64,000 bases of DNA, from contig NZ_JBGCCH010000013.1 in NCBI RefSeq assembly GCF_041261205.1, forward strand, positions 1 to 64,000. Direction: 5' to 3'. The stretch's first letter is position 1. Every line of letters starts with the position of its first letter. The position numbers and the translations under genes are program-made. This stretch comes from Catenulispora sp. MAP5-51 (GTDB lineage: Bacteria; Actinomycetota; Actinomycetes; Streptomycetales; Catenulisporaceae). The notes under the pieces are model-generated. The model was not told the DNA's origin. It saw nothing but the letters and a program-made list of their open reading frames with translations, and searched no databases. Shown one piece after another: positions 1 through 64,000 of this stretch.

Positions 1-450
1 TCCGGCCGCCGCGAACGCCGCACCGAAACCGAACGGCTGCTGGACCTGGTCCGGCTGCGCGGCGCCTACGACAAGCGCCCCCACCAGCTCTCCGGAGGCA
101 TGCGCCAGCGCGTCGCCCTGGCCCGCGCCCTCGCCCAAGACAGCCCGGTACTGCTGATGGACGAACCCTTCGCCGCCCTGGACGCCATCACCCGCGACGT
201 CCTGCACGAGGAGCTCATCCGGCTGTGGGAGGCCACCGGCCTGGCGGTGCTGTTCGTCACCCACAACGTGCGCGAGGCCGTCCGCCTCGGGCAGCGGGTG
301 GTGCTGCTGTCCTCGCGGCCCGGCCGGGTGGCGCGGGAGTGGCGCGTGGACATCCCGCAGCCGCGCCGCATCGAGGACAAGGCGGTCGCCGACCTGTCGG
401 TGGAGATCACCGACCACCTGCGCAAGGAGATCAGCCGCCATGGCCGCTGA
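1..450 (+). CDS. ABC transporter ATP-binding protein, 3' part (sulfonate/nitrate type)
   Basis: This is the C-terminal half of an ABC ATPase that enters the window already open in frame. Reading from base 1 gives the signature motif LSGGMRQR, then Walker B LLMDEPFAALD and the H-loop in LFVTHNVREA, so the nucleotide-hydrolysis half is intact. The spacing and the HNVREA sequence fit the SsuB/TauB/NrtD branch that energises import of sulfonates, nitrate or bicarbonate. The stop overlaps the start of the permease gene by 11 bases, so both are in one operon. With a sirohydrochlorin chelatase-like gene next, a role in sulfur uptake is the best guess; the substrate is not shown. The Walker A region lies outside the window. 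Confidence 0.9.
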   Translation, partial: SGRRERRTETERLLDLVRLRGAYDKRPHQLSGGMRQRVALARALAQDSPVLLMDEPFAALDAITRDVLHEELIRLWEATGLAVLFVTHNVREAVRLGQRVVLLSSRPGRVAREWRVDIPQPRRIEDKAVADLSVEITDHLRKEISRHGR

Positions 451-1321
451 CACCCATACCACGGGTCCGGCCGGCGACACCCTCGCACACATCGAAGCCG
501 GACTTGACGCGCTGGAAACATCCACGGAACCGGAGTCCAGCAGACTCAAAAGCGTGGCCGCCGCCGTCTTACCGCCGATCATCGCCGTCGCGTTGATCCT
601 GGCCGTGTGGCAGATCCTCTACGCGGCGAAGATCTGGCCGGACTGGAAGCTGCCCGGACCTTCGCAGGTGTTCAGCTCGCTGAAGGACACCTTCTCCGAG
701 GGCGACGCCTGGGGAGCGGTTGGCCACAGCATCGCCCACGGCGCGGTCGGCTTCGGCGCCTCGGTCGCGATCGGCACGCCGCTGGGCATCATGACGGCCC
801 GGTTCAAGCCGGTCCGCGCAGGCCTCGGACCCATCCTGTCCGGCCTGCAATCCCTGCCCTCGGTGGCCTGGGTCCCGCCGGCCCTGATGTTCTTCGGCCC
901 CACCCCGGCCATGCTCTACACCGTCGTCCTGCTCGGCGCGGTGCCCTCCATCTCGGTCGGCGTCATGTCCGGCCTGGACCAGGTGCCGCCGCTGTACCTG
1001 CGCGTCGGCCACAACATCGGCGCCCGCGGACTGGCCTCGGTGCGGCACGTGCTGCTGCCGGCCGCACTGCCCGGCTACCTGGCGGGCCTGCGGCAGGGCT
1101 GGGCCTTCGCGTGGCGCTCGCTGCTGGCCTCTGAGATCATCGTGCAGTCCGCGAATCTCGGACATTCCTTGGGATTCCTGCTGAAGAACTCCCAGGACGC
1201 CAACGACATGTCCGGTGCGTTCGCGGCGATCGTGCTCATCCTGGCCGTCGGCGTGGCGGTCAACCAGCTGCTCTTCGCGCCGCTGGAGCGGCGCGTGCTG
1301 AAGGCGAGGGGGTTGGCGTGA
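440..1321 (+). CDS. ABC transporter permease (SsuC/TauC-like)
   Basis: A 293-residue inner-membrane permease of the binding-protein-dependent family. After about 45 hydrophilic residues there is a first membrane span (PPIIAVALILAVWQ). A BPD_transp_1 core follows, with the EAA-loop-like stretch around GARGLASVRHVLLPAALPGY, which docks onto the ATPase. It should form the membrane pore with the preceding ATPase and a substrate-binding protein upstream of the window. The ATG lies inside the end of the ATPase gene, and the TGA overlaps the next GTG, so the genes are translationally coupled. Substrate is inferred as an organosulfonate or sulfate-like anion from context only. Confidence 0.9.
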   Translation: MAADTHTTGPAGDTLAHIEAGLDALETSTEPESSRLKSVAAAVLPPIIAVALILAVWQILYAAKIWPDWKLPGPSQVFSSLKDTFSEGDAWGAVGHSIAHGAVGFGASVAIGTPLGIMTARFKPVRAGLGPILSGLQSLPSVAWVPPALMFFGPTPAMLYTVVLLGAVPSISVGVMSGLDQVPPLYLRVGHNIGARGLASVRHVLLPAALPGYLAGLRQGWAFAWRSLLASEIIVQSANLGHSLGFLLKNSQDANDMSGAFAAIVLILAVGVAVNQLLFAPLERRVLKARGLA

Positions 1322-2079
1322 ACCAGGCACAGGCGATGCTGGCGGTCGCCCACGGGAGCCGGGACCCGCGGCACCGGGAAGTCATCACAGGGCTCGTGGA
1401 CGCGGTGCGCGAGCAGCGGCCGGAGCTGCGCGTCGAGACGGCCTTCCTCGACCACTGCGGCCCCACCGCCGCGCGGGCCCTGCACGGCCTGGTCCGGGAC
1501 GGGTACCAGCACGTGAAGGTGGTGCCGCTGCTGCTGAACACGGCCTACCACGTCCGGCAGGACATCCCCGCGGCAGTGGCCGCGGCGCACGAGGCGCTGC
1601 CCCGCCGCTGGCGGGCCGGCGTGACCGAGCCGGTCCTGACCGCGCCGCTGGGCCCGCATCCGCTGCTGACGGCCGGGCTGGAGCGGCGGATGCGCGAGGC
1701 CGGGGTGTGGCCCGGCGACGAGGAGGCCTCGGTGGTGCTGGCCTGGGCCGGATCCTCCGACCGGGTCGCGGCCGCGGCGGTGGACGAGCTGGCCGAGGGC
1801 TGGCAGGCCAGCGGCTGGGAGCGCGTGGTGGCGGTGCCGGCGGTCGGCGACCTGGCCGGCGAGGCGGTGCGTGAGCTGCGCGACCGGGGCGCGCGGCGGG
1901 TCGTGGTGGCCCCGTACTTCCTCGCGCCGGGATTCCTGGCCGACCGCATCCGGGGCTCGGCGCTGCGGGCCGGGGCGGACGCGGTGGCCGCCGAGCTCGG
2001 GGACGCGCCGGAGGTGGCCGCCGCGGTGCTGGCCCGGTTCGACGGCGCGGTCTCGGCCTGCCTGGCGCACGTGGCCTGA
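1318..2079 (+). CDS. Sirohydrochlorin chelatase / CbiX-family protein
   Basis: 253 residues with two related halves, as in CbiX/SirB chelatases. The first starts MLAVAHGSRDPRH and the second carries the VVAPYFLAPG pattern of the family. The family inserts Fe2+ or Co2+ into sirohydrochlorin; in actinobacteria such a gene often sits with assimilatory sulfite reductase genes and supplies siroheme. The GTG start overlaps the permease stop as GTGA. A chelatase in a sulfur-uptake operon fits sulfite reductase maturation. The metal-binding His of the first half is in AHGSRD; I did not identify a clear second catalytic His, so exact metal preference is open. Confidence 0.85.
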   Translation: MNQAQAMLAVAHGSRDPRHREVITGLVDAVREQRPELRVETAFLDHCGPTAARALHGLVRDGYQHVKVVPLLLNTAYHVRQDIPAAVAAAHEALPRRWRAGVTEPVLTAPLGPHPLLTAGLERRMREAGVWPGDEEASVVLAWAGSSDRVAAAAVDELAEGWQASGWERVVAVPAVGDLAGEAVRELRDRGARRVVVAPYFLAPGFLADRIRGSALRAGADAVAAELGDAPEVAAAVLARFDGAVSACLAHVA

Positions 2080-2191
2080 CGCGGGCCTGACGCGGGCCCG
2101 GGGCGTCCGCGATCCGAACACGGCGGAATCCGCGCGGCGGGAACAGGGTTGCAAGCATGCGAACCACCGCAACCTTTGAAAGGATCCGTGT

Positions 2192-3169
2192 ATGCGCGCG
2201 ATCGTCGTCAGCCAGACTGGCGGACCCGAGGTCCTGCAACTCACCGACGTGAACCCCCCGAAGCCGGGGCCCGGTGAGCTGCTGGTGGAGGTCGGCGCCG
2301 TCGGCGTGAACTTCATCGAGACCTACCAACGCACCGGGCTGTACGCGACGGACCTGCCGTTCACGCCGGGCGCCGAGGTCGCCGGGCACGTGCTGGAGGT
2401 CGGCGAGGGCGTGACGGACTTCCGGCCCGGGGACCGGGTCGCGACCGTGAACGCCCGCGGCAGCTACGCCGAACAGGTGATCGTGCCGGCCGACCGGGCC
2501 GTGACGGTGCCGGACAACGTGGACGTCCAGACCGCCGCCGCCGTGATGCTGCAGGGCATGACGGCCCACTACCTGACGCAGAGCACGTATCCGATCAAGG
2601 CCGGCGAGACCGCCCTGGTGCACGCCGCGGCCGGCGGCATGGGCCTGCTGCTGACCCAGCTGGTGAAGGCCGCCGGCGGCAAGGTAATCGGCACCGTCTC
2701 CAGCGACGCCAAGGCCAAGCTGGCCGCCGAGGCCGGCGCCGACGAGGTGATCCGCTACGACCAGGTGGCCGGCGAGGAGCTGGCCGCCGAGGTGCTGCGC
2801 CGCAACGGCGGGCACGGCGTGCACGTGGCCTACGACGGCGTCGGCAAGGACACCTTCGAGGCCTCCCTCGGCGCGCTGCGCGCGCGCGGCATGCTGGTCA
2901 GCTTCGGCAACGCCTCCGGCCCGGTCCCGCCGGTCGCCCCGCTGCGGCTGTCCCAGGCCGGCTCGCTGTTCCTGACCCGCCCGACGCTCGTGAACTACAT
3001 CGTGTCGCGCCAGGAGCTGGAGTGGCGCGCGAGCGACCTGTTCCGCTGGATCCAGGACGGCACCCTGACCGTGCGCGTCGGCGCCACGTTCCCGCTCGGC
3101 CAGGCCGGGGAGGCGCACGAGGAGCTGGAGTCGCGCAGGACGACCGGCAAGCTGCTGCTGGTCCCGTAA
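2192..3169 (+). CDS. Zinc-independent quinone oxidoreductase (MDR family)
   Basis: 325 residues. An N-terminal GroES-like fold (GAVGVNFIETYQRTGLY, the usual signature of NADPH:quinone reductases) is followed by a Rossmann domain with HAAAGGMGLLLTQLVKA as the nucleotide-binding turn. The zinc-ligand cysteines of alcohol dehydrogenases are absent, so it is of the QOR/zeta-crystallin type, reducing quinones or enones with NADPH in the cytoplasm. A GAAAGGA ribosome site lies about nine bases before the ATG. It stands alone, 112 bases after the chelatase gene, and converges with a membrane-protein gene three bases away. Confidence 0.9.
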   Translation: MRAIVVSQTGGPEVLQLTDVNPPKPGPGELLVEVGAVGVNFIETYQRTGLYATDLPFTPGAEVAGHVLEVGEGVTDFRPGDRVATVNARGSYAEQVIVPADRAVTVPDNVDVQTAAAVMLQGMTAHYLTQSTYPIKAGETALVHAAAGGMGLLLTQLVKAAGGKVIGTVSSDAKAKLAAEAGADEVIRYDQVAGEELAAEVLRRNGGHGVHVAYDGVGKDTFEASLGALRARGMLVSFGNASGPVPPVAPLRLSQAGSLFLTRPTLVNYIVSRQELEWRASDLFRWIQDGTLTVRVGATFPLGQAGEAHEELESRRTTGKLLLVP

Positions 3170-3172
3170 GCC

Positions 3173-3703
3173 TTAAGCGCGGCTCGCGGCCGGTCCCCGA
3201 CCGGCCGCGACGGCGCACAGGAGCGCGGCGGCCGCCGTGACGACCGGCCCGGCACGCATGGATGGCGTGAACGCGTCGACGCCCTGGAGTTCCGAGTGGA
3301 ACCGGAAGGCCGCCAGCAGCGCGCACAGGACCAAAGCCAGCGCCGCCAGCAGGGACAGCCACGCCAGGTGCGGCGCGGGCACGATCAGCCGCAGCACCGA
3401 CAGCACGATCAGGCTGATGCTCAGCCACTGCAGGGTGTGCAGGCAGGCGACCACGGCGCCGATGCCGTCCGCGACCGGCAGCCGGTCGCCCATGAGGTCG
3501 AAGCCGGACCAGGACGGACTGCCGTCGTCGTAGCCGGCCCAGGGGATGGCCAGCGAGCCCAGGGTCAGCACGGCGAAGCCGAGGGTGGCCAGCGCGTTGG
3601 CACGGGACGGACTGGCCGCGCGCGGCGCGGGCACCGGGGTCGGCGTGGGCGGCGCGACGTCGAGCATGGCGCCCATGTTCACGCATATCATCGGACCGAA
3701 CAA
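3173..3703 (-). CDS. Small multispanning membrane protein, unknown
   Basis: Up to 176 residues. A short Pro/Ala-rich N-terminus is followed by four predicted hydrophobic spans (around ATLGFAVLTLGSLAIPW, LQWLSISLIVLSVLRLIV, LSLLAALALVLCALLAA and the C-terminal VVTAAAALLCAVAA). No family is recognised. Several start codons are possible (Met 1, 5, 10 and 13) and none has a convincing ribosome site, so the first dozen residues are uncertain. The stop lies three bases from the stop of the quinone reductase, leaving no room for a separate terminator. Confidence 0.6.
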   Translation of the reverse strand: MFGPMICVNMGAMLDVAPPTPTPVPAPRAASPSRANALATLGFAVLTLGSLAIPWAGYDDGSPSWSGFDLMGDRLPVADGIGAVVACLHTLQWLSISLIVLSVLRLIVPAPHLAWLSLLAALALVLCALLAAFRFHSELQGVDAFTPSMRAGPVVTAAAALLCAVAAGRGPAASRA

Positions 3704-3725
3704 GGGCCTTGATAAAGCGCGGGAC

Positions 3726-4223
3726 TCAATCGAACTTCTGATACATCACATGGATCCCGACATAGCCGTGCTCCCGGCTCTTGTACGCCTCCGGGACCGT
3801 GCCGATGATCTGGAACCCGATCGACTGCCACAGGTGCACCGCACGGGCGTTGCTCTCCACCACGGCGTTGAACTGCATCCCGCGGTAGCCCTGCTCGCGG
3901 GCCCACTTCAGCGTGTACTCGCCGAGCGCCCGGCCGACGCCCCGGCCCGCGGCCGCCGGATCCACCATGTAGCTGGCGGTGGACACGTGCGCGCCGGGGC
4001 CGGGCCGGTTCGGGCCCATCTTCGCGCTGCCCAGGACCGTGCCGTCGGCGTCGACCGCGACGACGGTCAGCCCCGGAGGCCGCTCCATCCACATGGCGCG
4101 GCCCTCCTGCTCGGTGGGCTCGTAGGGGTAGACGTAGGTCTCCCCCTCGGCGCAAATGGTGCGGAAGAACGGCCAGATGTGCGGCCAGTCCTCGTCGGCG
4201 GCCGGGCGGATCTGCATGTCCAT
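3726..4223 (-). CDS. GNAT-family N-acetyltransferase (Mpr1-like)
   Basis: 165 residues with the GNAT fold. The acetyl-CoA pyrophosphate loop is RGVGRALGEY, and the following helix and strand (NAVVESNARAVHLWQSIGF) are typical. The N-terminal pattern IWPFFRTICAEGETYVYP resembles the yeast Mpr1-like branch that acetylates proline analogues or other small amines, so a small-molecule substrate is more likely than a protein; this is inference. It lies close to ZapE-, RibD-like and MsrB genes, an arrangement that recalls the acetyltransferase Rv2669 of M. tuberculosis. Confidence 0.85.
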   Translation of the reverse strand: MDMQIRPAADEDWPHIWPFFRTICAEGETYVYPYEPTEQEGRAMWMERPPGLTVVAVDADGTVLGSAKMGPNRPGPGAHVSTASYMVDPAAAGRGVGRALGEYTLKWAREQGYRGMQFNAVVESNARAVHLWQSIGFQIIGTVPEAYKSREHGYVGIHVMYQKFD

Positions 4224-4301
4224 GGCGCGAGGATAGCGGCGGGTCGGCTGGAGCCGGTCTGGTTTACGGCGCCGATGAAGGTGCCGGGCTGCGTTCGACT
4301 C

Positions 4302-5147
4302 TCACGAGGCGAGCACGCGCTTCTTCTCCGTCTTGACGTCGTAGTCGGCCGGCGGCCACTCCGGCCCGATCCGCTCCAGCGTCTCGATGAGCAGCTTGGT
4401 GATCGCGTAGTTCCGGTACCACTTGCGGTCGGCCGGGATCACGTACCAGGGCGCCGTCTCCGTCGAGGTCAGGCTCAGCGCCGCCTCGTACGCGTCCTGA
4501 TATGCCGGCCAGAGCTTGCGCTCCTTGACGTCGTTGGTGTTGTACTTCCACAGCTTCGTGGGGTCGTCCAGCCGGGCCAGCAGGCGGTCCTTCTGGGTGT
4601 CGCGGCCGATGTGCAGGAAGCACTTCACCACGGTCGTGCCCTGGTCGGCGAGTTCCTGCTCGAACTCGTTGATCAGGCCGTAGCGCAGCTCCCACTGCTC
4701 GCGCGGGACCAGGTCGCGGACCCGGACGATGAGCACGTCCTCGTAATGGCTGCGGTCGAAGACGCCGACCATGCCGGGCGTCGGCAGGGCTTTGCGGATG
4801 CGCCACAGGAAGTCGTGGGACAGCTCTTCCTCGGTCGGGGACTTGAACGAGGTGATGCGCAGGCCGCCGGGATCCATCACGCCGGCCACATGCTTGACCG
4901 TGCCGCCCTTACCCGAGGTGTCCATGCCCTGCAGCACGAGGAGCAGCTTCTTGGACGCCGGCTCGGTGCCGCCGCGGGACTGCGCGAACAGGCGTTCCTG
5001 CAGGTCGGCCAGCCGTGCACCAAGTTTCGGGAGCTTGCGCAGCGCCTCATCCTTCGAGTCGACGCCGGGGTGCGCGTCAGACGCGATCTTGTGCAGCTTG
5101 ACAGGGGATTCGGGGGCCCGCAGCAGATGCGTGAACGACTTCGCCAT
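4302..5147 (-). CDS. ppk2: Polyphosphate kinase 2 (polyphosphate:nucleotide phosphotransferase)
   Basis: 281 residues, the length of one-domain PPK2 enzymes. Walker A is GMDTSGKGGTVKHV, the lid/Walker B region is FDRSHYEDVLIVRV, and the basic lid helix follows in FLHIGRDTQKDRL. The family moves phosphate between polyphosphate and nucleoside mono- or diphosphates in the cytoplasm and helps to buffer nucleotide pools. The C-terminal WYRNYAITKLLIETL block is usual for the short class often annotated as AMP/ADP-using. A single ATG start is available near the gene's 5' end. It is transcribed towards the GNAT gene with a gap of about 80 bases. Confidence 0.93.
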   Translation of the reverse strand: MAKSFTHLLRAPESPVKLHKIASDAHPGVDSKDEALRKLPKLGARLADLQERLFAQSRGGTEPASKKLLLVLQGMDTSGKGGTVKHVAGVMDPGGLRITSFKSPTEEELSHDFLWRIRKALPTPGMVGVFDRSHYEDVLIVRVRDLVPREQWELRYGLINEFEQELADQGTTVVKCFLHIGRDTQKDRLLARLDDPTKLWKYNTNDVKERKLWPAYQDAYEAALSLTSTETAPWYVIPADRKWYRNYAITKLLIETLERIGPEWPPADYDVKTEKKRVLAS

Positions 5148-5202
5148 GAAGGAAGAGTGCCATCCGGGCTAACGTTCCGCATGCCATGGCGGCCGTTCCG
5201 GG

Positions 5203-6291
5203 CTAGGCGCCGGCCCCGACAGAGGTCTGCGCGGCGTCGGCCAGGGCCACGCCGTCCCGGGCCAGCGCGGTGATTCGCGAGATCGCGCGCAGGTACTTCT
5301 TGCGGTATCCGCCGCGGAGAAGTTCAGGGGTGAACAGGTCGCCGAGCGGCGTGCCGGAGGCGACCACCGGGACCTTGCGGTCGTAGAGCCGGTCTATCAG
5401 CACCACCAGGCGCAGGGCCACGTTCTGGTCCTCCAGCGGCCGCACGCCGGTGAGCCCGACCGCGCTGACGCCGTCTATCAGGGCGCCGTAGCGGCTGGGA
5501 TGGACCGCGGCGAGCTCGCCGGTCAGGCCGTCGAAGGCGTCCAGGGTGGCGCCGGGGTTCTCCTCCACGGTGCGGGCCACGACGTCCTCGGAGACCGGGG
5601 CCGGCGGGGTGGGCAGGTCGCGGTGCCGGTAGTCGGGGCCGTCGACCCGCAGCACCTCGAAGCGCGCCGACAGGGCCTGGATCTCGCGCAGGAAGTCGGC
5701 GGCGGCGAAGCGGCCCTCGCCGAGCTTGTCCGGCAGCGTGTTGGAGGTCGCGGCCAGCTTCACGCCGCGGTCGGACAGCCGGGTGAGCAGCGTGGAGACC
5801 AGGACGGTGTCGCCGGGGTCGTCGAGCTCGAACTCGTCGATGCAGACCAGCGCGAAGTCGGACAGCCGCTCCACCGCGGCGGCGAAGCCGAGGGCGCCGA
5901 CCAGGCTGGTGTACTCGACGAAGGTGCCGTAGGCCTTCTTCTCGCGCGGAGCCGGGGACTCGTGCCAGAGCGAAGCCAGCAGGTGGGTCTTGCCGACGCC
6001 GAAGCCGCCGTCGAGGTAGACGCCGACCGCGCCGGACGCGGGGGCCTTCTTCTTGAACAGCCCGCCGCTCTTCTTCGGCGGCGCTCCGACGGTCGCGGCG
6101 AAGGCCTCCAGCCGATCGCGGGCCGCGGACTGGCTGGGCTCGGCCGGGTTCGGGACGTAGCTGGAGAAGCGCACCCGGTCGAACCGCGGCGGCGGGACCA
6201 GGTCGGCGATCAGCCGGTCGGCACCGACGTCCGGCCGGCGGCCGACGAGGGTCGCGGCGGGCGCGGAGACTATCGGAGCAGACGTCGGCAC
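5203..6291 (-). CDS. zapE: ZapE/AFG1-family ATPase
   Basis: 362 residues of the AFG1/ZapE AAA-like ATPase family. Walker A is DGGFGVGKTHLLASLW, Walker B is FALVCIDEFELDDPGD, and sensor 1 lies in AATSNTLPDKLGEGRF. The family is tied to FtsZ-ring constriction in proteobacteria and to handling of mitochondrial proteins in eukaryotes; its actinobacterial role is less clear. The most likely start is a GTG whose purine-rich GGAAGA stretch lies almost next to it, so the N-terminus may be a few residues off. It is divergent from the RibD-like gene, as in M. tuberculosis Rv2670c/Rv2671. Confidence 0.9.
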   Translation of the reverse strand: MPTSAPIVSAPAATLVGRRPDVGADRLIADLVPPPRFDRVRFSSYVPNPAEPSQSAARDRLEAFAATVGAPPKKSGGLFKKKAPASGAVGVYLDGGFGVGKTHLLASLWHESPAPREKKAYGTFVEYTSLVGALGFAAAVERLSDFALVCIDEFELDDPGDTVLVSTLLTRLSDRGVKLAATSNTLPDKLGEGRFAAADFLREIQALSARFEVLRVDGPDYRHRDLPTPPAPVSEDVVARTVEENPGATLDAFDGLTGELAAVHPSRYGALIDGVSAVGLTGVRPLEDQNVALRLVVLIDRLYDRKVPVVASGTPLGDLFTPELLRGGYRKKYLRAISRITALARDGVALADAAQTSVGAGA

Positions 6292-6435
6292 TCTTCCAAT
6301 GTCGCAGGCCGGAGCGGGTATGCCGCACCATCCGGGGGGTGTAATTGATCACATGTGAAGCCAGTCACAAAGCCTTGTGCGGCGGGTGGATGAGCCCCGC
6401 GTGTCAGAAGTCTCCTGGTGTGATTCGCTGGTCCC

Positions 6436-7212
6436 ATGTATCAGCTGTTGCCACCCTCGAACCGCAGCCGCCAGGTCGACCTGGCGGAGGTCTACGCCTA
6501 CCCCACCGGGGCCCGGCGCTGGGTGCGGGCGAACATGGTCGCCTCCGCCGACGGCGCCGCGACCGCCTCCGGCAAGTCCGAGGGGATTTCCGGCGAGGCG
6601 GACAAGCGCATCTTCGGCGTGCTCCGCGCGCTGGCGGACGTGGTGCTGGTCGGGGCCGGGACGGTACGCGCCGAGCAGTACCGGCCGGCGCGGGTCCGCC
6701 AGCAGTACCAGGAGGCGCGCGCGGCGGCCGGCCAGGCCCCGACCGCGGCCATCGCGGTGGTCTCGCGGGCGATGGACCTGGACTGGACGATGCCGCTGTT
6801 CACCTCCCCGGCGGTGCCGACGATCGTGCTGACCGCGACCGACGCCCCGCAGGACCAGGTCGACGCGGCCGCCACGGCCGGCGCCGAGGTGATCGCGGCC
6901 GGCACCGGCGAGGTCGACCTGGCCCTGGCCGTGGACCGGCTGGCCGAGCGCGGACTGGGACGGATCCTGTGCGAGGGCGGCCCGCACCTGCTGGGGCAGC
7001 TCGCGGCCTCCGGCAAGCTCGACGAGCTGTGCCTGTCGACCGCCCCGCAGCTGCGCGGGGGCGACTCGATGCGGGTGCTGGCCGGGCCGGATCTTACGGG
7101 GGGATTACCGCTGATACTGCACAGCCTGCTGACGGAAGACGGGTTCCTGTTCTCGCGTTATCTAGTCGGGGGAACACAGGGTTCCGTCTCTGAACCCGCT
7201 AAGGAAGGGTGA
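6436..7212 (+). CDS. RibD C-terminal / dihydrofolate reductase-fold pyrimidine reductase
   Basis: 258 residues with the RibD_C reductase fold: ANMVASADGAATASGKS near the start, VLVGAGTVRAEQY in the middle, and the cofactor turn ILCEGGPHLLGQL. It lacks the deaminase domain of bifunctional RibD, so it is a free-standing NADPH-dependent reductase, like Rv2671 of M. tuberculosis, which I recall as able to replace dihydrofolate reductase in part. Possible roles are riboflavin or folate metabolism. The stop falls just before the msrB start, and the two genes probably share an mRNA. Confidence 0.88.
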   Translation: MYQLLPPSNRSRQVDLAEVYAYPTGARRWVRANMVASADGAATASGKSEGISGEADKRIFGVLRALADVVLVGAGTVRAEQYRPARVRQQYQEARAAAGQAPTAAIAVVSRAMDLDWTMPLFTSPAVPTIVLTATDAPQDQVDAAATAGAEVIAAGTGEVDLALAVDRLAERGLGRILCEGGPHLLGQLAASGKLDELCLSTAPQLRGGDSMRVLAGPDLTGGLPLILHSLLTEDGFLFSRYLVGGTQGSVSEPAKEG

Positions 7213-7217
7213 TCAGC

Positions 7218-7634
7218 ATGGTCGAGAAGGTGCAGAAGTCCGAGACGGAGTGGCGCTCGCTGCTCACGCCGACAGAGTTCGCGGTACTGCGCGAGGCCGG
7301 CACGGAGCGGCCGTGGAGCGGGGAGTACGTCTCCACGCACACGGAGGGCACTTATCACTGTCGGGCTTGTGACGCGCCTTTGTTCCGTTCACAGGCGAAG
7401 TACGACTCGCACTGCGGGTGGCCGTCGTTCTACGAGCCGGGCGAGGGCGACGCGGTGACCCTGCACCAGGACGTGAGCCACGGCATGGTGCGGACCGAGG
7501 TGCGCTGCGCGGCGTGCGGGTCGCACCTGGGGCACGTCTTCGACGACGGCCCGATGGAGCACGGCGGGCAGCGGTACTGCATCAACTCGGTGTGCCTGAA
7601 GCTGGACGAGGACGCCGACGCCAACGCTTCCTGA
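7218..7634 (+). CDS. msrB: Peptide-methionine (R)-S-oxide reductase MsrB
   Basis: 138 residues from the ATG that follows the strong AAGGAAGGG ribosome site. An in-frame GTG nine bases earlier is less likely because it overlaps that site. The four structural zinc cysteines are in CRACD and CAACG, and the catalytic cysteine is in RYCINS close to the C-terminus. It repairs the R form of methionine sulfoxide in proteins in the cytoplasm with thioredoxin. It follows the RibD-like reductase directly, five bases after its stop. Confidence 0.97.
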   Translation: MVEKVQKSETEWRSLLTPTEFAVLREAGTERPWSGEYVSTHTEGTYHCRACDAPLFRSQAKYDSHCGWPSFYEPGEGDAVTLHQDVSHGMVRTEVRCAACGSHLGHVFDDGPMEHGGQRYCINSVCLKLDEDADANAS

Positions 7635-7642
7635 GGACCGGC

Positions 7643-8458
7643 TCAGCTGCCCCGCTGCCACCGCGCGGCGCCGGCAGCCATGCCGAGCAGCGCCACCGCC
7701 GCGAGCAGGGCGGTGGCCGCCAACGAGGTCGGCGGGATCGGGTGCATCCCCGACTTCAGCGGCGGCCACGCGGTCAGCACGCGGGGATTGAGCAGCGAGG
7801 ACAGCACGGGGGTGGTCCGCAGGGACTGCTCGGCATCCGCCAGGGTCTTGGCGATGACGGGCAGCCCGCTGATCAGGCGCCCGGCCGCCAACGGCACGGC
7901 CAGCGCCACCACCGCCACGGCCACCGCGACCGACGCCCGGTACCACGCGGTCAGCCACCCGACGGCGAGCCCGAACAGCCCGGCCGCCGTCGCCGCCGCG
8001 GCAGCCGGCGCCACACCCTGCAGCACGGGGTCGGCGGCGGCACCGTCGGGAATGAGGGTGCGGTCCCCGGCGTAGGCCCACGCCAGGGCGAGCGCGTAGC
8101 CGAGGGCCGCGGCCAGCGCGACCAGGGCCCCGGTCAGCGCGGAGAGAAGTGCGGTGAGCGTGGCCTTGGCGACCGCCAGCCACGCACGCCGCGGCACCAC
8201 CGCGAGAGTCACGAAGCGCATGGCGTAGTGCCGCTCGTGCCCCGAGGCCGCGGCACCGATCACGACAGCCGCGGCCAGCGCGGGCAACGTCCCGGCCAGG
8301 CGCAGCAACGCCACCACCCGCTCCGAGGCACCGGCGGACACCGCCAACGCGGCCGCCACCCCGAACGCGGCGGCCACCAGGGCAGCGCCTCCCGGCACCC
8401 GGCGGGTGGCCCGCAGACTCCCGAGCCGGCGGAGTTCGTAACGGTACGCAGCAATCAT
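7643..8458 (-). CDS. ABC-2-like membrane permease partner
   Basis: About 271 residues, almost all hydrophobic, with six likely membrane spans and a short basic N-terminus (MIAAYRYELRRLGSLRATRR) typical of ABC-2 export permeases in actinobacteria. The start was chosen because its ATG overlaps the TGA of the upstream ATPase gene as ATGA. It should form the membrane part of the exporter driven by that ATPase. No substrate can be named. Sequence signatures of ABC-2 permeases are weak, so the family call leans on gene context. Confidence 0.75.
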   Translation of the reverse strand: MIAAYRYELRRLGSLRATRRVPGGAALVAAAFGVAAALAVSAGASERVVALLRLAGTLPALAAAVVIGAAASGHERHYAMRFVTLAVVPRRAWLAVAKATLTALLSALTGALVALAAALGYALALAWAYAGDRTLIPDGAAADPVLQGVAPAAAAATAAGLFGLAVGWLTAWYRASVAVAVAVVALAVPLAAGRLISGLPVIAKTLADAEQSLRTTPVLSSLLNPRVLTAWPPLKSGMHPIPPTSLAATALLAAVALLGMAAGAARWQRGS

Positions 8459-10593
8459 GCGGAAGCTTCCTGCTCTGCCGGGGCCGCCTCCGCGACCGAT
8501 GCCTGCTGCTGACTCTGCTGGTGGGCCTGCTGGCTCTGCTGGCTCTGATGGCTCTGCTTCGAAGCCCGAGCGGCCGCCGCACGCCACGGCGTCATGCCGT
8601 CGCTCGCGGCACGCTGCTCAGCGGCGGGCGCGACGCTGAAGGGGACGGCGGGCTGGACCAGGACCGGCGACGCGGCCGACTCCGGGGACGGAGCCGACGC
8701 GGGGGCGGACACCGGCGCCGACGCGGGTGTCAACGCAGGTGCCGACGCGGGTGCCGACGTGGGTGCCGACGTGGGTGCCGACACCGGCGCGGCAGAATGC
8801 TGCGGCTTGTTCCGGCCCCAGCGGAGGCCGAAGCCACTGGTGCGGCGCGGGAGGTCGCGGGCCTTCGCGGGGGTCAGCGCGACGCTGCGAACCACGGTCG
8901 GCTCGACGGTGGCGGCGGCCGGGGCCGGCTCGATCTCGGGCTCGGTCTCGGAACGCTCCGGAGAAGCCGGTACCGGAGCGGCAGCCGATGCCGCCGATGT
9001 CGGTGCGGGAGCCGCCTGCGAGCCCTTCACGGCCGACCAGCGGGAGCCGGCGACCGAGCCCTGGGTACGCCACGAACCGACGGCGCTCGGCTTGTTGTCG
9101 GCGGGTTGCTGGTCAGACTTCTCGGCTGTCGATTCCTGCGGGGACTGCTCCTGCGAAGACTGCGCATCCGACGCGCTGCCGGGCTGGCTCGGCTCAGAAG
9201 CCTGTGACCCCACAGTCGGCTGAGAAGCCTGAACCGCGACACTCGGCTCAGCAGCCTGCGCCCCGACACTGACTTGAGCCTGCACGGCGAAGCCCTGCTC
9301 CGGAGCCTGCACTGCGACATTCGGTTCAGCAGCCTGTGCGCCGACAGTCGGCTCAGCAGCCTGCACCCCAGCGTTCGGCCCGGCGGCCTGTGCCGCGCTA
9401 CTCACCTCAGGCGTGTGCGCCCCGGCCGCCGTCGCGGTAGTCGTCTGCACCGGCGGGGAAAACGTCACCTCTCCGGCAGCCGCATCCCGCGCCGCCCGGA
9501 CCTCGGCCTCCGTCGCCGTTTCCGGCCGCTCGGCCTCGGCGCTCGCCTCCGCCGCGGCCTCGACGAGCTCCGCTTCCTCGATCTCCTCCGCGATCTCCCC
9601 CTCGATCTCCTCCACGGTCCCGTCGGCGACCACGCGGACGCCGGAGTGCCAGGTGCCGGTGCGGTTGAGGCTGGGGAGGAGTTCCTTCTGGCGGGGGACC
9701 GGGTGCAGGCCGAAGACGTCGTCGTCGTGGCCGATCTCGCTGAGTTCGTGCAGGCACACGCCGGCGATGTGCGCCACTTCGCCGATGCGAGCCCGGTCCA
9801 GGCCGCGGACCTGGAGGGCGCCGGGGCCGGCGGGGGCCAGGTGGGCGCCCTCGGATTCCAGGGCGGCGGCCAGGCGGGCGGCCTGGGGGCTGCGGACCTG
9901 GACGACGGTGGCGCGGCGTTCGTCGAAGACCTCGGCGGCCGAGCGGCTGGCGATGACGCGGCTGAGGCCGTCGTGTTCGTCGCGGCGGAGCACGACGACG
10001 TGGTCGGCGGTGCCGGACAGGGTGTCGGGGTCGGTGGCCGCGACCAGGACCGTGCGGCCCTGGGCCGCGTAGGCGCGGATCAGGGCGTGGAACCAGGACA
10101 TGCCGTGGCTGTCGAGGGCGTGGGGCTCGTCGAGGATGAGCGCCGCCGGGTCGCCGAGCAGGGCGGCGGCGATGGCCAGGCGCTGGCGCTGGCTCGCGTC
10201 CAGGCGGCCGCAGCGGACGGTGGCCTGCGTGGACAGGCCCGCGACCTCCAGGACCTCGGCGACGCGCGGCTTGGGCACGCCGCCGCCGGCCGCGTAGAGC
10301 TGCAGGTGGGCCTGCACGGTGCGGCCCGGGTGGACGGCGTCGGGGTTCAGGGCCAGGCCCACCTCGCGGACCGCGGGGCGCAGGGCGCGGTAGGGGCGGC
10401 CGCCGAACAGGGTGCGGCCGCCGCCGGGTTCGAGTTCGACCATGAGGCGCAGGACTGTGGACTTTCCGGCACCCGGCGCCCCGAGCAGGGCCGTCACCTG
10501 GCCCGGATAGACGTCGAAGGAGACCTTCTCCACGGGTCCGCCGCCCGCGCCGCGGGACCGGCGGGTGCTGGTCAGCTCGATCGCCTCGATCAC
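8455..10593 (-). CDS. ABC transporter ATPase with a long low-complexity C-terminal tail
   Basis: About 712 residues; only the first 220 or so are an ABC ATPase. Walker A is GAPGAGKST and Walker B is ALILDEPHALD. The signature is degenerate (LDASQRQRL in place of LSGGQ). Where the H-loop histidine is expected the sequence reads VLVAATDPD, with no histidine. A small regulatory-type domain follows to about residue 320. Then come an acidic stretch and nearly 380 residues rich in Ala, Pro, Gln and Ser with repeats of the type VGAQAAEP and SAPTSAPA, ending in Gln/Ser/His runs. The GTG start has AGGAG five bases ahead. The stop overlaps the permease start. Confidence 0.85.
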   Translation of the reverse strand: MIEAIELTSTRRSRGAGGGPVEKVSFDVYPGQVTALLGAPGAGKSTVLRLMVELEPGGGRTLFGGRPYRALRPAVREVGLALNPDAVHPGRTVQAHLQLYAAGGGVPKPRVAEVLEVAGLSTQATVRCGRLDASQRQRLAIAAALLGDPAALILDEPHALDSHGMSWFHALIRAYAAQGRTVLVAATDPDTLSGTADHVVVLRRDEHDGLSRVIASRSAAEVFDERRATVVQVRSPQAARLAAALESEGAHLAPAGPGALQVRGLDRARIGEVAHIAGVCLHELSEIGHDDDVFGLHPVPRQKELLPSLNRTGTWHSGVRVVADGTVEEIEGEIAEEIEEAELVEAAAEASAEAERPETATEAEVRAARDAAAGEVTFSPPVQTTTATAAGAHTPEVSSAAQAAGPNAGVQAAEPTVGAQAAEPNVAVQAPEQGFAVQAQVSVGAQAAEPSVAVQASQPTVGSQASEPSQPGSASDAQSSQEQSPQESTAEKSDQQPADNKPSAVGSWRTQGSVAGSRWSAVKGSQAAPAPTSAASAAAPVPASPERSETEPEIEPAPAAATVEPTVVRSVALTPAKARDLPRRTSGFGLRWGRNKPQHSAAPVSAPTSAPTSAPASAPALTPASAPVSAPASAPSPESAASPVLVQPAVPFSVAPAAEQRAASDGMTPWRAAAARASKQSHQSQQSQQAHQQSQQQASVAEAAPAEQEASA

Positions 10594-10840
10594 CGCGACT
10601 CCTCTTACTCCGGGCCTTTGCTGCCGCACGGCGCCGGCCGTCCGGCGCCGGTGTCCATCGGTTGATCACCGTCCGCGACATCGCTGTCCGCTACGGTATC
10701 CGTGATCACTCACGGGACCCGGGGAAATCACCGTGAAGAGTGATGAAGTGTCGCAGCCGACTGCCTACCGCCCGCTTCTGGACAACCCCGCTCAGACGCG
10801 CGCACCATGAGAAGAACCCCCACATGCGAGGAGGTCTGCT

Positions 10841-11134
10841 ATGGGCCTCGCCCCCGCCCTCCCCCTTTCCACCGCCATCGCCGAACACCTGGCCGCGACC
10901 GAAGGCAAGCACGGGCTTTACGCCGAGATAGTCGCTGCCGACCCGCGCCTGACCTTCGCGGTCCAGACGCTGATCCGCGAGCACACCGAACTTCGCCGCG
11001 CCATCCAGCGCGACCTCGCGAGCATGAACGAGAAGCAGCTGGCCGAGCTGTCGCGGCGGCTCGACCGGCACTGCCAACGCGGCAACGATCTGGTCTACGA
11101 GGCCTACGTCGTGGATCTGGGCGGCGAGCACTGA
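10841..11134 (+). CDS. Small helical hypothetical protein
   Basis: 97 residues with a strong GAGGAGG ribosome site ahead of the ATG. The sequence is mostly charged amphipathic helix (LIREHTELRRAIQRDLASMNEKQLAELSR is its middle, shown only in part: RREIQ-like pattern with Leu every three to four residues) and has no signal peptide or membrane span. I do not recognise a family. It is divergent from the ABC ATPase across about 250 bases and stands alone. Its size, codon use and ribosome site make it a likely real gene, but the function is unknown. Confidence 0.65.
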   Translation: MGLAPALPLSTAIAEHLAATEGKHGLYAEIVAADPRLTFAVQTLIREHTELRRAIQRDLASMNEKQLAELSRRLDRHCQRGNDLVYEAYVVDLGGEH

Positions 11135-11322
11135 CCGACGGGCCCCACCCGGCCCGCTCAGCCCGCCCAGCCCACGCAACCCACCCGCACGCCCGGCCCA
11201 CGCCGCGCGCCAGCACCGACGCGCGTCAAGCACCGCCGCGTGCTCAGCTCACACCGAACGCCCGGCCCACGCCGCACACCCAGCCCTGCCGCACACCCAG
11301 TCCCGCCGCGCGCCCGGCCCCG
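11135..11322. repeat. C-rich low-complexity intergenic repeats
   Basis: The gap between the small helical gene and the Nudix gene is made almost wholly of C/G-rich short repeats. A unit of the form CGCCCGGCCCACGCCGC appears at about 11190 and again near 11255, with shorter CACACCCAG repeats between them. No stop-proof reading frame with a ribosome site and no clear terminator hairpin were seen. Confidence 0.6.
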
Positions 11323-12114
11323 TCAGTCCGACGACGGCCGCAGCATCGGCGGGTTCAGCAGCGTCGCGGTCCCCCGGGTGAACAACTGCGCCGGCCGGCC
11401 GCCCTGCCGCGACGTGGTCCCGCCGGTCGGCACCAGGAACCCCGGTGTGCCGGTCACCTTCCGGTGGAAGTTCCGCGGGTCGAGCTGCACGCCCCACACC
11501 GCCTCGTAGACGTTGCGCAGCTCCCCCACCGTGAACTCCGGCGGGCAGAAGGCCGCGGCCAGCGACGAGTACTCGATCTTCGACCGAGCGCGCTCCACCC
11601 CGTCGCCCAGGATCCGCGCGTGGTCGAACGCCAGGCCCTCCGATCCGGGCAGCGCCGCGACCGGGAGCCACTCGGCGGCGCGCGCGTCGCCGCCCGCCGC
11701 CGGGAACGGCCCCTCAGAGCCCTCCTGCAACGAGGTCAGCGGGGCCAGCGCCAGATACGCCACCGACACCACCCGCATCCTCGGGTCCCGGTCCGGGGCG
11801 CCGTAGCTGGCCAGCTGCTCCAGGTGGACGCCGTGGTCGGGCACGGCGTGCAGACCCTGCTCCGCGTCCTGCCCGACCTGCAGGCCCAGCCCGGTCTCCT
11901 CGGCCAGTTCCCGCACCGCGGCGTCGCCGAGGCTCTCGTCGGGCTTCACGAACCCGCCGGGCAGCGCCCACCGGTCGGCGAACGGCGGCTCGCCGCGCCG
12001 CACCGCCAGCACGCTCAGCCCCTGCTCGGCGACGGTCAGCACGACCAGATCGACGGTCACCGCGAACGGCGGGTAGTCGGTCGGGTCGTAGTCCGGGTCG
12101 AGATCGCGTGGCAT
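11323..12114 (-). CDS. NrtR-like regulator: Nudix domain plus winged helix
   Basis: 263 residues. The N-terminal Nudix box is complete: GFVKPDESLGDAAVREL followed by AEETGL, with the glutamates that bind Mg2+. The C-terminal 90 residues (FTVGELRNVYEAVWGVQLD and NFHRKVTGTPGF) form the winged-helix part seen in NrtR. NrtR proteins sense ADP-ribose or related compounds and repress NAD metabolism genes, although some members only hydrolyse. No NAD gene lies nearby, so the target is open. The neighbouring gene towards 12.2 kb is divergent, broken and unrelated. Confidence 0.88.
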   Translation of the reverse strand: MPRDLDPDYDPTDYPPFAVTVDLVVLTVAEQGLSVLAVRRGEPPFADRWALPGGFVKPDESLGDAAVRELAEETGLGLQVGQDAEQGLHAVPDHGVHLEQLASYGAPDRDPRMRVVSVAYLALAPLTSLQEGSEGPFPAAGGDARAAEWLPVAALPGSEGLAFDHARILGDGVERARSKIEYSSLAAAFCPPEFTVGELRNVYEAVWGVQLDPRNFHRKVTGTPGFLVPTGGTTSRQGGRPAQLFTRGTATLLNPPMLRPSSD

Positions 12115-12235
12115 CCGTTCATCCTAGCCTGATGTCGTCAGTGTGACGAGAACTGGGGTCGGAAGGCCGGGCCCCGGCGCCCTCGCGCCCGGTAAATCAG
12201 AGGTCAGCACTGCCGGGGCGCCCTACGATCGACCC

Positions 12236-12577
12236 ATGGCGAATCAGGATCCTGAACGGATCACCATACTGGCCTACGAGAACCTGCCGGACAGCCCGAC
12301 GCCGATGCGCGCCGTCGCCGATTGACTGATCGACCACGGCATCGACTGGCTCCCGTTCGCCCCGGAGGACATCCTCATCCACCTCTACTGCGGACGCCGC
12401 GCCGACGGGCACTGGCACGGCTCGTTCTCGATCATGATCAGCGCGGATCTGCTCCGCCCCCTGGGCCTGCACCCCGACCAGCCGTGGTCGCGCGTCACCG
12501 GCCCGGAACGTCCCGCCTGGGCCCGCGCCGAGGCCCTGCGGCACATGATCGGCTCAGGCAAGCACCGCAACGGCTAA
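12236..12577 (+). pseudogene. Hypothetical gene with one in-frame TGA
   Basis: From the ATG the frame runs 113 codons to TAA, broken only by a TGA at codon 30 (12323-12325). Before it the product reads MANQDPERITILAYENLPDS and ends RAVAD; after it the frame goes on as LIDHGIDWLPFAPEDIL to the end. The join AVAD-(W)-LIDHG suggests that a TGG tryptophan codon became TGA. Codon use on both sides is normal for the genome, so the damage is recent, a sequencing error, or read through. No family recognised. The 3' end overlaps the convergent gene by 24 bases. Confidence 0.6.
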
Positions 12578-13252
12578 CCGCCGCGGGGTCATCCCGCTCC
12601 CGGTGAACCGCCACGCGGCGATCTCGACCTCGGTGACGCGCAGCGCCGTCGGGGCCGAGGCGCGCCGTTCGGCGACCCAGTCGATCAGGGCCCGCGCACG
12701 GGTGACCGGCGCGGCGAAGTGCAGGACGTTGAGGTACCAGAGGTCGCGCCGGAACTCCTTCTCGAGCCAGGCGTCCGGACCGAGGGCGGCGGCATAGGCG
12801 GCCGACAGCCGGTCCGCGGTGTCGTCGGCCGGGACCGCGCACGCCATCACCGACAGCGGAGTCAGCGTCAGGCCGGTGACCGCGAAGGTCAGGGGCCGGA
12901 CACCGGCAACCGCCGTGCGCAGGGCGGTGGCGTAGCGCGCGACGCACGGGTCGTCGTCCCGGATGTCGGCACGCGGCCACTCCAGCGCGCGCACGGTGAG
13001 GTGCGAGTTCTCCGCGGCGCCGGTCAGCCAGTGACCGTCACCGGCGACCGCCGCCGCCTCGTGCACCAGCGCTTCCAGCGACGCCGCCGCCTCCGGATCG
13101 GGGCGCAGCACCACGGACACGCCCCACCGTCTGCCGTCACCTGGCGGCGCCACCTGGATCCCGTGCGAGCCGGCGGCCAACGCCGCCGCTCCGTCGGCGA
13201 AGAGCTGATCGAATGTGGCACGTTCGGTCCTGCGCGGCAACGGTTCACTCAC
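12554..13252 (-). CDS. Hypothetical protein, possible 2H-phosphoesterase-like
   Basis: About 232 residues from a GTG with GGAG seven bases ahead; an ATG 21 bases upstream is the alternative. It has one HLT motif (NSHLTVRAL near residue 80) of the sort found in 2H phosphoesterases (LigT/CPDase), in a mixed alpha/beta sequence. At the expected second site there is NVLHFAAP, not HxT/S, so activity may be lost or the similarity may be false. No membrane span or signal peptide. It is divergent from the Cys-motif gene at 13312. Confidence 0.55.
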   Translation of the reverse strand: MSEPLPRRTERATFDQLFADGAAALAAGSHGIQVAPPGDGRRWGVSVVLRPDPEAAASLEALVHEAAAVAGDGHWLTGAAENSHLTVRALEWPRADIRDDDPCVARYATALRTAVAGVRPLTFAVTGLTLTPLSVMACAVPADDTADRLSAAYAAALGPDAWLEKEFRRDLWYLNVLHFAAPVTRARALIDWVAERRASAPTALRVTEVEIAAWRFTGSGMTPRRLAVAVLA

Positions 13253-13311
13253 TCGGCGACTCCGCGTCTCCATGTTCCAGGCCGGGACTGTCCAGGCGGA
13301 AGGGAAGACAC

Positions 13312-14013
13312 ATGACCAGCTTCGCCCGGTTGCACCTCCGCGTCGCCGACCCGGCGCTGCCGCCTTATCGCCGACTCAGTTGTCTGCGGTCCGCTCTCGA
13401 ACACTTCGCGCCCTACGGGCTGCGCTCGACCTACATGTATCTCACTGTCGTCGCGGGGATCCCCAGGGACCTGAACGCGGACACCACCTCCTTGGTACGG
13501 GCTGTCAATGAGCTGGCGGCCGCCCGGGCCCGTTGGCTCTCGGGCATGGAGCCCTTGATCCAGCGTCGCCGCGAGCAGAAAGCGGCCGGGAGGCGGGCGC
13601 TTCCCGACGCTCGGTTGTGGGACGGACTCTGGGGCCTCGCAGTCGGCTTCCGCGACGACCCGCGCTGCCGGCCCGGTATGACGCTGCTGGACTTCGTAGA
13701 ACGCCGGCTCCGTCAGTTCGACGGCGACCGGCTGCCGGGCTGCCCCGACTGCGGCGGGGAGGACACCCGGGCGACGGCGACCGGCCACGGCTTCGTGGAG
13801 CGCTGCGCGGAGTGCGACCTCATCCTGGCGCCGTGCACCTGCGGCTCGACACACTTCGAGCTGGCACCGGGGCCGGGATGGTGGCCCGCGATCTGGCGGC
13901 GCGAGCACATGGACGATGTCGGGCGTCCCGATCCCGGCTGGCCGGGCTGGCGGAGGCCGCCGGCGGATATTACGAACCAAGGAACCTCCCGGCCAAGTGC
14001 TGGTGCAGGATGA
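13312..14013 (+). CDS. Hypothetical protein with a Cys-rich zinc-ribbon-like tail
   Basis: 233 residues from an ATG preceded by GGAAGGGA. The first 140 residues are a mostly helical unknown domain. The C-terminal part carries CPDCGG, CAECD and CTCG in order, a layout that could bind one or two zinc ions. It contains no catalytic motif that I know. It lies directly before the molybdenum oxidoreductase gene on the same strand, with a gap of 22 bases. A role in that operon is possible but unproven. Confidence 0.65.
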   Translation: MTSFARLHLRVADPALPPYRRLSCLRSALEHFAPYGLRSTYMYLTVVAGIPRDLNADTTSLVRAVNELAAARARWLSGMEPLIQRRREQKAAGRRALPDARLWDGLWGLAVGFRDDPRCRPGMTLLDFVERRLRQFDGDRLPGCPDCGGEDTRATATGHGFVERCAECDLILAPCTCGSTHFELAPGPGWWPAIWRREHMDDVGRPDPGWPGWRRPPADITNQGTSRPSAGAG

Positions 14014-14035
14014 CCTGCGGTGATGTGATGGGTTC

Positions 14036-14806
14036 GTGGCAGAGGCGTGGGACGCCGACCGCGGAGGGCCCAGCGCCGCCGGCGGCGGTGACGGACCCGG
14101 CCGGCGGGACCGCGAAGGGCGGCCGGTCGGACGGCGTGTCGTGTTCGGTGTGGTGGGGCTGGGCGCCCTGGGGGTGCTCGGCGGGTCGACCGTGCAGCGG
14201 TTCCTGGCCGATATGGCGCAGCACGACCCCACAGGGCTCACGAACCTGCTCCCGCTGGGAGACCAGTTCCGCATCTACACGGTGACCGGGAGCGTCCCCA
14301 CGCCCGATCCGACCACCTACCGGCTGTCCGTCACGGGGCTGGTGGACCACCCGCAGCACTTCTCGCTGACCGATCTGGCGGCGCTGCCGCAGACCGACGT
14401 GGTGCGGGACTTCCAGTGCGTCACCGGCTGGCGGGTGCCGAAGGTGCCGTGGAGCGGGGTGCGCCTGCGGGACATGCTCGCGCTGGCCGGGGTGCAGAGT
14501 TCCGCGAAGGCCTTGCGGTTTGTGTCCTTCGACGGGACGTACACCGAGTCCCTGACCCTGGACCAGGCCCAGAACCCGGACATGCTGATCGCCCTGAAGA
14601 TGCTCGGCGGCCCGGTGAGCCACGACCACGGCGGGCCGGTTCGCCTCTACGCGGCGCCGATGTACGGGTACAAGAGCATCAAGTGGCTCTCGGAGATCCA
14701 GGTGGTGGACGCGGTCCGTCCCGGCTACTGGGAGGGCTACGGCTATGACATCGACGCCTGGGTCGGAAAGTCGAACGGGAGGACCGGCGATGTCCCGACC
14801 GGCTGA
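14036..14806 (+). CDS. Molybdopterin-dependent oxidoreductase (sulfite oxidase/MsrP fold)
   Basis: 256 residues. A short charged N-terminus and one hydrophobic segment (VVFGVVGLGALGVLGG) suggest export or membrane anchoring. The molybdopterin domain follows, with the Mo-ligand cysteine at about residue 128 in RDFQCVTGWRVP, and VSFDGTYTESL and RLYAAPMYGYKSIKWL further on, as in the YedY/MsrP and sulfite oxidase families. The overlapping next gene encodes a cytochrome b-type membrane protein, which suits an electron-transfer pair at the membrane. The substrate is unknown; repair of oxidised methionine or S/N-oxide reduction are candidates. The GTG start has only a weak ribosome site. Confidence 0.88.
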   Translation: MAEAWDADRGGPSAAGGGDGPGRRDREGRPVGRRVVFGVVGLGALGVLGGSTVQRFLADMAQHDPTGLTNLLPLGDQFRIYTVTGSVPTPDPTTYRLSVTGLVDHPQHFSLTDLAALPQTDVVRDFQCVTGWRVPKVPWSGVRLRDMLALAGVQSSAKALRFVSFDGTYTESLTLDQAQNPDMLIALKMLGGPVSHDHGGPVRLYAAPMYGYKSIKWLSEIQVVDAVRPGYWEGYGYDIDAWVGKSNGRTGDVPTG

Positions 14807-15566
14807 GGGCGGCGGCGTCCGGCGGCCGATCGAGCGGTTCACGCTCGCCGAGCGGTCTGTGCACCGCGCGACCGCCGCGTTGATGCTGACGTTGATCATG
14901 ACCGGGGCAGTGCTGTACCTGCCGTCGCTGTCGGTCGCGATCGGGCACCGCCCGGCCGTGGCGCTGATCCATCTGTACTGCGGCTTCGCACTGCCGATCC
15001 CGATGGCGGCCGGGCTGTTCTCGCGGGCGTATCGGGCAGACGTGCGGCGCTTGAACCGGCACACCGACACCGATCGCGAGTGGCTGCGCGAGCGCGCCTG
15101 GCGGCGGGAGAAGGCCCGGGAGCTCGCGTTGCCCGTCGGCAAGTTCAACGCCGGCCAGAAGCTGAACGCCGCCTTCCAGTGCGGCGCGATCCTGGTGATG
15201 GCCGGGACCGGGACGCTGATGTGGTTCCCGCACCTGGTCGGGGTGTCGGCCCGGACCGGTGCGACATTCGTGCACGACTGGCTGGCGCTGGCGATCGGGT
15301 TCGTGGTGATCGGCCATGTGTGGTTCGCGCTGAACGACCGCCAGGCCCGGATCGGGATGCGGACCGGCTATGTGACGCGCGGCTGGGCGGAGCGGGAACA
15401 TCCGGCCTGGGCGGCCGAAGTGGCGGCGCGGAACCGGCCCGGAGACCAGACCCCTGGACCGGACACCGTGCGCGAGGCGGAGGACCGCGCGGCCCGCGGT
15501 GAGGCGGGCGCGCGCGATCGGGTGGAGGGCGGCGCCGTTCATCAGGCGCGGGCCTGGGACAAGTAG
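14790..15566 (+). CDS. Cytochrome b561/formate dehydrogenase gamma-like membrane subunit
   Basis: 258 residues starting inside the preceding gene, with GGGAGG ahead of the ATG. Four membrane spans are visible. Candidate heme histidines lie in SVHRATAALML, ALIHLYCGF, FVHDWLALAIGF and VIGHVWFAL, the layout of di-heme cytochrome b subunits. It most likely passes electrons from the quinone pool to the molybdenum protein encoded just before it. A charged C-terminal tail of about 60 residues follows the last span. The 3' end overlaps the convergent secreted-protein gene by 25 bases. Confidence 0.85.
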   Translation: MSRPAEGGGVRRPIERFTLAERSVHRATAALMLTLIMTGAVLYLPSLSVAIGHRPAVALIHLYCGFALPIPMAAGLFSRAYRADVRRLNRHTDTDREWLRERAWRREKARELALPVGKFNAGQKLNAAFQCGAILVMAGTGTLMWFPHLVGVSARTGATFVHDWLALAIGFVVIGHVWFALNDRQARIGMRTGYVTRGWAEREHPAWAAEVAARNRPGDQTPGPDTVREAEDRAARGEAGARDRVEGGAVHQARAWDK

Positions 15567-16540
15567 TCGACCCGGACCGCACAGGGCTTGCGGTGCGGTG
15601 CGACGACGACGTCCATGGGGTCCGCGACCGGACGCAGGTGCGCCGCCATGAAGCGGTCCCCGCCGGCCGGGTAGCCGTCGCTCAGACAGGACGACGACGC
15701 GGGCAGGCCAGCGGCTGTCGCATCAGCGATCTGCCCGGAGGCCTGCCCAGCGGCCGGTGCCGCTGCGGGTGCCGGTGCCAGTGCTGGAGCCGGTGCCACA
15801 GCCGGCGCCGGAGTCATGGCCCCGTCGGGGATGTCGGCGTCCGCTCGAGACGGGACCACCATCTGCTTCGTGTTGGCCGGCCCGGCGAACGGGACGAGCG
15901 GTTCCGGGAGGACGCGGGAGCGCACAGAACGCGAGGCTGCGGGGTCCCCGGAGCGCCATTCCGTGGACGCGTCGCCCGGGGGCATCGAATCGGTGGAGCC
16001 GTCCGGGCCGGTCGAGTCGGCGGGGCCGGCCGGGATCTGTGCCCCCGAAATCTGTGCCCCCGAAATCTGTGCCCCCGGATTCTGTGAAATCTGCGCAGCC
16101 GGAGCGCCGGAACCGTCGGCGCGCAGACCGGTGGGTGCCACCCGGTAGTCCGCGATCTCGCCCCGCTTGCCGTCGGGAAGGATGACGGGCCGTGGGTGGT
16201 CGATCGGCAGGCCGGGGTCACCGAGCCAGGGGGCGTGGCGACCATCCCAGGCCGGCACGGTGAGCGTCCAGCCGCTGGCCGTCCAGCCCTGGACCGTCAC
16301 GACACCGGGGCCGGGCGGGACCTGGCCGGGCGGAAGGTGGTGCCGGGCCTGGGAGGGCGCCTCGGTCGTGGCCGTACCGGGGCCGCCGGCGGAGGTGCTG
16401 CCGAAGGCCACGCCCGGCAGCAGCGGCACGGCCAGCGCCGCGATCGCGACGGCGACTCCGGAGGTTCCGCGGCGGGCACGGGGAAGGCGGAGCTGCGGCT
16501 GAGCCGGGATCGGCGTGGCGACTTTCTCTATGCGGTTCAT
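15542..16540 (-). CDS. Ala/Pro-rich secreted or anchored protein, unknown
   Basis: About 332 residues. The N-terminus is basic and then hydrophobic (TSGVAVAIAALAVPLLPGVAFG), a likely signal peptide or anchor. The rest is Pro/Ala rich and disordered in appearance. It includes three near copies of AQISG encoded by a 15-base tandem repeat around 16024-16090 and an APAPA run near the C-terminus. The last 50 residues are more complex and hold two cysteines. The start ATG overlaps the DUF4192 stop as ATGA, so the two are co-transcribed. No family recognised. Confidence 0.7.
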   Translation of the reverse strand: MNRIEKVATPIPAQPQLRLPRARRGTSGVAVAIAALAVPLLPGVAFGSTSAGGPGTATTEAPSQARHHLPPGQVPPGPGVVTVQGWTASGWTLTVPAWDGRHAPWLGDPGLPIDHPRPVILPDGKRGEIADYRVAPTGLRADGSGAPAAQISQNPGAQISGAQISGAQIPAGPADSTGPDGSTDSMPPGDASTEWRSGDPAASRSVRSRVLPEPLVPFAGPANTKQMVVPSRADADIPDGAMTPAPAVAPAPALAPAPAAAPAAGQASGQIADATAAGLPASSSCLSDGYPAGGDRFMAAHLRPVADPMDVVVAPHRKPCAVRVDYLSQARA

Positions 16541-18384
16541 GGGATCTCCACATCGGGTTCGTTGGGGACGTTCTCGGTCGAGCGGGGAGCAGGGATCGGG
16601 GCCGGAGCGGTGTCCGGATCTGTCGGGTCGACCGCGCTGCCGAAGCGGTCTGCGGCAGCGGAGTCGACGGCGTCCTCGCCGAACAGGTCGCGCCGCGTGC
16701 TGGCGGCGGACTCGCGCACGCCCTCGCCGTCGATGGCGTGGTGCAGGCCGGCGCGGATCAGCGAGGCGAACTTGTACTCGGGATCGATGGCCAACGCCCG
16801 GTCCACCGCGCACTGCGCGATGGCGGGCCGGCCGATCGCCCACGCCGCCCACGCGGCCAGCGCGTAGGGGGCGAGGCGAAGATCAGGATGCGGCGCCCGC
16901 CGGGCCAGCTCCGCGCCCAGGCGCAGCAGCCGCCCGGCGGAGTCCACGGTCGCGGCGGCGCAGGCCAGGTAGTCGCGGACCCGCCAGTTGAGCAGCGCGA
17001 CCAGCAGCTCGGCCGCCTCGGCGTCGGTCATGGCCGGCGGCGCGAGCAGGGAGCCGGACGGCTCGGCGAGCGCCCCGAGCGGGATGCCCTCCGGCGTGGC
17101 GGCCAGCGCCGGAATCCGGTTGGTCACGCGGCGGGGGGAACGCGCGGCCGGGACGACGGCGTTCAAGGCCTGCGCCGGGGCGCCGGCGTCCGGAGACGCA
17201 TCGGTGTTCGGCGAGGTGTCGGTGTTCGGCAAAGCGTCGGTGTCCGGCGAGGCGTCGGTGTCCGGCGAGGCGTCGGTGTCCGGCGAGGCGGACCGGTCCT
17301 TCTGCCGGGCCGCCTCAGCCGCCGACGGCACGTCGTCAGCCGCGGCCAGAGCCGCGGTCGCGCTGCCGGACAGACCGCGGCGGCCGGCCCGGGGGCCTTC
17401 GGCACGGGACGCGCGCGGAGCGGGTCCCGCGGCGTCGTCGCCGCACCGGGCCAGCAGCACGTCCATCAGGCGGCGCGCGTCGGCCAGGCCGGCGTCCGTG
17501 TCGTACCAGGCGGGGTCGAGGTGTTCGACGGCCGCGGCGGTGCGCGCCAGGATCTCCCGGGGGTGCGGGTCCAGGGTCGCTTCCAGGGCCTCGCGGCTGG
17601 CGTAGACCGTGTGGCCGCGGGCGGCGAAGGCGCCGGACAGGCCGGCCGGGGCCTCGGCGGGGACGACGGTGCCGGCCGCCGGGCAGCAGCGGTTGTTGCG
17701 GCACATGTAGGACCACCAGCGGCCGTTGGCGGTGTAGAGGGCGTCGACGACGGTGACGCGCTCCTCGCTGGCCGCGGCCTCGAGCTGGGCGCGGAAAGCG
17801 GCCATCAGCTTGCGGCAGTGGTCGGGGCGGGCCTTGGCCCCGGTGGCGCCGCGCGGGCCGAAGGCGACCAGGATCGCCAGGTCCGCGTCCTGGTCGCGCA
17901 GGCGCGCCGCGAGTTCCAGGGCGGTGCTGCGCTCGTGGCCGCGGACCTGTTCCAGGTCGATGCGGACGCCGTGCCGGATGAAGCTGCCGCCTTCGGCCGA
18001 ATGGCTGACGCCGAGCACCACCAGGCTGTTCTCCGGATGGAAGCCGAACAAGAACGGGATCGAGGCGACGACGGAGCCCGGAGAGGCCAGCCGGACGGTG
18101 CCGGAGGGACCGGCGGCACCGGCCGGGGCGGCCGCCTTCGCGGCACCGCCGGTCTGCTTATCGGAGTCGGCGCCGGTATCACCACTGCCGCCGGCACCAC
18201 CAGCGTCACTCCTGGCGTCACCCCCGCCGGCACCGCCTCCGGCCTGGCCCGGGATGCCGCCGCGCGCACCGCGCCGGCGGGGCGGGGCCTCGGATGCGGT
18301 CCGGGCGCCTTCGGTATCGGGACCGCCGGAAGAGGGACCGTCGGCGGCGACGGCTCCGGGGGCGGAGGTGAGGTCGTGATCCAT
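16537..18384 (-). CDS. DUF4192 domain-containing protein
   Basis: 615 residues. The DUF4192 domain starts near residue 95 (RLASPGSVVASIPFLFGFHP) and continues with VVDALYTANGRWWSYMC and CRNNRCCPAAG, all typical of this actinobacterial family of unknown function. It is broken by a low-complexity insert with about six hexapeptide repeats of the SPDTDA type (bases about 17200-17290, an 18-base tandem unit). A helical C-terminal part resembling repeat scaffolds follows. A Gly/Ala/Asp-rich N-terminal leader precedes the domain. It is cotranscribed with the secreted-protein gene and divergent from mprA. Confidence 0.9.
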   Translation of the reverse strand: MDHDLTSAPGAVAADGPSSGGPDTEGARTASEAPPRRRGARGGIPGQAGGGAGGGDARSDAGGAGGSGDTGADSDKQTGGAAKAAAPAGAAGPSGTVRLASPGSVVASIPFLFGFHPENSLVVLGVSHSAEGGSFIRHGVRIDLEQVRGHERSTALELAARLRDQDADLAILVAFGPRGATGAKARPDHCRKLMAAFRAQLEAAASEERVTVVDALYTANGRWWSYMCRNNRCCPAAGTVVPAEAPAGLSGAFAARGHTVYASREALEATLDPHPREILARTAAAVEHLDPAWYDTDAGLADARRLMDVLLARCGDDAAGPAPRASRAEGPRAGRRGLSGSATAALAAADDVPSAAEAARQKDRSASPDTDASPDTDASPDTDALPNTDTSPNTDASPDAGAPAQALNAVVPAARSPRRVTNRIPALAATPEGIPLGALAEPSGSLLAPPAMTDAEAAELLVALLNWRVRDYLACAAATVDSAGRLLRLGAELARRAPHPDLRLAPYALAAWAAWAIGRPAIAQCAVDRALAIDPEYKFASLIRAGLHHAIDGEGVRESAASTRRDLFGEDAVDSAAADRFGSAVDPTDPDTAPAPIPAPRSTENVPNEPDVEIP

Positions 18385-18574
18385 GACCGATACTGTGCCG
18401 ATTCCCGGGCACGGAGTGCGACCAAGACATGACCGACTGTGGATAAACCCCGAGTGGGGACGACTCGTATCCCTCTAACGGTCTAATCCGTACGCTCGCC
18501 GGTGCCGCGACCCGCCTGGAAAAACATCCGCGTGATCTCAGCGTCTTCTCAACCGGGCGGGGCAGAATGCGGCC

Positions 18575-19264
18575 ATGCACATCCTCGTGGTGGACGACGA
18601 CCAGGCGGTCCGGGACTCGCTGCGCCGCTCGCTGGCCTTCAACGGCTACGAGGTCGAGCTGGCGGCCGACGGACTCGCGGCGCTGGAAGCGATCGCGAAG
18701 CGGCGGCCGGACGCCGTCGTGCTCGACGTCATGATGCCCAGGCTGGACGGCCTGGAGACCTGCCGCCGGCTGCGCTCGGCCGGCGAGGACCTGCCGGTCC
18801 TGCTGCTCACCGCGCGCGACGCCGTCCCGGACCGGGTCGCGGGCCTGGACGCCGGCGCCGACGACTACCTCCCCAAGCCGTTCGCGCTGGAGGAACTGCT
18901 GGCCCGGCTGCGCGCGCTGCTGCGCCGCACCCAGGGCAGCCTGGCCGACGCCTCGGACGCCCCGCTGGCCTTCGCCGACCTCACCCTGGACCCGGCCACC
19001 CGCGAGGTGACCCGGGCCGACAAGCCGGTGCGCCTGACCCGGACCGAGTTCAACCTGCTGGAGCTGCTGATGAGGCACCCCCGCCAGGTGCTGACGCGCG
19101 CGCAGATCCTGGAGGAGGTCTGGGGCTACGACTTCCCCACCACCGCCAACTCGCTCGAGGTCTACGTCGGCTACCTGCGCCGCAAGACCGAGGCCGACGA
19201 CCTGCCCCGCTTGATCCACACGGTCCGCGGAGTGGGGTATTCCCTGCGTGAGACGGCACCGTGA
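18575..19264 (+). CDS. mprA: Response regulator MprA (OmpR family)
   Basis: 229 residues. The receiver domain (1-117) has the acidic pocket VVDDD and the phospho-acceptor Asp51 in [14 protein letters not shown]. The output domain (about 130-225) is the OmpR winged helix ending in [13 protein letters not shown]. It closely matches MprA of mycobacteria ([20 protein letters not shown] is nearly the same), a regulator of envelope stress. The gene order mprA-mprB-pepD is kept here. The GTG start of the kinase overlaps the stop. The 190-base gap to the divergent DUF4192 gene should hold its promoter. Confidence 0.93.
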
Positions 19265-20790
19265 GTCCCCTCGTCGCCACTGACCACCTGGAATCCGAGG
19301 AGCGCCCGGGACCCTACGAACGGCTGCGCGCGAAGATCACCGAGATGATGTCGCACGTCCCGCTGCGGACCCGGATCACCGCGCTGGTGATGATCGCGGT
19401 GGGCCTCAGCGTGGCGCTGGCCTCGATCGCGGCTCTGGTGACGGTGCGGAACCAGATCCTGAGCCAGATGGACAACAGCCTGTACCAGAAGGCCGAGCGG
19501 GCCACCGACCTGGTCAACAGCCACGTCGCCGTGGGCCTGCTCGACCCGACCGTGTACGTGGTCTTCCAGGGCGACGGCACCCCCACGGGCCCGTCCAACC
19601 TGCCCCTGCAGGTGGTGCAGGACGACATCAAGTTCTCGGACGCCGACCTGCAGGTGGCCCAGACCTCCTCCGGCGACCACTACTCGACGCTGGTCATCGA
19701 CGGCGTCCACTACCGGGCGCTCAGCGTGCCGATCAAGACCGTCGAGACCCCGCTGCTGCCGCCGAACGAGCGGACCGCGGTGCTGGTCGCGGAGTCGATG
19801 GCGGACACCCAGCAGACCCTGAGCCGGCTCACCCTGGTCTCCATCCTGGTCGGCATCGCGGGCATCGCGGTCGCCGGCAGCGCCGGCATCACCGTCGGCC
19901 GCGCGGGTCTGCGCCCCGTGGACCGGCTCACCGAGGCCACCGAGTACGTGGCCAGGACCGGCGACCTGCGGCCGATCGACGTCCAGGGCACCGACGAGCT
20001 GGCGCGCCTGGCGACCAGCTTCAACAGCATGCTGACCGCGCTGGCCCGCTCCCAGGAGCACCAGAGACGCCTGATCGCCGACGCCGGCCACGAGCTGCGC
20101 ACCCCGCTGACCTCCATGCGCACCAACATCGACCTGCTCTCGCAGGTCTTCGGCAGCGGTTCGGAGCACGCGGCGCCGGGGACGAACCGGATCCAAATCA
20201 GTGATGCCGACCGCGCGGAGCTCATCGGCGACGTGCGCGCCCAGATGGAGGAGCTGTCCGTCCTGGTCGGCGACCTGGTCGAGCTCTCCCGCGACGCCAA
20301 GCCGCAGGCCTCTCCGGAGCCGGTGAACCTGGGCGACGTGGTGCGCCAGGCCGTGGACCGGGTCCGCAGGCGCGCCCCGCACCTGAAGTTCGACATCCAG
20401 CTCCAGCCCTGGTACCTGGAGGGCGATCCGGCGGCGCTGGAGCGCGCCGTGACGAACCTGCTGGACAACGCCGCGAAGTGGAGCCCGGAGGACGGGACGG
20501 TCACGGTGCGCCTGTCCGACGGTCTGCTCCAGGTCGCCGACGAGGGCCCGGGTATCGCCGAAGAGGACCTGCCCCACGTCTTCGAACGCTTCTACCGCTC
20601 CACCGAGGCCCGCACCATGCCGGGCTCCGGGCTGGGCCTGGCCATCGTGCGGCAGGCCGCTGAGAACCACGGCGGCCGGGTCGCCGCGGCACGGGCCCCC
20701 AGCGGCGGCGCCCTGCTCGGGTTCTGGCTGCCCGGGCGGCCGACCGAGGACGCCGACCCCCAGAACGGCGGCACGGCCGCGAAGGCTTAA
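19261..20790 (+). CDS. mprB: Sensor histidine kinase MprB
   Basis: 509 residues. Two membrane spans flank an extracytoplasmic sensor of about 140 residues. HAMP follows ([20 protein letters not shown]), then the HisKA box with the phospho-acceptor at about His277 ([12 protein letters not shown]). The ATPase domain shows the N box [13 protein letters not shown] and the G boxes DEGPGIAEE and GSGLGLAIV. In mycobacteria MprB senses unfolded extracytoplasmic protein and phosphorylates MprA. GTGA overlap with mprA ensures matched amounts. The C-terminus carries a short charged tail. Confidence 0.93.
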
Positions 20791-20993
20791 GCGGAAGCTG
20801 ACTCAGCAGGTCACAGGCGCGTTCCCGCTCTGCGGAGGACGCGCCTGATGCCTCTTCTGAAGCAGGTACCGCATAAGGTCTTTATGGGTCAGGTCCCACG
20901 CCTGTGGAAACACAGGAGATCCAGGCCTCTTTTTCGGTCACCTCTTGTCCGGGTCTCAGCAGCATTTAAGGTGAACAGGCGAAGCTCCTCCTC

Positions 20994-22826
<1,833 letters not shown>

Positions 22827-22857
22827 GGGCGGTAAGCGGCAGGCGTACCCTTGAGGG

Positions 22858-23664
22858 GTGTCTGACGAACGTGCTATCTCGGTCCTCCGCGCCGGCTTCG
22901 GCGCGGAGGCCGTTCCGTATCTGGCCGCGTGGGACCTCCAGCGTGAGGTTCACGCCCAGCGTGTCGCCGACGAGATCGGCGACACGCTGATCCTGTTGGA
23001 GCACCCCCCGGTGTTCACAGCAGGCCGGCGCACCACCCCCGTGGAGCGCCCCACCGACGGCACCCCCGTCATCGACGTCGACCGCGGCGGCCGCATCACC
23101 TTCCACGGCCCCGGCCAACTGGTCGGCTACCCGATCCTGCGGCTTCCCGAAGCGATGGACGTGGTCGGCCACGTCCGCCGGCTGGAGGAGGCGATGATCC
23201 GGGCCTGCGCCGAGCTGGGCCTGGAGACCACCCGGATCCACGGCCGCAGCGGCGTGTGGATCCTGGGCGAGCAGATCGAACGCGAAGACCTGGGCGGGCT
23301 GAAGCTCCAGCTGAAGACCGTCGGGGCCCCGGTCGAGGAGGACGAGGAGTTCGACCCGCGGCTGGCCGGCCCGGAGTACGCGCCCTCCAACGCCGGGCAG
23401 CGCAAGGCCGACCGCAAGCTGGCGCAGATCGGCGTGCGCGTGGCCAAGGGCGTCACCATGCACGGCTTCGCGATCAACTGCGACGTCGACCTGGCCTGGT
23501 TCGACAAGATCATCCCCTGCGGCATCCGGAACGCCGGGGTCACCTCGCTGTCCGCCGAGCTGGGCCGGGCCGTTACGGTCGAGGAGTTCGCGCCGCTGGT
23601 CGCCCGGCACCTGGACGACGTGGTTTCCGAGGCGTACGGGCTAGTCGGGGCCGTCAAGGAATAG
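22858..23664 (+). CDS. lipB: Octanoyl-[ACP]:protein octanoyltransferase LipB
   Basis: 268 residues. LipB moves octanoate from acyl carrier protein to the lipoyl domains of dehydrogenase complexes and glycine cleavage protein H. Visible family blocks are [19 protein letters not shown], the catalytic Lys in KLAQIGVRV and the catalytic Cys in [10 protein letters not shown]. It is longer than most LipB proteins because about 40 residues ([19 protein letters not shown] region) are inserted just before the catalytic lysine block. A GTG start lies 31 bases after pepD. lipA follows 89 bases on, as is usual. Confidence 0.95.
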
Positions 23665-23753
23665 TCCTGCGGGCACGTAGGCTGGTAATCGTAGGAATAT
23701 GTGGTCCGCGCGGTACGCGGTATGCAGTGTCCACTGATGCAAGGAGACTCGAA

Positions 23754-24713
23754 GTGACGGCCGTCACCCCAGAACCAGAAGGCCGCAAGCTGCTCCGGCT
23801 TGAGGTCCGCAACAGCGCCGTCCCCATCGAGAAGAAACCCAGCTGGATCAAGACCCGCGCCAAGATGGGCCCGGAGTACACCGGCCTCAAGAGCCTGGTG
23901 CGCAGCGAGGGCCTGCACACGGTGTGCGAGGAGGCCGGCTGTCCGAACATCTATGAGTGCTGGGAGGACCGCGAGGCCACCTTCCTCATCGGCGGCGACC
24001 AGTGCACCCGGCGCTGCGACTTCTGCCAGATCGACACCGGCAAGCCCAAGGCCTATGACACCGACGAGCCGCGCCGCGTGGCCGAGTCGGTGCAGACCAT
24101 GGGCCTGAAGTACGCCACCGTCACCGGCGTGGCCCGCGACGACCTGGAGGACGAGGGCGCCTGGCTGTACGCCGAGACCGTCCGCCAGATCCACGCGATG
24201 CTGCCCGGCTGCGGCGTCGAGCTGCTGATCCCGGACTTCCACGCCAAGCCCGAGCACCTCGCCGAGGTCTTCGGCAGCCGTCCGGAGGTGCTGGCGCACA
24301 ACATCGAGACCGTGCCGCGCATCTTCAAGGAGATCCGCCCCGGCTTCCGCTACGAGCGCTCGCTGGACGTCATCCGGCAGGCCCGCGACTTCGGCCTGGT
24401 CACCAAGTCCAACCTGATCCTGGGCATGGGCGAGGAGCGCGAGGAGATCTCGCAGGCCCTGGCCGACCTGCGCGAGGCCGGCTGCGACCTGGTGACCATC
24501 ACCCAGTACCTGCGGCCGTCCCCGCGGCACCACCCGGTGATGCGCTGGGTGAAGCCCGAGGAGTTCGTGGAGCTGGCCGAGGAGGCCCGCGAGATGGGCT
24601 TCGGCGTCATGTCCGGGCCGCTGGTGCGCTCCTCGTACCGCGCGGGGCGGCTGTACAAGGAGGCTGTCGAGGCGCGCGAGGCGGCGGCTGCCGGCGCCGG
24701 CGTCCCGGCGTGA
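23754..24713 (+). CDS. lipA: Lipoyl synthase LipA (radical SAM)
   Basis: 319 residues from a GTG with AAGGAG seven bases ahead. The auxiliary iron-sulfur cluster cysteines are at about 58, 63 and 69 ([12 protein letters not shown]) and the radical-SAM cluster cysteines at about 84, 88 and 91 (CTRRCDFC). The C-terminal RSSY motif (VRSSYRAG) that binds the auxiliary cluster is also present. It inserts two sulfur atoms into protein-bound octanoate made by LipB. All key residues are intact. A strong terminator lies about 80 bases beyond the stop. Confidence 0.97.
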
Positions 24714-24791
24714 CGTTCGCCGCATCGGCCGGGGCAGCTCAGCCGGGCTTGAGCGCGAAGCGTAAAGAAGTTTATTAGGACGTTGCTATAT

Positions 24792-24826
24792 ACGACCCCG
24801 GTCCAGGACGGACCGGGGTCGTTTCA
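24792..24826 (+). terminator. Hairpin terminator after lipA
   Basis: A perfect 13-base-pair stem (ACGACCCCGGTCC with its complement) around a five-base loop, followed by TTTC. It ends the lipB-lipA unit. A weaker 58-base fold with closing arms TAGCGGGT/ACCCGCTA follows at 24829-24886. Confidence 0.8.
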
Positions 24827-24983
24827 TATAGCGGGTGCGGGGAATGCCCGGCATTGCGCAACGCGTTACCACGAGTTGACCCGCTACACCAGACCCTGTA
24901 ACAAAGAAACCTGATAGTGGTGGTGGCCCGCCACCGGCTCCGTTCCCCGACGTCCCGCTTTTTCTTCTGGTCGAGGTTCCGCA

Positions 24984-25205
24984 ATGAGCACCGCAACGTC
25001 CTCCGCACCCACTCCCCCGACTCCCACCGCGGCGTCCTCCGTCCGCACGATGATCCTCACCTTCGAACGCCGGGTCCTGCGGGCCGGCGGGCAGCGGGGC
25101 GCCTTGGCGAACGCCCGCGCCGCCGTGCTGGAGGGCCAGGAGCGCGCCGCGCTGCGCGCCGAGGCCCACGAGTCGCTCACCAGGATGAGCGTCGGAGGGC
25201 GGTAA
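24984..25205 (+). CDS. Small hypothetical protein between lipA and DUF4191
   Basis: 73 residues. A Ser/Thr/Pro/Ala-rich leader of about 20 residues precedes an amphipathic basic helix (MILTFERRVLRAGGQRGA and ARAAVLEGQERAALRAEAH). No signal peptide or known domain. The ribosome site is weak (GAGG). I keep it because a small gene at this place in the lipA-glnA cluster also seems to occur in Streptomyces, which is from memory. Function unknown. Confidence 0.5.
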   Translation: MSTATSSAPTPPTPTAASSVRTMILTFERRVLRAGGQRGALANARAAVLEGQERAALRAEAHESLTRMSVGGR

Positions 25206-25267
25206 CCGGCGCCGATAAGCCCGAACTGGTTTACCACCGGGCGCCGGCACCACGTATCCTGCGTGGC

Positions 25268-25996
25268 ATGGCACGCGACACCACGACGAAGACCCCCGCC
25301 GGCGGGGATGCGCCCAAGAAAAAGGGCCGGCTGACGCAGATCCGCGAGGTCTACGGGATGACCCGCAAGGAGGATCCCAAGCTTCCGCTGGTTCTGGCCG
25401 CCTGGGCCGCGGGCGCCCTGGTGGTGTTCGTGGTGCTGGGCTTCCTGCTCGGGTCTCCGGTGTTCTACGGGATCTTCGGCATCCCGGTCGCGGTGCTCGC
25501 CGCGATGATCGTCTTCGGGCGGCGGGCGCAGCGTGCGGCCTACTCCTCGATCAAGGACCAGCCCGGCGCGGCCGCCTCGGTGCTGGACACCCTGCGCCGC
25601 GGCTGGGACGTCACCCCCGGCGTGCGCTTCAACCGGCAGCAGGACATGATCCACCGGGTGCTCGGCCGCCCGGGCATCATCCTGGTCGGCGAGGGCAACC
25701 CGAACCGGCTCAAGGCGCTGTTCACCGAGGAGCGCCGGCACCTGACCCGGCTGTTCGGCCCGGACGTGCCGCTGGTCGGCCAGGACATCGTGGCCGGCGA
25801 CGAAGAGGGCATGGTCCCGCTGGGCAAGCTGAACAAGACGGTGATGCGGCTCAAGCCGGCCACCGGCAAGGGCTACCTGCGACCGGCTCAGGTGCAGGAG
25901 TACCAGAACCGGCTCAAGGCCGTCGGGCCGAACATGCCGATCCCGAAGGGGCCGATGCCGCGTAACGGCAAGATGCCGCGGGGCCAGATGCGCTGA
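25268..25996 (+). CDS. DUF4191 membrane protein
   Basis: 242 residues. A basic N-terminus (residues 1-35) leads to two adjacent membrane spans (LVLAAWAAGALVVFVVLGFL and VFYGIFGIPVAVLAAMIVF). A cytoplasmic domain of about 150 residues follows with VTPGVRFNRQQDMIHRVLG and GIILVGEGNPNRLKAL, the hallmark blocks of DUF4191. The C-terminus is rich in Pro, Met and Gly. The family is widespread in actinobacteria next to lipA and glnA and has no known function. A strong two-way terminator follows. Confidence 0.9.
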   Translation: MARDTTTKTPAGGDAPKKKGRLTQIREVYGMTRKEDPKLPLVLAAWAAGALVVFVVLGFLLGSPVFYGIFGIPVAVLAAMIVFGRRAQRAAYSSIKDQPGAAASVLDTLRRGWDVTPGVRFNRQQDMIHRVLGRPGIILVGEGNPNRLKALFTEERRHLTRLFGPDVPLVGQDIVAGDEEGMVPLGKLNKTVMRLKPATGKGYLRPAQVQEYQNRLKAVGPNMPIPKGPMPRNGKMPRGQMR

Positions 25997-26051
25997 ATCG
26001 TCGCAAGCCACGTCAGCCGGCCGTAACTCCGGCGAAACGCCATGGAACGCA

Positions 26052-26089
26052 CGACGGCCCGCGACCGGTGATCCGGTCGCGGGCCGTCG
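26052..26089. terminator. Two-way terminator between DUF4191 and RDD genes
   Basis: A perfect 17-base-pair stem (CGACGGCCCGCGACCGG and its complement) around a TGAT loop, placed between convergent genes. No long T run follows, which is common for high-GC actinobacteria. Confidence 0.8.
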
Positions 26090-26158
26090 GCGTTCGCGGG
26101 GTGGGCGGCCGGGGGGGTGGTAGCAGTACCGACGGCCTGTATGCGTAGCGCGGACGGG

Positions 26159-26566
26159 CTAGCGGGTACTGATGATCATCGTGCGCGCGATCCGGTCGTG
26201 CAGGCCGCGGCCGTCGGCGTCCCAGACCACCGGCGGGATGACCAGGAACAACAGCACGGTGCGCATGCCGATCGCGTACAGCGAGGCCCGGCCGCCCTGG
26301 TCGGAGCCGACCCGCAGGCCCAGCAGCGACATCCCCAGGGTCGAGCCGCTGATCGACAGCCCCACCAGGTAGATCACCGCCAGCGCGCTGAGCGCCGCGA
26401 ACTGGCCGTTGCGCAGGAGCCGGTCGCCGACCAGCAGGTAGGCCGCCCCGTAGGCGATCGCCCAGTCGATCATCAGCGCGCCCAGCCGGCGGCCCATCGA
26501 GGCCATCGAGCCCGGACCGGTGCGCGGGAGGCCAAAGCGCTGGCCGGAATAGTCGGACGAGGTCAT
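26159..26566 (-). CDS. RDD-family membrane protein
   Basis: About 135 residues. The RDD signature Arg and Asp residues are visible in SMGRRLGALMIDWAIAYG and in the C-terminal GRGLHDRIARTMII. Three membrane spans lie between them. Function of the family is poorly known; some members act in ion exchange or in protein export. It is divergent from glnA, as in Streptomyces. A GTG nine bases upstream is an alternative start. Confidence 0.88.
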   Translation of the reverse strand: MTSSDYSGQRFGLPRTGPGSMASMGRRLGALMIDWAIAYGAAYLLVGDRLLRNGQFAALSALAVIYLVGLSISGSTLGMSLLGLRVGSDQGGRASLYAIGMRTVLLFLVIPPVVWDADGRGLHDRIARTMIISTR

Positions 26567-26677
26567 GGCGTCCACGGTACCCCGCACGGTTTCGCACTCC
26601 GTCACCAGCGTCGGGTGGAGCGCTTGCCGTAGTGCCGAACGGCCCGCGGGGTAAGTTGGAAGCGTGCCGGGCTCTGT

Positions 26678-26715
26678 GTAACACGCCGGAAACAAAAGGG
26701 ACACGGCCGGGAAAC
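26678..26715 (+). promoter_or_regulatory. Double GlnR-type nitrogen operator upstream of glnA
   Basis: Four pentamers with exact six-base spacing: GTAAC-n6-GAAAC-n6-GACAC-n6-GAAAC. This matches the Streptomyces GlnR a-site/b-site layout (gTnAc-n6-GaAAc). It lies about 95 bases before the glnA ATG, a place where GlnR activates glnA when nitrogen is scarce. Confidence 0.85.
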
Positions 26716-26807
26716 CCCCCGGTCCTACGGTCACAGGAGTGCCCGTTGGGTCCCGGCCCCGGTGGCGAAAGGCTACCGGCCGGTGAGAGTACTCAAAGGA
26801 GTAGTGG

Positions 26808-28232
26808 ATGTTCTCGAACGCCGACGAGGTACTCAAGTACCTCAGGGACAACGACGTGAAGAGCGTCGACGTGCGGTTCTGCGACCTGCCCGGTGTGATG
26901 CAGCACTTCACGGTGCCGGTCGAGTCGTTCGACGCCGACGTCTTCGCACACGGACTGGCCTTCGACGGTTCCTCGATCCGCGGCTTCCAGGCCATCCACG
27001 AGTCGGACATGCAGCTGCTGCCCGACCCGACCACGGCGCGCCTGGACCCGTTCCGCGCCGAGAAGACCCTCAACATCAACTTCTTCATCCACGACCCGCT
27101 GACCGGTGAGGCCTACTCCCGCGACCCGCGCAACGTGGCCAAGAAGGCCGAGGCCTACCTGGCCGGCACCGGCATCGCCGACACGTGCTACTTCGGCCCG
27201 GAGGCCGAGTTCTACGTGTTCGACGACGTGCGCTTCACCTCCGGCCCGCAGGAGAGCTACTACCACATCGACGCCGAGGCCGCGTTCTGGAACACCGGCC
27301 GCGCCGAGGAGGGTGGCAACCGCGGGTACAAGCCGCGCGTGAAGGGCGGCTACTTCCCGGTGGCCCCGAACGACCACTACACGGATCTGCGCGCGGTCAT
27401 GAGCCGCACGCTCATCGAGTCCGGCCTGATCGTCGAGCGCCAGCACCACGAGGTCGGCTCGGCCGGCCAGGCGGAGATCAACTACAAGTTCAACACCCTG
27501 CTGGCCGCCGCCGACGACCTGATGCTGTTCAAGTACATCATCAAGAACGTCGCCTGGAACGCCGGCAAGACCGCCACCTTCATGCCCAAGCCCGTCTTCG
27601 GCGACAACGGTTCGGGCATGCACTGCCACCAGAGCCTGTGGAAGGACGGCGTCCCGCTGTTCTACGACGAGGTCGGCTACGCGGGCCTGTCGGACACCGC
27701 CCGGCACTACATCGGCGGCCTGCTGAAGCACGCCCCGTCGCTGCTGGCCTTCACCAACCCGACGGTGAACAGCTACCGCCGCCTGGTCCCCGGCTACGAG
27801 GCCCCGGTGAACCTGGTCTACTCCCAGCGCAACCGCTCGGCGTGCATCCGCATCCCGATCACCGGCTCGAACCCGAAGGCCAAGCGCATCGAGTTCCGCT
27901 GCCCGGACCCGTCCTCCAACCCGTACCTGGCCTTCTCCGCCATGATGATGGCCGGCCTGGACGGCGTGAAGAACAAGATCGAGCCCATGGCCCCGGTCGA
28001 CAAGGACCTGTACGAGCTCCCGCCGGACGAGCACGCCTCGATCCCGCAGGTCCCCGGCAGCCTCCCGGCGGTCCTGGACTCGCTGGAGGCCGACCACGGC
28101 TACCTGCTCGAGGGCGGCGTGTTCACGCAGGACCTGATCGACACGTGGATCTCTTACAAGCGCGAGCGCGAGGTCGACCCGGTTCGTCTGCGGCCGACGC
28201 CGCACGAGTTCGAGCTGTACTTCGACATCTAA
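26808..28232 (+). CDS. glnA: Glutamine synthetase, type I
   Basis: 474 residues, the usual length of GSI. It makes glutamine from glutamate, ammonia and ATP as a dodecamer. Visible blocks are [10 protein letters not shown], the metal-binding [24 protein letters not shown] and the ATP loop [14 protein letters not shown]. The adenylylation Tyr is about residue 402 in DLYELPP, so activity can be tuned by GlnE. AAGGAG lies ahead of the ATG. A double GlnR box upstream indicates nitrogen control. The last codons (YFDI, TACTTCGACATC then TAA) are copied in several intergenic repeats over the next 22 kb. Confidence 0.97.
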
Positions 28233-28352
28233 GATGATGAGCTGACCTGCGGAAACGCAGTTCGGACCATCAGCACCACCTGGTATCGCCCCAGGTCGGC
28301 AAGTCGCTGACCTGGGGCGATACGTCTTTACAGATGTCCGAGGATCCCTCAT
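28218..28352 (+). repeat. Repeat A: glnA 3' end tag plus structured element
   Basis: Starts with the last 14 bases of glnA (TACTTCGACATCTA). A five-pair hairpin with a GAAA loop follows at 28247-28260, then a 22-base spacer, then a perfect 15-pair hairpin (GTATCGCCCCAGGTC arms) at 28283-28323, and a tail GATGTCCGAGGAT. The same order and spacing recur at 33910-33986 and 50165-50299. The large hairpin could also end glnA transcription. The rest of the gap to the next gene holds only the GGGCCC palindrome and no gene. Confidence 0.85.
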
Positions 28353-28365
28353 GTTCTCGACAGTT

Positions 28366-28382
28366 GGGCCCAAAATGGGCCC
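28366..28382. repeat. 17-base palindrome GGGCCCAAAATGGGCCC
   Basis: A seven-pair inverted repeat around AAA. Near-identical copies lie at 33807-33823 (reverse complement), 37004-37019 (last base changed) and 45244-45260, each beside a glnA-tag repeat. Confidence 0.8.
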
Positions 28383-28601
28383 GCCGCCCAGGTCGAACGC
28401 GTCCTCGCGGCCGGGGTTCCGGGCGGACCTCCGGGACCGTCCGTGTCGTTCGCTCGCAGCGACCTGACAGCCCCCTTTCCCCGAGTACGGATCGCGGCTT
28501 CGCCTCGCGGAATCCCCTGGACCGACACCGGCCGAGAGCAGCGGGCTCATCTGCTGCTCGGCGCCCTCCGCAGACATCGTGCTGGACATGTGAGCGGATC
28601 G

Positions 28602-29681
28602 TCAGCCGGCTGAGGCAGCCCGCCAGGCGCTGTACGCGGTGAGGGCCGAGACCCGGATCCAGATGAGCACGAGCGCGATGTAGAGCGCTGCCGCGTAGAC
28701 CCGGAACGGGTCCGAGCCGGTGCGCAGGGCCAGGGCGGAGGTGGCGGTGACGTAGGTGCCGAGCGGGAAGGTGAACGACCACCAGGCGAGCGAGAAGGGC
28801 AGGCCGGACCGCTTGGTGCGGACCGTGATCGCGACCGTCAGGAAGGTCCACAAGGTGGCGAATCCCCAGACCGGCACGCCGAACACGATGCCGAACGCTT
28901 GCAGCGCGGTGGAGTACGGAGCGCCGATGGCGGTCGCGGCGACAGCGCCGAGCGCATTGGCCGCGGTGATGGACTGGCCCAGCGGGCCGAGGACGATCCA
29001 CAGCGTGGGCTCGGTCCGAGCCGGACCGACCTTGTGCAGAGCCATCCGCGAGCAGATCAGGACCGTGGCGATCGCGGAGACCGCCAGGCTCAGGCCGAAC
29101 AGGGCGTAGCAGCACAGCAGGAAGGCGAGTCTGGCCTGACCGGCCGCCGCGTGCGGGACGAGCAGCGCGCCGGTGGCCGCGGAGACCATCGGCGGGACCA
29201 TGCACATCAACCAGCCGATGGTCACATTGTCCAGCGGCACCGGCTCGCCGGTGAACAGCAGATAGAGCACGGCCGCGGCGCACGCCAAGCCCACCAGCGT
29301 GCCCACGAACCACAGGACCCAGGCGATGTCCGACGCGGCGCGGTCTCCGAACACCGCTCCGCCGTAGAGCAGCGTGCCGGCGCCGACCACGAGGATCGCG
29401 ACCGGCGGGGCACCGTTGAAGTGCGCCGTGGTCAGATCGGTCAGCCGGCCGCGGACCATGTCGGGGTGGCGCCGCCACTGGATCGCGGTGAGCGCCACCA
29501 GCACGATCAGCAAGACTGCCGAGAGCGCCCACACCACCGTCGCGGCGGTGTGCAGCCCGGAGAAACGCTGGGGCAGTGTCGCGGCGGCGACCGCGACGAT
29601 TCCCGTGCCCATGACCGAGGTGTACCAGTTCGCCGCGACGTTCGAGACCATCAGCCCGAGGCAACCACGAATCGTCGCCAT
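28602..29681 (-). CDS. TDT-family transporter (TehA/SLAC1-like)
   Basis: About 359 residues with ten membrane spans, in the tellurite-resistance/dicarboxylate transporter fold. The start of the fold, NVAANWYTSVMGTGIVAVA, and the final GLPFSLAWWSFTFPLGTYV with its conserved WWSFTFP core are diagnostic. Members move anions such as sulfite, malate or nitrate out of the cell. The start ATG (MATIRGCLG) was chosen as the first Met before the fold; a later Met is possible. It lies downstream of the MFS gene on the same strand with a gap of about 70 bases. Confidence 0.9.
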   Translation of the reverse strand: MATIRGCLGLMVSNVAANWYTSVMGTGIVAVAAATLPQRFSGLHTAATVVWALSAVLLIVLVALTAIQWRRHPDMVRGRLTDLTTAHFNGAPPVAILVVGAGTLLYGGAVFGDRAASDIAWVLWFVGTLVGLACAAAVLYLLFTGEPVPLDNVTIGWLMCMVPPMVSAATGALLVPHAAAGQARLAFLLCCYALFGLSLAVSAIATVLICSRMALHKVGPARTEPTLWIVLGPLGQSITAANALGAVAATAIGAPYSTALQAFGIVFGVPVWGFATLWTFLTVAITVRTKRSGLPFSLAWWSFTFPLGTYVTATSALALRTGSDPFRVYAAALYIALVLIWIRVSALTAYSAWRAASAG

Positions 29682-29752
29682 GGACCAGACAGTAGGCACG
29701 CCATCCGCACCCTGCCCTGTAGGCCAGCCTTGTGGGTTAGAAGGCCGACTGT

Positions 29753-31231
29753 TCAGCGCGACGCGGTACCGCCGACTGGCTCGCCCTGCCGCGTCGCCGG
29801 TGCCAGCTGCTGCGGGGCGCCGGCGCGGATGCCGAAGAAGCCGACGAGGGCACCGAACGCAGTGACGCCCGCGGCGATGGCGAAGCTGAGCGCGTAACCG
29901 TCGGCCGAGGCGTCCGACGGGCTCACGCCGGCGCTGCGCAACGCGGCGGCATGGCTTGCTCCCACGGACACCAGCGCCGCCAGGCCGAGGGCACTGCCGA
30001 TCTGCATCGACGCGTTGTTCATGCTCGTCGCGATGCCGGCGTCCTCGCCGGTGGCGCCGTCCACCCCGGCGACGGTGGATCCCACCAGCACCAGGCCGCC
30101 ACCGAGCGGGACGAGAAGCAGCCCGGGCAGGATGTCGGCGGCATAGGTCCCGTGCGCCGGGAGGCCGGCCAGCGTGAGGTAGCCGAGCGTCGTGATCGCC
30201 AGGCCGCCGGCGTTCAACGCCCGCACGCCGAAGCGGCGCAGCAACCGCGGCGCCAGAACCGTCGCGCTGAACAGGATGACCAGCCCGAAAGGCACGAAGG
30301 CGAAGCCCGCCGCCAGCGGTGGGAAGCGCAGCTGCCGCTGGACGTACAGGCTCAGTGAGAAGAAGAACGTGGCGAAGCCGACGTAGTAGCAGACTCGGAC
30401 GATATTGGCAGCACTGCGGTTGCGCGACCGCAGGAACGCCAGCGGCACCAGCGGCAGTGCGACCCGCGCCTCGACCCACAGAAACGCGACCAGCAGCGCG
30501 GCACCGATGCCGATCCACCCGAGGACCGGAAAGCACAGCCACGGCCGATTCCCCTTCTCCAACAGGCCGAACACGGCTGCCGACAGTCCCGCGGTGACGA
30601 GCACGGCTCCCGCGACGTCGGGCCGGCCGCGCCGGGCCGCGGCCCGGCTCTCGGAGACGAACCGACGGGTGGCAGCGAACGCGACCACAGCGATCGGCAG
30701 GTTGATGAAGAAGATCCAGCGCCAGGACGCCACGTCGATCACCACGCCCGACACCACGACGCCCAGCGCCGCGCCCAGCCCGGCCAGCCCGCTCCAGATC
30801 GCCATCGCCCGGGCCCGTTCCCGCGGCCTGTCGAACAGCAGCGTCACCAGGGCCAGCGCGGCCGGGCTGACCAGCGCCGCTCCGACACCCTGCACGAGGC
30901 GGGCGGCGACAAGCATTCCGGCGTTCGGCGCGAGCCCTGCCGCGGCCGACGAGAGCGCGAAGACTCCCAGGCCGGTCAAGAACATCCGGCGCCTGCCCAG
31001 CAGGTCTCCGAGCCGTCCGCCGAGGATCAGCAGCCCGCCGTAGGTGACGGTGTAGCCGTTGACGACCCAGGCCAGGCCAGTGGACGAGAAGCCCAGATCG
31101 CGCTGGACCGGCGGCAATGCGATGTTCACCACGGTGACGTCCAGCAGCAGCATCACCTGCACGAGACAGATGGTGCCCAGAGCCCACCAGCGGCGGGACT
31201 CCGGTCCTGAGACCGGGTTGGTCGAGTTCAT
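29753..31231 (-). CDS. MFS drug-type exporter (DHA2-like)
   Basis: About 492 residues with some fourteen membrane spans. Motif C-like and motif A signatures are present: LLDVTVVNIALPPVQRDLGF at the first span and GGRLGDLLGRRRMFLTG in the first cytoplasmic loop, as in EmrB/QacA-type antiporters. These export hydrophobic compounds in exchange for protons. GGGAG precedes the ATG by about eight bases. It heads a group with the TDT gene and is in the same direction as the DUF6884 and HxlR genes further upstream. Confidence 0.92.
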   Translation of the reverse strand: MNSTNPVSGPESRRWWALGTICLVQVMLLLDVTVVNIALPPVQRDLGFSSTGLAWVVNGYTVTYGGLLILGGRLGDLLGRRRMFLTGLGVFALSSAAAGLAPNAGMLVAARLVQGVGAALVSPAALALVTLLFDRPRERARAMAIWSGLAGLGAALGVVVSGVVIDVASWRWIFFINLPIAVVAFAATRRFVSESRAAARRGRPDVAGAVLVTAGLSAAVFGLLEKGNRPWLCFPVLGWIGIGAALLVAFLWVEARVALPLVPLAFLRSRNRSAANIVRVCYYVGFATFFFSLSLYVQRQLRFPPLAAGFAFVPFGLVILFSATVLAPRLLRRFGVRALNAGGLAITTLGYLTLAGLPAHGTYAADILPGLLLVPLGGGLVLVGSTVAGVDGATGEDAGIATSMNNASMQIGSALGLAALVSVGASHAAALRSAGVSPSDASADGYALSFAIAAGVTAFGALVGFFGIRAGAPQQLAPATRQGEPVGGTASR

Positions 31232-31389
31232 CAGCGGTTCTCCCTGTCGGCGCGGCCCGTGTTGGCCGTCACACCCAGGTGAACGCGCGCCGGACGGGAG
31301 CACTTGGCCGCAAAGCTGGACGGGGAAGCCTCAAATCCGGCGGTCCGCGCCGACACGTACCGGGGCCTCCCACGGACGAGACCCGCCGA

Positions 31390-31836
31390 TCAGCCGAGGT
31401 CCTTCGCCAGGGCGTTGAGATGGGAGATCTGCCGACCCATGCCGCCGAGCCCGGTCAGGGGGTTCAGAGCGTGCGGCCAGACAGACCGCGCGAGCCGGAA
31501 ATGATGCCCGCCCGCGAGGACGACCACCGGGTCGAGGTCGAGGAGTCCCCGGTCGCGCGCCTGCGCGGCCAGCTGCTCCGGGCCGATACTGCCGACCGCG
31601 CCGAAGGCGAGGTCGTAGGGCGCGACGATGTCGTCAAGGCCTAGGAGGCCGTGCACTGAGGAGAGGATCAACAGCCGGCGCGGTTGTAGGGCCTCGGCCG
31701 CCCTGCGGCAGGCGCGATGGTAGGCACCGGTGTAGAGCTCTCCAGCGGGAGCCGGATGATCGAGTTTGCGGCTGCCGCACGTGATGACGATGAGCTCGGC
31801 TGCGGCGAGCGGATGGCGGTGCTGTGGTACGGGCAT
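31390..31836 (-). CDS. DUF6884-like protein
   Basis: About 148 residues from an ATG with GGAAAGG six bases ahead. The pattern VITCGSRKLDHPAPAGELYT, then LLILSSVHGLLGLD and IVAPYDLAFG, matches the DUF6884 group, in which a GS(R/K)K-type start and a (S/A)xxGLL block are conserved. The function is not settled; I recall relatives near nucleic-acid modification genes, but nothing here shows that. It is cytoplasmic and lies between the MFS pump and the HxlR regulator. Confidence 0.7.
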   Translation of the reverse strand: MPVPQHRHPLAAAELIVITCGSRKLDHPAPAGELYTGAYHRACRRAAEALQPRRLLILSSVHGLLGLDDIVAPYDLAFGAVGSIGPEQLAAQARDRGLLDLDPVVVLAGGHHFRLARSVWPHALNPLTGLGGMGRQISHLNALAKDLG

Positions 31837-31882
31837 GGGCAGCCTTTCCAAAACAGGCGGCATTTGGGGTACGGGACCGGCT

Positions 31883-32368
31883 TCAGAGAGCGCCGCCGCG
31901 ACCAGGTGCATGGTCCCCGGCGATGAGTGTCGGCAGCGGTTCCCCGCAGTCGGCGCATATGACGACGGCCGGTCCTCCGTGCCGACAGGTGTGTGTGGAC
32001 CGGGGCGCTGATCGGGCCGCTGATCGGGGCGGCGACGCCGTCGGTCCGGGCAAGTACCGCAGGCCCCATTCCCGCAGCCCGATCAGGATCGTCTCAAGCT
32101 CGCGGCCGGCCTCGGTGAGGTGGTACTCGAAGCGTTCGGGCCGCTGCTCGTATCGACGGCGTTCGAGCACTCCCGAGTCCTCCAGGGCGCGGAGTCTCCG
32201 AGTGAGCACGTCGCGGGGCATGCCGGTGTTCGCGGCGATGTCCGCGAACCGGTGCACGCCGAGCAGGGCCTCGCGCAGAACCAGGAGCGACCAGCGATCG
32301 CCCACGAGCACCAGCGTGTCGGCGATCGGGCAGGGGCGCGGGAGCGTGAGGGGCATGGCGCCATTCAT
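31883..32368 (-). CDS. HxlR-family transcriptional regulator with a C-terminal Cys motif
   Basis: About 161 residues. The winged-helix core is clear: CPIADTLVLVGDRWSLLVLRE and GMPRDVLTRRLRALEDSGVL. A C-terminal extension ends in CRHGG and CADCGEPL, a possible zinc or redox site not usual in HxlR proteins. Such regulators often sense electrophiles or oxidants through cysteine. It is divergent from the GlxA-type gene, with a GTTTGCCAAAC palindrome between them. The start is either of two Met codons four residues apart. Confidence 0.85.
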   Translation of the reverse strand: MNGAMPLTLPRPCPIADTLVLVGDRWSLLVLREALLGVHRFADIAANTGMPRDVLTRRLRALEDSGVLERRRYEQRPERFEYHLTEAGRELETILIGLREWGLRYLPGPTASPPRSAARSAPRSTHTCRHGGPAVVICADCGEPLPTLIAGDHAPGRGGAL

Positions 32369-32382
32369 CCACAGGTTGGTTT

Positions 32383-32393
32383 GTTTGCCAAAC
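32383..32393. promoter_or_regulatory. Palindrome between hxlR-type and glxA-type genes
   Basis: GTTTG-C-CAAAC, inside a longer GGTTTGTTTGCCAAAC stretch, just upstream of the HxlR start. Its position in the divergent gap suits a HxlR operator, which is inference. Confidence 0.45.
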
Positions 32394-32442
32394 TCACTGA
32401 GCCTATGATCGGGCGAGGCCACTTCGGCCCAGGAGGACTCCG

Positions 32443-33498
32443 ATGACCCACCGTTCCGACGGCGACCGTGACACACGTACTGTGACCACGCTCGTGTACC
32501 CCGGCGTGCGCCTGCTCGACGTCACGGGACCAGCCGAGGTCTTCGCCTCCGCCAACGATTTCGGCGCACGCTACCGACTGCGCATGGTCTCCCTCGGCCG
32601 CCGCGACGTGGAGACCTCAGCCGGCGCCCGGTTGAGCGCGGACGGCGAGGTCGAGCGGTCCATGGGAGACAACGATGTCGTGCTGATCCCGGGCGGGCCG
32701 CACTGGAAGGAGTCGGTCAGGAACGACGCGCTTCTCGACGCGGTCCGCGTCCTGGACACGACCAGCCGCTGCACCGCCTCCGTGTGCACCGGGGCATTCC
32801 TGCTGGCCGCGGCGGGTCTGCTCGACGGACGGCGCGCCACGACCCACTGGCGGCACACCGCAGAGCTGGCAATCCGCCATCCCAGCGTGCGCGTCGACCC
32901 CGACGCGCTGTTCGTGCGCGACGGCCGGATGATGACCTCCGCCGGGGTCAGCGCGGGGATCGACATGGCGCTGGCGCTCGTGGAAGAGCACCACGGGGCC
33001 GAGACCGCCAGGGCGGTGGCCAAGGACATGGTCGTGTTCATGCAACGCCCGGGCGGCCAGTCACAGTTCAGCGTGCACTCGCAGGCACATCCCACGCGTC
33101 ACGGGCTGCTGCGCGGCCTGCTTGACACGGTCGTCGCCGACCCGGGAGCCAACCACACGCTGACGGCGATGGCTCGGCGGACCGGAATCAGCGAGCGGCA
33201 CGTCACACGACTCTTCCACGACGAAGCGCACACCACCCCGGCGCGCTATGTCGAGCGGGTCAGGCTCGAAGCCGCACAAGTGATGCTGGAGCGCGGCGAC
33301 GAACCATTGGCGACGATCGCGCGCCGTACCGGATTCGGCTCACCCGAGTCGATGCGCCGCGCCTTCGCGAAGCACCTCGATGTCACGCCCGGCGCCTTCC
33401 GATCCCGATTCCGCACCACGGGCGCCAGCGCCCGGTCAGCGGACGTCGAGCCGCGACCCGCGGCCGGGGCGCCGGGTCCTGCGGGGCCGGTCCACTAA
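32443..33498 (+). CDS. GlxA-family transcriptional regulator (DJ-1/PfpI plus AraC)
   Basis: 351 residues with AGGAGG ahead of the ATG. The N-terminal DJ-1/PfpI-like domain has the cysteine elbow SVCTGAFLLAAAGLL and ends with DMVVFMQRPGGQSQFS, a family hallmark. The C-terminal AraC domain carries two helix-turn-helices (MARRTGISERHVTRLFHDE and IARRTGFGSPESMRRAF). GlxA-type proteins regulate diverse uptake and catabolic genes. It is divergent from the HxlR gene, so both may control the pump genes beside them. The Pro/Gly-rich tail is variable. Confidence 0.9.
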   Translation: MTHRSDGDRDTRTVTTLVYPGVRLLDVTGPAEVFASANDFGARYRLRMVSLGRRDVETSAGARLSADGEVERSMGDNDVVLIPGGPHWKESVRNDALLDAVRVLDTTSRCTASVCTGAFLLAAAGLLDGRRATTHWRHTAELAIRHPSVRVDPDALFVRDGRMMTSAGVSAGIDMALALVEEHHGAETARAVAKDMVVFMQRPGGQSQFSVHSQAHPTRHGLLRGLLDTVVADPGANHTLTAMARRTGISERHVTRLFHDEAHTTPARYVERVRLEAAQVMLERGDEPLATIARRTGFGSPESMRRAFAKHLDVTPGAFRSRFRTTGASARSADVEPRPAAGAPGPAGPVH

Positions 33499-33806
33499 CA
33501 CACGGCCGTTCGGCATCGGGCCCGGAGTGGGCCCGTCGAGAGCGCGAACTCATCGGGAACCCCGGCCCAGACCGGAAAGTGGGCGTCAACCGGCCAGGCC
33601 GAGGAAGCGTCGCGCGAGATGCAACATCTGTACACGCGGGGTGTCGTCACGGTTCGCGATGAGCGGGTGCATGACCGCGGATGTAGAGCAGGCGCATGCC
33701 GCGCCTCTATGAACTCGCGGAGAATGAAGGCTTCGCGTGGCTCCAGCTCGGTGGCTGAAAGCGGCCCGGCCGGCTGGTGGTCTTGCGCTCCCGCTTCGGG
33801 CCCGAC

Positions 33807-33986
33807 GGGCCCATTTTGGGCCCACTCTTTTCAGGGCGCGTATAGCTTCTAAATGTCGAAGTAATCGACATGAAAACCCCTGACCTGCGGTAACGCGTGA
33901 TTGTCTGACCCGCGGAAACGCGGTTCAAAGGATGTGCACCACCCTGTATCGCCCCAGGTTGGCAAGTCGCCGACCTGGGGCGATAC
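33807..33986. repeat. Repeat B: inverted glnA tag joined to a structured element
   Basis: Contains the GGGCCC palindrome (33807-33823), the glnA tag in reverse orientation (33849-33863, CTAAATGTCGAAGTA) with the ACATGAAAACC flank shared with repeats C and D, then a forward structured element. That element is a CCGCG/CGCGG hairpin with a GAAA loop (33910-33923), a 22-base spacer and the 15-pair hairpin (33946-33986, one G-T pair). The surrounding 33499-34042 has no convincing gene. Confidence 0.8.
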
Positions 33987-34042
33987 ATATTACGGGATAG
34001 CTGAAGGGACATCACGGCGTCTGGACCCCGCGGCCGGTCACG

Positions 34043-34190
34043 CTGCAAGTCCTGGTCACGGCCACCGGGACGAGGCGGCGGGTCGAGGAATCGTTCCAAG
34101 CCAGAAAGGGCCTGACAGGCCGATGAGCACCAGGTCCACCGCTATACCTCCTGGGCTTGCTGGACGGTACTCGCGATGCTCATCCCGATC
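34043..34190 (+). pseudogene. Broken IS701-like transposase C-terminus
   Basis: Reading across a frame change gives RRVEESFQARKGLTG and then DEHQVHRYTSWACWTVLAML, the usual C-terminal catalytic block of IS701/IS4-type transposases in actinobacteria. About two bases are missing at 34119-34121, and nothing upstream matches the rest of the enzyme. It is a dead remnant just after repeat B. Up to 34309 no gene is seen. Confidence 0.65.
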
Positions 34191-34309
34191 TGCGGCTGCC
34201 GTACTGGCGAGGCGGCCGGAACATCGTGGTCATGCGATGTTCGGACGGCATGGTGCTCTCGTCCTGGGCTACGACCTTCGCGGTCTCCCGGGCCCGATCG
34301 CTTCCTTGT

Positions 34310-35656
34310 TCAGCTCCGCAGCTCGTAGATCAGGTTGAACGGGGTCTCGGTCGCCCGGCGGAAGTACTTGTAGCCCGCCTCGACGGCTACCTCTCGGGTG
34401 CGCGCCTCGCCTGCTCCGGCGCCGAGCGCCCGACCGACCGGTTGCGCCTGCGAGGCGGGCACGCAGATCAGCGAGGAGGCGCCGTAGAAGGCCCTGCCGA
34501 GCGGGTTCAGGTTGTCGGCGAGGCTGTCCTCCGCGTGCGGTTCGACCAGCATCACCACGCCCCCTTCCGCCAGCCGCGTCCGGCAGTGGGAGAGCACCCC
34601 GACCGGGTCGCCCATGTCGTGCAGGCAGTCGAAGAAGGTGATCAGGTCGTACGGGCCGCCGCCGAAGTCAGCTGCCCCGGCCACTTCGAAGTCGGTACGT
34701 TTGGCCAGTCCGTCCCCCTTCGCCAGCTCGCTGGCCTTCTCGATCGAGGGCGGGTGGGAGTCGAAGCCGGTGAACCGGGAGGCGGGAAAGGCCTGCGCCA
34801 TCAGCATCGTGGAGTAGCCGAACCCGCAGCCGATGTCGGCGACGCTGGCCCCGGTGCGCAAACGCTCCACCGTGCCGTCCAGGGCCGGCAGCCATTCCTG
34901 CACCAGGTGCGCCGCGTAGCCGGGCCGGAAGAATCGGGCGGTGCCGACGAACAGGTCCGGTTGGTGCTGCTCCCAGCCGACGCCGCCGCCCTCGACGAAG
35001 GCACGCTCCAGCTTCTCGCGGGTCTCGTGCTGAGCTGCCGCCATGAATGACTGGAAGCCACCGAGCGCGAAGAAGGGGCTGTCTTCGTCGCAGAAAACTG
35101 TCACCTGCTCCGGGGTGAGCCGGAATCGCCCGTCCTGTTCGAGGGCCACGTAGCCGCTGGCGGCCATCGCAGCCAGCCACTCGCGCACGTTGCGCTCCTG
35201 CGTGCCGGTCTTCCCGGCCAGCTCCGCGGCGGTGAGGGGTTTTCCGTCCGCCATTGCCCGGAAGAGCCCAAGATGGTCCCCGATCGCGAGCAGCGGCGCG
35301 ATAGTCACCGCGCCCAGGTCGGTGACGACCCGGCCGAGCAGGTTCTCCAGCACGTTCTCGTCGAGCGTCATATCCCGGACGACGTCCAGATTGACGAAGC
35401 GCGGCGCCCCGGTGCATGCCTCCTGCATCTCCTCGGCGAGGTGCCGGGTCTCGGGCAGGTCGCTGTTCTTCATCGCCTCCTCATAGGAGGGAAACTCCAC
35501 AATCTGCATGTAGTGCGAGGGCTTCTCGCGGTCCTTCCCGATCGTGGCGTGGTGGGCGGTCCGCTTGCCCTGGGTGATCCGCAGCCACTCGTCCATGATC
35601 CCGTCTACGCGGTCGGACTGGGTGGTTTCGTATTCAATGACCTGCACGAACGTCAT
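34310..35656 (-). CDS. Fusion: ABM-like dimeric domain plus SAM-dependent methyltransferase
   Basis: About 448 residues. The first 95 (MTFVQVIEYETTQSDRVDG, then HYMQIVEFPSYEEAM) look like a dimeric alpha/beta-barrel domain of the antibiotic-biosynthesis-monooxygenase type. The rest is a class I methyltransferase with a winged-helix front (MAASGYVALEQDGRFRLTP) and SAM motif I VADIGCGFGYSTMLMAQ. It resembles the Rv2258c group of unknown substrate. AAAGGGG lies ten bases before the chosen ATG. It is flanked by transposase remnants on both sides, so it may have been brought in by transfer. Confidence 0.85.
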   Translation of the reverse strand: MTFVQVIEYETTQSDRVDGIMDEWLRITQGKRTAHHATIGKDREKPSHYMQIVEFPSYEEAMKNSDLPETRHLAEEMQEACTGAPRFVNLDVVRDMTLDENVLENLLGRVVTDLGAVTIAPLLAIGDHLGLFRAMADGKPLTAAELAGKTGTQERNVREWLAAMAASGYVALEQDGRFRLTPEQVTVFCDEDSPFFALGGFQSFMAAAQHETREKLERAFVEGGGVGWEQHQPDLFVGTARFFRPGYAAHLVQEWLPALDGTVERLRTGASVADIGCGFGYSTMLMAQAFPASRFTGFDSHPPSIEKASELAKGDGLAKRTDFEVAGAADFGGGPYDLITFFDCLHDMGDPVGVLSHCRTRLAEGGVVMLVEPHAEDSLADNLNPLGRAFYGASSLICVPASQAQPVGRALGAGAGEARTREVAVEAGYKYFRRATETPFNLIYELRS

Positions 35657-35842
35657 GCTGATCAACCCCTTTCGGAGGTACAGGAACAGCGTCCCGTTCG
35701 CACCGAATTACCACAACTCGAAGAATCTGGAGGCTCCTGCTTGGGAGCAGGGGCCGGCGCCGTCGTCACGCATATGATGATCAACGATCGTTGCTTCGCC
35801 TCTTCGGCCACCCCAGTCACATCGGCAACGATCTACGGCTGC

Positions 35843-36238
35843 CGTGCCAGACCGCCGCCGCGTTCTGGCACCGTGCCCACGCGTTCTTCACCGAAGCAGT
35901 CATCGCCGTTGCCAGGGTTCTGACCGACAACGGCCCCTGCTACCGCTCCCACCTGTGGCGCGACACCCTGGCCGACGCCGGGATAACCCACAAGCGCACA
36001 CGGCCGTATCGGCCCCAGACCAACGGCAAGGTCGAACAATTCAACAGAACCCTGATGGACGAATGGGCCTACACCCGGCCCTACCGCAGCGAGCAAGAAC
36101 GACGCGACGCCTTCCCCGGATGGCTCCCACACCGACAATCACCACCGCGGACACACCGCGCTGAAGGGCCTACCGCCAGCCAGCCGCGTCACCAACCTCA
36201 CGGGGCAGTACACGCGGAGAACTTCGAGGCGTTCGTGA
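35843..36238 (+). pseudogene. IS481-family transposase remnant, frameshifted
   Basis: The retained part is the integrase-core C-terminus: TDNGPCYRSHLWRDTLADAG, then RPYRPQTNGKVEQFNRTL with the DEWAYTRPYRSE block. At about 36133 the frame shifts by one; the next frame gives NHHRGHTALKGLPPASRV and TNLTGQY to TGA at 36236. The DDE aspartate (DNG) and glutamate region remain, but the N-terminal half with its helix-turn-helix is gone. Dead element; its inverted repeats were not found. Confidence 0.85.
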
Positions 36239-36272
36239 CGGGCCTCGTCATGCCATCGACCAAGGTAGAGCC

Positions 36273-36809
36273 CTACCGTTCCCCGACGGCGCGCGGCCAT
36301 GGATAGTCCGGGTCCGCGGTGATCGCCACCAGATGCGGAGCGTTGCGCGGGAAGACCCAGACGCGTCCCAGGGTGCTGGTGGCGGTGACCGTGGCCTCGT
36401 CCAGGGCGACTTCGGCGAACGGGTTGGACGAGCAGGCCACTGCCAACCACTGCAGCGTGTGCTGCCCGTCGTCAAGGGTCAGCGCGACCCAGCCGACGCT
36501 GCCGTGGCTCGCCGACTCCCCGGCGAGGGCACGGTACCCGGCGTGGCCGGACGAGGCCATCGTCCCGTCGACGTCCAGCCAGTCGCTGGCGCGCCACGCA
36601 GTGGCCCGCAGGGTCTCCGACCAGTGCCAGTCCTCCGACCGCGGGTCGTGGCGCTCGTCATGCGCACGGAGTCGCACCAGGCTCATCACCGACAGCGAGC
36701 CGTCGGAGTACACGATGAAGTCTCCGTCGGGGGCCTCACGGTTCCGCCAACGTTCGTGCACGTGGTCAGGAGGATCAGGCACCGCTTCGTAGAGGTTCAC
36801 AGCGGCCAT
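36273..36809 (-). CDS. Hypothetical cytoplasmic protein
   Basis: About 178 residues from an ATG with no clear ribosome site. Acidic, no signal peptide or membrane span. Features include DGDFIVYSDGSLSVMSLVRL and a Trp-rich middle (DWHWSETLRATAWRASDWLD), with TATSTLGRVWVFPRNAPH near the end. I do not recognise a family. It sits between the IS481 remnant and repeat C on the minus strand with no partner. Confidence 0.55.
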   Translation of the reverse strand: MAAVNLYEAVPDPPDHVHERWRNREAPDGDFIVYSDGSLSVMSLVRLRAHDERHDPRSEDWHWSETLRATAWRASDWLDVDGTMASSGHAGYRALAGESASHGSVGWVALTLDDGQHTLQWLAVACSSNPFAEVALDEATVTATSTLGRVWVFPRNAPHLVAITADPDYPWPRAVGER

Positions 36810-37001
36810 GATGTTCGAAGCGCTGGAGACAAGTCCAGCTCGCCGAATCCGGATCCGATCTCCAGCCTGAGCGATGGTCGTCAGACTACGAGCCGCGGGC
36901 CAGCGAGCCACGGCACCGAGTCGGGCAGCACGTACCGCACTGACTTCGCCAAGAAGCCTCCATCCGACGGATCGCCTCACCTGTAGGGCCTCGTAGGCAG
37001 G

Positions 37002-37290
37002 GTGGGCCCAAAGTGGGCCGCCTGTACCCACTCGCCGCGTTTCTGCAGGTCAGAGGTTTTCATGTCTATTACTTCGACATCTAGAGATGCGCTCAGGTCA
37101 GCTGCCTGCGGCGCAAGCGCCAAAGCGCTAGCTGACCAGCATTAAGACTGTTGGGCGCCTTTTATTGATCACGGGTGTTTTCGAGCCTCATTTGGGCCCG
37201 AAATAGGCCGGATGATCTTGGTTCGACAGTCTCAGAACGTCGATCGCGGTGGGTCCGCGAGCCGCTACGGCTCGCGGACCCACCGTCGTT
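37002..37290 (+). repeat. Repeat C: 285-base multi-stem element with glnA tag
   Basis: In order: GGGCCC palindrome; GCAGGTCAG arm; glnA tag TACTTCGACATCTAG (37070-37084); hairpin GGTCAGCT/AGCTGACC (37096-37137); long-range stem AGACTGTTG/CGACAGTCT (37145-37153 with 37224-37232); and a perfect 17-pair hairpin with a CTA loop (37248-37284). It is a diverged copy of repeat D. The last hairpin also lies just past the stop of the convergent-side oxidoreductase gene and may end its mRNA. No gene is seen in 36810-37296. Confidence 0.85.
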
Positions 37291-37296
37291 TGTTGC

Positions 37297-38739
37297 CTAA
37301 CGTGGTCCCAGAGGCGACGGAGGACGGATGCCGAGGTGGCGGAGTGCGGATGCCGCCGCTCCCGCGCCGCACATGCCGTGGGCGCCCGGACCAGGCGGGG
37401 TCGCAGCCGAGCACAGGTAGACGCCGGGTAGGCCGGCGGAGTACGGGTCGAGCGCGGGGCGGGCTCCGAGAAGGAGCTGGCGCGGCGCTTTCGCCCCTGT
37501 GAGGATGTCGCCGCCGACGAAGTTGGGATTGGCTGCGGCGAAGTCGGTCGGCCGGGTGACGTGCGCCCCGATGATGCGCTCGCGAACGCCCGGGGCGAAC
37601 CGCTCGAGCTGCTTGATGATGGCGTCGGTGGCGTCGCCGTCGTAGCCGTGCGGAACGTGGGCGTAGGCCCACACAGGATGTACGTCGCCGACCGAACGGC
37701 TCGGATCAGCCAGGTACTGCTGGCCGACGAGTACGAAGGGGCGTTCGGGCATGCGTCCGGCCGCGACGGTTCTTTCCGACAGCGCCACCTCGGCGCAGCT
37801 GCCGCCGAGGTGGACGGTGCCGGAGCGTCGCGCGTACTCGTTCGTCCAGGGCACGCCGCCCTCGACCGCCAGATCGAGTTTGAATGCGGCCGGGCCGCGG
37901 CGGAATCGCCGATAGGCGTTCCGTACCCGGCCCGGCAGCTGATCGCCGTAGAGGCAGGCGACCTGGCCGGGGTCGAGATCAAGGAGAGTCACTTCAGCCG
38001 GCGGGATCTGCTTGATGTCGGTGACGTGCACGCCGGTCTCGATCGTGCCGCCGTGCTCACGCAGCACTCGTTCCATGCTGCGAGCGATGGCCTGGGAGCC
38101 GCCTTCGGCGACCGCCCATCCCGCAGCGTGGCCGGCGGTGAGGATGCCGAGTCCGATCGCCGAGCTGAACGGATCGGACAGCGGGCGGTAGGCGTGGGCA
38201 GCGACTCCGGCCCACAGTGCCCGCGCCTGGGGGGTTTCGAACAGGCGCGCCACGATGGCGGCCGGCAGCAGTATCGGCAGGCCGAGGCGCAGGAGCAGGA
38301 AGGGGTGAGTGGGGATGCGCAGCATGGGGCCCATCACGTCCGGGGCGAGTGACTCCCAGTGACGTACCGACGGTCCGAGGAGCCGCCGGTAGCGGTCGCC
38401 GTCGGGGCCGAGGCCGCACGCAGTCTGCTGCACGGAGCGGAACAGGACGCCGGCTGTCCCGTCATCGAGTGGATGGACGCAGTCGACATCCGGCAACAGC
38501 CACCGCAGTCCATGACGTTCCAGCTCGAGTGCGCGCAGCGCCGGTGAAGTCACGGCCATCGGATGGATGGCCGAGCAGTGGTCGTGCAGCAGCCCCGGCA
38601 GGATGGCTTCATGGCTGCGGGTTCCTCCGCCGACTTCGTCCGCGGCTTCCAGGACCGTGACTTGCAGTCCTGCCTTGGCCAAGAGGGCGGCGGCCGCGAG
38701 CCCGTTGGGTCCGGAGCCGACGACGACCGCGGACGTCAT
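37297..38739 (-). CDS. FAD-dependent oxidoreductase, phytoene desaturase/CrtI-like
   Basis: About 480 residues. The N-terminal dinucleotide fold is VVVGSGPNGLAAAALLAKAG with the usual acidic end VLEAADEVGGGTRS. The C-terminus PGVYLCSAATPPGPGAHGMC is the second FAD-binding block of CrtI-like flavoproteins. The catalytic substrate cannot be named; no carotenoid genes are near. Its ATG overlaps the HTTM stop by one base (TGATG), so it is the third gene of a coupled operon with DUF5819 and HTTM genes. It might handle a membrane lipid or quinone, which is inference. Confidence 0.88.
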   Translation of the reverse strand: MTSAVVVGSGPNGLAAAALLAKAGLQVTVLEAADEVGGGTRSHEAILPGLLHDHCSAIHPMAVTSPALRALELERHGLRWLLPDVDCVHPLDDGTAGVLFRSVQQTACGLGPDGDRYRRLLGPSVRHWESLAPDVMGPMLRIPTHPFLLLRLGLPILLPAAIVARLFETPQARALWAGVAAHAYRPLSDPFSSAIGLGILTAGHAAGWAVAEGGSQAIARSMERVLREHGGTIETGVHVTDIKQIPPAEVTLLDLDPGQVACLYGDQLPGRVRNAYRRFRRGPAAFKLDLAVEGGVPWTNEYARRSGTVHLGGSCAEVALSERTVAAGRMPERPFVLVGQQYLADPSRSVGDVHPVWAYAHVPHGYDGDATDAIIKQLERFAPGVRERIIGAHVTRPTDFAAANPNFVGGDILTGAKAPRQLLLGARPALDPYSAGLPGVYLCSAATPPGPGAHGMCGAGAAASALRHLGIRPPSPLGPR

Positions 38740-39893
38740 CACATGCGATCCAGCGTCTTCGACGGCCGAACCTGCTGTGGCGGGATGTGAGCGCTCTCCA
38801 TCAGGCGCGACGCGTCCGGTGCCGGCGACGCGGCCCCCCGGGCGAGTCGCCGCACGTGCCGTCCCACATTCATGTAGAAGCGGTCCGAGAGGAACACCGC
38901 GTCCGCGATGACCATCGAGCCGGAGAACATCGGGAGCCCCATGAGTACCGCGATGCTCAGATGCATACCGAGCAACATGGACAGCACGACGTACTTGAGT
39001 CGGCCGAACAGCGCGAACGGGAACGCCACCTGCACCAGGACGGTCAGGTAGGCGACGACCGCGATCATCATCGGATGGCTGTCCGCCATGGCGGAAAGCG
39101 CCGGCCAAGGCCGGAACAGACTGAGGTTGAGAACGTAGTGAAGAGCTGTCCCGTGATCCCAGTCGCTGCCCTGCACCTTGTAGAGACCCGCTGTGGCGTA
39201 GAGGATGCAGATCTGAGCACCGATGACGACCATGGCGCAGTTGTGCAGCACCGTGACCAGAATCTGTCTTGCCACGCCGAGCTGCCGGGCATGCTCGGAC
39301 GCTGCGACCCGTGCGAACACAGGCCTGCGCCGGTAGCCGGACCCTCGGAGCCGGGCCCTGCGTGAGTCGAGCGACCAGCGCCGACCGCAGGCGATGCCGA
39401 CCATGTAGATGCTCATGAGGGTGATCAGGTTGTCGCCGCCATCCGTCATCAGGATGGACCTGGCGTAGAACGAGGTCACCACGAGCGCGAACAAGATCGA
39501 GAGCATCCTGGTCCGCCAGCCGAGCATGAACAGCACGCAGACCACGAGCGCCAGTGCGTAGCAGGCTTCGAAGTAGACGGGTCGGTCCGAGAAGCTCAGC
39601 AGGCTGAACCAGCCTGTGTGCTTCAGCAACTCTCGGGACAGCGTGGGCGTCAGCGGGGAACCCGGGCCCCAGAGCTCGTCGCGGTGCGGGAATTCCCGCA
39701 GCAGATAGGCGAGATAGATCAGGCCGTATCCGATGCGCAGCGCGGCGGCGGCGTACAGCGAGATCGGCCGCTCGGTGAGGGCGACTCCGAACGCGTCAAG
39801 GCGGCCCACCACACGCAGCAGGCCGGCACCGCGGGCCTGCAAGTCCTCATGTCCCGATGTGGATGTCACGGTCGATCCCTGCTCACTTGCCAC
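38739..39893 (-). CDS. HTTM-domain membrane protein (gamma-carboxylase-like)
   Basis: About 384 residues. Several membrane spans with the HTTM pattern: ALRIGYGLIYLAYLLREFPH, then LTLMSIYMVGIACGRRWSLD, and the TAGLYKVQGSDWDHGTALHY block that is the best mark of the family. HTTM is the membrane part of vitamin K-dependent gamma-glutamyl carboxylases; bacterial members have unknown substrates. The GTG start has GGAAGG nine bases ahead and overlaps the DUF5819 stop by 11 bases. It should work with the genes on either side. Confidence 0.9.
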   Translation of the reverse strand: MASEQGSTVTSTSGHEDLQARGAGLLRVVGRLDAFGVALTERPISLYAAAALRIGYGLIYLAYLLREFPHRDELWGPGSPLTPTLSRELLKHTGWFSLLSFSDRPVYFEACYALALVVCVLFMLGWRTRMLSILFALVVTSFYARSILMTDGGDNLITLMSIYMVGIACGRRWSLDSRRARLRGSGYRRRPVFARVAASEHARQLGVARQILVTVLHNCAMVVIGAQICILYATAGLYKVQGSDWDHGTALHYVLNLSLFRPWPALSAMADSHPMMIAVVAYLTVLVQVAFPFALFGRLKYVVLSMLLGMHLSIAVLMGLPMFSGSMVIADAVFLSDRFYMNVGRHVRRLARGAASPAPDASRLMESAHIPPQQVRPSKTLDRM

Positions 39894-40593
39894 GAGACGG
39901 CACCTTCCACCACGGTAGGTTTCTGATATCGGCGGCGGGCTGCGCCGGGCGCGGGCCACCGGGCGCGGCCTGCGCCGCGATGGGCTGCGTCACCACACGC
40001 AGCTGGATGCTGTCGAAATGGCCCTTGCGATGGGCCTCGACCCGGTCGGCGGCGATGTTCCGCAGGTAGTCCCGCACCAACACCGCCCAGTCCGAACCGG
40101 CCTGATCGCCGGTGCCGAACGCGTCGACATAGGCGGACCAGGCCCTGCGCAGCGTGTTCTGCGCGGTGTGGCTCGGAAAGACGTCGTGCTTGATCGCCGC
40201 GTTGTCCAGAGCGGACAGGTCGAACCAGGGACTGATCTGAGGCCTGCCGTCCGGCCCGGCGCTCATCGTCCTGGCCGAGATCTGCCAGTTGCCTGACTGG
40301 GGCTCCGGCGCGAACAGCTGCCAGTTCTGATCGAAAGCCGGGTCGATCCAGGCGTTGATCTGCCTTGCATAGCGCTGTGAAATGGGATTCACCGGCGCAA
40401 CGTAGAGCCCGACCATCAGCAGATGCGCGACCGTGCCCACCAGGCAGACCGCGACCGCGGCACCGGTCAGCGCCCGCAGCGGGCGCGAGAGGCCCGCCAG
40501 CCCGGGCGGCGTGGGCTCGGCCGTCGCCACAGGCTCGGCAAGGACCTCGGCCTGGTCCTCGAGCGCCTCCGAATCACGTTGCCTCACATCCAC
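39883..40593 (-). CDS. DUF5819-family membrane-anchored protein
   Basis: About 236 residues from a GTG with AAGGGA nine bases ahead. One membrane span near residue 50 (ALTGAAVAVCLVGTVAHLLM) is followed by an extracytoplasmic domain with PAFDQNWQLFAPEPQSGNW, the WxLFAP block typical of DUF5819. The family often lies beside HTTM genes in actinobacteria, as I recall. It leads a three-gene operon with tight overlaps. Function unknown; partner of the HTTM protein by context. Confidence 0.82.
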   Translation of the reverse strand: MDVRQRDSEALEDQAEVLAEPVATAEPTPPGLAGLSRPLRALTGAAVAVCLVGTVAHLLMVGLYVAPVNPISQRYARQINAWIDPAFDQNWQLFAPEPQSGNWQISARTMSAGPDGRPQISPWFDLSALDNAAIKHDVFPSHTAQNTLRRAWSAYVDAFGTGDQAGSDWAVLVRDYLRNIAADRVEAHRKGHFDSIQLRVVTQPIAAQAAPGGPRPAQPAADIRNLPWWKVPSRGK

Positions 40594-40892
40594 CGAATCA
40601 AGTCCCTTAGCACGCGGCGACACTTGGCCCTGCTCATCCTGCTGCTCCAATCGATGAACCTCGTGACACACCGTGCGGGTCCGGGCCCGGCCGCGTCGGC
40701 GCGCTCGCTGAACAGGCCGGTGCGCCGCCGGCGGATTCCGTGGTGGTCGTTTCTGCGGGGCGGCGCCCGACGGTGACGGATCTCCGTCAGGCGCCGCCGG
40801 CACGGTCCTCGTCAGGGGGTGCATTCACCTCGTCCTGTGATGTCACGGACCGTTTTGATCACCGGCGAGCCCAGGGGACGCCGGCTGAGTCA

Positions 40893-42335
40893 TCAAGAAC
40901 CGCTGCGCCACCCGCCGCCGCTGCCTCCCGACGAGCTGCCGCTGTAGCCGCCCGACGAGCTGCCGCTGTAGCCACCTGACGAGCCGCCGCTGTAGCCACC
41001 CGACGAGCTGCTGTAGCCACCCGACGTGCTGTCACCCGAAGAGTGGCAGGACTCGCACGGCTTGGGCGCCGGAGGCGGCTGCGGGTGCGGGTGCTCGGAG
41101 CACGGGCACGGCTTGGGCTGCGGAGGCTTGGGCTGGCAGGGCTGGCACGGGGGCGGAGGGGGCGGGGTGTGGCAGCACTCGCCTCCACCAGTGTTGCCTC
41201 CGCCAGTGTTGCCTCCGCCGGTGGTGCCTCCGCCGGTCGTGCCGCCACCGACGCTGCCACCCTGCGTCGTCGTGCCGCCGACGGTCCCGCCCTGCGTCGT
41301 CGTGCCGCCCACGGTCCCGCCGACCGTGGAGCCGCCGGTCGTCGTGGTCGTACCACCGGTGCTGGTGGTCGTCGACGTGCCGCCGGTCGTGATCCCACCG
41401 GTGGTGATGCCGCCGGTCGTGATTCCACCGAGCAGACCGCCGGACAGCAGACCGTTGGAGGTGCCGCCGGTCAAAAGGCCGCCGGAAAGGAGTCCTCCGG
41501 TCGCCGCCGTACCACTCGTGGTGGCACCCGTCGTGCCGGTGGTGCCGGCCGTGCCGGTGGTGCCGAGCGTGGCCGTGGTGGTCCCCGTAGTGGTGGTGGC
41601 GCACTGAGGCCGGGTGATCGTGTTGGTGTCGAGGGTCACCGAGCCGTTGCGCGCCAGCGCACGACCCGCGATGGTCGCGTTGGTGTTCACGGTGATCGAC
41701 GTCAGAGCGAGGATGGTACCGGTGAAGTTCGTGCCGGTGCCCAGCGTCGCCGAGCTCCCGATCTGCCAGAAGACGTTGCACGGGGAAGCGCCGTTGATCA
41801 GCGCCACCGTGCTCGAGGACGCGGTGGTGAGCGTCGATCCGACCTGGAAGATCCAGACCGCGTTGGGGTTGCCCTGCGCGTTCAACGTGAGCGTGCCGGT
41901 GATTCCGGTGGACGACGAGGCGTTGTAGACGCCCGGAACCAGGGTCAGGCCCCCGAGTTCCCCGGGGACGGAGGCGTCCGCGGCCTGTCCCGCGGCGTTG
42001 TTGTACGCCACGGTGAGATCACTCTGGTTCTGGGCCGCGACGGCATCCGCCGCGTGGATGGTCCCGTTGACGATTCCCGGGGGAAAACCGGTCACCGACG
42101 TCCCCGGGCTCACGCCGAGGTCGCCGTTGATGACGGAAGGGCCAGTATTGGTAACCGACTGGCCGCCGAGGACCGCCACGCTTTGCAGTGTCCCGAGGGG
42201 AACCTCGGTCGCGATCGCCTGCGCTGTCGTCGGAGCCAGCACCAGGGCGGCGAGGGCGAGCGCCCCCGCGAGGGCCGTCGCGAACCACACATACGGCGTT
42301 TGCAACGGCGGCGAATCAGGATTTCTTAATTTCAT
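40893..42335 (-). CDS. Ice-binding-like (DUF3494) secreted protein with repeat-rich tail
   Basis: 480 residues. A signal peptide (ALAGALALAALVLAPTTAQA) is followed by a DUF3494 beta-solenoid, residues about 42-245, with VINGDLGVSPGTSVTGFPPG, LTLVPGVYNASSSTGITGTL and NVFWQIGSSATLGTGTNFTG, all diagnostic. A Thr/Gly repeat linker (SGGLLTGG, GGITTGG units), a Cys/Pro-rich patch (PPCQPCQPKPPQPKPCPC) and a Ser/Gly/Tyr tail (GGYSGSSSGGYSGS) follow. DUF3494 proteins bind ice or act as adhesins; the tail could fix it to the wall or to itself. GGGAG precedes the ATG. Confidence 0.88.
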   Translation of the reverse strand: MKLRNPDSPPLQTPYVWFATALAGALALAALVLAPTTAQAIATEVPLGTLQSVAVLGGQSVTNTGPSVINGDLGVSPGTSVTGFPPGIVNGTIHAADAVAAQNQSDLTVAYNNAAGQAADASVPGELGGLTLVPGVYNASSSTGITGTLTLNAQGNPNAVWIFQVGSTLTTASSSTVALINGASPCNVFWQIGSSATLGTGTNFTGTILALTSITVNTNATIAGRALARNGSVTLDTNTITRPQCATTTTGTTTATLGTTGTAGTTGTTGATTSGTAATGGLLSGGLLTGGTSNGLLSGGLLGGITTGGITTGGITTGGTSTTTSTGGTTTTTGGSTVGGTVGGTTTQGGTVGGTTTQGGSVGGGTTGGGTTGGGNTGGGNTGGGECCHTPPPPPPCQPCQPKPPQPKPCPCSEHPHPQPPPAPKPCESCHSSGDSTSGGYSSSSGGYSGGSSGGYSGSSSGGYSGSSSGGSGGGWRSGS

Positions 42336-42919
42336 TCGAGGCCTACTCCCTTGAAAGCTGTCCCGTCTTCCTCACCGCGTACACCAGAAGCGATATACCG
42401 GAGGATTCTCGGGCAAGATGCTAGCCGGAAATAAGGCATGTACATCAATCCACGCGGACACGACACAAAAGACCGATCATCGTACCTATCGGGGGAATAT
42501 GTGAGCCTCAGCCGCGATCTCTGGAATGGACCCACGGCGCCGACGAGGCCTTCGGCGGCGCGTTCGAGGAGGTCGCGCCGCTACTGTCGGCTTTACAGGA
42601 GCGCAGCCTGAACGGCCACTCGCGCACGGCGTACTCACCGCACACGGCTTTTTGTTACAGCGCACTTCGCCCACTCTTACGAGTGGACCTTGCCCAGATT
42701 CAGCTTTCGCTGCTTTACTTTCGAATTCTCATCGGAAACCCTTATCCCAGGAAAGGGTGGCGTCGATGCGATTGCCGAGATCACCAGCGGGTTGTCCTCG
42801 ATAAGCCAAAAGTGTCTGGTGTCAAAGGGCGCGCCCGCCCAGCAGCCGACTACGCTTCGACAACCGGATGGCTACGGGTACAGGTAGCCACGGCTCTGAT
42901 TCAGGCCAGGCGGAGGCGG
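42336..42919. other. Intergenic stretch without a recognised gene
   Basis: About 580 bases between the ice-binding gene and the next gene, with AT-richer patches near the ice-binding start that may hold its promoter. No frame here has both a ribosome site and protein-like content, and no RNA gene was recognised. Confidence 0.5.
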
Positions 42920-43480
42920 TCACAGTCGCCGACCCCCCGCGAGGCGGACGAGTGACGACACGACGGCATGCTGGGAGAGCCAGCCACAGGCGACCAAGGC
43001 CCGCACCCGTCGCTTCGCCCCACGCGCGGACGTGGATTCGTCGCGTTTCCTCAGCGGCCATCGGCGGCCGACGTGCTCGTCGAAGAACTGCTCGCCGGCT
43101 CGCCGGTGCGCCGCACTGCGCTCCCGATCCAGCGCTTCGCGCGCCTGCCCGTGGGCGCGCGCCGCGATCCGGGCGCCGGCGAGCCTGCCTTCCAGATCGG
43201 CGTAGGCCGCGCCGATCGCCTCGGGATCGCATCCGAGAAGAGCAACGGCCAGATTCCGCCGCGCGAGGTCACAGCGGGCTGACGCAGCTTGCATCTCGGC
43301 TCCGGTGTAGTCGCACTCACCGCGAAGTGCCCGAAGCCACGCGTCACAGATGACGTCTTCGGCGTGAGCCACGACAACGTCGGCAGGATCGGGAGACGAC
43401 GTCGGCGCATTGGTCACCCGGATCAGCGACCGGTACACGATCGTGTGGTGCCGATGAGGTCTTCGCGGGAACGGGATCAT
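42920..43480 (-). CDS. Hypothetical helical protein
   Basis: 186 residues from an ATG with GGGGGAAA six bases ahead. The body is Ala/Arg/Glu-rich helix (LARRNLAVALLGCDPEAIG, then ARAHGQAREALDRERSAAH), with a basic C-terminus. No signal peptide or membrane span. No family recognised. It is alone between the ice-binding gene and a small membrane-protein gene, within the accessory island. Confidence 0.5.
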   Translation of the reverse strand: MIPFPRRPHRHHTIVYRSLIRVTNAPTSSPDPADVVVAHAEDVICDAWLRALRGECDYTGAEMQAASARCDLARRNLAVALLGCDPEAIGAAYADLEGRLAGARIAARAHGQAREALDRERSAAHRRAGEQFFDEHVGRRWPLRKRDESTSARGAKRRVRALVACGWLSQHAVVSSLVRLAGGRRL

Positions 43481-43718
43481 GCATTTCCCCCAGCGCTGTC
43501 GTCGACGGAGGTGTCGGCTGCGCGAAGGAAAGCTCGCTGTCAGGTCCCGGACGGGTGCCTCACCCGGACGCAGTCCACACCGATGAACACGGCGCCGGGG
43601 ACTGGAGCGTCGCGGAACTGTCGCTCAGTGTAGCGTGGCTCGAATCGCGCGGGAGCCCTCGAACACCGGCACCATGAAACGCGGGGAGTCGGGCCTGCCG
43701 ACGATGGGGCGACGACCG

Positions 43719-44096
43719 TCAGCCGTCGCTCCCTTCGTCCCGTTGATTGGCGATGTCGATGCGGTTACGCCGGCTGTCGGCGATGACGAATCCCAGCGCC
43801 AGCGCCATCACGATGACTGCGACGATCCACATGAAGTGCGCGGCGAAGCCGATCAGGCCGCAGAGCAATGCCACGGAGAGCGCGCTGACCATGACGGCAT
43901 CGGGGCCCCTCTTCTGGCTGAGCAGCCGCCTGAGCCGCTCGCTCAACCTCAGCTCCCGGCTGGACCGAGATGATGGGGCGGATTGCGGAGGGACGCCCCG
44001 TACTCGGGTTTCGTTTTCTGGCGTGGTGACCTGGCGATACTCAGTCGCACGGAGGGCAGGACCGCCGGTGATGTCATTCTTGGTGGGTCTCATCAT
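43719..44096 (-). CDS. Small two-span membrane protein
   Basis: About 125 residues. A hydrophilic N-terminal half (RELRLSERLRRLLSQKRG) leads to two adjacent spans (VMVSALSVALLCGLIGFAA and MWIVAVIVMALALGFVIA) and an acidic, basic tail. This layout resembles DUF3040-type proteins, but the sequence match is weak. The start is uncertain: ATGATG after GGGGG, or a TTG 36 bases upstream. Confidence 0.5.
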   Translation of the reverse strand: MMRPTKNDITGGPALRATEYRQVTTPENETRVRGVPPQSAPSSRSSRELRLSERLRRLLSQKRGPDAVMVSALSVALLCGLIGFAAHFMWIVAVIVMALALGFVIADSRRNRIDIANQRDEGSDG

Positions 44097-44328
44097 GAGA
44101 CCCCCGATCTCCCTCCGGTCGCGAAGGGACAAAAGCTCTACTTGGGCTTGTTGTCAGCATACGCCCGATAGCCCCCATATCATAAACGGCTTCCTTCCGC
44201 CAGTTCGGACGCAGGGCTGATGGACGTCGCGATGATCGGTGACAAGCGTCCAGGACACGAAGACCGAGAGCAGCGCCAGAGCTCCTCGCCACGGCCCGGT
44301 CGTGCGAATTCCAACGTTTTCCCGATCT

Positions 44329-44826
44329 TTAAGCAGCAGACCGCCAGTACCCGAGATGCGCCGGCGTGAGATTGCAGTTCACAGCCAATCTGCACACGGA
44401 ACATGCAGATCGGCTACCGTCCGACCTCGCCGCTACCCGCCGCCCTTCGTAACAAGCTGCCAGCCGACCTGGCACCTCGCACGCCCGACTGATGGTCAGG
44501 GCGGCACCCACAGGCCTGGCGAGGTAACTGGATCCGGGAGGCAGTTCAAGCAGGTCCAGCACATGGCCAACGGCGGGCGACTCCGCCGCCAGGCAGATCG
44601 TGACGCCCAGATCCGCTGCGCGCCGCCCTAAAGTGAACAGGGCTCGAACCCCTGCGCAGTCCAGGAAAGTCACCTCGGACAGGTCCACGCCGATTCCAGG
44701 CGACCTGCAGGCGCTCAGATGTTCCTGAACGGACTCCACGAGTCCGTCCGCGGCGGCGAAATCCAGTTCGCCGCGTACGGCGACGACGGCGTGAACCGAA
44801 CACCGATCGACCTGGTAGACGTCCAT
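44329..44826 (-). CDS. STAS-domain protein (anti-sigma factor antagonist-like)
   Basis: About 165 residues. The STAS fold spans residues 8-105: VVAVRGELDFAAADGLVESV and GVDLSEVTFLDCAGVRALF. In SpoIIAA-type antagonists the second block is DSSG with a phosphorylated serine; here it reads DCAG, so this site cannot be a phosphoserine. A Cys-containing tail of about 50 residues follows (SACSVCRLAVNC). No kinase or sigma factor gene is adjacent. The frame is also open upstream for over 350 bases, but that part lacks recognisable content. Confidence 0.72.
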   Translation of the reverse strand: MDVYQVDRCSVHAVVAVRGELDFAAADGLVESVQEHLSACRSPGIGVDLSEVTFLDCAGVRALFTLGRRAADLGVTICLAAESPAVGHVLDLLELPPGSSYLARPVGAALTISRACEVPGRLAACYEGRRVAARSDGSRSACSVCRLAVNCNLTPAHLGYWRSAA

Positions 44827-45241
44827 GGAGCGACCGCGCCTTCGAGTCGTGCGCGGCGATACATCGGCGACGAAGACCAGGTGCAGTCCGTCGGCCAGAC
44901 GCGCTACAGCGCCGTGTACGGCGCCGGGGTCTGGAGCGTCGGGAACGATTCCGAGAATACAGCTGGCGGGAACACGATGTAAGGGTCCTCGCCGACTCCG
45001 AGCAGCCGTTCGATATCTCAGGGCATCGCCAATCAACAGGGCCTCAGCCGGCGCAGCGATCGGCGCCGGCAGCCGGCAGAGCTCGTGCGACCCGGCCGGC
45101 CCCGGTCGAATCGGCAACACGGCGAGCCCGACCAGAAAAAACAGAAAACACAACGTCGCCTGGGATTCCAGTCGCTCTGTCATGGATACGGACGCTGTGA
45201 GGCTTGAGCGCAGCCGCCTCCGCGATGTCAGCGGGGCCAGT
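44827..45241. other. Gap with no recognised gene before repeat D
   Basis: An open frame continues upstream of the STAS start on the minus strand, with a hydrophobic start (LCFLFFLVGLAVLPI) but no convincing ribosome site. I see no conserved domain and no RNA gene here. Confidence 0.4.
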
Positions 45242-45530
45242 GTGGGCCCAAAGTGGGCCCGGCGGGCCGATCGGCGACTTTCCGCAGGTCAGAGGTTTTC
45301 ATGTCTACTACTTCGACATCTAGACACGCTCAGGTCAGCTGCCTGCGCCGCAAGGGCCGCAACGGCAGCTGACCAGTAGTAAGACTGCTGGACGCTTTCG
45401 AATGATCACGGCCTGTTCCGAGCCTCGTCTGGGCCCGAAACAGGCCGGATGGTCTTGAGGCAGCAGTCTCACGTTGATCGCGGTGGGCCCGCGAGCCGTC
45501 ACGGCTCGCGGGCCCTCTGTCGTCTGCCGG
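45242..45530 (+). repeat. Repeat D: 285-base multi-stem element with glnA tag
   Basis: Same order as repeat C: GGGCCC palindrome (45244-45260), GCAGGTCAG arm, TACTTCGACATCTAG tag (45309-45323), hairpin GGTCAGCTGCC/GGCAGCTGACC (45333-45374), long stem AGACTGCTG/CAGCAGTCT (45382-45390 with 45461-45469), and a 14-pair hairpin with a TCA loop (45485-45515). Several differences from repeat C keep pairing. Confidence 0.85.
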
Positions 45531-45584
45531 TAACAATGACCGGATGATGAAGCCCACTCGGCACCTCATCAGGCTCTAAGTATC

Positions 45585-45731
45585 GAGTCGTTATCAAAAA
45601 CCGAGCCTCCCACTGCGGATTCGCCCAGCCGTTTGCCGTTACTGGCGGCCCAGCAGTGGCCTTGATCTGTGTGCTTCGGGTTCAAGCAAGCTTCAACTCT
45701 CATTGACATGGTAACGACTCTTAACTAGATT
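45585..45731 (+). promoter_or_regulatory. Promoter with paired operators for the secreted glycosidase gene
   Basis: A near-consensus promoter: TTGACA (45703-45708), 17 bases, TAGATT (45726-45731). GGTAACGACTC (45710-45720) lies in the spacer, and its near inverse GAGTCGTTATC lies at 45585-45595. Two sites with one inside the promoter suggest repression by looping, plausibly by the ROK regulator encoded downstream. Confidence 0.6.
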
Positions 45732-45805
45732 CTGCGCCACGTGAGATCCAAGCTCCCGGTTTCCCACGGCCTCTTCTGGATCAGCCCTATGAAAGGGAAC
45801 CGCCC

Positions 45806-48802
45806 ATGCCACGATTCAGACGCAAGACCACGGTCACCTCCGGCCTCGTCGTCGGCGCACTCGTCGCGGCCGGAGCCGGCACACTGCACAGCGCTTCGGC
45901 CGCCGGTTCCGCCACGGCGATCACTGTCGCTGCGACCTCCTCCGCGAGCTTCAACCCGTTCCAGGGGCTCGGCACGACGATCGACTCCTTCGACGCCGTC
46001 CAAGGCATGACCCACAACCTGGCCAACGGCGACACCGACCCCTCGGGAGGTTCGCCCGGCACCCGTCCGAAGCCCGGCTTCGACGCCGACCTGTTCACCA
46101 CCGCGCAGGCCATGAGCCCCGGCAATATGGCCCATCTCGCCACCAGCGGACTGCGCCCGTTGTCCTATCGGCTCGTCACCGAACTGCGCGAAGAAGCCTG
46201 GCACTGGGGCAACGGCGGAACATTCAGTGAGGGGACCAAGGGCTACTGGGACAGCAGCGGCACCGCGGCCTCCGCGCCCGTTACCGAGTCCTACGGCTAT
46301 GACATCGCCCACGGTGGAACGTCGCTGCCCGGAGGGGAGAACGCTTACATCTCCCGACTGGACGACGGAAACGCGAGCTCGTTCTGGAAGAGCAACCCCT
46401 ACCTCGACCAGAAGTACACCGGGCAGAGCAACGCCATGCACCCGACCTGGGCCGTCGTCGATCTCGGCAAGTCCACCACGATCAACACCGTGAAGATCGC
46501 GTGGGCTGATCCGTACGCGGTGTCGTACCAGGTCCAGACCTGGGTGCCGGACTCGGGTGCGACAAGCCCGTTCGACGACCCCGGCAAGGGCGTCTGGAAG
46601 ACGGCCTCCGGCGGCTCGGTCACCCACGGGACCGGCGGCACGGCCACCCTGTCCATCGGCTCCACCAAGGCCGAGTTCGTACGAGTCCTGATGCAGGCCT
46701 CGTCCGGTACCTGCGCCAACGGCGACAGCAGCGACGCCCGCAACTGCCTGGGCTTCGCGATCAAGGAACTGTATGTCGGCGACACCAGCGGCGGTACCTT
46801 CACCGACGCGGTCAAGCACGGCGACGAGACGGTGCAGTCCGCGACCTACACCTCCTCCAACGACCCGGTCGAGGACGCCTCCTCGGTCCGCCAGTTCGAC
46901 CAGCCCGGCATCGACACCGTCTTCGACAGCGGCGCAGCCCAGAACCTGCCGGTGATGGTCCCGGTCCCGGTGCTGTACAGCACGCCGGAGAACGCGGTCG
47001 ACCTGATCAAGTACCTCGAAGCCAAGGGCCGCAGGATCGCCTCGGTCGAGATCGGCGAGGAAGCCGACGGGCAGTACACGACCCCTGAGGACTACGCCGC
47101 CCTGTGGTCCCAGTGGGCCACCGCGATCCACGCCTTCGACCCCGCGCTGGTCCTCGGCGGGCCCGCGTTGCAGGACTCCACGGCGGCCGCCTGGAACGAC
47201 ACGGACAAGACGGCCACGGACTGGGGTACACGCTTCATAGCCGCGCTGCGCGCCGACGGACACCTGGGTGACCTGAAGTTCTACTCCTTCGAGCAGTACC
47301 CGGTCTTCGACGTCAAGAACTCCACCGACGCCTACAACCTGCTGCTCAACGAACCCAGCCGCTCAGCCGGCGTGCTCGCGCAGCTCAAGGCGACGATCCC
47401 GGCGGACATCCCGCTGATGGTGACCGAGCAGTCGTCCTACGGCGACGACGTCCAAGACGGCCTGTGGCAGGCCGACTTCCTGGGGTCGATGTTCACCGGC
47501 GGCCTGGCCGCCGACTACAACTACCAGGCCCTGCCACAGCACCTGTACAGCGGGATGGCGTCCAACCTGTTCACCGCGGACTCGAACGGCCAGTGGACGG
47601 GCAACACCTCCACCTACTTCGCCAGTTCCATCCTGGGCAATACCTGGCTCCAGCCGGTCGACGCCGCCCAGCAGCTCTATCCGGTCACCGTGCCTTCGAC
47701 TCAGGCCTCGACCGGACAGCAACTGCTGACCGCCTATGCCGTGCACCGCCCGGACGGCACCTGGGCCCTGATGGTCATCAACAAGAGCAAGACGGCAACC
47801 TATAAGTTCCCGGTGAGCATCAGCGGCGGCAACGGCTTCAGCGGCGCTGTCGACTCCTACTCCTGGGGCCCGAAGCAGTACGCCTGGAGCCAGAGCGGCA
47901 ACAACGGCTCCGCGTCCCCGGACAACGGCCCCGCGCACACGACCATCTCCTCGGCCGGCAAAGCCACGTCTTATACGTTCCTGCCCTTCTCGATAACCGT
48001 CCTTCGGGGCACCGTGGCCGGAAGCATCCCCGGCAACGACTTCTCCATCACCGCGAGCCCGACTTCGGCCTCCGTCGTCGCCGGCGCATCGACGACCGCG
48101 ACCGTCGCCACCACGACCACCTCGGGCTCGGCGCAGGCCGTCACGCTGAGCACTTCGGGCCTGCCCACGGGCGCCGCCGCGACTTTCACCCCGACCTCCG
48201 TCACGTCCGGCGGCTCCGCGGCAGCGACGATCACCACGGCTGCGGCCACCCCGGCCGGAACCTATCCGGTCACCGTCACAGGCACCGGGACTTCGGGCAC
48301 CCACACCGCCGCCTTCACCCTGATCGTCACGGGCCAGGGCGGCGGAACGGGCGGCAGCGTGGTGAACGGAGACTTCGAGGCCGGCGACCTCAGCGGATGG
48401 ACCCGCTCCGGCACGACCTCGGTCATCACCGGCACCGTGCACTCCGGCGGCCACGCGGCGCTGGTCGGGTCGTACAAGAAGGAGACCAACGGCGACTCCT
48501 CCATCGCACAGACCTTCACCGCCGCACCAGGCACCAGCACCTTGTCGTTCTGGTACCGCAGCGACTGCCAGGACGGCGACGTCGGCTACGGCTGGTCCAC
48601 AGCGACCCTCGTCGACACGACCACCGGCGCCCGCACCACCGTCCTGCCGCACACCTGCCCGGCCGACACCGACTGGCACCAGATCGCCTCGCCGATCACC
48701 GCCGGCGACGCCTACACACTCGCCCTCACCAGCCACGACGACGGCGACTCGAACTCGGCCGACCCGACCAGCACGACTTACGACGACGTCACAGTGACCT
48801 GA
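45806..48802 (+). CDS. Secreted multidomain glycoside hydrolase-like protein
   Basis: 998 residues. A signal peptide (TSGLVVGALVAAGAGTLHSAS) comes first. A barrel-type catalytic region follows, split by a discoidin-like insert around 190-310 (THPTW-type start, AVVDLGKSTTINTVKIAW). SVEIGEEADGQY (about 413) matches the acid/base site written EIGNEPD in related glycosidases, but with Glu418 in place of Asn. MVTEQSS (Glu541) is the candidate nucleophile. An Ig-like domain (about 755-845) and a C-terminal carbohydrate-binding-like domain (VVNGDFEAGDLSGW) follow. Substrate unknown. AAAGGGA precedes the ATG. A ROK regulator follows. Confidence 0.75.
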   Translation: MPRFRRKTTVTSGLVVGALVAAGAGTLHSASAAGSATAITVAATSSASFNPFQGLGTTIDSFDAVQGMTHNLANGDTDPSGGSPGTRPKPGFDADLFTTAQAMSPGNMAHLATSGLRPLSYRLVTELREEAWHWGNGGTFSEGTKGYWDSSGTAASAPVTESYGYDIAHGGTSLPGGENAYISRLDDGNASSFWKSNPYLDQKYTGQSNAMHPTWAVVDLGKSTTINTVKIAWADPYAVSYQVQTWVPDSGATSPFDDPGKGVWKTASGGSVTHGTGGTATLSIGSTKAEFVRVLMQASSGTCANGDSSDARNCLGFAIKELYVGDTSGGTFTDAVKHGDETVQSATYTSSNDPVEDASSVRQFDQPGIDTVFDSGAAQNLPVMVPVPVLYSTPENAVDLIKYLEAKGRRIASVEIGEEADGQYTTPEDYAALWSQWATAIHAFDPALVLGGPALQDSTAAAWNDTDKTATDWGTRFIAALRADGHLGDLKFYSFEQYPVFDVKNSTDAYNLLLNEPSRSAGVLAQLKATIPADIPLMVTEQSSYGDDVQDGLWQADFLGSMFTGGLAADYNYQALPQHLYSGMASNLFTADSNGQWTGNTSTYFASSILGNTWLQPVDAAQQLYPVTVPSTQASTGQQLLTAYAVHRPDGTWALMVINKSKTATYKFPVSISGGNGFSGAVDSYSWGPKQYAWSQSGNNGSASPDNGPAHTTISSAGKATSYTFLPFSITVLRGTVAGSIPGNDFSITASPTSASVVAGASTTATVATTTTSGSAQAVTLSTSGLPTGAAATFTPTSVTSGGSAAATITTAAATPAGTYPVTVTGTGTSGTHTAAFTLIVTGQGGGTGGSVVNGDFEAGDLSGWTRSGTTSVITGTVHSGGHAALVGSYKKETNGDSSIAQTFTAAPGTSTLSFWYRSDCQDGDVGYGWSTATLVDTTTGARTTVLPHTCPADTDWHQIASPITAGDAYTLALTSHDDGDSNSADPTSTTYDDVTVT

Positions 48803-48932
48803 TCCACAAGACCCCGGTAGTCGCGAAACCCCGGTTCGGATGTTCTGAGCCGGGGATTCGCCCCTGGCCTACGGGTTCTCCCGGGCCGCGATGAACGGAA
48901 GCCGGTACGCGCTCATCACTATGATGCATCCC

Positions 48933-50150
48933 ATGACCAGCACGAACGCCACCCTCGGCACGCTGCGTGAACTCAACGCCCGCAGTGTCCTCGGTGCGCT
49001 CGTGGACAACGGCCGGTTGTCACGGGCCGAGGTGGCCCGCCGGCTGGGAATGGCCAAACCCACTGCCAACCGCGCCATCGAGGCGCTGGCCGCCGCCGGA
49101 CTCGTTCGCGAATCCTCGCCTCCCGACAGCGGCCCGCACTACGGCGCGATCTACTACGAACCAGCGCTCGAGGTCGGTCACGTCCTGGGCATCGACGTCG
49201 GAGCCCAATTCGTCCGCGGCGCGCTGGGCGACCTCGGCGGGGCCATCCTCGCCCGCTATGACCATCCGCGCGGCGGTGACGACATCCCGTCCCTGCTCAC
49301 CGCGGTCAGCGCGGTCCGGAATCGCCTGCTCGCCCCCATGGATGCGGGCGCGGATGGAATCGTCGGAACCGTCGTCGCCATGGCGGGGGTCATCGACCCG
49401 GCAGCGGGCCGACTACGTCTGAGCAGCGAACCGAGCCTCGAAGGACACCCGGTCGTCGAAGATCTGGCGACCGTTCTGCCCGGACCGCTGGAGGTCGACA
49501 ACGACGTCAACCTCGCGGCACTCGGCGAACTGGCCCGCGGCGCCGGGCAGAACGAGGGCGACTTCGCCTTCCTCTCGATCGGCACCGGCGTCGGCTCCGG
49601 GCTGGTCCTGGACGGCCGGCTGCGGCGCGGCGCGCGGGGGGCCGCCGGCGAGGTGGACTACCCGGGACACCGGCCGTTCGCGACCCACAGCCCCGCCGCC
49701 GACGCCCTGCAACAACTGGTCGAGGACCGATACGGCGCCGCCGCGAAGAACCGCGCGGGATCCCGGGATGAGGCAGTGCCCGAAAGCCCGACGCAACTCT
49801 TCGAAGCAGCCAGGGCCGGATGGCCGCTGGCTGTGCGGGTCGTCCGGGAGGAAGCGCAGCGGATCGCGGGCACGATCGCCATGATCGCGCTGGTCGTCGA
49901 CGTGCCCCTGGTGGTGCTCGGCGGCGGCATCGGCCTCAACGGCGGCATCATGCTCGACCCGATCCGCGACCGGTTGACCGAGCTCGTCCCCTATCCGCCC
50001 CGCGTGGAGATCTCCAGGCTCGGCGACGCGGCCACGCTGGTCGGCGCCATCACCGTCGCGGCACGCGAGGCCTGGCCGCGGACCATCACGGCACGTTTGG
50101 CGGCCACGTCGCCCTCATCGTCGAACGCCTCCGCGCAGGGCCCGGCGTAG
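48933..50150 (+). CDS. ROK-family transcriptional regulator
   Basis: About 405 residues. An N-terminal winged helix (LNARSVLGALVDNGRLSRAEVARRLGMAKPT region) is followed by a sugar-kinase-like domain with VLGIDVGAQFVRGALGD, DNDVNLAALGE and SIGTGVGSGLVLDG. The CxCGxxGC zinc motif usual in ROK proteins is missing. It most likely represses the glycosidase gene just upstream until its sugar is present. Starts at 48891 or 48924 are possible. Repeat E begins 15 bases after its stop. Confidence 0.88.
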   Translation: MTSTNATLGTLRELNARSVLGALVDNGRLSRAEVARRLGMAKPTANRAIEALAAAGLVRESSPPDSGPHYGAIYYEPALEVGHVLGIDVGAQFVRGALGDLGGAILARYDHPRGGDDIPSLLTAVSAVRNRLLAPMDAGADGIVGTVVAMAGVIDPAAGRLRLSSEPSLEGHPVVEDLATVLPGPLEVDNDVNLAALGELARGAGQNEGDFAFLSIGTGVGSGLVLDGRLRRGARGAAGEVDYPGHRPFATHSPAADALQQLVEDRYGAAAKNRAGSRDEAVPESPTQLFEAARAGWPLAVRVVREEAQRIAGTIAMIALVVDVPLVVLGGGIGLNGGIMLDPIRDRLTELVPYPPRVEISRLGDAATLVGAITVAAREAWPRTITARLAATSPSSSNASAQGPA

Positions 50151-50164
50151 AACCGTCGTTCGAT

Positions 50165-50299
50165 TACTTCGACATTTAGAACATGGCTTGAGCTGCGGGA
50201 ACGCAGTTTGAAGAATATGCAGCACCGCGTATCGCCCCGAGTCGGCACGTCGCCGACCTGGGGCGATACGTCTGCATGGATGTCCGAGGATTCCCCATG
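50165..50299 (+). repeat. Repeat E: far copy of the glnA tag and structured element
   Basis: TACTTCGACATTTAG (50165-50179), a CTGCG/CGCAG hairpin with a GGAA loop (50193-50206), a 22-base spacer, the large hairpin (50229-50269) and the GATGTCCGAGGAT tail, matching repeat A along its full length in the same orientation. Together A and E bracket the 22-kb island. Confidence 0.85.
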
Positions 50300-50322
50300 C
50301 CGTCGGGCTGAGGGTGGCCGGG

Positions 50323-51387
50323 TCAGGAGATGACGGCGCAGCTCGGGGTGTTGGTCGTGCCGTCGGTCTGGGCGGAGGCCATCGTGGGGGAGGCGGCGCT
50401 GCCGAGGGCTGGGGTGGACGTCAGGGTCAGGTTGTTCGTCTCGCCGGTGAAGCCCTCCTGGACGCAGTTGGGTGCTGCGCTGCTGGTGGATGTCAGGGCC
50501 GTCTGTGCCTGCAGTGCGTTGTTGCTGCCGAAGTTGGCCGAGCTGCCGCCGCCGTCGCCGTAGACGCCCCATTCGGTCGTGTTCCAGGCGGCGGCGAGGT
50601 TGACCTTGGTGTCCTTGCCGGTGACGGTGACCGCCTGGCCCGAGCCGACGGACAGGGACACCGAGTCGTTGCCGCCGGAGGCCGCGGTCCCCGTCAGCTT
50701 GACCGTGGCGAGCTGCTTGGCGGTGACCGTGCTCACTCGGCTGGCGGCGCTGTTGGTGTAGCAGTCCGCCTGGTAGGTGTACCAGCCCGAGGGACAGGTG
50801 GCGTTGTAGTTGATCAGCCAGTACTGCATGAAGATCTCGCCGCTGCTGGCGCTGTCGTAGGTGTAGACGAACTGCTGCCACGCCTGGCAGCTCGACGGAT
50901 TGCTGCTGCGCGCGCACGCCGGGCTGCCGGAGAAGAACTGGCTGTTGATCTGCAGCGAGAAGGAGTTCGCGACCTGCGAGCCCGAGCCGCCGGTCGCGCC
51001 CTTCTCGGAGATGGCCGAGCTCACGTTCGTGAACGTGCCCGTCGCCTTGGATATGAGCCCTGACACCACGGCCGAGTAGTCGGTGCCGTCACCGACGGTC
51101 GCCGGTCCGGCGTGGGCGGCCGACGTCCGCGATCCCTTCGGCACCAACGGGATGTTCGGCGCGGTCACGCACGTGACGGCCTTCCACTGCAACGAGGGAT
51201 ACGCGGCCTGATAGCAGCCGTCGCCCTGGTCCGCGATCTGCGGCAGGGCTGTCTGCCACTGCGCGGTCGTGGTGACCTTCGGCTGCGCGGCGGCCTGGGC
51301 GGAGGCGGTCGGGAAGAGCGCGAGGCCGACCAGTGCTCCCGCCGCGACCAGGGCCAGGACCGTTCTCCTGAGATCGATTGAGCGCAC
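50323..51387 (-). CDS. Secreted protein of unknown function
   Basis: 354 residues with a clear signal peptide (VLALVAAGALVGLALFPTASAQA). The mature part has six or more cysteines in likely disulfide pairs (QGDGCYQAAY, FSGSPACARSSNPSSCQAW, NATCPSGWYTYQADCY) and a Ser/Thr/Gly-rich, beta-type second half. The block VYTYDSASSGEIFMQYWLIN recalls secreted actinobacterial proteins of unknown role. No catalytic motif could be assigned. It lies just past repeat E and is divergent from the MMPL gene. Confidence 0.75.
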   Translation of the reverse strand: MRSIDLRRTVLALVAAGALVGLALFPTASAQAAAQPKVTTTAQWQTALPQIADQGDGCYQAAYPSLQWKAVTCVTAPNIPLVPKGSRTSAAHAGPATVGDGTDYSAVVSGLISKATGTFTNVSSAISEKGATGGSGSQVANSFSLQINSQFFSGSPACARSSNPSSCQAWQQFVYTYDSASSGEIFMQYWLINYNATCPSGWYTYQADCYTNSAASRVSTVTAKQLATVKLTGTAASGGNDSVSLSVGSGQAVTVTGKDTKVNLAAAWNTTEWGVYGDGGGSSANFGSNNALQAQTALTSTSSAAPNCVQEGFTGETNNLTLTSTPALGSAASPTMASAQTDGTTNTPSCAVIS

Positions 51388-51663
51388 GTGCGGTCCTCCA
51401 CATCGTCCACGTGCCGGACTATGGCGCCCGGTCGAGTTCGTATGCTGATGGAGGGGAGAACTTTCCGATAGAGCCGCCTCGTGGCGGAATCCGGATATGG
51501 CGGGATCCCGTCAGGGGGCTGGAAGCTCGAACAGCTTCGTGCGGGGTGTACTTAGTGACACCCCTAAGACACCGCCTAGCCCTATGTCGCCGCTGACCTG
51601 GTCTTTTCTACCTTTGAGGACGTACCGGTGAAGGGCACCGGTGATCTCGGAGGGGTGGGGACG

Positions 51664-53889
51664 ATGGCTCGCAAACGGAGCGTCGCGGCCGCGCTGGGCG
51701 GTTGGAGCGCGCGGCATCGGAAGACGGCCGTGTTCGGGTGGTTGTTGTTCGTGGTCGTGGCGACGGTGGTCGGCGGGGCGGTCGGCCAGAAGAGTCTGAC
51801 CGACGCGCAGAACGGGGTTGGTTCCTCGGCTCAGGCGCTGCAGATCTTGCAGGACGCGGGCCTGTCCGACCCGGCTTCGGAGATGGTGCTGGTGCACAGC
51901 GCCTCCGAGAGCGCCGATGCCGCTTCGTTCCGGGGGGCCGTGGACGCGGTCGTCTCCGGGGTGCGGGGCACCGGCCAGACGGCGCCGATACAGAGCCCTT
52001 ACACCGCGGGCCTGATCTCCAAGGACCGGCACTCCGCACTGGTCGTCTTCGACATCGTCGGGGATCCCGACAAGGCGGCCGACCATGCGCAGCCCATCCT
52101 TGACGCGGTCGCGAAGGTCAGGGCTCAGCACCCTGACGTCAAGCTCGACGAGTTCGGTGACGCCTCGGGCCAGAAGTGGCTGAACGAATCGCTGGGCAAG
52201 GACTTCAAGCGCGCCGAGTGGACCGCGGTCCCGCTGGCCTTCGGCATCCTGCTCGCCGCGTTCGGCGCGCTGATCGCCGCCGCGCTGCCGGTGCTGCTGG
52301 CGGTGACCGCGTTCGTCGCCGCGCTGGGGCTGCTCGACCTCGTCTCGCACTCGATGCCGGTGGCCTCCACGTCGACCTCGGTGATGCTGTTGATGGGACT
52401 GGCGGTCGGCGTCGACTACTGCCTGTTCTACCTGCGCCGGGAGCGTCAGGAGCGCGAGGCCGGCCGCAGCCCGCGGGAGGCGCTGAGCGTCGCCGCGGCC
52501 ACGTCCGGGCACTCGGTGCTGGTCTCCGGCATCACCGTGATGGTCGCCATGGCCGGGATGTTCCTGACCGGCATGCACATCTTCGACGGTTTCGCGCTCG
52601 CCTCCATCCTGGTGGTGGCCATCGCGATGCTCGGATCGGTCACCGTGCTCCCGGCGCTGCTGTCCATGCTCGGCGACCGCATCGACTGGGGGCGGCGCAA
52701 GAGCCGGCGGCACCGCCAGGCCCGCCAGGCCCGTCTCGCTGCCGCGAACGGCGGCCGGCTGTGGAACGCCACCATGGCCAAGGTGCTCAACCACCCCAAG
52801 CCGTTCGCCGCCCTGGCCGCCGGGGCCCTGGTCATCCTCGCCATCCCCGCCCTGGGCATGAAGACCCAGTCCCTGAACGTCAACCAGCTGCTGCCGGCCA
52901 GCAGCCCGCTGGTGCAGACCTACAACGAGATCAGTGCCGACTTCCCGGCCAGCCCGGCACCCGGCATGATCGTCGTGAAGACCCCCGACGTGGGCTCCCC
53001 CGCCGTCGCCGAAGCCGTGAACGCCTTCAAGACCCAGGCTGCCGCAGCCGGTGCCCTCGGCGACGGCCCGGTCCAGGTGACGCCCTACCCCGCGCAGCAC
53101 GTCCTCAAGATCCTGTTCCCGGTCGCCGGACGCGACCACGACACCACGGCCGTCGACGCGATCACGAAGATCGGCGACACGATCGTGCCGCACACCTTCG
53201 GCGCACTGCCGCACACCACGGCGGCCACCGGCGGCTCCCTGGCCCTGAGCACCGACTTCAACCGCCAACTCGACCACAGCCTGCTGCCGGTGTTCGTGTT
53301 CGTGGTCTCCGTCACCTTCCTGCTGATGCTCGTCGCCTTCCGCAGCTGGGTGATCGCGGCCACCGCGATCGTGCTCAACCTGCTGTCCACCGCGGCGGCC
53401 TACGGAGTGATGGTCGCCGTCTTCCAATACGGCTGGGGCGCGGGGCTGGTCGGCACCACAGCCGTCGGCGCGATCGAGGCGTGGATCCCGCTGTTCGTGT
53501 TCGTGGTCCTGTTCGGCCTGAGCATGGACTACCACGTGTTCGTGGTCTCCAGGATCCGTGAAGCGCGCGAACTCGGGCTGAGCACCAAGGAGGCGGTCGC
53601 CCACGGGCTGCGCGTCACCGCCGGCGCCATCACCAGCGCCGCAGCGATCATGGTCGCGGTGTTCGCGGTGTTCGGTACGCTCGACATGCAGGACTTCAAG
53701 CAGCTCGGAGTGGGACTGGCCATAGCGATCCTGCTGGACGCCACGGTGATCCGCGTGATGCTGCTGCCGACGGTGATGATCCTCCTCGGCGAACGCAACT
53801 GGCGCGGTCGAGGGACTGCGGCGCCGGGTCCGGTGCCGCCGCCTGCGGCCGGCGGTCCGGTCCCGATCGAAGCCGGCCGCCGGCAGTAG
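51664..53889 (+). CDS. MMPL/RND-family transporter
   Basis: About 741 residues. The layout is one span, a large extracytoplasmic loop, five spans, then the same again. Typical blocks are LLMGLAVGVDYCLFYLRRERQ and FVVLFGLSMDYHVFVVSRIRE, with the charged residues of the proton path. MmpL-type proteins export lipids or small molecules. The ATG after GGAGGGG was chosen over a GTG 36 bases upstream. The Pro/Gly-rich tail is cytoplasmic. A strong terminator follows. No lipid-synthesis genes are adjacent. Confidence 0.92.
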   Translation: MARKRSVAAALGGWSARHRKTAVFGWLLFVVVATVVGGAVGQKSLTDAQNGVGSSAQALQILQDAGLSDPASEMVLVHSASESADAASFRGAVDAVVSGVRGTGQTAPIQSPYTAGLISKDRHSALVVFDIVGDPDKAADHAQPILDAVAKVRAQHPDVKLDEFGDASGQKWLNESLGKDFKRAEWTAVPLAFGILLAAFGALIAAALPVLLAVTAFVAALGLLDLVSHSMPVASTSTSVMLLMGLAVGVDYCLFYLRRERQEREAGRSPREALSVAAATSGHSVLVSGITVMVAMAGMFLTGMHIFDGFALASILVVAIAMLGSVTVLPALLSMLGDRIDWGRRKSRRHRQARQARLAAANGGRLWNATMAKVLNHPKPFAALAAGALVILAIPALGMKTQSLNVNQLLPASSPLVQTYNEISADFPASPAPGMIVVKTPDVGSPAVAEAVNAFKTQAAAAGALGDGPVQVTPYPAQHVLKILFPVAGRDHDTTAVDAITKIGDTIVPHTFGALPHTTAATGGSLALSTDFNRQLDHSLLPVFVFVVSVTFLLMLVAFRSWVIAATAIVLNLLSTAAAYGVMVAVFQYGWGAGLVGTTAVGAIEAWIPLFVFVVLFGLSMDYHVFVVSRIREARELGLSTKEAVAHGLRVTAGAITSAAAIMVAVFAVFGTLDMQDFKQLGVGLAIAILLDATVIRVMLLPTVMILLGERNWRGRGTAAPGPVPPPAAGGPVPIEAGRRQ

Positions 53890-53914
53890 GCCGGCTCAGT
53901 CGGCGGAAGACCGG

Positions 53915-53952
53915 CGGCACGCTCGGCTGAAGCCTCTCAGCCGAGCGTGCCG
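53915..53952. terminator. Two-way terminator after the MMPL gene
   Basis: A perfect 16-pair stem (CGGCACGCTCGGCTGA arm) with a six-base loop, between convergent genes. Confidence 0.8.
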
Positions 53953-53986
53953 CACCGCCGGTTCTCACCGCGCATGCGACGCCGAC

Positions 53987-55489
53987 TCAGCTTTTCGCGG
54001 TGAACCGTGTCGCGGCCTTCACGGCGAGGTCGGTGAGCCACTGCTTGTCGGCCTGCGTGAAGCCCGATGAGCTCTCCGGGCAGTTGACGCTGATCTGGAT
54101 CACGGTGTCGCCGAAGCGGATGAACACGTTCCACGGCCGGGAAGGCAGGCCGGGGATGCTCTCGACGAAGCCGCCGTCGCCGATCCCGCTCGGCAGTGAC
54201 GTCACGGTCGTGGTCCCGCATCCGGTCTCCGCCTGTTCGCGGAGGTTGGCGAGTTTCCCGGCGCCGGTTCCCGTCTTCACCGTCAGCCGGAGAACGTCCG
54301 CCCGAACGTTCAACCCACTGGGTGTCGGGCCGGAGAATGCGTAGTCCGGCACGGTCGTGCCGACCAGATCCGACTGGTCACCCGCGCACGCGTCGGTCAC
54401 CAGGTTGGAGGGCCGGTTGGGCGTGCCCGTCGAGTCGATCTTCCATCCCGTGCCGAAGTCCGAGGCCTGAAGCAGGGTCGGCGGCACCGTGACGGCTGCC
54501 GCCGCCTTGAGGCCGGGGACGATCCCGTTCCCGGACAACGCAGCCGTCAGCTTCTGCACGGTGAGTGCCGACGGCGAGAGCACGGTGTCCGGGTTCGGCG
54601 CCACGTCCTTGGCGGCATCCTTGATCGAGTAGTTCAGCCAGAGTGTCTCCACACTCCCGGCGCCGCCGGGGAACTGCCGAGTCACGAACACGGCCGTGAA
54701 CGGGCCGAACGACTTCACCGAACTCGCCAGGATCGATCCGTCCCCGAGTCGGCGTTGGTCGCACGCGCTCCAGGCCACCCGGTCCGGACCGTTGAACACG
54801 GAGGGGTCCGGGTTGAGTGTCGACCAGGCTCCCCCCAGGTCGTCACCGGCGCCGCAACCGGGCATCGCCGGCTGGAACTTCGGGTCGTCGCCGTCCAGGA
54901 ACCGGGTGATCAGGTTGCCGTTCGGCGTGACCGGGAGATTCGTGCCGCCCTGCCCAGCCGGCTCGCCATCCGGCGTCCAGTCGGCGTTGACCTGGAGCCC
55001 GGCGACATTGTCGCCGTTCGTGTCGCCGAACGGCACCGCCTTGACGGGAATCCTGGTGGGGATCGGGGCGATGTGCGAGGACGTCGGATCCAGCTCCGAC
55101 AGCAAGGCCGCCATGTCCGACACCGCCGGTTGGGGCACATCGACGGAGTTCGGCCGACCGCCGCTGACGAGACTCATGTTCTTGTACAGCACAGGTATGA
55201 AATCCACTTGGTCGAGAACCGTCCCGTGCGATCGCGTCGGCGGGGCGGTCGACGGCACCGTCGGCGGGGCGGTTGTCGACCGTCCACCTCCGTCCGGCGC
55301 CGCGACGCCCACCACGATCGCCGCCGCCGCGACCACCGCGAGCGATCCGCTCCCGGCCCCGACGGTCCGCAGGCGGCGCCGGCGGTCGCCGCCATCGATC
55401 ACGGCCTGCGCGTCGGGGAACCACGCCGGTTCCTCCTCGCCACGCGTGGTGTCGAACACTTCACGCATCCACTGGCTGTCTTCCGTCAT
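53987..55489 (-). CDS. Membrane-anchored partner of the ECF sigma factor, unknown family
   Basis: 500 residues. A cytoplasmic N-terminus of about 40 residues (EDSQWMREVFDTTRGEEEP) precedes one span (GSLAVVAAAAIVVGVAA) and a large extracytoplasmic part with paired cysteines and repeated-looking halves. The ATG overlaps the sigma factor stop as ATGA. This is the topology of an anti-sigma or sensor protein, but no zinc anti-sigma motif is seen, so the role is inferred from context. In other actinobacteria, SigE-type sigma genes are often followed by such proteins. Confidence 0.75.
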   Translation of the reverse strand: MTEDSQWMREVFDTTRGEEEPAWFPDAQAVIDGGDRRRRLRTVGAGSGSLAVVAAAAIVVGVAAPDGGGRSTTAPPTVPSTAPPTRSHGTVLDQVDFIPVLYKNMSLVSGGRPNSVDVPQPAVSDMAALLSELDPTSSHIAPIPTRIPVKAVPFGDTNGDNVAGLQVNADWTPDGEPAGQGGTNLPVTPNGNLITRFLDGDDPKFQPAMPGCGAGDDLGGAWSTLNPDPSVFNGPDRVAWSACDQRRLGDGSILASSVKSFGPFTAVFVTRQFPGGAGSVETLWLNYSIKDAAKDVAPNPDTVLSPSALTVQKLTAALSGNGIVPGLKAAAAVTVPPTLLQASDFGTGWKIDSTGTPNRPSNLVTDACAGDQSDLVGTTVPDYAFSGPTPSGLNVRADVLRLTVKTGTGAGKLANLREQAETGCGTTTVTSLPSGIGDGGFVESIPGLPSRPWNVFIRFGDTVIQISVNCPESSSGFTQADKQWLTDLAVKAATRFTAKS

Positions 55490-56043
55490 GACTGCTCCCT
55501 CTTCGTCGTAAGGAGTTCCTCGCCGACAGGGCGAGCAGCGTCGGGCAGGATCGAGCGCATCGCCGCCAGACCTCGCGCGGTCTGGCTTTTGACGGTTCCC
55601 GTGGAGACTCCGAGAAGCCGGGCAGTGGCCTCGATGTCCTGGTCGTCGAAGAAGCGCAGGACAAGGACGGCGCGCTGCCCGGGCGAGAGCCGACGCAGCG
55701 CCGTGACCACGACGTCACGGTCGGACAGCCTGGTCGCCGTGCTGTCGTGGGCCGCGACAACGTCGGGCAGGTCGGGCATGGCGTCCGACGACGGCCGCTC
55801 ACGACGCCAGTGCGCGCGCCGCTTCTCGTCAATGCACGCGCGCAGCAGAGTGGTGCGCAGGTACGCGTCGACGCCGTCTTCCGTCCGGACCCGTCCCCAG
55901 GCGGCGTGCAACTTCATGAAGGCGACTTGGACCAAGTCCTCCGCCTGATTCCAGTCCCCGCACATCAGGTACGCCATCCGCCGCAACGCCAGCGATCTCG
56001 CCGCGACAAGCGTCGTGAACTCGCGGTCATCAGGTCTGCGCAT
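55486..56043 (-). CDS. SigE-type ECF RNA polymerase sigma factor
   Basis: About 185 residues. Region 2 is ALRRMAYLMCGDWNQAEDLV followed by FMKLHAAWGRV. Region 4 is LRRLSPGQRAVLVLRFFDD and DIEATARLLGVSTGTVKSQT. It belongs to the SigE family of group IV sigma factors common in Streptomyces and Catenulispora relatives. GGGGAGGGAG precedes the ATG. Coupled by ATGA overlap to the membrane protein downstream, which likely controls it. It is divergent from the pentapeptide gene across about 150 bases. Confidence 0.92.
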   Translation of the reverse strand: MRRPDDREFTTLVAARSLALRRMAYLMCGDWNQAEDLVQVAFMKLHAAWGRVRTEDGVDAYLRTTLLRACIDEKRRAHWRRERPSSDAMPDLPDVVAAHDSTATRLSDRDVVVTALRRLSPGQRAVLVLRFFDDQDIEATARLLGVSTGTVKSQTARGLAAMRSILPDAARPVGEELLTTKREQS

Positions 56044-56194
56044 CGATCTCCCTCCCCTGACTCCTCGATGTCGCCTCGCTATACGCGGACGGAGCCTGGA
56101 AAAGTTGTCACGCGGCTGGGACAGCCGGGACAGCCGCCCCGAGAGGTTGCCGCCGCACCACAGGCTGTCGGCCCTCCGCGATACGGTCGCGATC

Positions 56195-56815
56195 ATGGCA
56201 GAACGCAGGGGCGGGGTTCCGGACCCGGAGACCACATCGAGGATCGCCGGCGACGACTGGTACGGCCGGCGGCTGTCCGAGGAGACCTTCGAGCGCGTCG
56301 CGTTCCTGGACGTCGACTTCACTGAAGTGGTGAGCGAGGGCGCCACGTTCACCGAATGCGTGTTCCGAGGATGCCGGTTCAACGCCTCGGTGCACACCGG
56401 ATCGGCGTTCGTGAACTGCACCTTCCGCCGCTCTTCGTTGTTCGACGCCGTCTTCACGCGCGCCAAGCTGGTGGGGACGATGTTCGACAACTGCACGTTC
56501 GGCGCTTTCAAGGTGGAAGGCGGCGACTGGTCGTTCACCGGTCTGCCGGGCGCCGATCTGCGCGGCTCGGTGTTCCAGGGCGTGCGGATGCGCGAAGCCG
56601 ACCTGACGGGCGCCAAGTGCCAGCAGGCACAGTTCCGTGACACGGACCTGTCGGGTGCGTTGGTGTACGGCGCTTCGTTCGAGGACAGCGACTTGCGCGG
56701 CAGCGACCTGTCCGCGTTCGACCCGACCGAGACGGCGATGCGCCGTGCGCTCATCACCGTCGACCAAGCGGTCGTGCTGGCGTTGGGCCTGGGACTGGAC
56801 GTGCGGGCTGAGTAG
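56195..56815 (+). CDS. Pentapeptide-repeat protein
   Basis: 206 residues. Pentapeptide repeats (A(D/N)LxX type) run through most of the protein: FTECVFRGCRFNASVHTG, GADLRGSVFQGVRMREADL and GSDLSAFDP. They form a right-handed quadrilateral helix as in MfpA and Qnr, which mimic DNA and shield gyrase. The size is in the range of MfpA (about 180), and a similar role is possible but not shown. Divergent from the sigma factor. Confidence 0.9.
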   Translation: MAERRGGVPDPETTSRIAGDDWYGRRLSEETFERVAFLDVDFTEVVSEGATFTECVFRGCRFNASVHTGSAFVNCTFRRSSLFDAVFTRAKLVGTMFDNCTFGAFKVEGGDWSFTGLPGADLRGSVFQGVRMREADLTGAKCQQAQFRDTDLSGALVYGASFEDSDLRGSDLSAFDPTETAMRRALITVDQAVVLALGLGLDVRAE

Positions 56816-56893
56816 CCCGGCGCCACCTGTCACATCTTCCGTTCGCGGTTCGTCAACCCTGTGAAGACATCATCCGATCACAGGAGAATCCCG

Positions 56894-57727
56894 GTGAACA
56901 CGACAACTCGCGTGAACGTCATCAAGCTCGCCGTCCGCGACCTCGACAGCTCGATCCGCTTCTACGCCGACGGACTCGGCTGCACCGTCGAGCGCCGGGA
57001 CGACCGAAGCGCCGCGGTGCGCCTCGGGGACGCGCAGGTCCCGCTGCTCGAACTCCGCGTGTGGGACGACCTCGCCGACCAGGTCGGCGTTACTCCCGAC
57101 ACCGAGGGTTTCCGGGGATTCATGATCTCGGCGGTCTTCGAGTCGGCCGGCGGTGTCGACCGGCTGCTGGACGCCGCGGTGCGCGCCGGCGGGACCTTGG
57201 TGAAGCCGGCCAAGGGCGCTGTCTGGGGTTACGCCGGGCACTTCACCGACCCCGACGGCCATCTGTGGAAGGCGGCCACCAGCGCGGCACCGATCCTCGC
57301 CAAGTTCAAGCGGCGACCGGACGCCCCGAGCGGGCCCGCGATGGCTCCGATCGAGGTCGCGGTGACCTTGGGCGTGCCGGACATCAAGGCCGCGAAGCAG
57401 TTCTACACCGACGGCCTCGGCTACGAACTCGACAAGGCCTTCGGCAAGTTCGCGAAGTTCAAGACCGTGCCGGGAGCGGCGACCTTCACCCTGTACGCCT
57501 GGGACGCGCTCGCCGCCGACGCCGACGTCGACCCGCACGGCCGCGGGTTCCGCGGCTACGCGGTCGGCTACGTCGCGGCCTCCGCCCAGGACGTGGACAC
57601 CGCGGCGGCGAGCGCGGCGAAGGCCGGTGCGCACGTCGTTCCCGATCTGCGGGAACGCACCGGCGCGGGCTACACCGCGACCTTCGTCGCGCCGGACAAC
57701 GCCGCGTGGACGGCGGCGGTGAGCTGA
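56894..57727 (+). CDS. Two-domain VOC (glyoxalase-like) protein
   Basis: About 277 residues from a GTG with AGGAG seven bases ahead. Two VOC modules (about 5-135 and 148-275) start NVIKLAVRDLDSSIRFYADG and IEVAVTLGVPDIKAAKQFYT. Metal ligands typical of glyoxalase are only partly present (HFTDPDGHLWK ends the first domain). Such proteins include dioxygenases, epoxide hydrolases and resistance proteins; no specific role is clear. An aromatic hydroxylase follows on the same strand. Confidence 0.85.
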   Translation: MNTTTRVNVIKLAVRDLDSSIRFYADGLGCTVERRDDRSAAVRLGDAQVPLLELRVWDDLADQVGVTPDTEGFRGFMISAVFESAGGVDRLLDAAVRAGGTLVKPAKGAVWGYAGHFTDPDGHLWKAATSAAPILAKFKRRPDAPSGPAMAPIEVAVTLGVPDIKAAKQFYTDGLGYELDKAFGKFAKFKTVPGAATFTLYAWDALAADADVDPHGRGFRGYAVGYVAASAQDVDTAAASAAKAGAHVVPDLRERTGAGYTATFVAPDNAAWTAAVS

Positions 57728-57916
57728 CGGCGGTGAGCTGACGGCGGTCTCCGCCGCCACATCGGAACGCGGGGTCGTCGTGCCGCGCGGGGCCACAGCG
57801 TCGTGCACCGAATGCAGTAACGGCCGCCGGACCGTGTCCTCCTCGTCCGCGGCCGCGAGTGGCCGGGACCCGGGGCTTGTGCTGCCGTGGAAGGACCCGG
57901 CAGGAGGTGGGTTCCC

Positions 57917-59623
57917 ATGGCGGACGTCGATGTGCTGGTGGTCGGGGCGGGCCCGGTCGGCCTTACCGCGGCGATAGAACTCGCGCGGCGCGGTGTGCGC
58001 TGCCGCATCATCGACAAGCTGGCCGAACCGATGATGTATGCCAAGGCCGTCGGTATCCAGCCCCGGACGCTCGAGGTCTGGGATGCGATGGGCGTCGTGC
58101 GCGAGGCCCTGGACGCGGCCGAGCCGATGCTCGGGCAGCAGGTGTACGTGAACGGGCGCGAGGTATCGACGATGACGCTCACCCTGCCGCCCGACGTGCC
58201 CTACGGGTTCGCGGCGCTGCCGCAGTACGAGGTCGAGCGGATCCTGACCGAACGACTGGCCGGGCTGGGCGTCCGTGTCGAGCGGGACGCGCGGCTCGTG
58301 TCGTTCGAGCAGGACGCCGAGCGCGTCGAGGCGGTTGTCGCACGCGGGACCGGGGAAGCCGACGAGCAGATCAGGGCCCGGTATCTGATCGGCTGCGACG
58401 GAGCGCACAGCGTGGTGCGCAAGACGCTCGGCCTGACTTTCGAAGGCGACGCATTCCCTGATTCGTACATGATCGGGGATGTGGAGCTCGATTGGTCGCT
58501 GCCCCGAGGGTATGTGATCCGGTCGATGCACCAGACCGGAGGGAAGACGGACGAACTGCTGGTCTGTGTTCCGCTGCCAGGGCACAAACGGTATCGGATC
58601 TCGATGCTGGCACCCACGAACCCTGATGACACCGGCACCAGCACCAGCACCGACGCCCACGCCCACGCTGACGCTGACACCGCGGCCGGGAACGGGTCCG
58701 CGGACGGCGTCCGGCACGGCATGCAGCAGGGCCGGGCCCCGGAGCTGGCCGACTTGCAGGACGTGCTCGACCGGCTTTCGCCGGAGCCGGTCACAGCGGA
58801 TCACCTGCGGTGGTCGTCGGTGTTCCGGATCAGCCACCGACTGGTCGACCACTATGGCCGGGGCCGAGTGTTCATCGCCGGCGACGCGGCGCACATCCAT
58901 CCGCCCACCGGCGGTCAGGGGATGAACACCGGCATCCAGGACGCGTACAACCTGGCGTGGAAGCTGGCGCTGGCGGTCGAGGGCCATGCCGCCGAGGGCC
59001 TGCTCGACAGCTACGAGGCCGAGCGGCTGCCGGTGGCCGAGGAGGTCGTCGGGCGAACGGTGCGGCATGCGCGGTCGGGGATCGAATCCGACCCGGACGA
59101 CCCGGCGACGGTCATCAAGCGGGAGGCCCAGCTCTTGGTGGGGTACCCGGACAGCCCGATCGTCGGGCCTTCGACCACTCGGCCATCCGACGCCGGCGCG
59201 CTATCAGCTCAGCCGGGTGGCCGGGCTCCGGACTGTCAGAAGTTGCACAGCGCGATCGCGACTTACCCATTCCGGCTGTTCGATCTGCTGCGGGGCACCG
59301 GACACACGCTGCTGCTGTACGCGGATGGCGCCGCGACGTCGGCGGGGAGCATCTTCCCGCAGATCGCCGCCCTCGCGAAGGAGCGGGCGGACGGGCAGTT
59401 GGAGACGTACGCCGTCGTTCCCGACGGGGCCGGACCGACCGCTGACGGGGCGATGCCTCCCGTTGTGCGGGACAGCGCCGGGCAGTTCCGGGCTGCGTAC
59501 GGGGCGACGGGAATGGAGGCCATTCTCCTTCGGCCCGATGGGTATGTCGGGACGCGGGTCGCGCTGACTGAGGACGGTGCGCTGCTCGATCACCTGAATC
59601 GGATCTTCGCCTCCGCGCAATGA
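57917..59623 (+). CDS. FAD-dependent aromatic hydroxylase (PheA/TfdB-like)
   Basis: About 568 residues from an ATG with AGGAGG. The FAD fold is VLVVGAGPVGLTAAIELARRG; the DG motif is RYLIGCDGAHSVVRKTLG; the second FAD block is RVFIAGDAAHIHPPTGGQGMN. A C-terminal thioredoxin-like domain is present. These enzymes hydroxylate phenols or polyketides with NADPH and O2. Between about residues 237 and 262 there is a low-complexity insert of Ser-Thr and Ala-His-Ala-Asp runs (STSTDAHAHADAD). A terminator hairpin follows. Confidence 0.92.
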   Translation: MADVDVLVVGAGPVGLTAAIELARRGVRCRIIDKLAEPMMYAKAVGIQPRTLEVWDAMGVVREALDAAEPMLGQQVYVNGREVSTMTLTLPPDVPYGFAALPQYEVERILTERLAGLGVRVERDARLVSFEQDAERVEAVVARGTGEADEQIRARYLIGCDGAHSVVRKTLGLTFEGDAFPDSYMIGDVELDWSLPRGYVIRSMHQTGGKTDELLVCVPLPGHKRYRISMLAPTNPDDTGTSTSTDAHAHADADTAAGNGSADGVRHGMQQGRAPELADLQDVLDRLSPEPVTADHLRWSSVFRISHRLVDHYGRGRVFIAGDAAHIHPPTGGQGMNTGIQDAYNLAWKLALAVEGHAAEGLLDSYEAERLPVAEEVVGRTVRHARSGIESDPDDPATVIKREAQLLVGYPDSPIVGPSTTRPSDAGALSAQPGGRAPDCQKLHSAIATYPFRLFDLLRGTGHTLLLYADGAATSAGSIFPQIAALAKERADGQLETYAVVPDGAGPTADGAMPPVVRDSAGQFRAAYGATGMEAILLRPDGYVGTRVALTEDGALLDHLNRIFASAQ

Positions 59624-59641
59624 CGGCCTGAGCTGGAGGCT

Positions 59642-59670
59642 GCCGGCCGTCCTGGTGCAGGACGGCCGGC
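59642..59670. terminator. Terminator between hydroxylase and PIG-L genes
   Basis: A perfect 13-pair stem (GCCGGCCGTCCTG arm) with a GTG loop between convergent genes. Confidence 0.75.
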
Positions 59671-59687
59671 GCCGGGATTCCGTCAGC

Positions 59688-60521
59688 TCAGCGCAGTCCG
59701 GCGAACAAGTCGTTCTCGGGCAGGGCCGCGGCGGTGCGGTCCTGGACCCGGACGAAGGTCTCCACGCCCATCAGGTCGGTGAAGCGCTCCTGGCCCATCT
59801 TCAGGAAGAAGATGTTCTCGCCCTGGCTGGCGTGTGCTGCCAGCGCGTCGTACTTCTGGCCTCCGAACTCGGAGACGTCCACCCAGGTGGTGATCTCCTC
59901 GTCGGGGAGGCCGATCTCGGGCATCTCCGCGACCTCCGCCGGGTCCGGCTCGGTCCACTCCGGGTCGAACTCGCGCATCGTCTCCATGAACTTCTGCATT
60001 CCGGAGCGGGGCATCGTCGTCCAGTACACCTTCGGCGTCAGTTCGGTCTGCGCCAGCGCCGCCACCGTGATGCGGTTCGCCTGGATGTGGTCGGGGTGGC
60101 CGTAGAAGCCGTTCTCGTCGTAGGTCACGACCACGTCGGGTTCGTAGCGCCGCATGAGCTCGGCCAGGCGCGCGGCGCTCTGCTCGACGGGTGTCCGCCA
60201 GAAGGATTCGGGCGCGTCGTTGGTCGCCCAGCCCATCATTCCGGAGTCCGCGTAGCCCAGCGTCTCCAGATGGGTGATGTTCAGGACGTCGCAGCTGGCG
60301 TCGAGTTCCTGACGTCGGAGGGCGGCCACCGCGGCCGGGTCGTGGCCGGGCTCGCCCGGCTTCACGCCGCCCGGTCCGTCTCCGCAGCCGCCGTCGGTAC
60401 AGGTGACCAAGACCGTGCGGATGCCCTCGGCCGCGTACCGCGCCAGAACCCCTCCGGTGCCTGTCGCCTCGTCGTCGGGGTGGGCGTGGACCGCCATCAA
60501 CGTCAAGGGCCGGTTAATCAT
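59688..60521 (-). CDS. PIG-L deacetylase, mycothiol conjugate amidase-like
   Basis: 277 residues. The LmbE/PIG-L zinc motif is VHAHPDDEATGTGG, with the third ligand in YGHPDHIQANR. The sequence LVTCTDGGCGDGPGG and the Mca-type C-terminal AHASQGENIFFLKMG are close to the Mca/MshB group, which cleave or deacetylate mycothiol-related amides in actinobacteria. A Mca-like detoxification amidase is the best guess, though other PIG-L substrates cannot be excluded. It is on the same strand as the quinone oxidoreductase, 160 bases upstream. Confidence 0.85.
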   Translation of the reverse strand: MINRPLTLMAVHAHPDDEATGTGGVLARYAAEGIRTVLVTCTDGGCGDGPGGVKPGEPGHDPAAVAALRRQELDASCDVLNITHLETLGYADSGMMGWATNDAPESFWRTPVEQSAARLAELMRRYEPDVVVTYDENGFYGHPDHIQANRITVAALAQTELTPKVYWTTMPRSGMQKFMETMREFDPEWTEPDPAEVAEMPEIGLPDEEITTWVDVSEFGGQKYDALAAHASQGENIFFLKMGQERFTDLMGVETFVRVQDRTAAALPENDLFAGLR

Positions 60522-60680
60522 AGAGACATCCTCCGATGTGGAATGTGTTCGGTTCGAGTCTGCGGTGCGTCAGGGCGATCGCCGTGCTTGACGTCGATAC
60601 AAGAGACACAGCAGCGGTGGAGACACACGTTGTTCCTGGGTTCGGAGGACAGTTTCGTCGTCTGCCGACGACTGCGTCGG

Positions 60681-61694
60681 CTATACGGTGATGGCGACTT
60701 GGCCGCTGGCGTGATGACCCAGCATGTGCGCGACGGCGGCGGCGGTCTGGCCGAACGGATAGGTCTGGTCGATGACCACCCTGAGGTCGCCGGTTTCCAG
60801 AAGGCGGACCAGCGCGTTCAGGTTCTCGCGGTCCACGGCGAGCGTGACGAACTTGACGGTGGTGGCGCCCTTGCCCATCAGCGCCGCCCGGGCCATCCTC
60901 GGCAGGCCGGCCAGCAGCCTTCCCGAGTTCCCGAGGCTGTTCGGGATCAGGACGCCATGGGGCGCCAGCAGGCGTGCGACGGCCTTCGGCGGGTGGTTCA
61001 TCACGTTGTCCAGGATGACGTCGAACCGCTGGGGGCTTCGGGTGAAGTCCTGCTCGGTGTAGTCGATGACGTGGTCCGCGCCGAGTGACCGGACCAGTTC
61101 GACGTTGCGGGTACCGCACACACCCGTCACCTCGGCACCGAGCGACTTGGCGATCTGGACCGCCATCGTCCCGACGCCGCCCGAAGCTCCGTTGACGAGT
61201 ACCCGCGTGTCCGCGTGCACCTGGCCCGCGTCGCGCATCGCGGCCAAGGCGGTCAACCCGCTCATGACCGATGCGGCGGCCTGGTCGAAGCCCAGTCCGG
61301 CCGGCTTCTTCACCAGTTGGGCAGCCGGCACGGCGGCGTAGTGCGCGAAAGCTCCGGCCCGCGAGCCGACGGTGCTGCCCCAGAGGGAGCCGAGCACCTC
61401 GTCACCGGGCTGGAGGTCGGTGACGTGCGGTCCTACCGCCTCCACGACGCCGGCGACGTCGGTGCCGCGGACGGGAAGCCTCGGTCGCCGCAATCCGGCC
61501 TGGAGGCGGAGGACATAGGGCTCCCCCGCGACGGTGGCCCAGTCCGGGGTGTTGACGCTCGTGGCCCGGACACGGACCAGGACGCTGTCGGCGTCGATCG
61601 AGGGCCTGAGGGCCTGACCGAGCCGGAGCACACGCTCCGGCGCTCCGTAGCCGTCCTGGATGACGGCCTGCATCGTCGGCGATTCGCTGGTCAT
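60681..61694 (-). CDS. NADPH:quinone oxidoreductase-like MDR protein
   Basis: About 337 residues. GroES-like domain with VRVRATSVNTPDWATVAGEP and no zinc cysteines, then the Rossmann turn VNGASGGVGTMAVQIAKSLG. It is of the reticulon-4-interacting/QOR type. GGGGA precedes the chosen ATG by eight bases; another ATG lies 15 bases upstream. It is divergent from the TetR gene, with three TetR-type palindromes between them, so it is the likely target and may detoxify the compound that is sensed. Confidence 0.9.
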   Translation of the reverse strand: MTSESPTMQAVIQDGYGAPERVLRLGQALRPSIDADSVLVRVRATSVNTPDWATVAGEPYVLRLQAGLRRPRLPVRGTDVAGVVEAVGPHVTDLQPGDEVLGSLWGSTVGSRAGAFAHYAAVPAAQLVKKPAGLGFDQAAASVMSGLTALAAMRDAGQVHADTRVLVNGASGGVGTMAVQIAKSLGAEVTGVCGTRNVELVRSLGADHVIDYTEQDFTRSPQRFDVILDNVMNHPPKAVARLLAPHGVLIPNSLGNSGRLLAGLPRMARAALMGKGATTVKFVTLAVDRENLNALVRLLETGDLRVVIDQTYPFGQTAAAVAHMLGHHASGQVAITV

Positions 61695-61729
61695 GTGCCG
61701 GTTCCCCATTCCTGATAGGGTCGTCGGAC

Positions 61730-61780
61730 CTTACGGCGTAAGGACGTGCTTACGCCGTAAGGCTAGGCTTACACTGTAAG
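61730..61780. promoter_or_regulatory. Three tandem 13-base palindromic operators
   Basis: CTTACGGCGTAAG (61730-61742), CTTACGCCGTAAG (61749-61761) and CTTACACTGTAAG (61768-61780), starting exactly every 19 bases in the gap between the divergent oxidoreductase and tetR genes. Confidence 0.85.
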
Positions 61781-61800
61781 GACGTCAAGAGAGGTTCTCC

Positions 61801-62517
61801 TTGGGCACCCCAAGCGCAGCCCGACGCACCCCGCTGAACAGGGAAAGGGTCGTGGCAGCCGGTATCGCGCTCGCGGACCGGGACGGCATCGAGTCGATCA
61901 GCATGCGCAAACTCGCGCAGGAACTGGGCGTCGAAGCGATGTCCATCTACACCCACGTCCGGAACAAGGACGACCTGCTCGACGGGATGGTCGACGCGGT
62001 GATCGGCCAGATTCCGACGACTGCCGACGGTGCCGGCGGTGCGGACGGCGCGGACGGCGCGGACAGTGCCGCCGATGCCGACTGGGCGACGACGCTGCGT
62101 CAGATGGCACTCGCCGCACGGGCGGTCATCCTCACCCACCCCTGGGCGCCGCCGGTCATCGAGTCCCGGACCGCGCCGGGACCGGCCACGCTTCGCCACA
62201 TCGATGCGGTGCTAAGCGTCCTGCGAAAGGGTGGCTTCACGGTCGCCCAGACGCATCACGCCCTGCACATCCTCGGCAGCCGCCTGCTCGGGTTCACCCA
62301 GGATCTCTTCGACGACTCGGCGGGCAGCTCCGGGGCCCTCGATCCCGAGACAGCCGCAGGCATCGTCAGCGAGCTCGGCGCCACCCTCCCCTACATCGCG
62401 GAGATGGCCCTCGCGGTCACCCACCAAGGTGCTCTCGGCGGGTGTGACGACGACGCCGAGTTCCAGTTCGCGCTCGACTTCATCCTCGACGGTCTCGCCG
62501 GGCTCCAGAACCGCTGA
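61801..62517 (+). CDS. TetR/AcrR-family regulator
   Basis: 238 residues from a TTG start with GAGG six bases ahead. The N-terminal helix-turn-helix is IESISMRKLAQELGVEAMSI followed by YTHVRNKDDLLDGMV, of the TetR-class (TetR_C) type. A Gly-Ala-Asp tandem run (GADGADGADSAADAD) is inserted between the DNA-binding and ligand domains. It most likely represses itself and the divergent oxidoreductase through the three operators. Confidence 0.92.
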   Translation: MGTPSAARRTPLNRERVVAAGIALADRDGIESISMRKLAQELGVEAMSIYTHVRNKDDLLDGMVDAVIGQIPTTADGAGGADGADGADSAADADWATTLRQMALAARAVILTHPWAPPVIESRTAPGPATLRHIDAVLSVLRKGGFTVAQTHHALHILGSRLLGFTQDLFDDSAGSSGALDPETAAGIVSELGATLPYIAEMALAVTHQGALGGCDDDAEFQFALDFILDGLAGLQNR

Positions 62518-62546
62518 TGCACGCGGCCACGTGAGCGCTACGAGCG

Positions 62547-63233
62547 CTACGACGTGCCGCCGGCGAGTCCGATCCGGTAGGCGAGGACGACTGCCTGGAC
62601 CCGGTCGCGCAAGTCGAGCTTGGTCAGGATGCGTGACACGTAGGTCTTGACGGTCTCGGGCGTGATGAACAGGGACGCCGCGATCTCGGCGTTCGAGAGC
62701 CCTTCGGCGAGGAGTTCGAGCACTTCCAGTTCGCGGGGCGTCAGTGTGCGCACGACGTCTTCGCGCGCCGTGCGGGAAGGGTCGCCCGGGCGGAGCCGTT
62801 CTGCGAAGTGGCCGATGAGTGTGCGCGTCACCGCCGGCGCCAGCAGGGCTTCGCCGCGGGCGACGGTGCGGACGCCGTTGACCATCTCGGCCGGGGGTGC
62901 GTCCTTCAGCAGGAAGCCGCTGGCTCCGGCGCGGAAGGCGTCGTAGACGTAGGCGTCGACGTTGAAGGTGGTGACGACGAGGATCTTCGGCGGGTCGGCG
63001 GCGTCGGGGCCGGCCAGGCGGCGGGTGGCTTGGATGCCGTCCAGCAGGGGCATGCGGATGTCCATCACCACCACGTCGGGGCGGATGCGGGTCGCCGTCT
63101 CGACCGCCTCGAGGCCGTTGGCGGATTCGCCGACGACTTCCATGTCGGGTTGGGCCGAGAAGATCGTGGCGTAGCCGGTGCGCACCAGTTCCTGGTCGTC
63201 GCAGACGAGCACGCGGATGGGGCGGTCGGTCAC
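62547..63233 (-). CDS. NarL/LuxR-family response regulator
   Basis: About 228 residues from a GTG with AGGAG seven bases ahead. The receiver has VLVCDDQELVRTGY and the phospho-acceptor in VVVMDIRMPLLDGIQ. The LuxR-type helix-turn-helix is LTPRELEVLELLAEGLSNAE and LFITPETVKTYVSRIL. Partner of the histidine kinase whose stop lies four bases upstream. Regulated genes are not evident in the window. Confidence 0.95.
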   Translation of the reverse strand: MTDRPIRVLVCDDQELVRTGYATIFSAQPDMEVVGESANGLEAVETATRIRPDVVVMDIRMPLLDGIQATRRLAGPDAADPPKILVVTTFNVDAYVYDAFRAGASGFLLKDAPPAEMVNGVRTVARGEALLAPAVTRTLIGHFAERLRPGDPSRTAREDVVRTLTPRELEVLELLAEGLSNAEIAASLFITPETVKTYVSRILTKLDLRDRVQAVVLAYRIGLAGGTS

Positions 63234-63237
63234 GGGG

Positions 63238-64000
63238 TCACTCCTGATCGGGTTCGAACGGGATCCGTGCTCGGACGGCGAATCCGCCGTCCGGGCGGGG
63301 ACCGGCTTCCAGTTCACCATGAAGCACCCTGACACGTTCGCGCAGGCCCGCCAGTCCTCGGCCGCCGGACGGCAGATCCGGAGCGCGGAAAGGGAATCCG
63401 GAGGACGAGGTTCCTCCTGTCGCGCTTCCCTCGGTCGTGACCTCGACTTCCATGTGCCGCGGGTGCTGCTGTACCAAGACGTTCGTGCGTGCCGCGGCCG
63501 CGTACTTCATCGCGTTGGTCAGCGCCTCCTGCACCACGCGGTAGGCGGCCAGTTCGACCGCGGCCGGACGCGGCCGGTGTTCGCCGATCTCGCTGAATTC
63601 GACCGGCTGGCCTGTGGCCCTGGCCTGCTCGACCAGGTCTGCGATCGCGCCCTGGGCCGGAGCGCGGCCTGGGGCCCGGTCTAGGGCCCGGTCCGGAGCC
63701 CGATCGGGAGCCCGGTCCGGAGCTCGATCCGGAGCCCCGTCCCGGCGCGCCGTGTCGCCGGTCGCCTCCAGCACGCCGAGCAGGTAGCGCAGCTCGGTCA
63801 GCGCCCGGCGCCCGGTGTCGGACACCGCTGTCAGCCCAGCCTGGACCCGCTCCGGATGGGAGCTCAGCAGGAACTGCGCCGCATCGGCCTGCACCACCAT
63901 GGCGGTCACATGGTGGGTGACCACGTCGTGCAGCTCCCGGGCGATCCTGGCTCGTTCGGCAGCGCCGGCGGCCTCGGCGGCCAGCCGTCGCCGCTCGATC
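63238..64000 (-). CDS. Histidine kinase of the NarL type, 5' end outside window
   Basis: The last 254 codons of the kinase. The HisKA_3 box is ERARIARELHDVVTHHVTAM, and the ATPase domain has YRVVQEALTNAMKYA and GGRGLAGLRERVRVLHG. Between them (bases about 63660-63745) lies a tandem RAPD repeat of some seven units. Its stop precedes the response regulator start by four bases, so they are one operon. The sensor part is beyond the window edge. Confidence 0.92.
   Translation of the reverse strand, partial: IERRRLAAEAAGAAERARIARELHDVVTHHVTAMVVQADAAQFLLSSHPERVQAGLTAVSDTGRRALTELRYLLGVLEATGDTARRDGAPDRAPDRAPDRAPDRALDRAPGRAPAQGAIADLVEQARATGQPVEFSEIGEHRPRPAAVELAAYRVVQEALTNAMKYAAAARTNVLVQQHPRHMEVEVTTEGSATGGTSSSGFPFRAPDLPSGGRGLAGLRERVRVLHGELEAGPRPDGGFAVRARIPFEPDQE

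What the first reader, a model, noticed from the sequence alone, without database searches (positions are those of the whole stretch)
28218..50299. A 22-kb island bracketed by copies of the glnA 3' end
The last 14 bases of glnA (TACTTCGACATCTA) plus about 120 bases that follow (repeat A) recur in the same orientation at 50165-50299 (repeat E). The tag alone recurs at 33849 (reverse), 37070 and 45309, always in intergenic DNA. The genes between are accessory in kind (pumps, regulators, HTTM, ice-binding, glycosidase) and include two dead transposases, while genes before glnA follow a conserved order. The pattern fits repeated site-specific insertion at the glnA stop codon, a target I do not know for such islands. 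No integrase gene is present, so the source enzyme would be lost or act in trans.
Basis: partly seen in the sequence, partly recalled or inferred. Interest (0 to 1): 0.75.

Follow-up and report, generated by a model that had tools for sequence, protein, structure and literature searches.

The report
Mobile-DNA docking site at glnA's end
In some soil actinobacteria the end of the glutamine synthetase gene glnA is a docking site where mobile DNA pieces slot in precisely and pile up, and a gene for the enzyme that probably inserts them was found beside glnA in relatives of this strain.

Summary
The repeats are real and far above chance. They are attachment-site copies. In the window's genus (Catenulispora) four genomes have glnA joined directly to a conserved flank; G008 has a 3,861-bp element exactly between the two, with the 11-bp core TACTTCGACAT at both ends. 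Others hold tandem elements of about 0.7-4.7 kb (VapBC, methylase, RHS/SUKH); no recombinase appeared among the proteins scanned.

The probable enzyme, "IntG", a 445-aa tyrosine recombinase, lies beside glnA in 3 of 10 genus genomes and was not found in the window's genome. Its 54-55% relatives in 3 of 3 Streptomyces sit in 13-22 kb elements at glnA, with the same core and an arm at the same spacing. A core-plus-arm signature found 8 further genomes outside the genus; all 8 have glnA 2.7-14.1 kb upstream.

This is accretion of mostly integrase-less elements, a known kind, at a target I found in no paper searched. Catalysis by IntG is inferred.

The parts
26808..28232 (+). glnA; its last codons plus stop form the attachment site
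   Evidence: ORF; 92-97% DNA identity to glnA of the genus
28218..28228 (+). 11-bp core TACTTCGACAT at the glnA end (left junction)
28218..28381 (+). element left end: core, TGACCTGCGG arm, terminator-like hairpin (28283-28323), palindromic box (28365-28381)
28602..33498 (.). cargo: SLAC1 channel, MFS transporter, DUF6884, HxlR regulator, DJ-1/PfpI-AraC regulator
33848..33999 (.). scrambled end: core with right-end arm on the minus strand next to a left end without core on the plus strand; box on the minus strand at 33808-33824
34310..35665 (-). cargo: methyltransferase with winged HTH
35791..36306 (+). transposase (rve) fragment
36986..37085 (+). element right end: box (37003-37019), CAGGTCAG arm, core at 37070
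37070..37295 (+). R flank, copy 1: core, box at 37193-37209 (one mismatch), hairpin; in four relatives this flank follows glnA directly
37297..45183 (-). cargo: FAD oxidoreductase, HTTM, DUF5819, ice-binding, STAS proteins
45227..45324 (+). element right end: box (45243-45259), CAGGTCAG arm, core at 45309
45309..45528 (+). R flank, copy 2
45806..50150 (+). cargo: F5/8-type-C domain protein and ROK regulator
50165..50289 (+). core (one mismatch further on in the tag) and left end of a further element; collinearity with G008 breaks at 50160
50299..51517 (.). element body, 95% identical to G009:C187:10098-11316; holds a 354-aa ORF without Pfam match
51518..64000 (.). rest of the variable region inside the window (it ends near 82,218 on this contig); no end motif was found here by profile apart from one hairpin-only match outside the window at 65724

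Best explanation
The glnA 3' end is an attachment site for a family of integrative elements moved by a tyrosine recombinase, IntG. Exchange takes place within or next to TACTTCGACAT, which covers the last codons of glnA. Each element brings the same core, a stop codon and a terminator-like hairpin, so glnA still ends Tyr-Phe-Asp-Ile-stop after an insertion and further insertions remain possible; this builds tandem arrays. Most elements seen have no recognised recombinase; they would be moved in trans by IntG from another element, or are stranded relics. The window is such an array in a genome in which no IntG was found: units 28218-37070 (with an internal relic), 37070-45309, 45309-50165 and 50165 onward, in a variable region of about 54 kb. 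Shown by sequence: precise occupied and unoccupied sites, direct repeats of the core, arms at fixed spacing, IntG beside glnA in Catenulispora and in core-bounded elements at glnA in Streptomyces. Inferred: that IntG does the catalysis, that it acts in trans, that arms and boxes bind protein, that the hairpins end glnA transcripts.
For: G008 flanks joined match the unoccupied sites of G001, G006, G007 and G009 position by position, core at both ends. Tandem units in G002 (932 and 1,004 bp) and G009:C187 (4,730 and 4,658 bp). Core variants after ACAT all keep Ile-stop. IntG is 445 aa, about 90% conserved, beside glnA in G001, G006, G009. Independent test: 3 of 3 Streptomyces loci with 54-55% IntG have the tag near IntG (shuffles 0.0 per locus) and its partner at the end of glnA, 18.7, 13.3 and 22.4 kb apart. 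CAGGTCAG stands exactly 24-17 bases before the core in 3 of 3 Streptomyces right ends and 8 of 13 Catenulispora ones. CAGGTCA-N17-TACTTCGACNTNTA: 14 of 391 genomes of the order, backward control 0 in the rows listed; the 8 genomes outside the genus all have glnA 2.7-14.1 kb upstream.
Against: No activity is shown by any search. IntG was not found in most array-bearing Catenulispora (G000, G002, G004, G008), nor an integrase in the 8 signature-found islands, so the enzyme of those insertions is unknown. In Catenulispora IntG is near the glnA side, in Streptomyces near the far side. In G001, G006 and G009 the cassettes are on other contigs than glnA; only for G006 does a shared right border tie them to the region. 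It is unsettled whether the R flank is chromosome or the left end of the IntG element, so 'unoccupied' in the genus may mean 'occupied by another element'; in Streptomyces the CT34 right flank matches glnA flanks of G028 and G039 at 83-85% over 97-99 bp, S. inhibens at 71-73%, and S. chattanoogensis gave no match. The tag in G000 at 50165 follows a sequence in G008 with little core likeness.
Confidence: 0.8

Rival explanations
1. The small elements are moved by another recombinase (a host Xer protein or an unrelated integrase) that uses the same core, and IntG is one more passenger of the site.
For: G000 has 15 PF00589 matches on other contigs and every genus genome has several; IntG was not found in most array-bearing genomes or in the 8 signature-found islands.
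Against: The arm at -24 to -17 is shared by IntG elements of Streptomyces and IntG-less cassettes of Catenulispora, which points to one enzyme family.
Confidence: 0.1
2. Only the first insertions were site-specific; the present arrays were built and shuffled by homologous recombination between repeated ends.
For: The ends are long and similar (12 left ends, 88% mean identity); blocks such as the PIG-L gene recur at different places of the region; the R flank is doubled in G000.
Against: Unit borders fall at the core in G002, G008 and G009, and unrelated cargo lies between like ends.
Confidence: 0.06
3. The repeats are a family of terminators or other regulatory repeats of the genus and not attachment sites.
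For: Left ends and R flanks hold strong hairpins (z -6.2 to -8.5), and hairpin-only matches occur elsewhere (G004:8614926, G002:15063).
Against: The core is glnA coding sequence, the right ends have no hairpin, presence and absence differ precisely between genomes, and IntG elements in another genus end at the same core.
Confidence: 0.02

Closest known systems
CIMEs and tandem accretion of ICE/IME relics (PMC5704250, passages read)
   Same: Elements that keep attachment sites but lost integration genes, in tandem at the 3' end of one gene; [quoted passage not shown]
   Different: Target glnA; many units of only 0.7-4.7 kb; stereotyped ends with arm, hairpin and often a palindromic box; no ICE was recognised next to them.
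PAISt at bacA of Streptomyces turgidiscabies (PMC4057263, abstract and passages read)
   Same: Tyrosine recombinase, core at the 3' end of a protein-coding gene, a third internal copy of the gene end, modular excision, tandem integration of plasmids.
   Different: bacA and an 8-bp palindrome instead of glnA and this core; modules of 105 and 569 kb.
AICEs, actinomycete integrative and conjugative elements (PMC3218068, passages read)
   Same: Site-specific integrated elements of actinomycetes, mostly with tyrosine recombinases.
   Different: Mostly tRNA targets; the word glnA is absent from the text; no transfer gene was recognised among the 10 proteins scanned from the Streptomyces glnA elements and their surroundings.
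Integrons (recalled)
   Same: A tyrosine recombinase gene next to a site at which small cassettes can accumulate.
   Different: IntG scores 30.9 bits against a cut-off of 265 for the integron integrase model; cassettes have long double-strand-type ends and can hold several genes.
SCC elements of staphylococci (recalled)
   Same: Tandem elements, some without recombinase, at the 3' end of one conserved gene.
   Different: Other target gene and, from memory, serine recombinases; IntG is a tyrosine recombinase.

Membership tests
CIME / accretion at one att site | element flanked by copies of one attachment core | tested here: met
   G008, G002, G009:C187; window 28218, 37070, 45309
CIME / accretion at one att site | no integrase in the element | tested here: inconclusive
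   none among the Catenulispora cassette proteins scanned; no hit of 28 integrases at 1e-4 in 8 other islands; not every ORF was scanned and serine recombinases were not searched
CIME / accretion at one att site | mobilised with or by a related integrase-bearing element | not testable with these tools
   IntG shares site and arm; mobility was not observed
Tyrosine recombinases (PF00589) | family domain above the curated cut-off | tested here: met
   G001 42.3, G006 41.0, G009 40.3 bits against 27.1
Tyrosine recombinases (PF00589) | catalytic residues and activity | tested here: inconclusive
   R, HxxR, H and Y positions look intact by eye (motif recalled); no activity data
Integron | integron integrase (TIGR02249) | tested here: not met
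   30.9 bits against 265
Integron | integrase gene beside the insertion site | tested here: met
   IntG about 0.9 kb from the core in 3 of 10 genus genomes
Integron | attC sites that recombine as folded single strands | not tested
   ends look like paired arms around a core
AICE | transfer and replication genes | tested here: inconclusive
   one Streptomyces element has DUF3631 and an integrase, no transfer protein among those scanned
AICE | integration at a tRNA gene | tested here: not met
   target is glnA; the survey says most, not all, AICEs use tRNA genes
SCC | Ccr serine recombinases | not tested
   no serine recombinase search was run

The most novel reading that the evidence does not exclude
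glnA of the order Streptomycetales anchors a cassette-capture system that works like an integron but grew out of an island-type tyrosine recombinase: IntG, resident in some strains, collects and reshuffles small recombinase-less cassettes (toxin-antitoxin, restriction, immunity genes), each with built-in att arms and its own terminator that keeps glnA working.
Probability: 0.3. Interest if true: 0.75.

Novelty: new variant of a known kind. Interest (0 to 1): 0.55.

Why it matters
It names a docking site in a central metabolic gene of soil actinobacteria that I found in no paper searched, pairs it with a candidate integrase, and gives a searchable signature. The signature picked 8 genomes outside the genus and glnA was upstream in all 8, so the hotspot can be mined for accessory and defence-type genes. 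IntG and its core might become an integration tool for Streptomyces and relatives. Kilobase-size cassettes without a recognised recombinase and with stereotyped ends make it testable whether integron-like capture arose a second time.

Tried and rejected
Rejected: chance; one 22-kb island with its border at 50299; a tag common in the genome; plain duplication of glnA (likeness to glnA stops at the core).

PADLOC matches are single-protein resemblances (methylase, kinase, nuclease, mad3); no whole defence system was shown. Symmetry of the core is ambiguous: in 6 of 6 rebuilt ends the best centre is the tag's 4th base, with 41-51% of positions matching, and in two of them a centre two bases off comes second, so I claim no crossover length. 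The weaker IntG relatives are a poor control for the tag: their loci reach only 1.5 kb beyond the gene, while in two of the three glnA-linked Streptomyces the tag lies farther off; the fair control is their distance to glnA.

Rows dropped: tag-like matches inside other sequence without element ends (L058:19318, L060:9773, L062:194727, L070:12980). In one search, 54 box matches in 8 of 10 genomes, 39 of them with one mismatch and many scattered; only the 15 exact ones are interpreted; the backward control gave 10. In one search the list of matches was cut, so absence of recombinases on cassette contigs is read from the part listed.

Literature: ten searches listed no paper that I could recognise as describing glnA as attachment site; only titles and abstract starts of listed papers were seen. 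Passages were read by word search in PMC3218068, PMC4057263, PMC5704250, PMC12884075 and PMC12424338. The TIGER/Islander database may hold such islands; it could not be searched.
Full report
WHAT WAS CLAIMED.

Five tag copies lie between 28218 and 50178: three exact, two with one mismatch, one of these on the minus strand. Shuffled windows average 0.06 matches at up to two mismatches. The exact tag occurs three times in the 10.9-Mb genome, all here; the backward control once. Two kinds of longer flank follow the tags: a left end (28218, 50165, and a coreless relic at 33901) and an R flank (37070, 45309).

ORGANISM. Contigs of two relatives equal named records in length and IntG content: G009:C186 is NZ_JAAFZA010000266.1, Catenulispora pinisilvae, and G001:C49 is NZ_JAACYW010000142.1, C. 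rubra. The window's genus is therefore taken as Catenulispora. The large unnamed genus of the order (f2/g4) is probably Streptomyces; that is inference.

UNOCCUPIED AND OCCUPIED SITES. In G001, G006, G007 and G009 glnA runs through TACTTCGACAT into the R flank (in G007 the flank is shortened). In G008 an element of 3,861 bp stands between glnA and the R flank, core at each side; joined, its flanks match the four others position by position with scattered substitutions. G002 has two elements in tandem (932 and 1,004 bp). G009:C187 has starts at 147, 4877 and 9535 and one without full core at about 12200; whether it adjoins glnA is unknown. G004 has a 717-bp element and G003 one of about 4.1 kb, both with degenerate right cores. 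The stop after the core varies (TAA or TAG) but glnA ends Ile-stop in each glnA copy seen.

ANATOMY OF THE ENDS. Twelve left ends align over 127 columns, 88% mean identity: core, TGACCTGCGG arm, hairpin. Hairpins fold at -40.8 (28270-28340), -45.3 (50216-50285) and -43.5 kcal/mol (R flank, 37245-37300), z -6.7, -6.2 and -8.5. A palindromic box TGGGCCCNAANTGGGCC (up to two mismatches) stands 66-67 bases before the core in 8 of 10 right ends, 146-148 after the core start in 8 of 12 left ends and 121-123 in 6 of 6 R flanks of the sets used for the profiles; it was not reported at the 50165, G002 or G004 left ends. Of 15 exact boxes in 10 genus genomes 14 are on contigs with element ends; in the window's genome 4 of 4. 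The right-end arm CAGGTCAG lies exactly 24-17 bases before the core in 8 of 13 Catenulispora copies, with one or two changes in 4 and absent in 1.

CARGO. Catenulispora cassette proteins scanned include VapB and VapC-type PIN proteins (G002, G009; a PIN fragment in G004), SUKH/SMI1 proteins, an RHS protein with a SUKH-4 neighbour, PIG-L, N6-methylase and DUF4062 proteins, and beta-propeller and cell-wall proteins. G008 and G000 (78.3-79.0 kb, beyond the window) hold DNA like the VapBC cassette (those proteins were not scanned). In the window: SLAC1, MFS, DUF6884, regulators, methyltransferase, FAD oxidoreductase, HTTM, DUF5819, ice-binding, STAS, F5/8C and ROK proteins, then MMPL, sigma factor, glyoxalase, FAD monooxygenase, PIG-L, alcohol dehydrogenase, TetR and response regulator.

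EXTENT. Left of glnA, G000 is collinear with G004 and G006. On the right, collinearity with G004 resumes at G000 82,218 / G004 8,663,333; G002:C46:15033 and G006:C23:163628 share that border. The variable region is about 54 kb in G000 and 69 kb in G004, with shared blocks in changed places.

THE ENZYME. The genus-wide PF00589 search showed a tyrosine recombinase beside glnA in G001, G006 and G009: 445 aa, about 90% identical among the three. At E 1e-20 no match was found in G000, G002, G004, G007, G008 or G010 of 14 family genomes; 31-36% relatives occur in G001, G003, G005, G009, G011, G012 and G013. No NCBIfam recombinase model reaches its cut-off. In phages all 329 records match below 60% identity (23-27% in the 20 listed); the best plasmid matches are 35%.

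INDEPENDENT TEST. A scan of the GTDB genome contigs with the IntG alignment, which needs one of two short peptides (NKNYINW, PCRDKMM), gave five loci: the two named Catenulispora and three Streptomyces (sp. CT34, S. chattanoogensis, S. inhibens; 54-55%). The three Streptomyces loci hold the tag downstream of IntG, 0, 0 and 1 mismatch, against 0.0 per locus in 200 shuffles each. A tag search in those genomes showed the partner copy at the end of glnA (76-77% identical GlnA), 18.7, 13.3 and 22.4 kb away; the S. chattanoogensis and S. inhibens glnA copies have one mismatch. The arm spacing is the same as in Catenulispora. The right flank of the CT34 element matches the DNA directly after glnA in G028 and G039 (83-85% over 97-99 bp); S. 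inhibens matches weakly and S. chattanoogensis not at all.

HOW FAR IT REACHES. CAGGTCA-N17-TACTTCGACNTNTA occurs in 14 of 391 genomes of the order, control 0 in the rows listed: 9 sites in 6 Catenulispora, and one site in each of 8 others. In 8 of these 8, glnA lies upstream in the same orientation, 2,746 to 14,129 bp away; in three the glnA tag has one mismatch. Those islands gave no IntG hit at 1e-15 and no hit of 28 integrases at 1e-4. Ten proteins scanned there include GmrSD and Mrr nucleases, HipA, WXG100, WD40 and metabolic proteins, and one without match.

SPECIFICITY. Among 245 genomes of the order, IntG at E 1e-90 matched 9: the three Catenulispora and six others at 45-47%. In these six, glnA is on another contig (2) or 3.5-4.8 Mb away (4). 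The six glnA-linked IntGs group together with moderate support, 87/86, beside these six; the weaker relatives are long branches.

MECHANISM. Shown by sequence: precise insertion at one core, reuse of the site, a rebuilt gene end, and IntG tied to core and arm in two genera. Inferred: IntG catalysis, action in trans on IntG-less cassettes, protein binding to arms and boxes, termination by the hairpins. The window's array is probably frozen: no IntG was found, 33848-33999 is scrambled, and the second R flank has lost core and right end in G008.

WHAT IT IS. It works like the accretion of integrase-less relics called CIMEs and like PAISt at bacA (passages). It differs in target, in the small size of many units and in their stereotyped ends. 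By the integrase model it is not an integron, though the layout invites the comparison. Ten paper searches gave no report of glnA as an attachment site.

OPEN POINTS AGAINST. IntG lies at opposite sides of the element in the two genera. IntG and cassettes are on separate contigs in the three IntG-bearing Catenulispora. The enzyme of the IntG-less islands is unknown. Whether the R flank is chromosome or the end of an IntG element is unsettled.

Noticed in passing
L172 (G042:C159) 7524-8846: The S. chattanoogensis glnA element carries a DUF3631 protein (440 aa) near the integrase, perhaps a replication module.
   Followed up: no
G009:C368:56470-56486: One exact palindromic box lies away from the glnA contigs; perhaps a lone or displaced element end.
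   Followed up: no
L060 (G001:C250) 3929-4968; window 59656-60638: A PIG-L deacetylase block recurs at different places of the variable region in G000, G001, G004, G006, G008 and G009.
   Followed up: partly
L061 (G001:C49) 9939-11756: A Ser/Thr kinase downstream of IntG resembles kinases of defence systems (mad6, PD-T4-6 models).
   Followed up: no
L063 (G006:C3:588311-588532): A second, broken PF00589 fragment lies about 0.7 kb after IntG in G006.
   Followed up: no
G012:C1:7196037 (L069): In a family outgroup the DNA after glnA (CTGGCCTGCGGATACTCA and a hairpin) resembles the cassette left end; left ends may descend from a glnA 3' flank (by eye).
   Followed up: no
window 40893-42335: The ice-binding protein has a repetitive tail (15- and 24-base repeats).
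   Followed up: no
L324 (G036:C21:17000-30000) 8391-11350: A GmrSD-type nuclease next to a HipA protein sits just before the right core of a glnA island.
   Followed up: no
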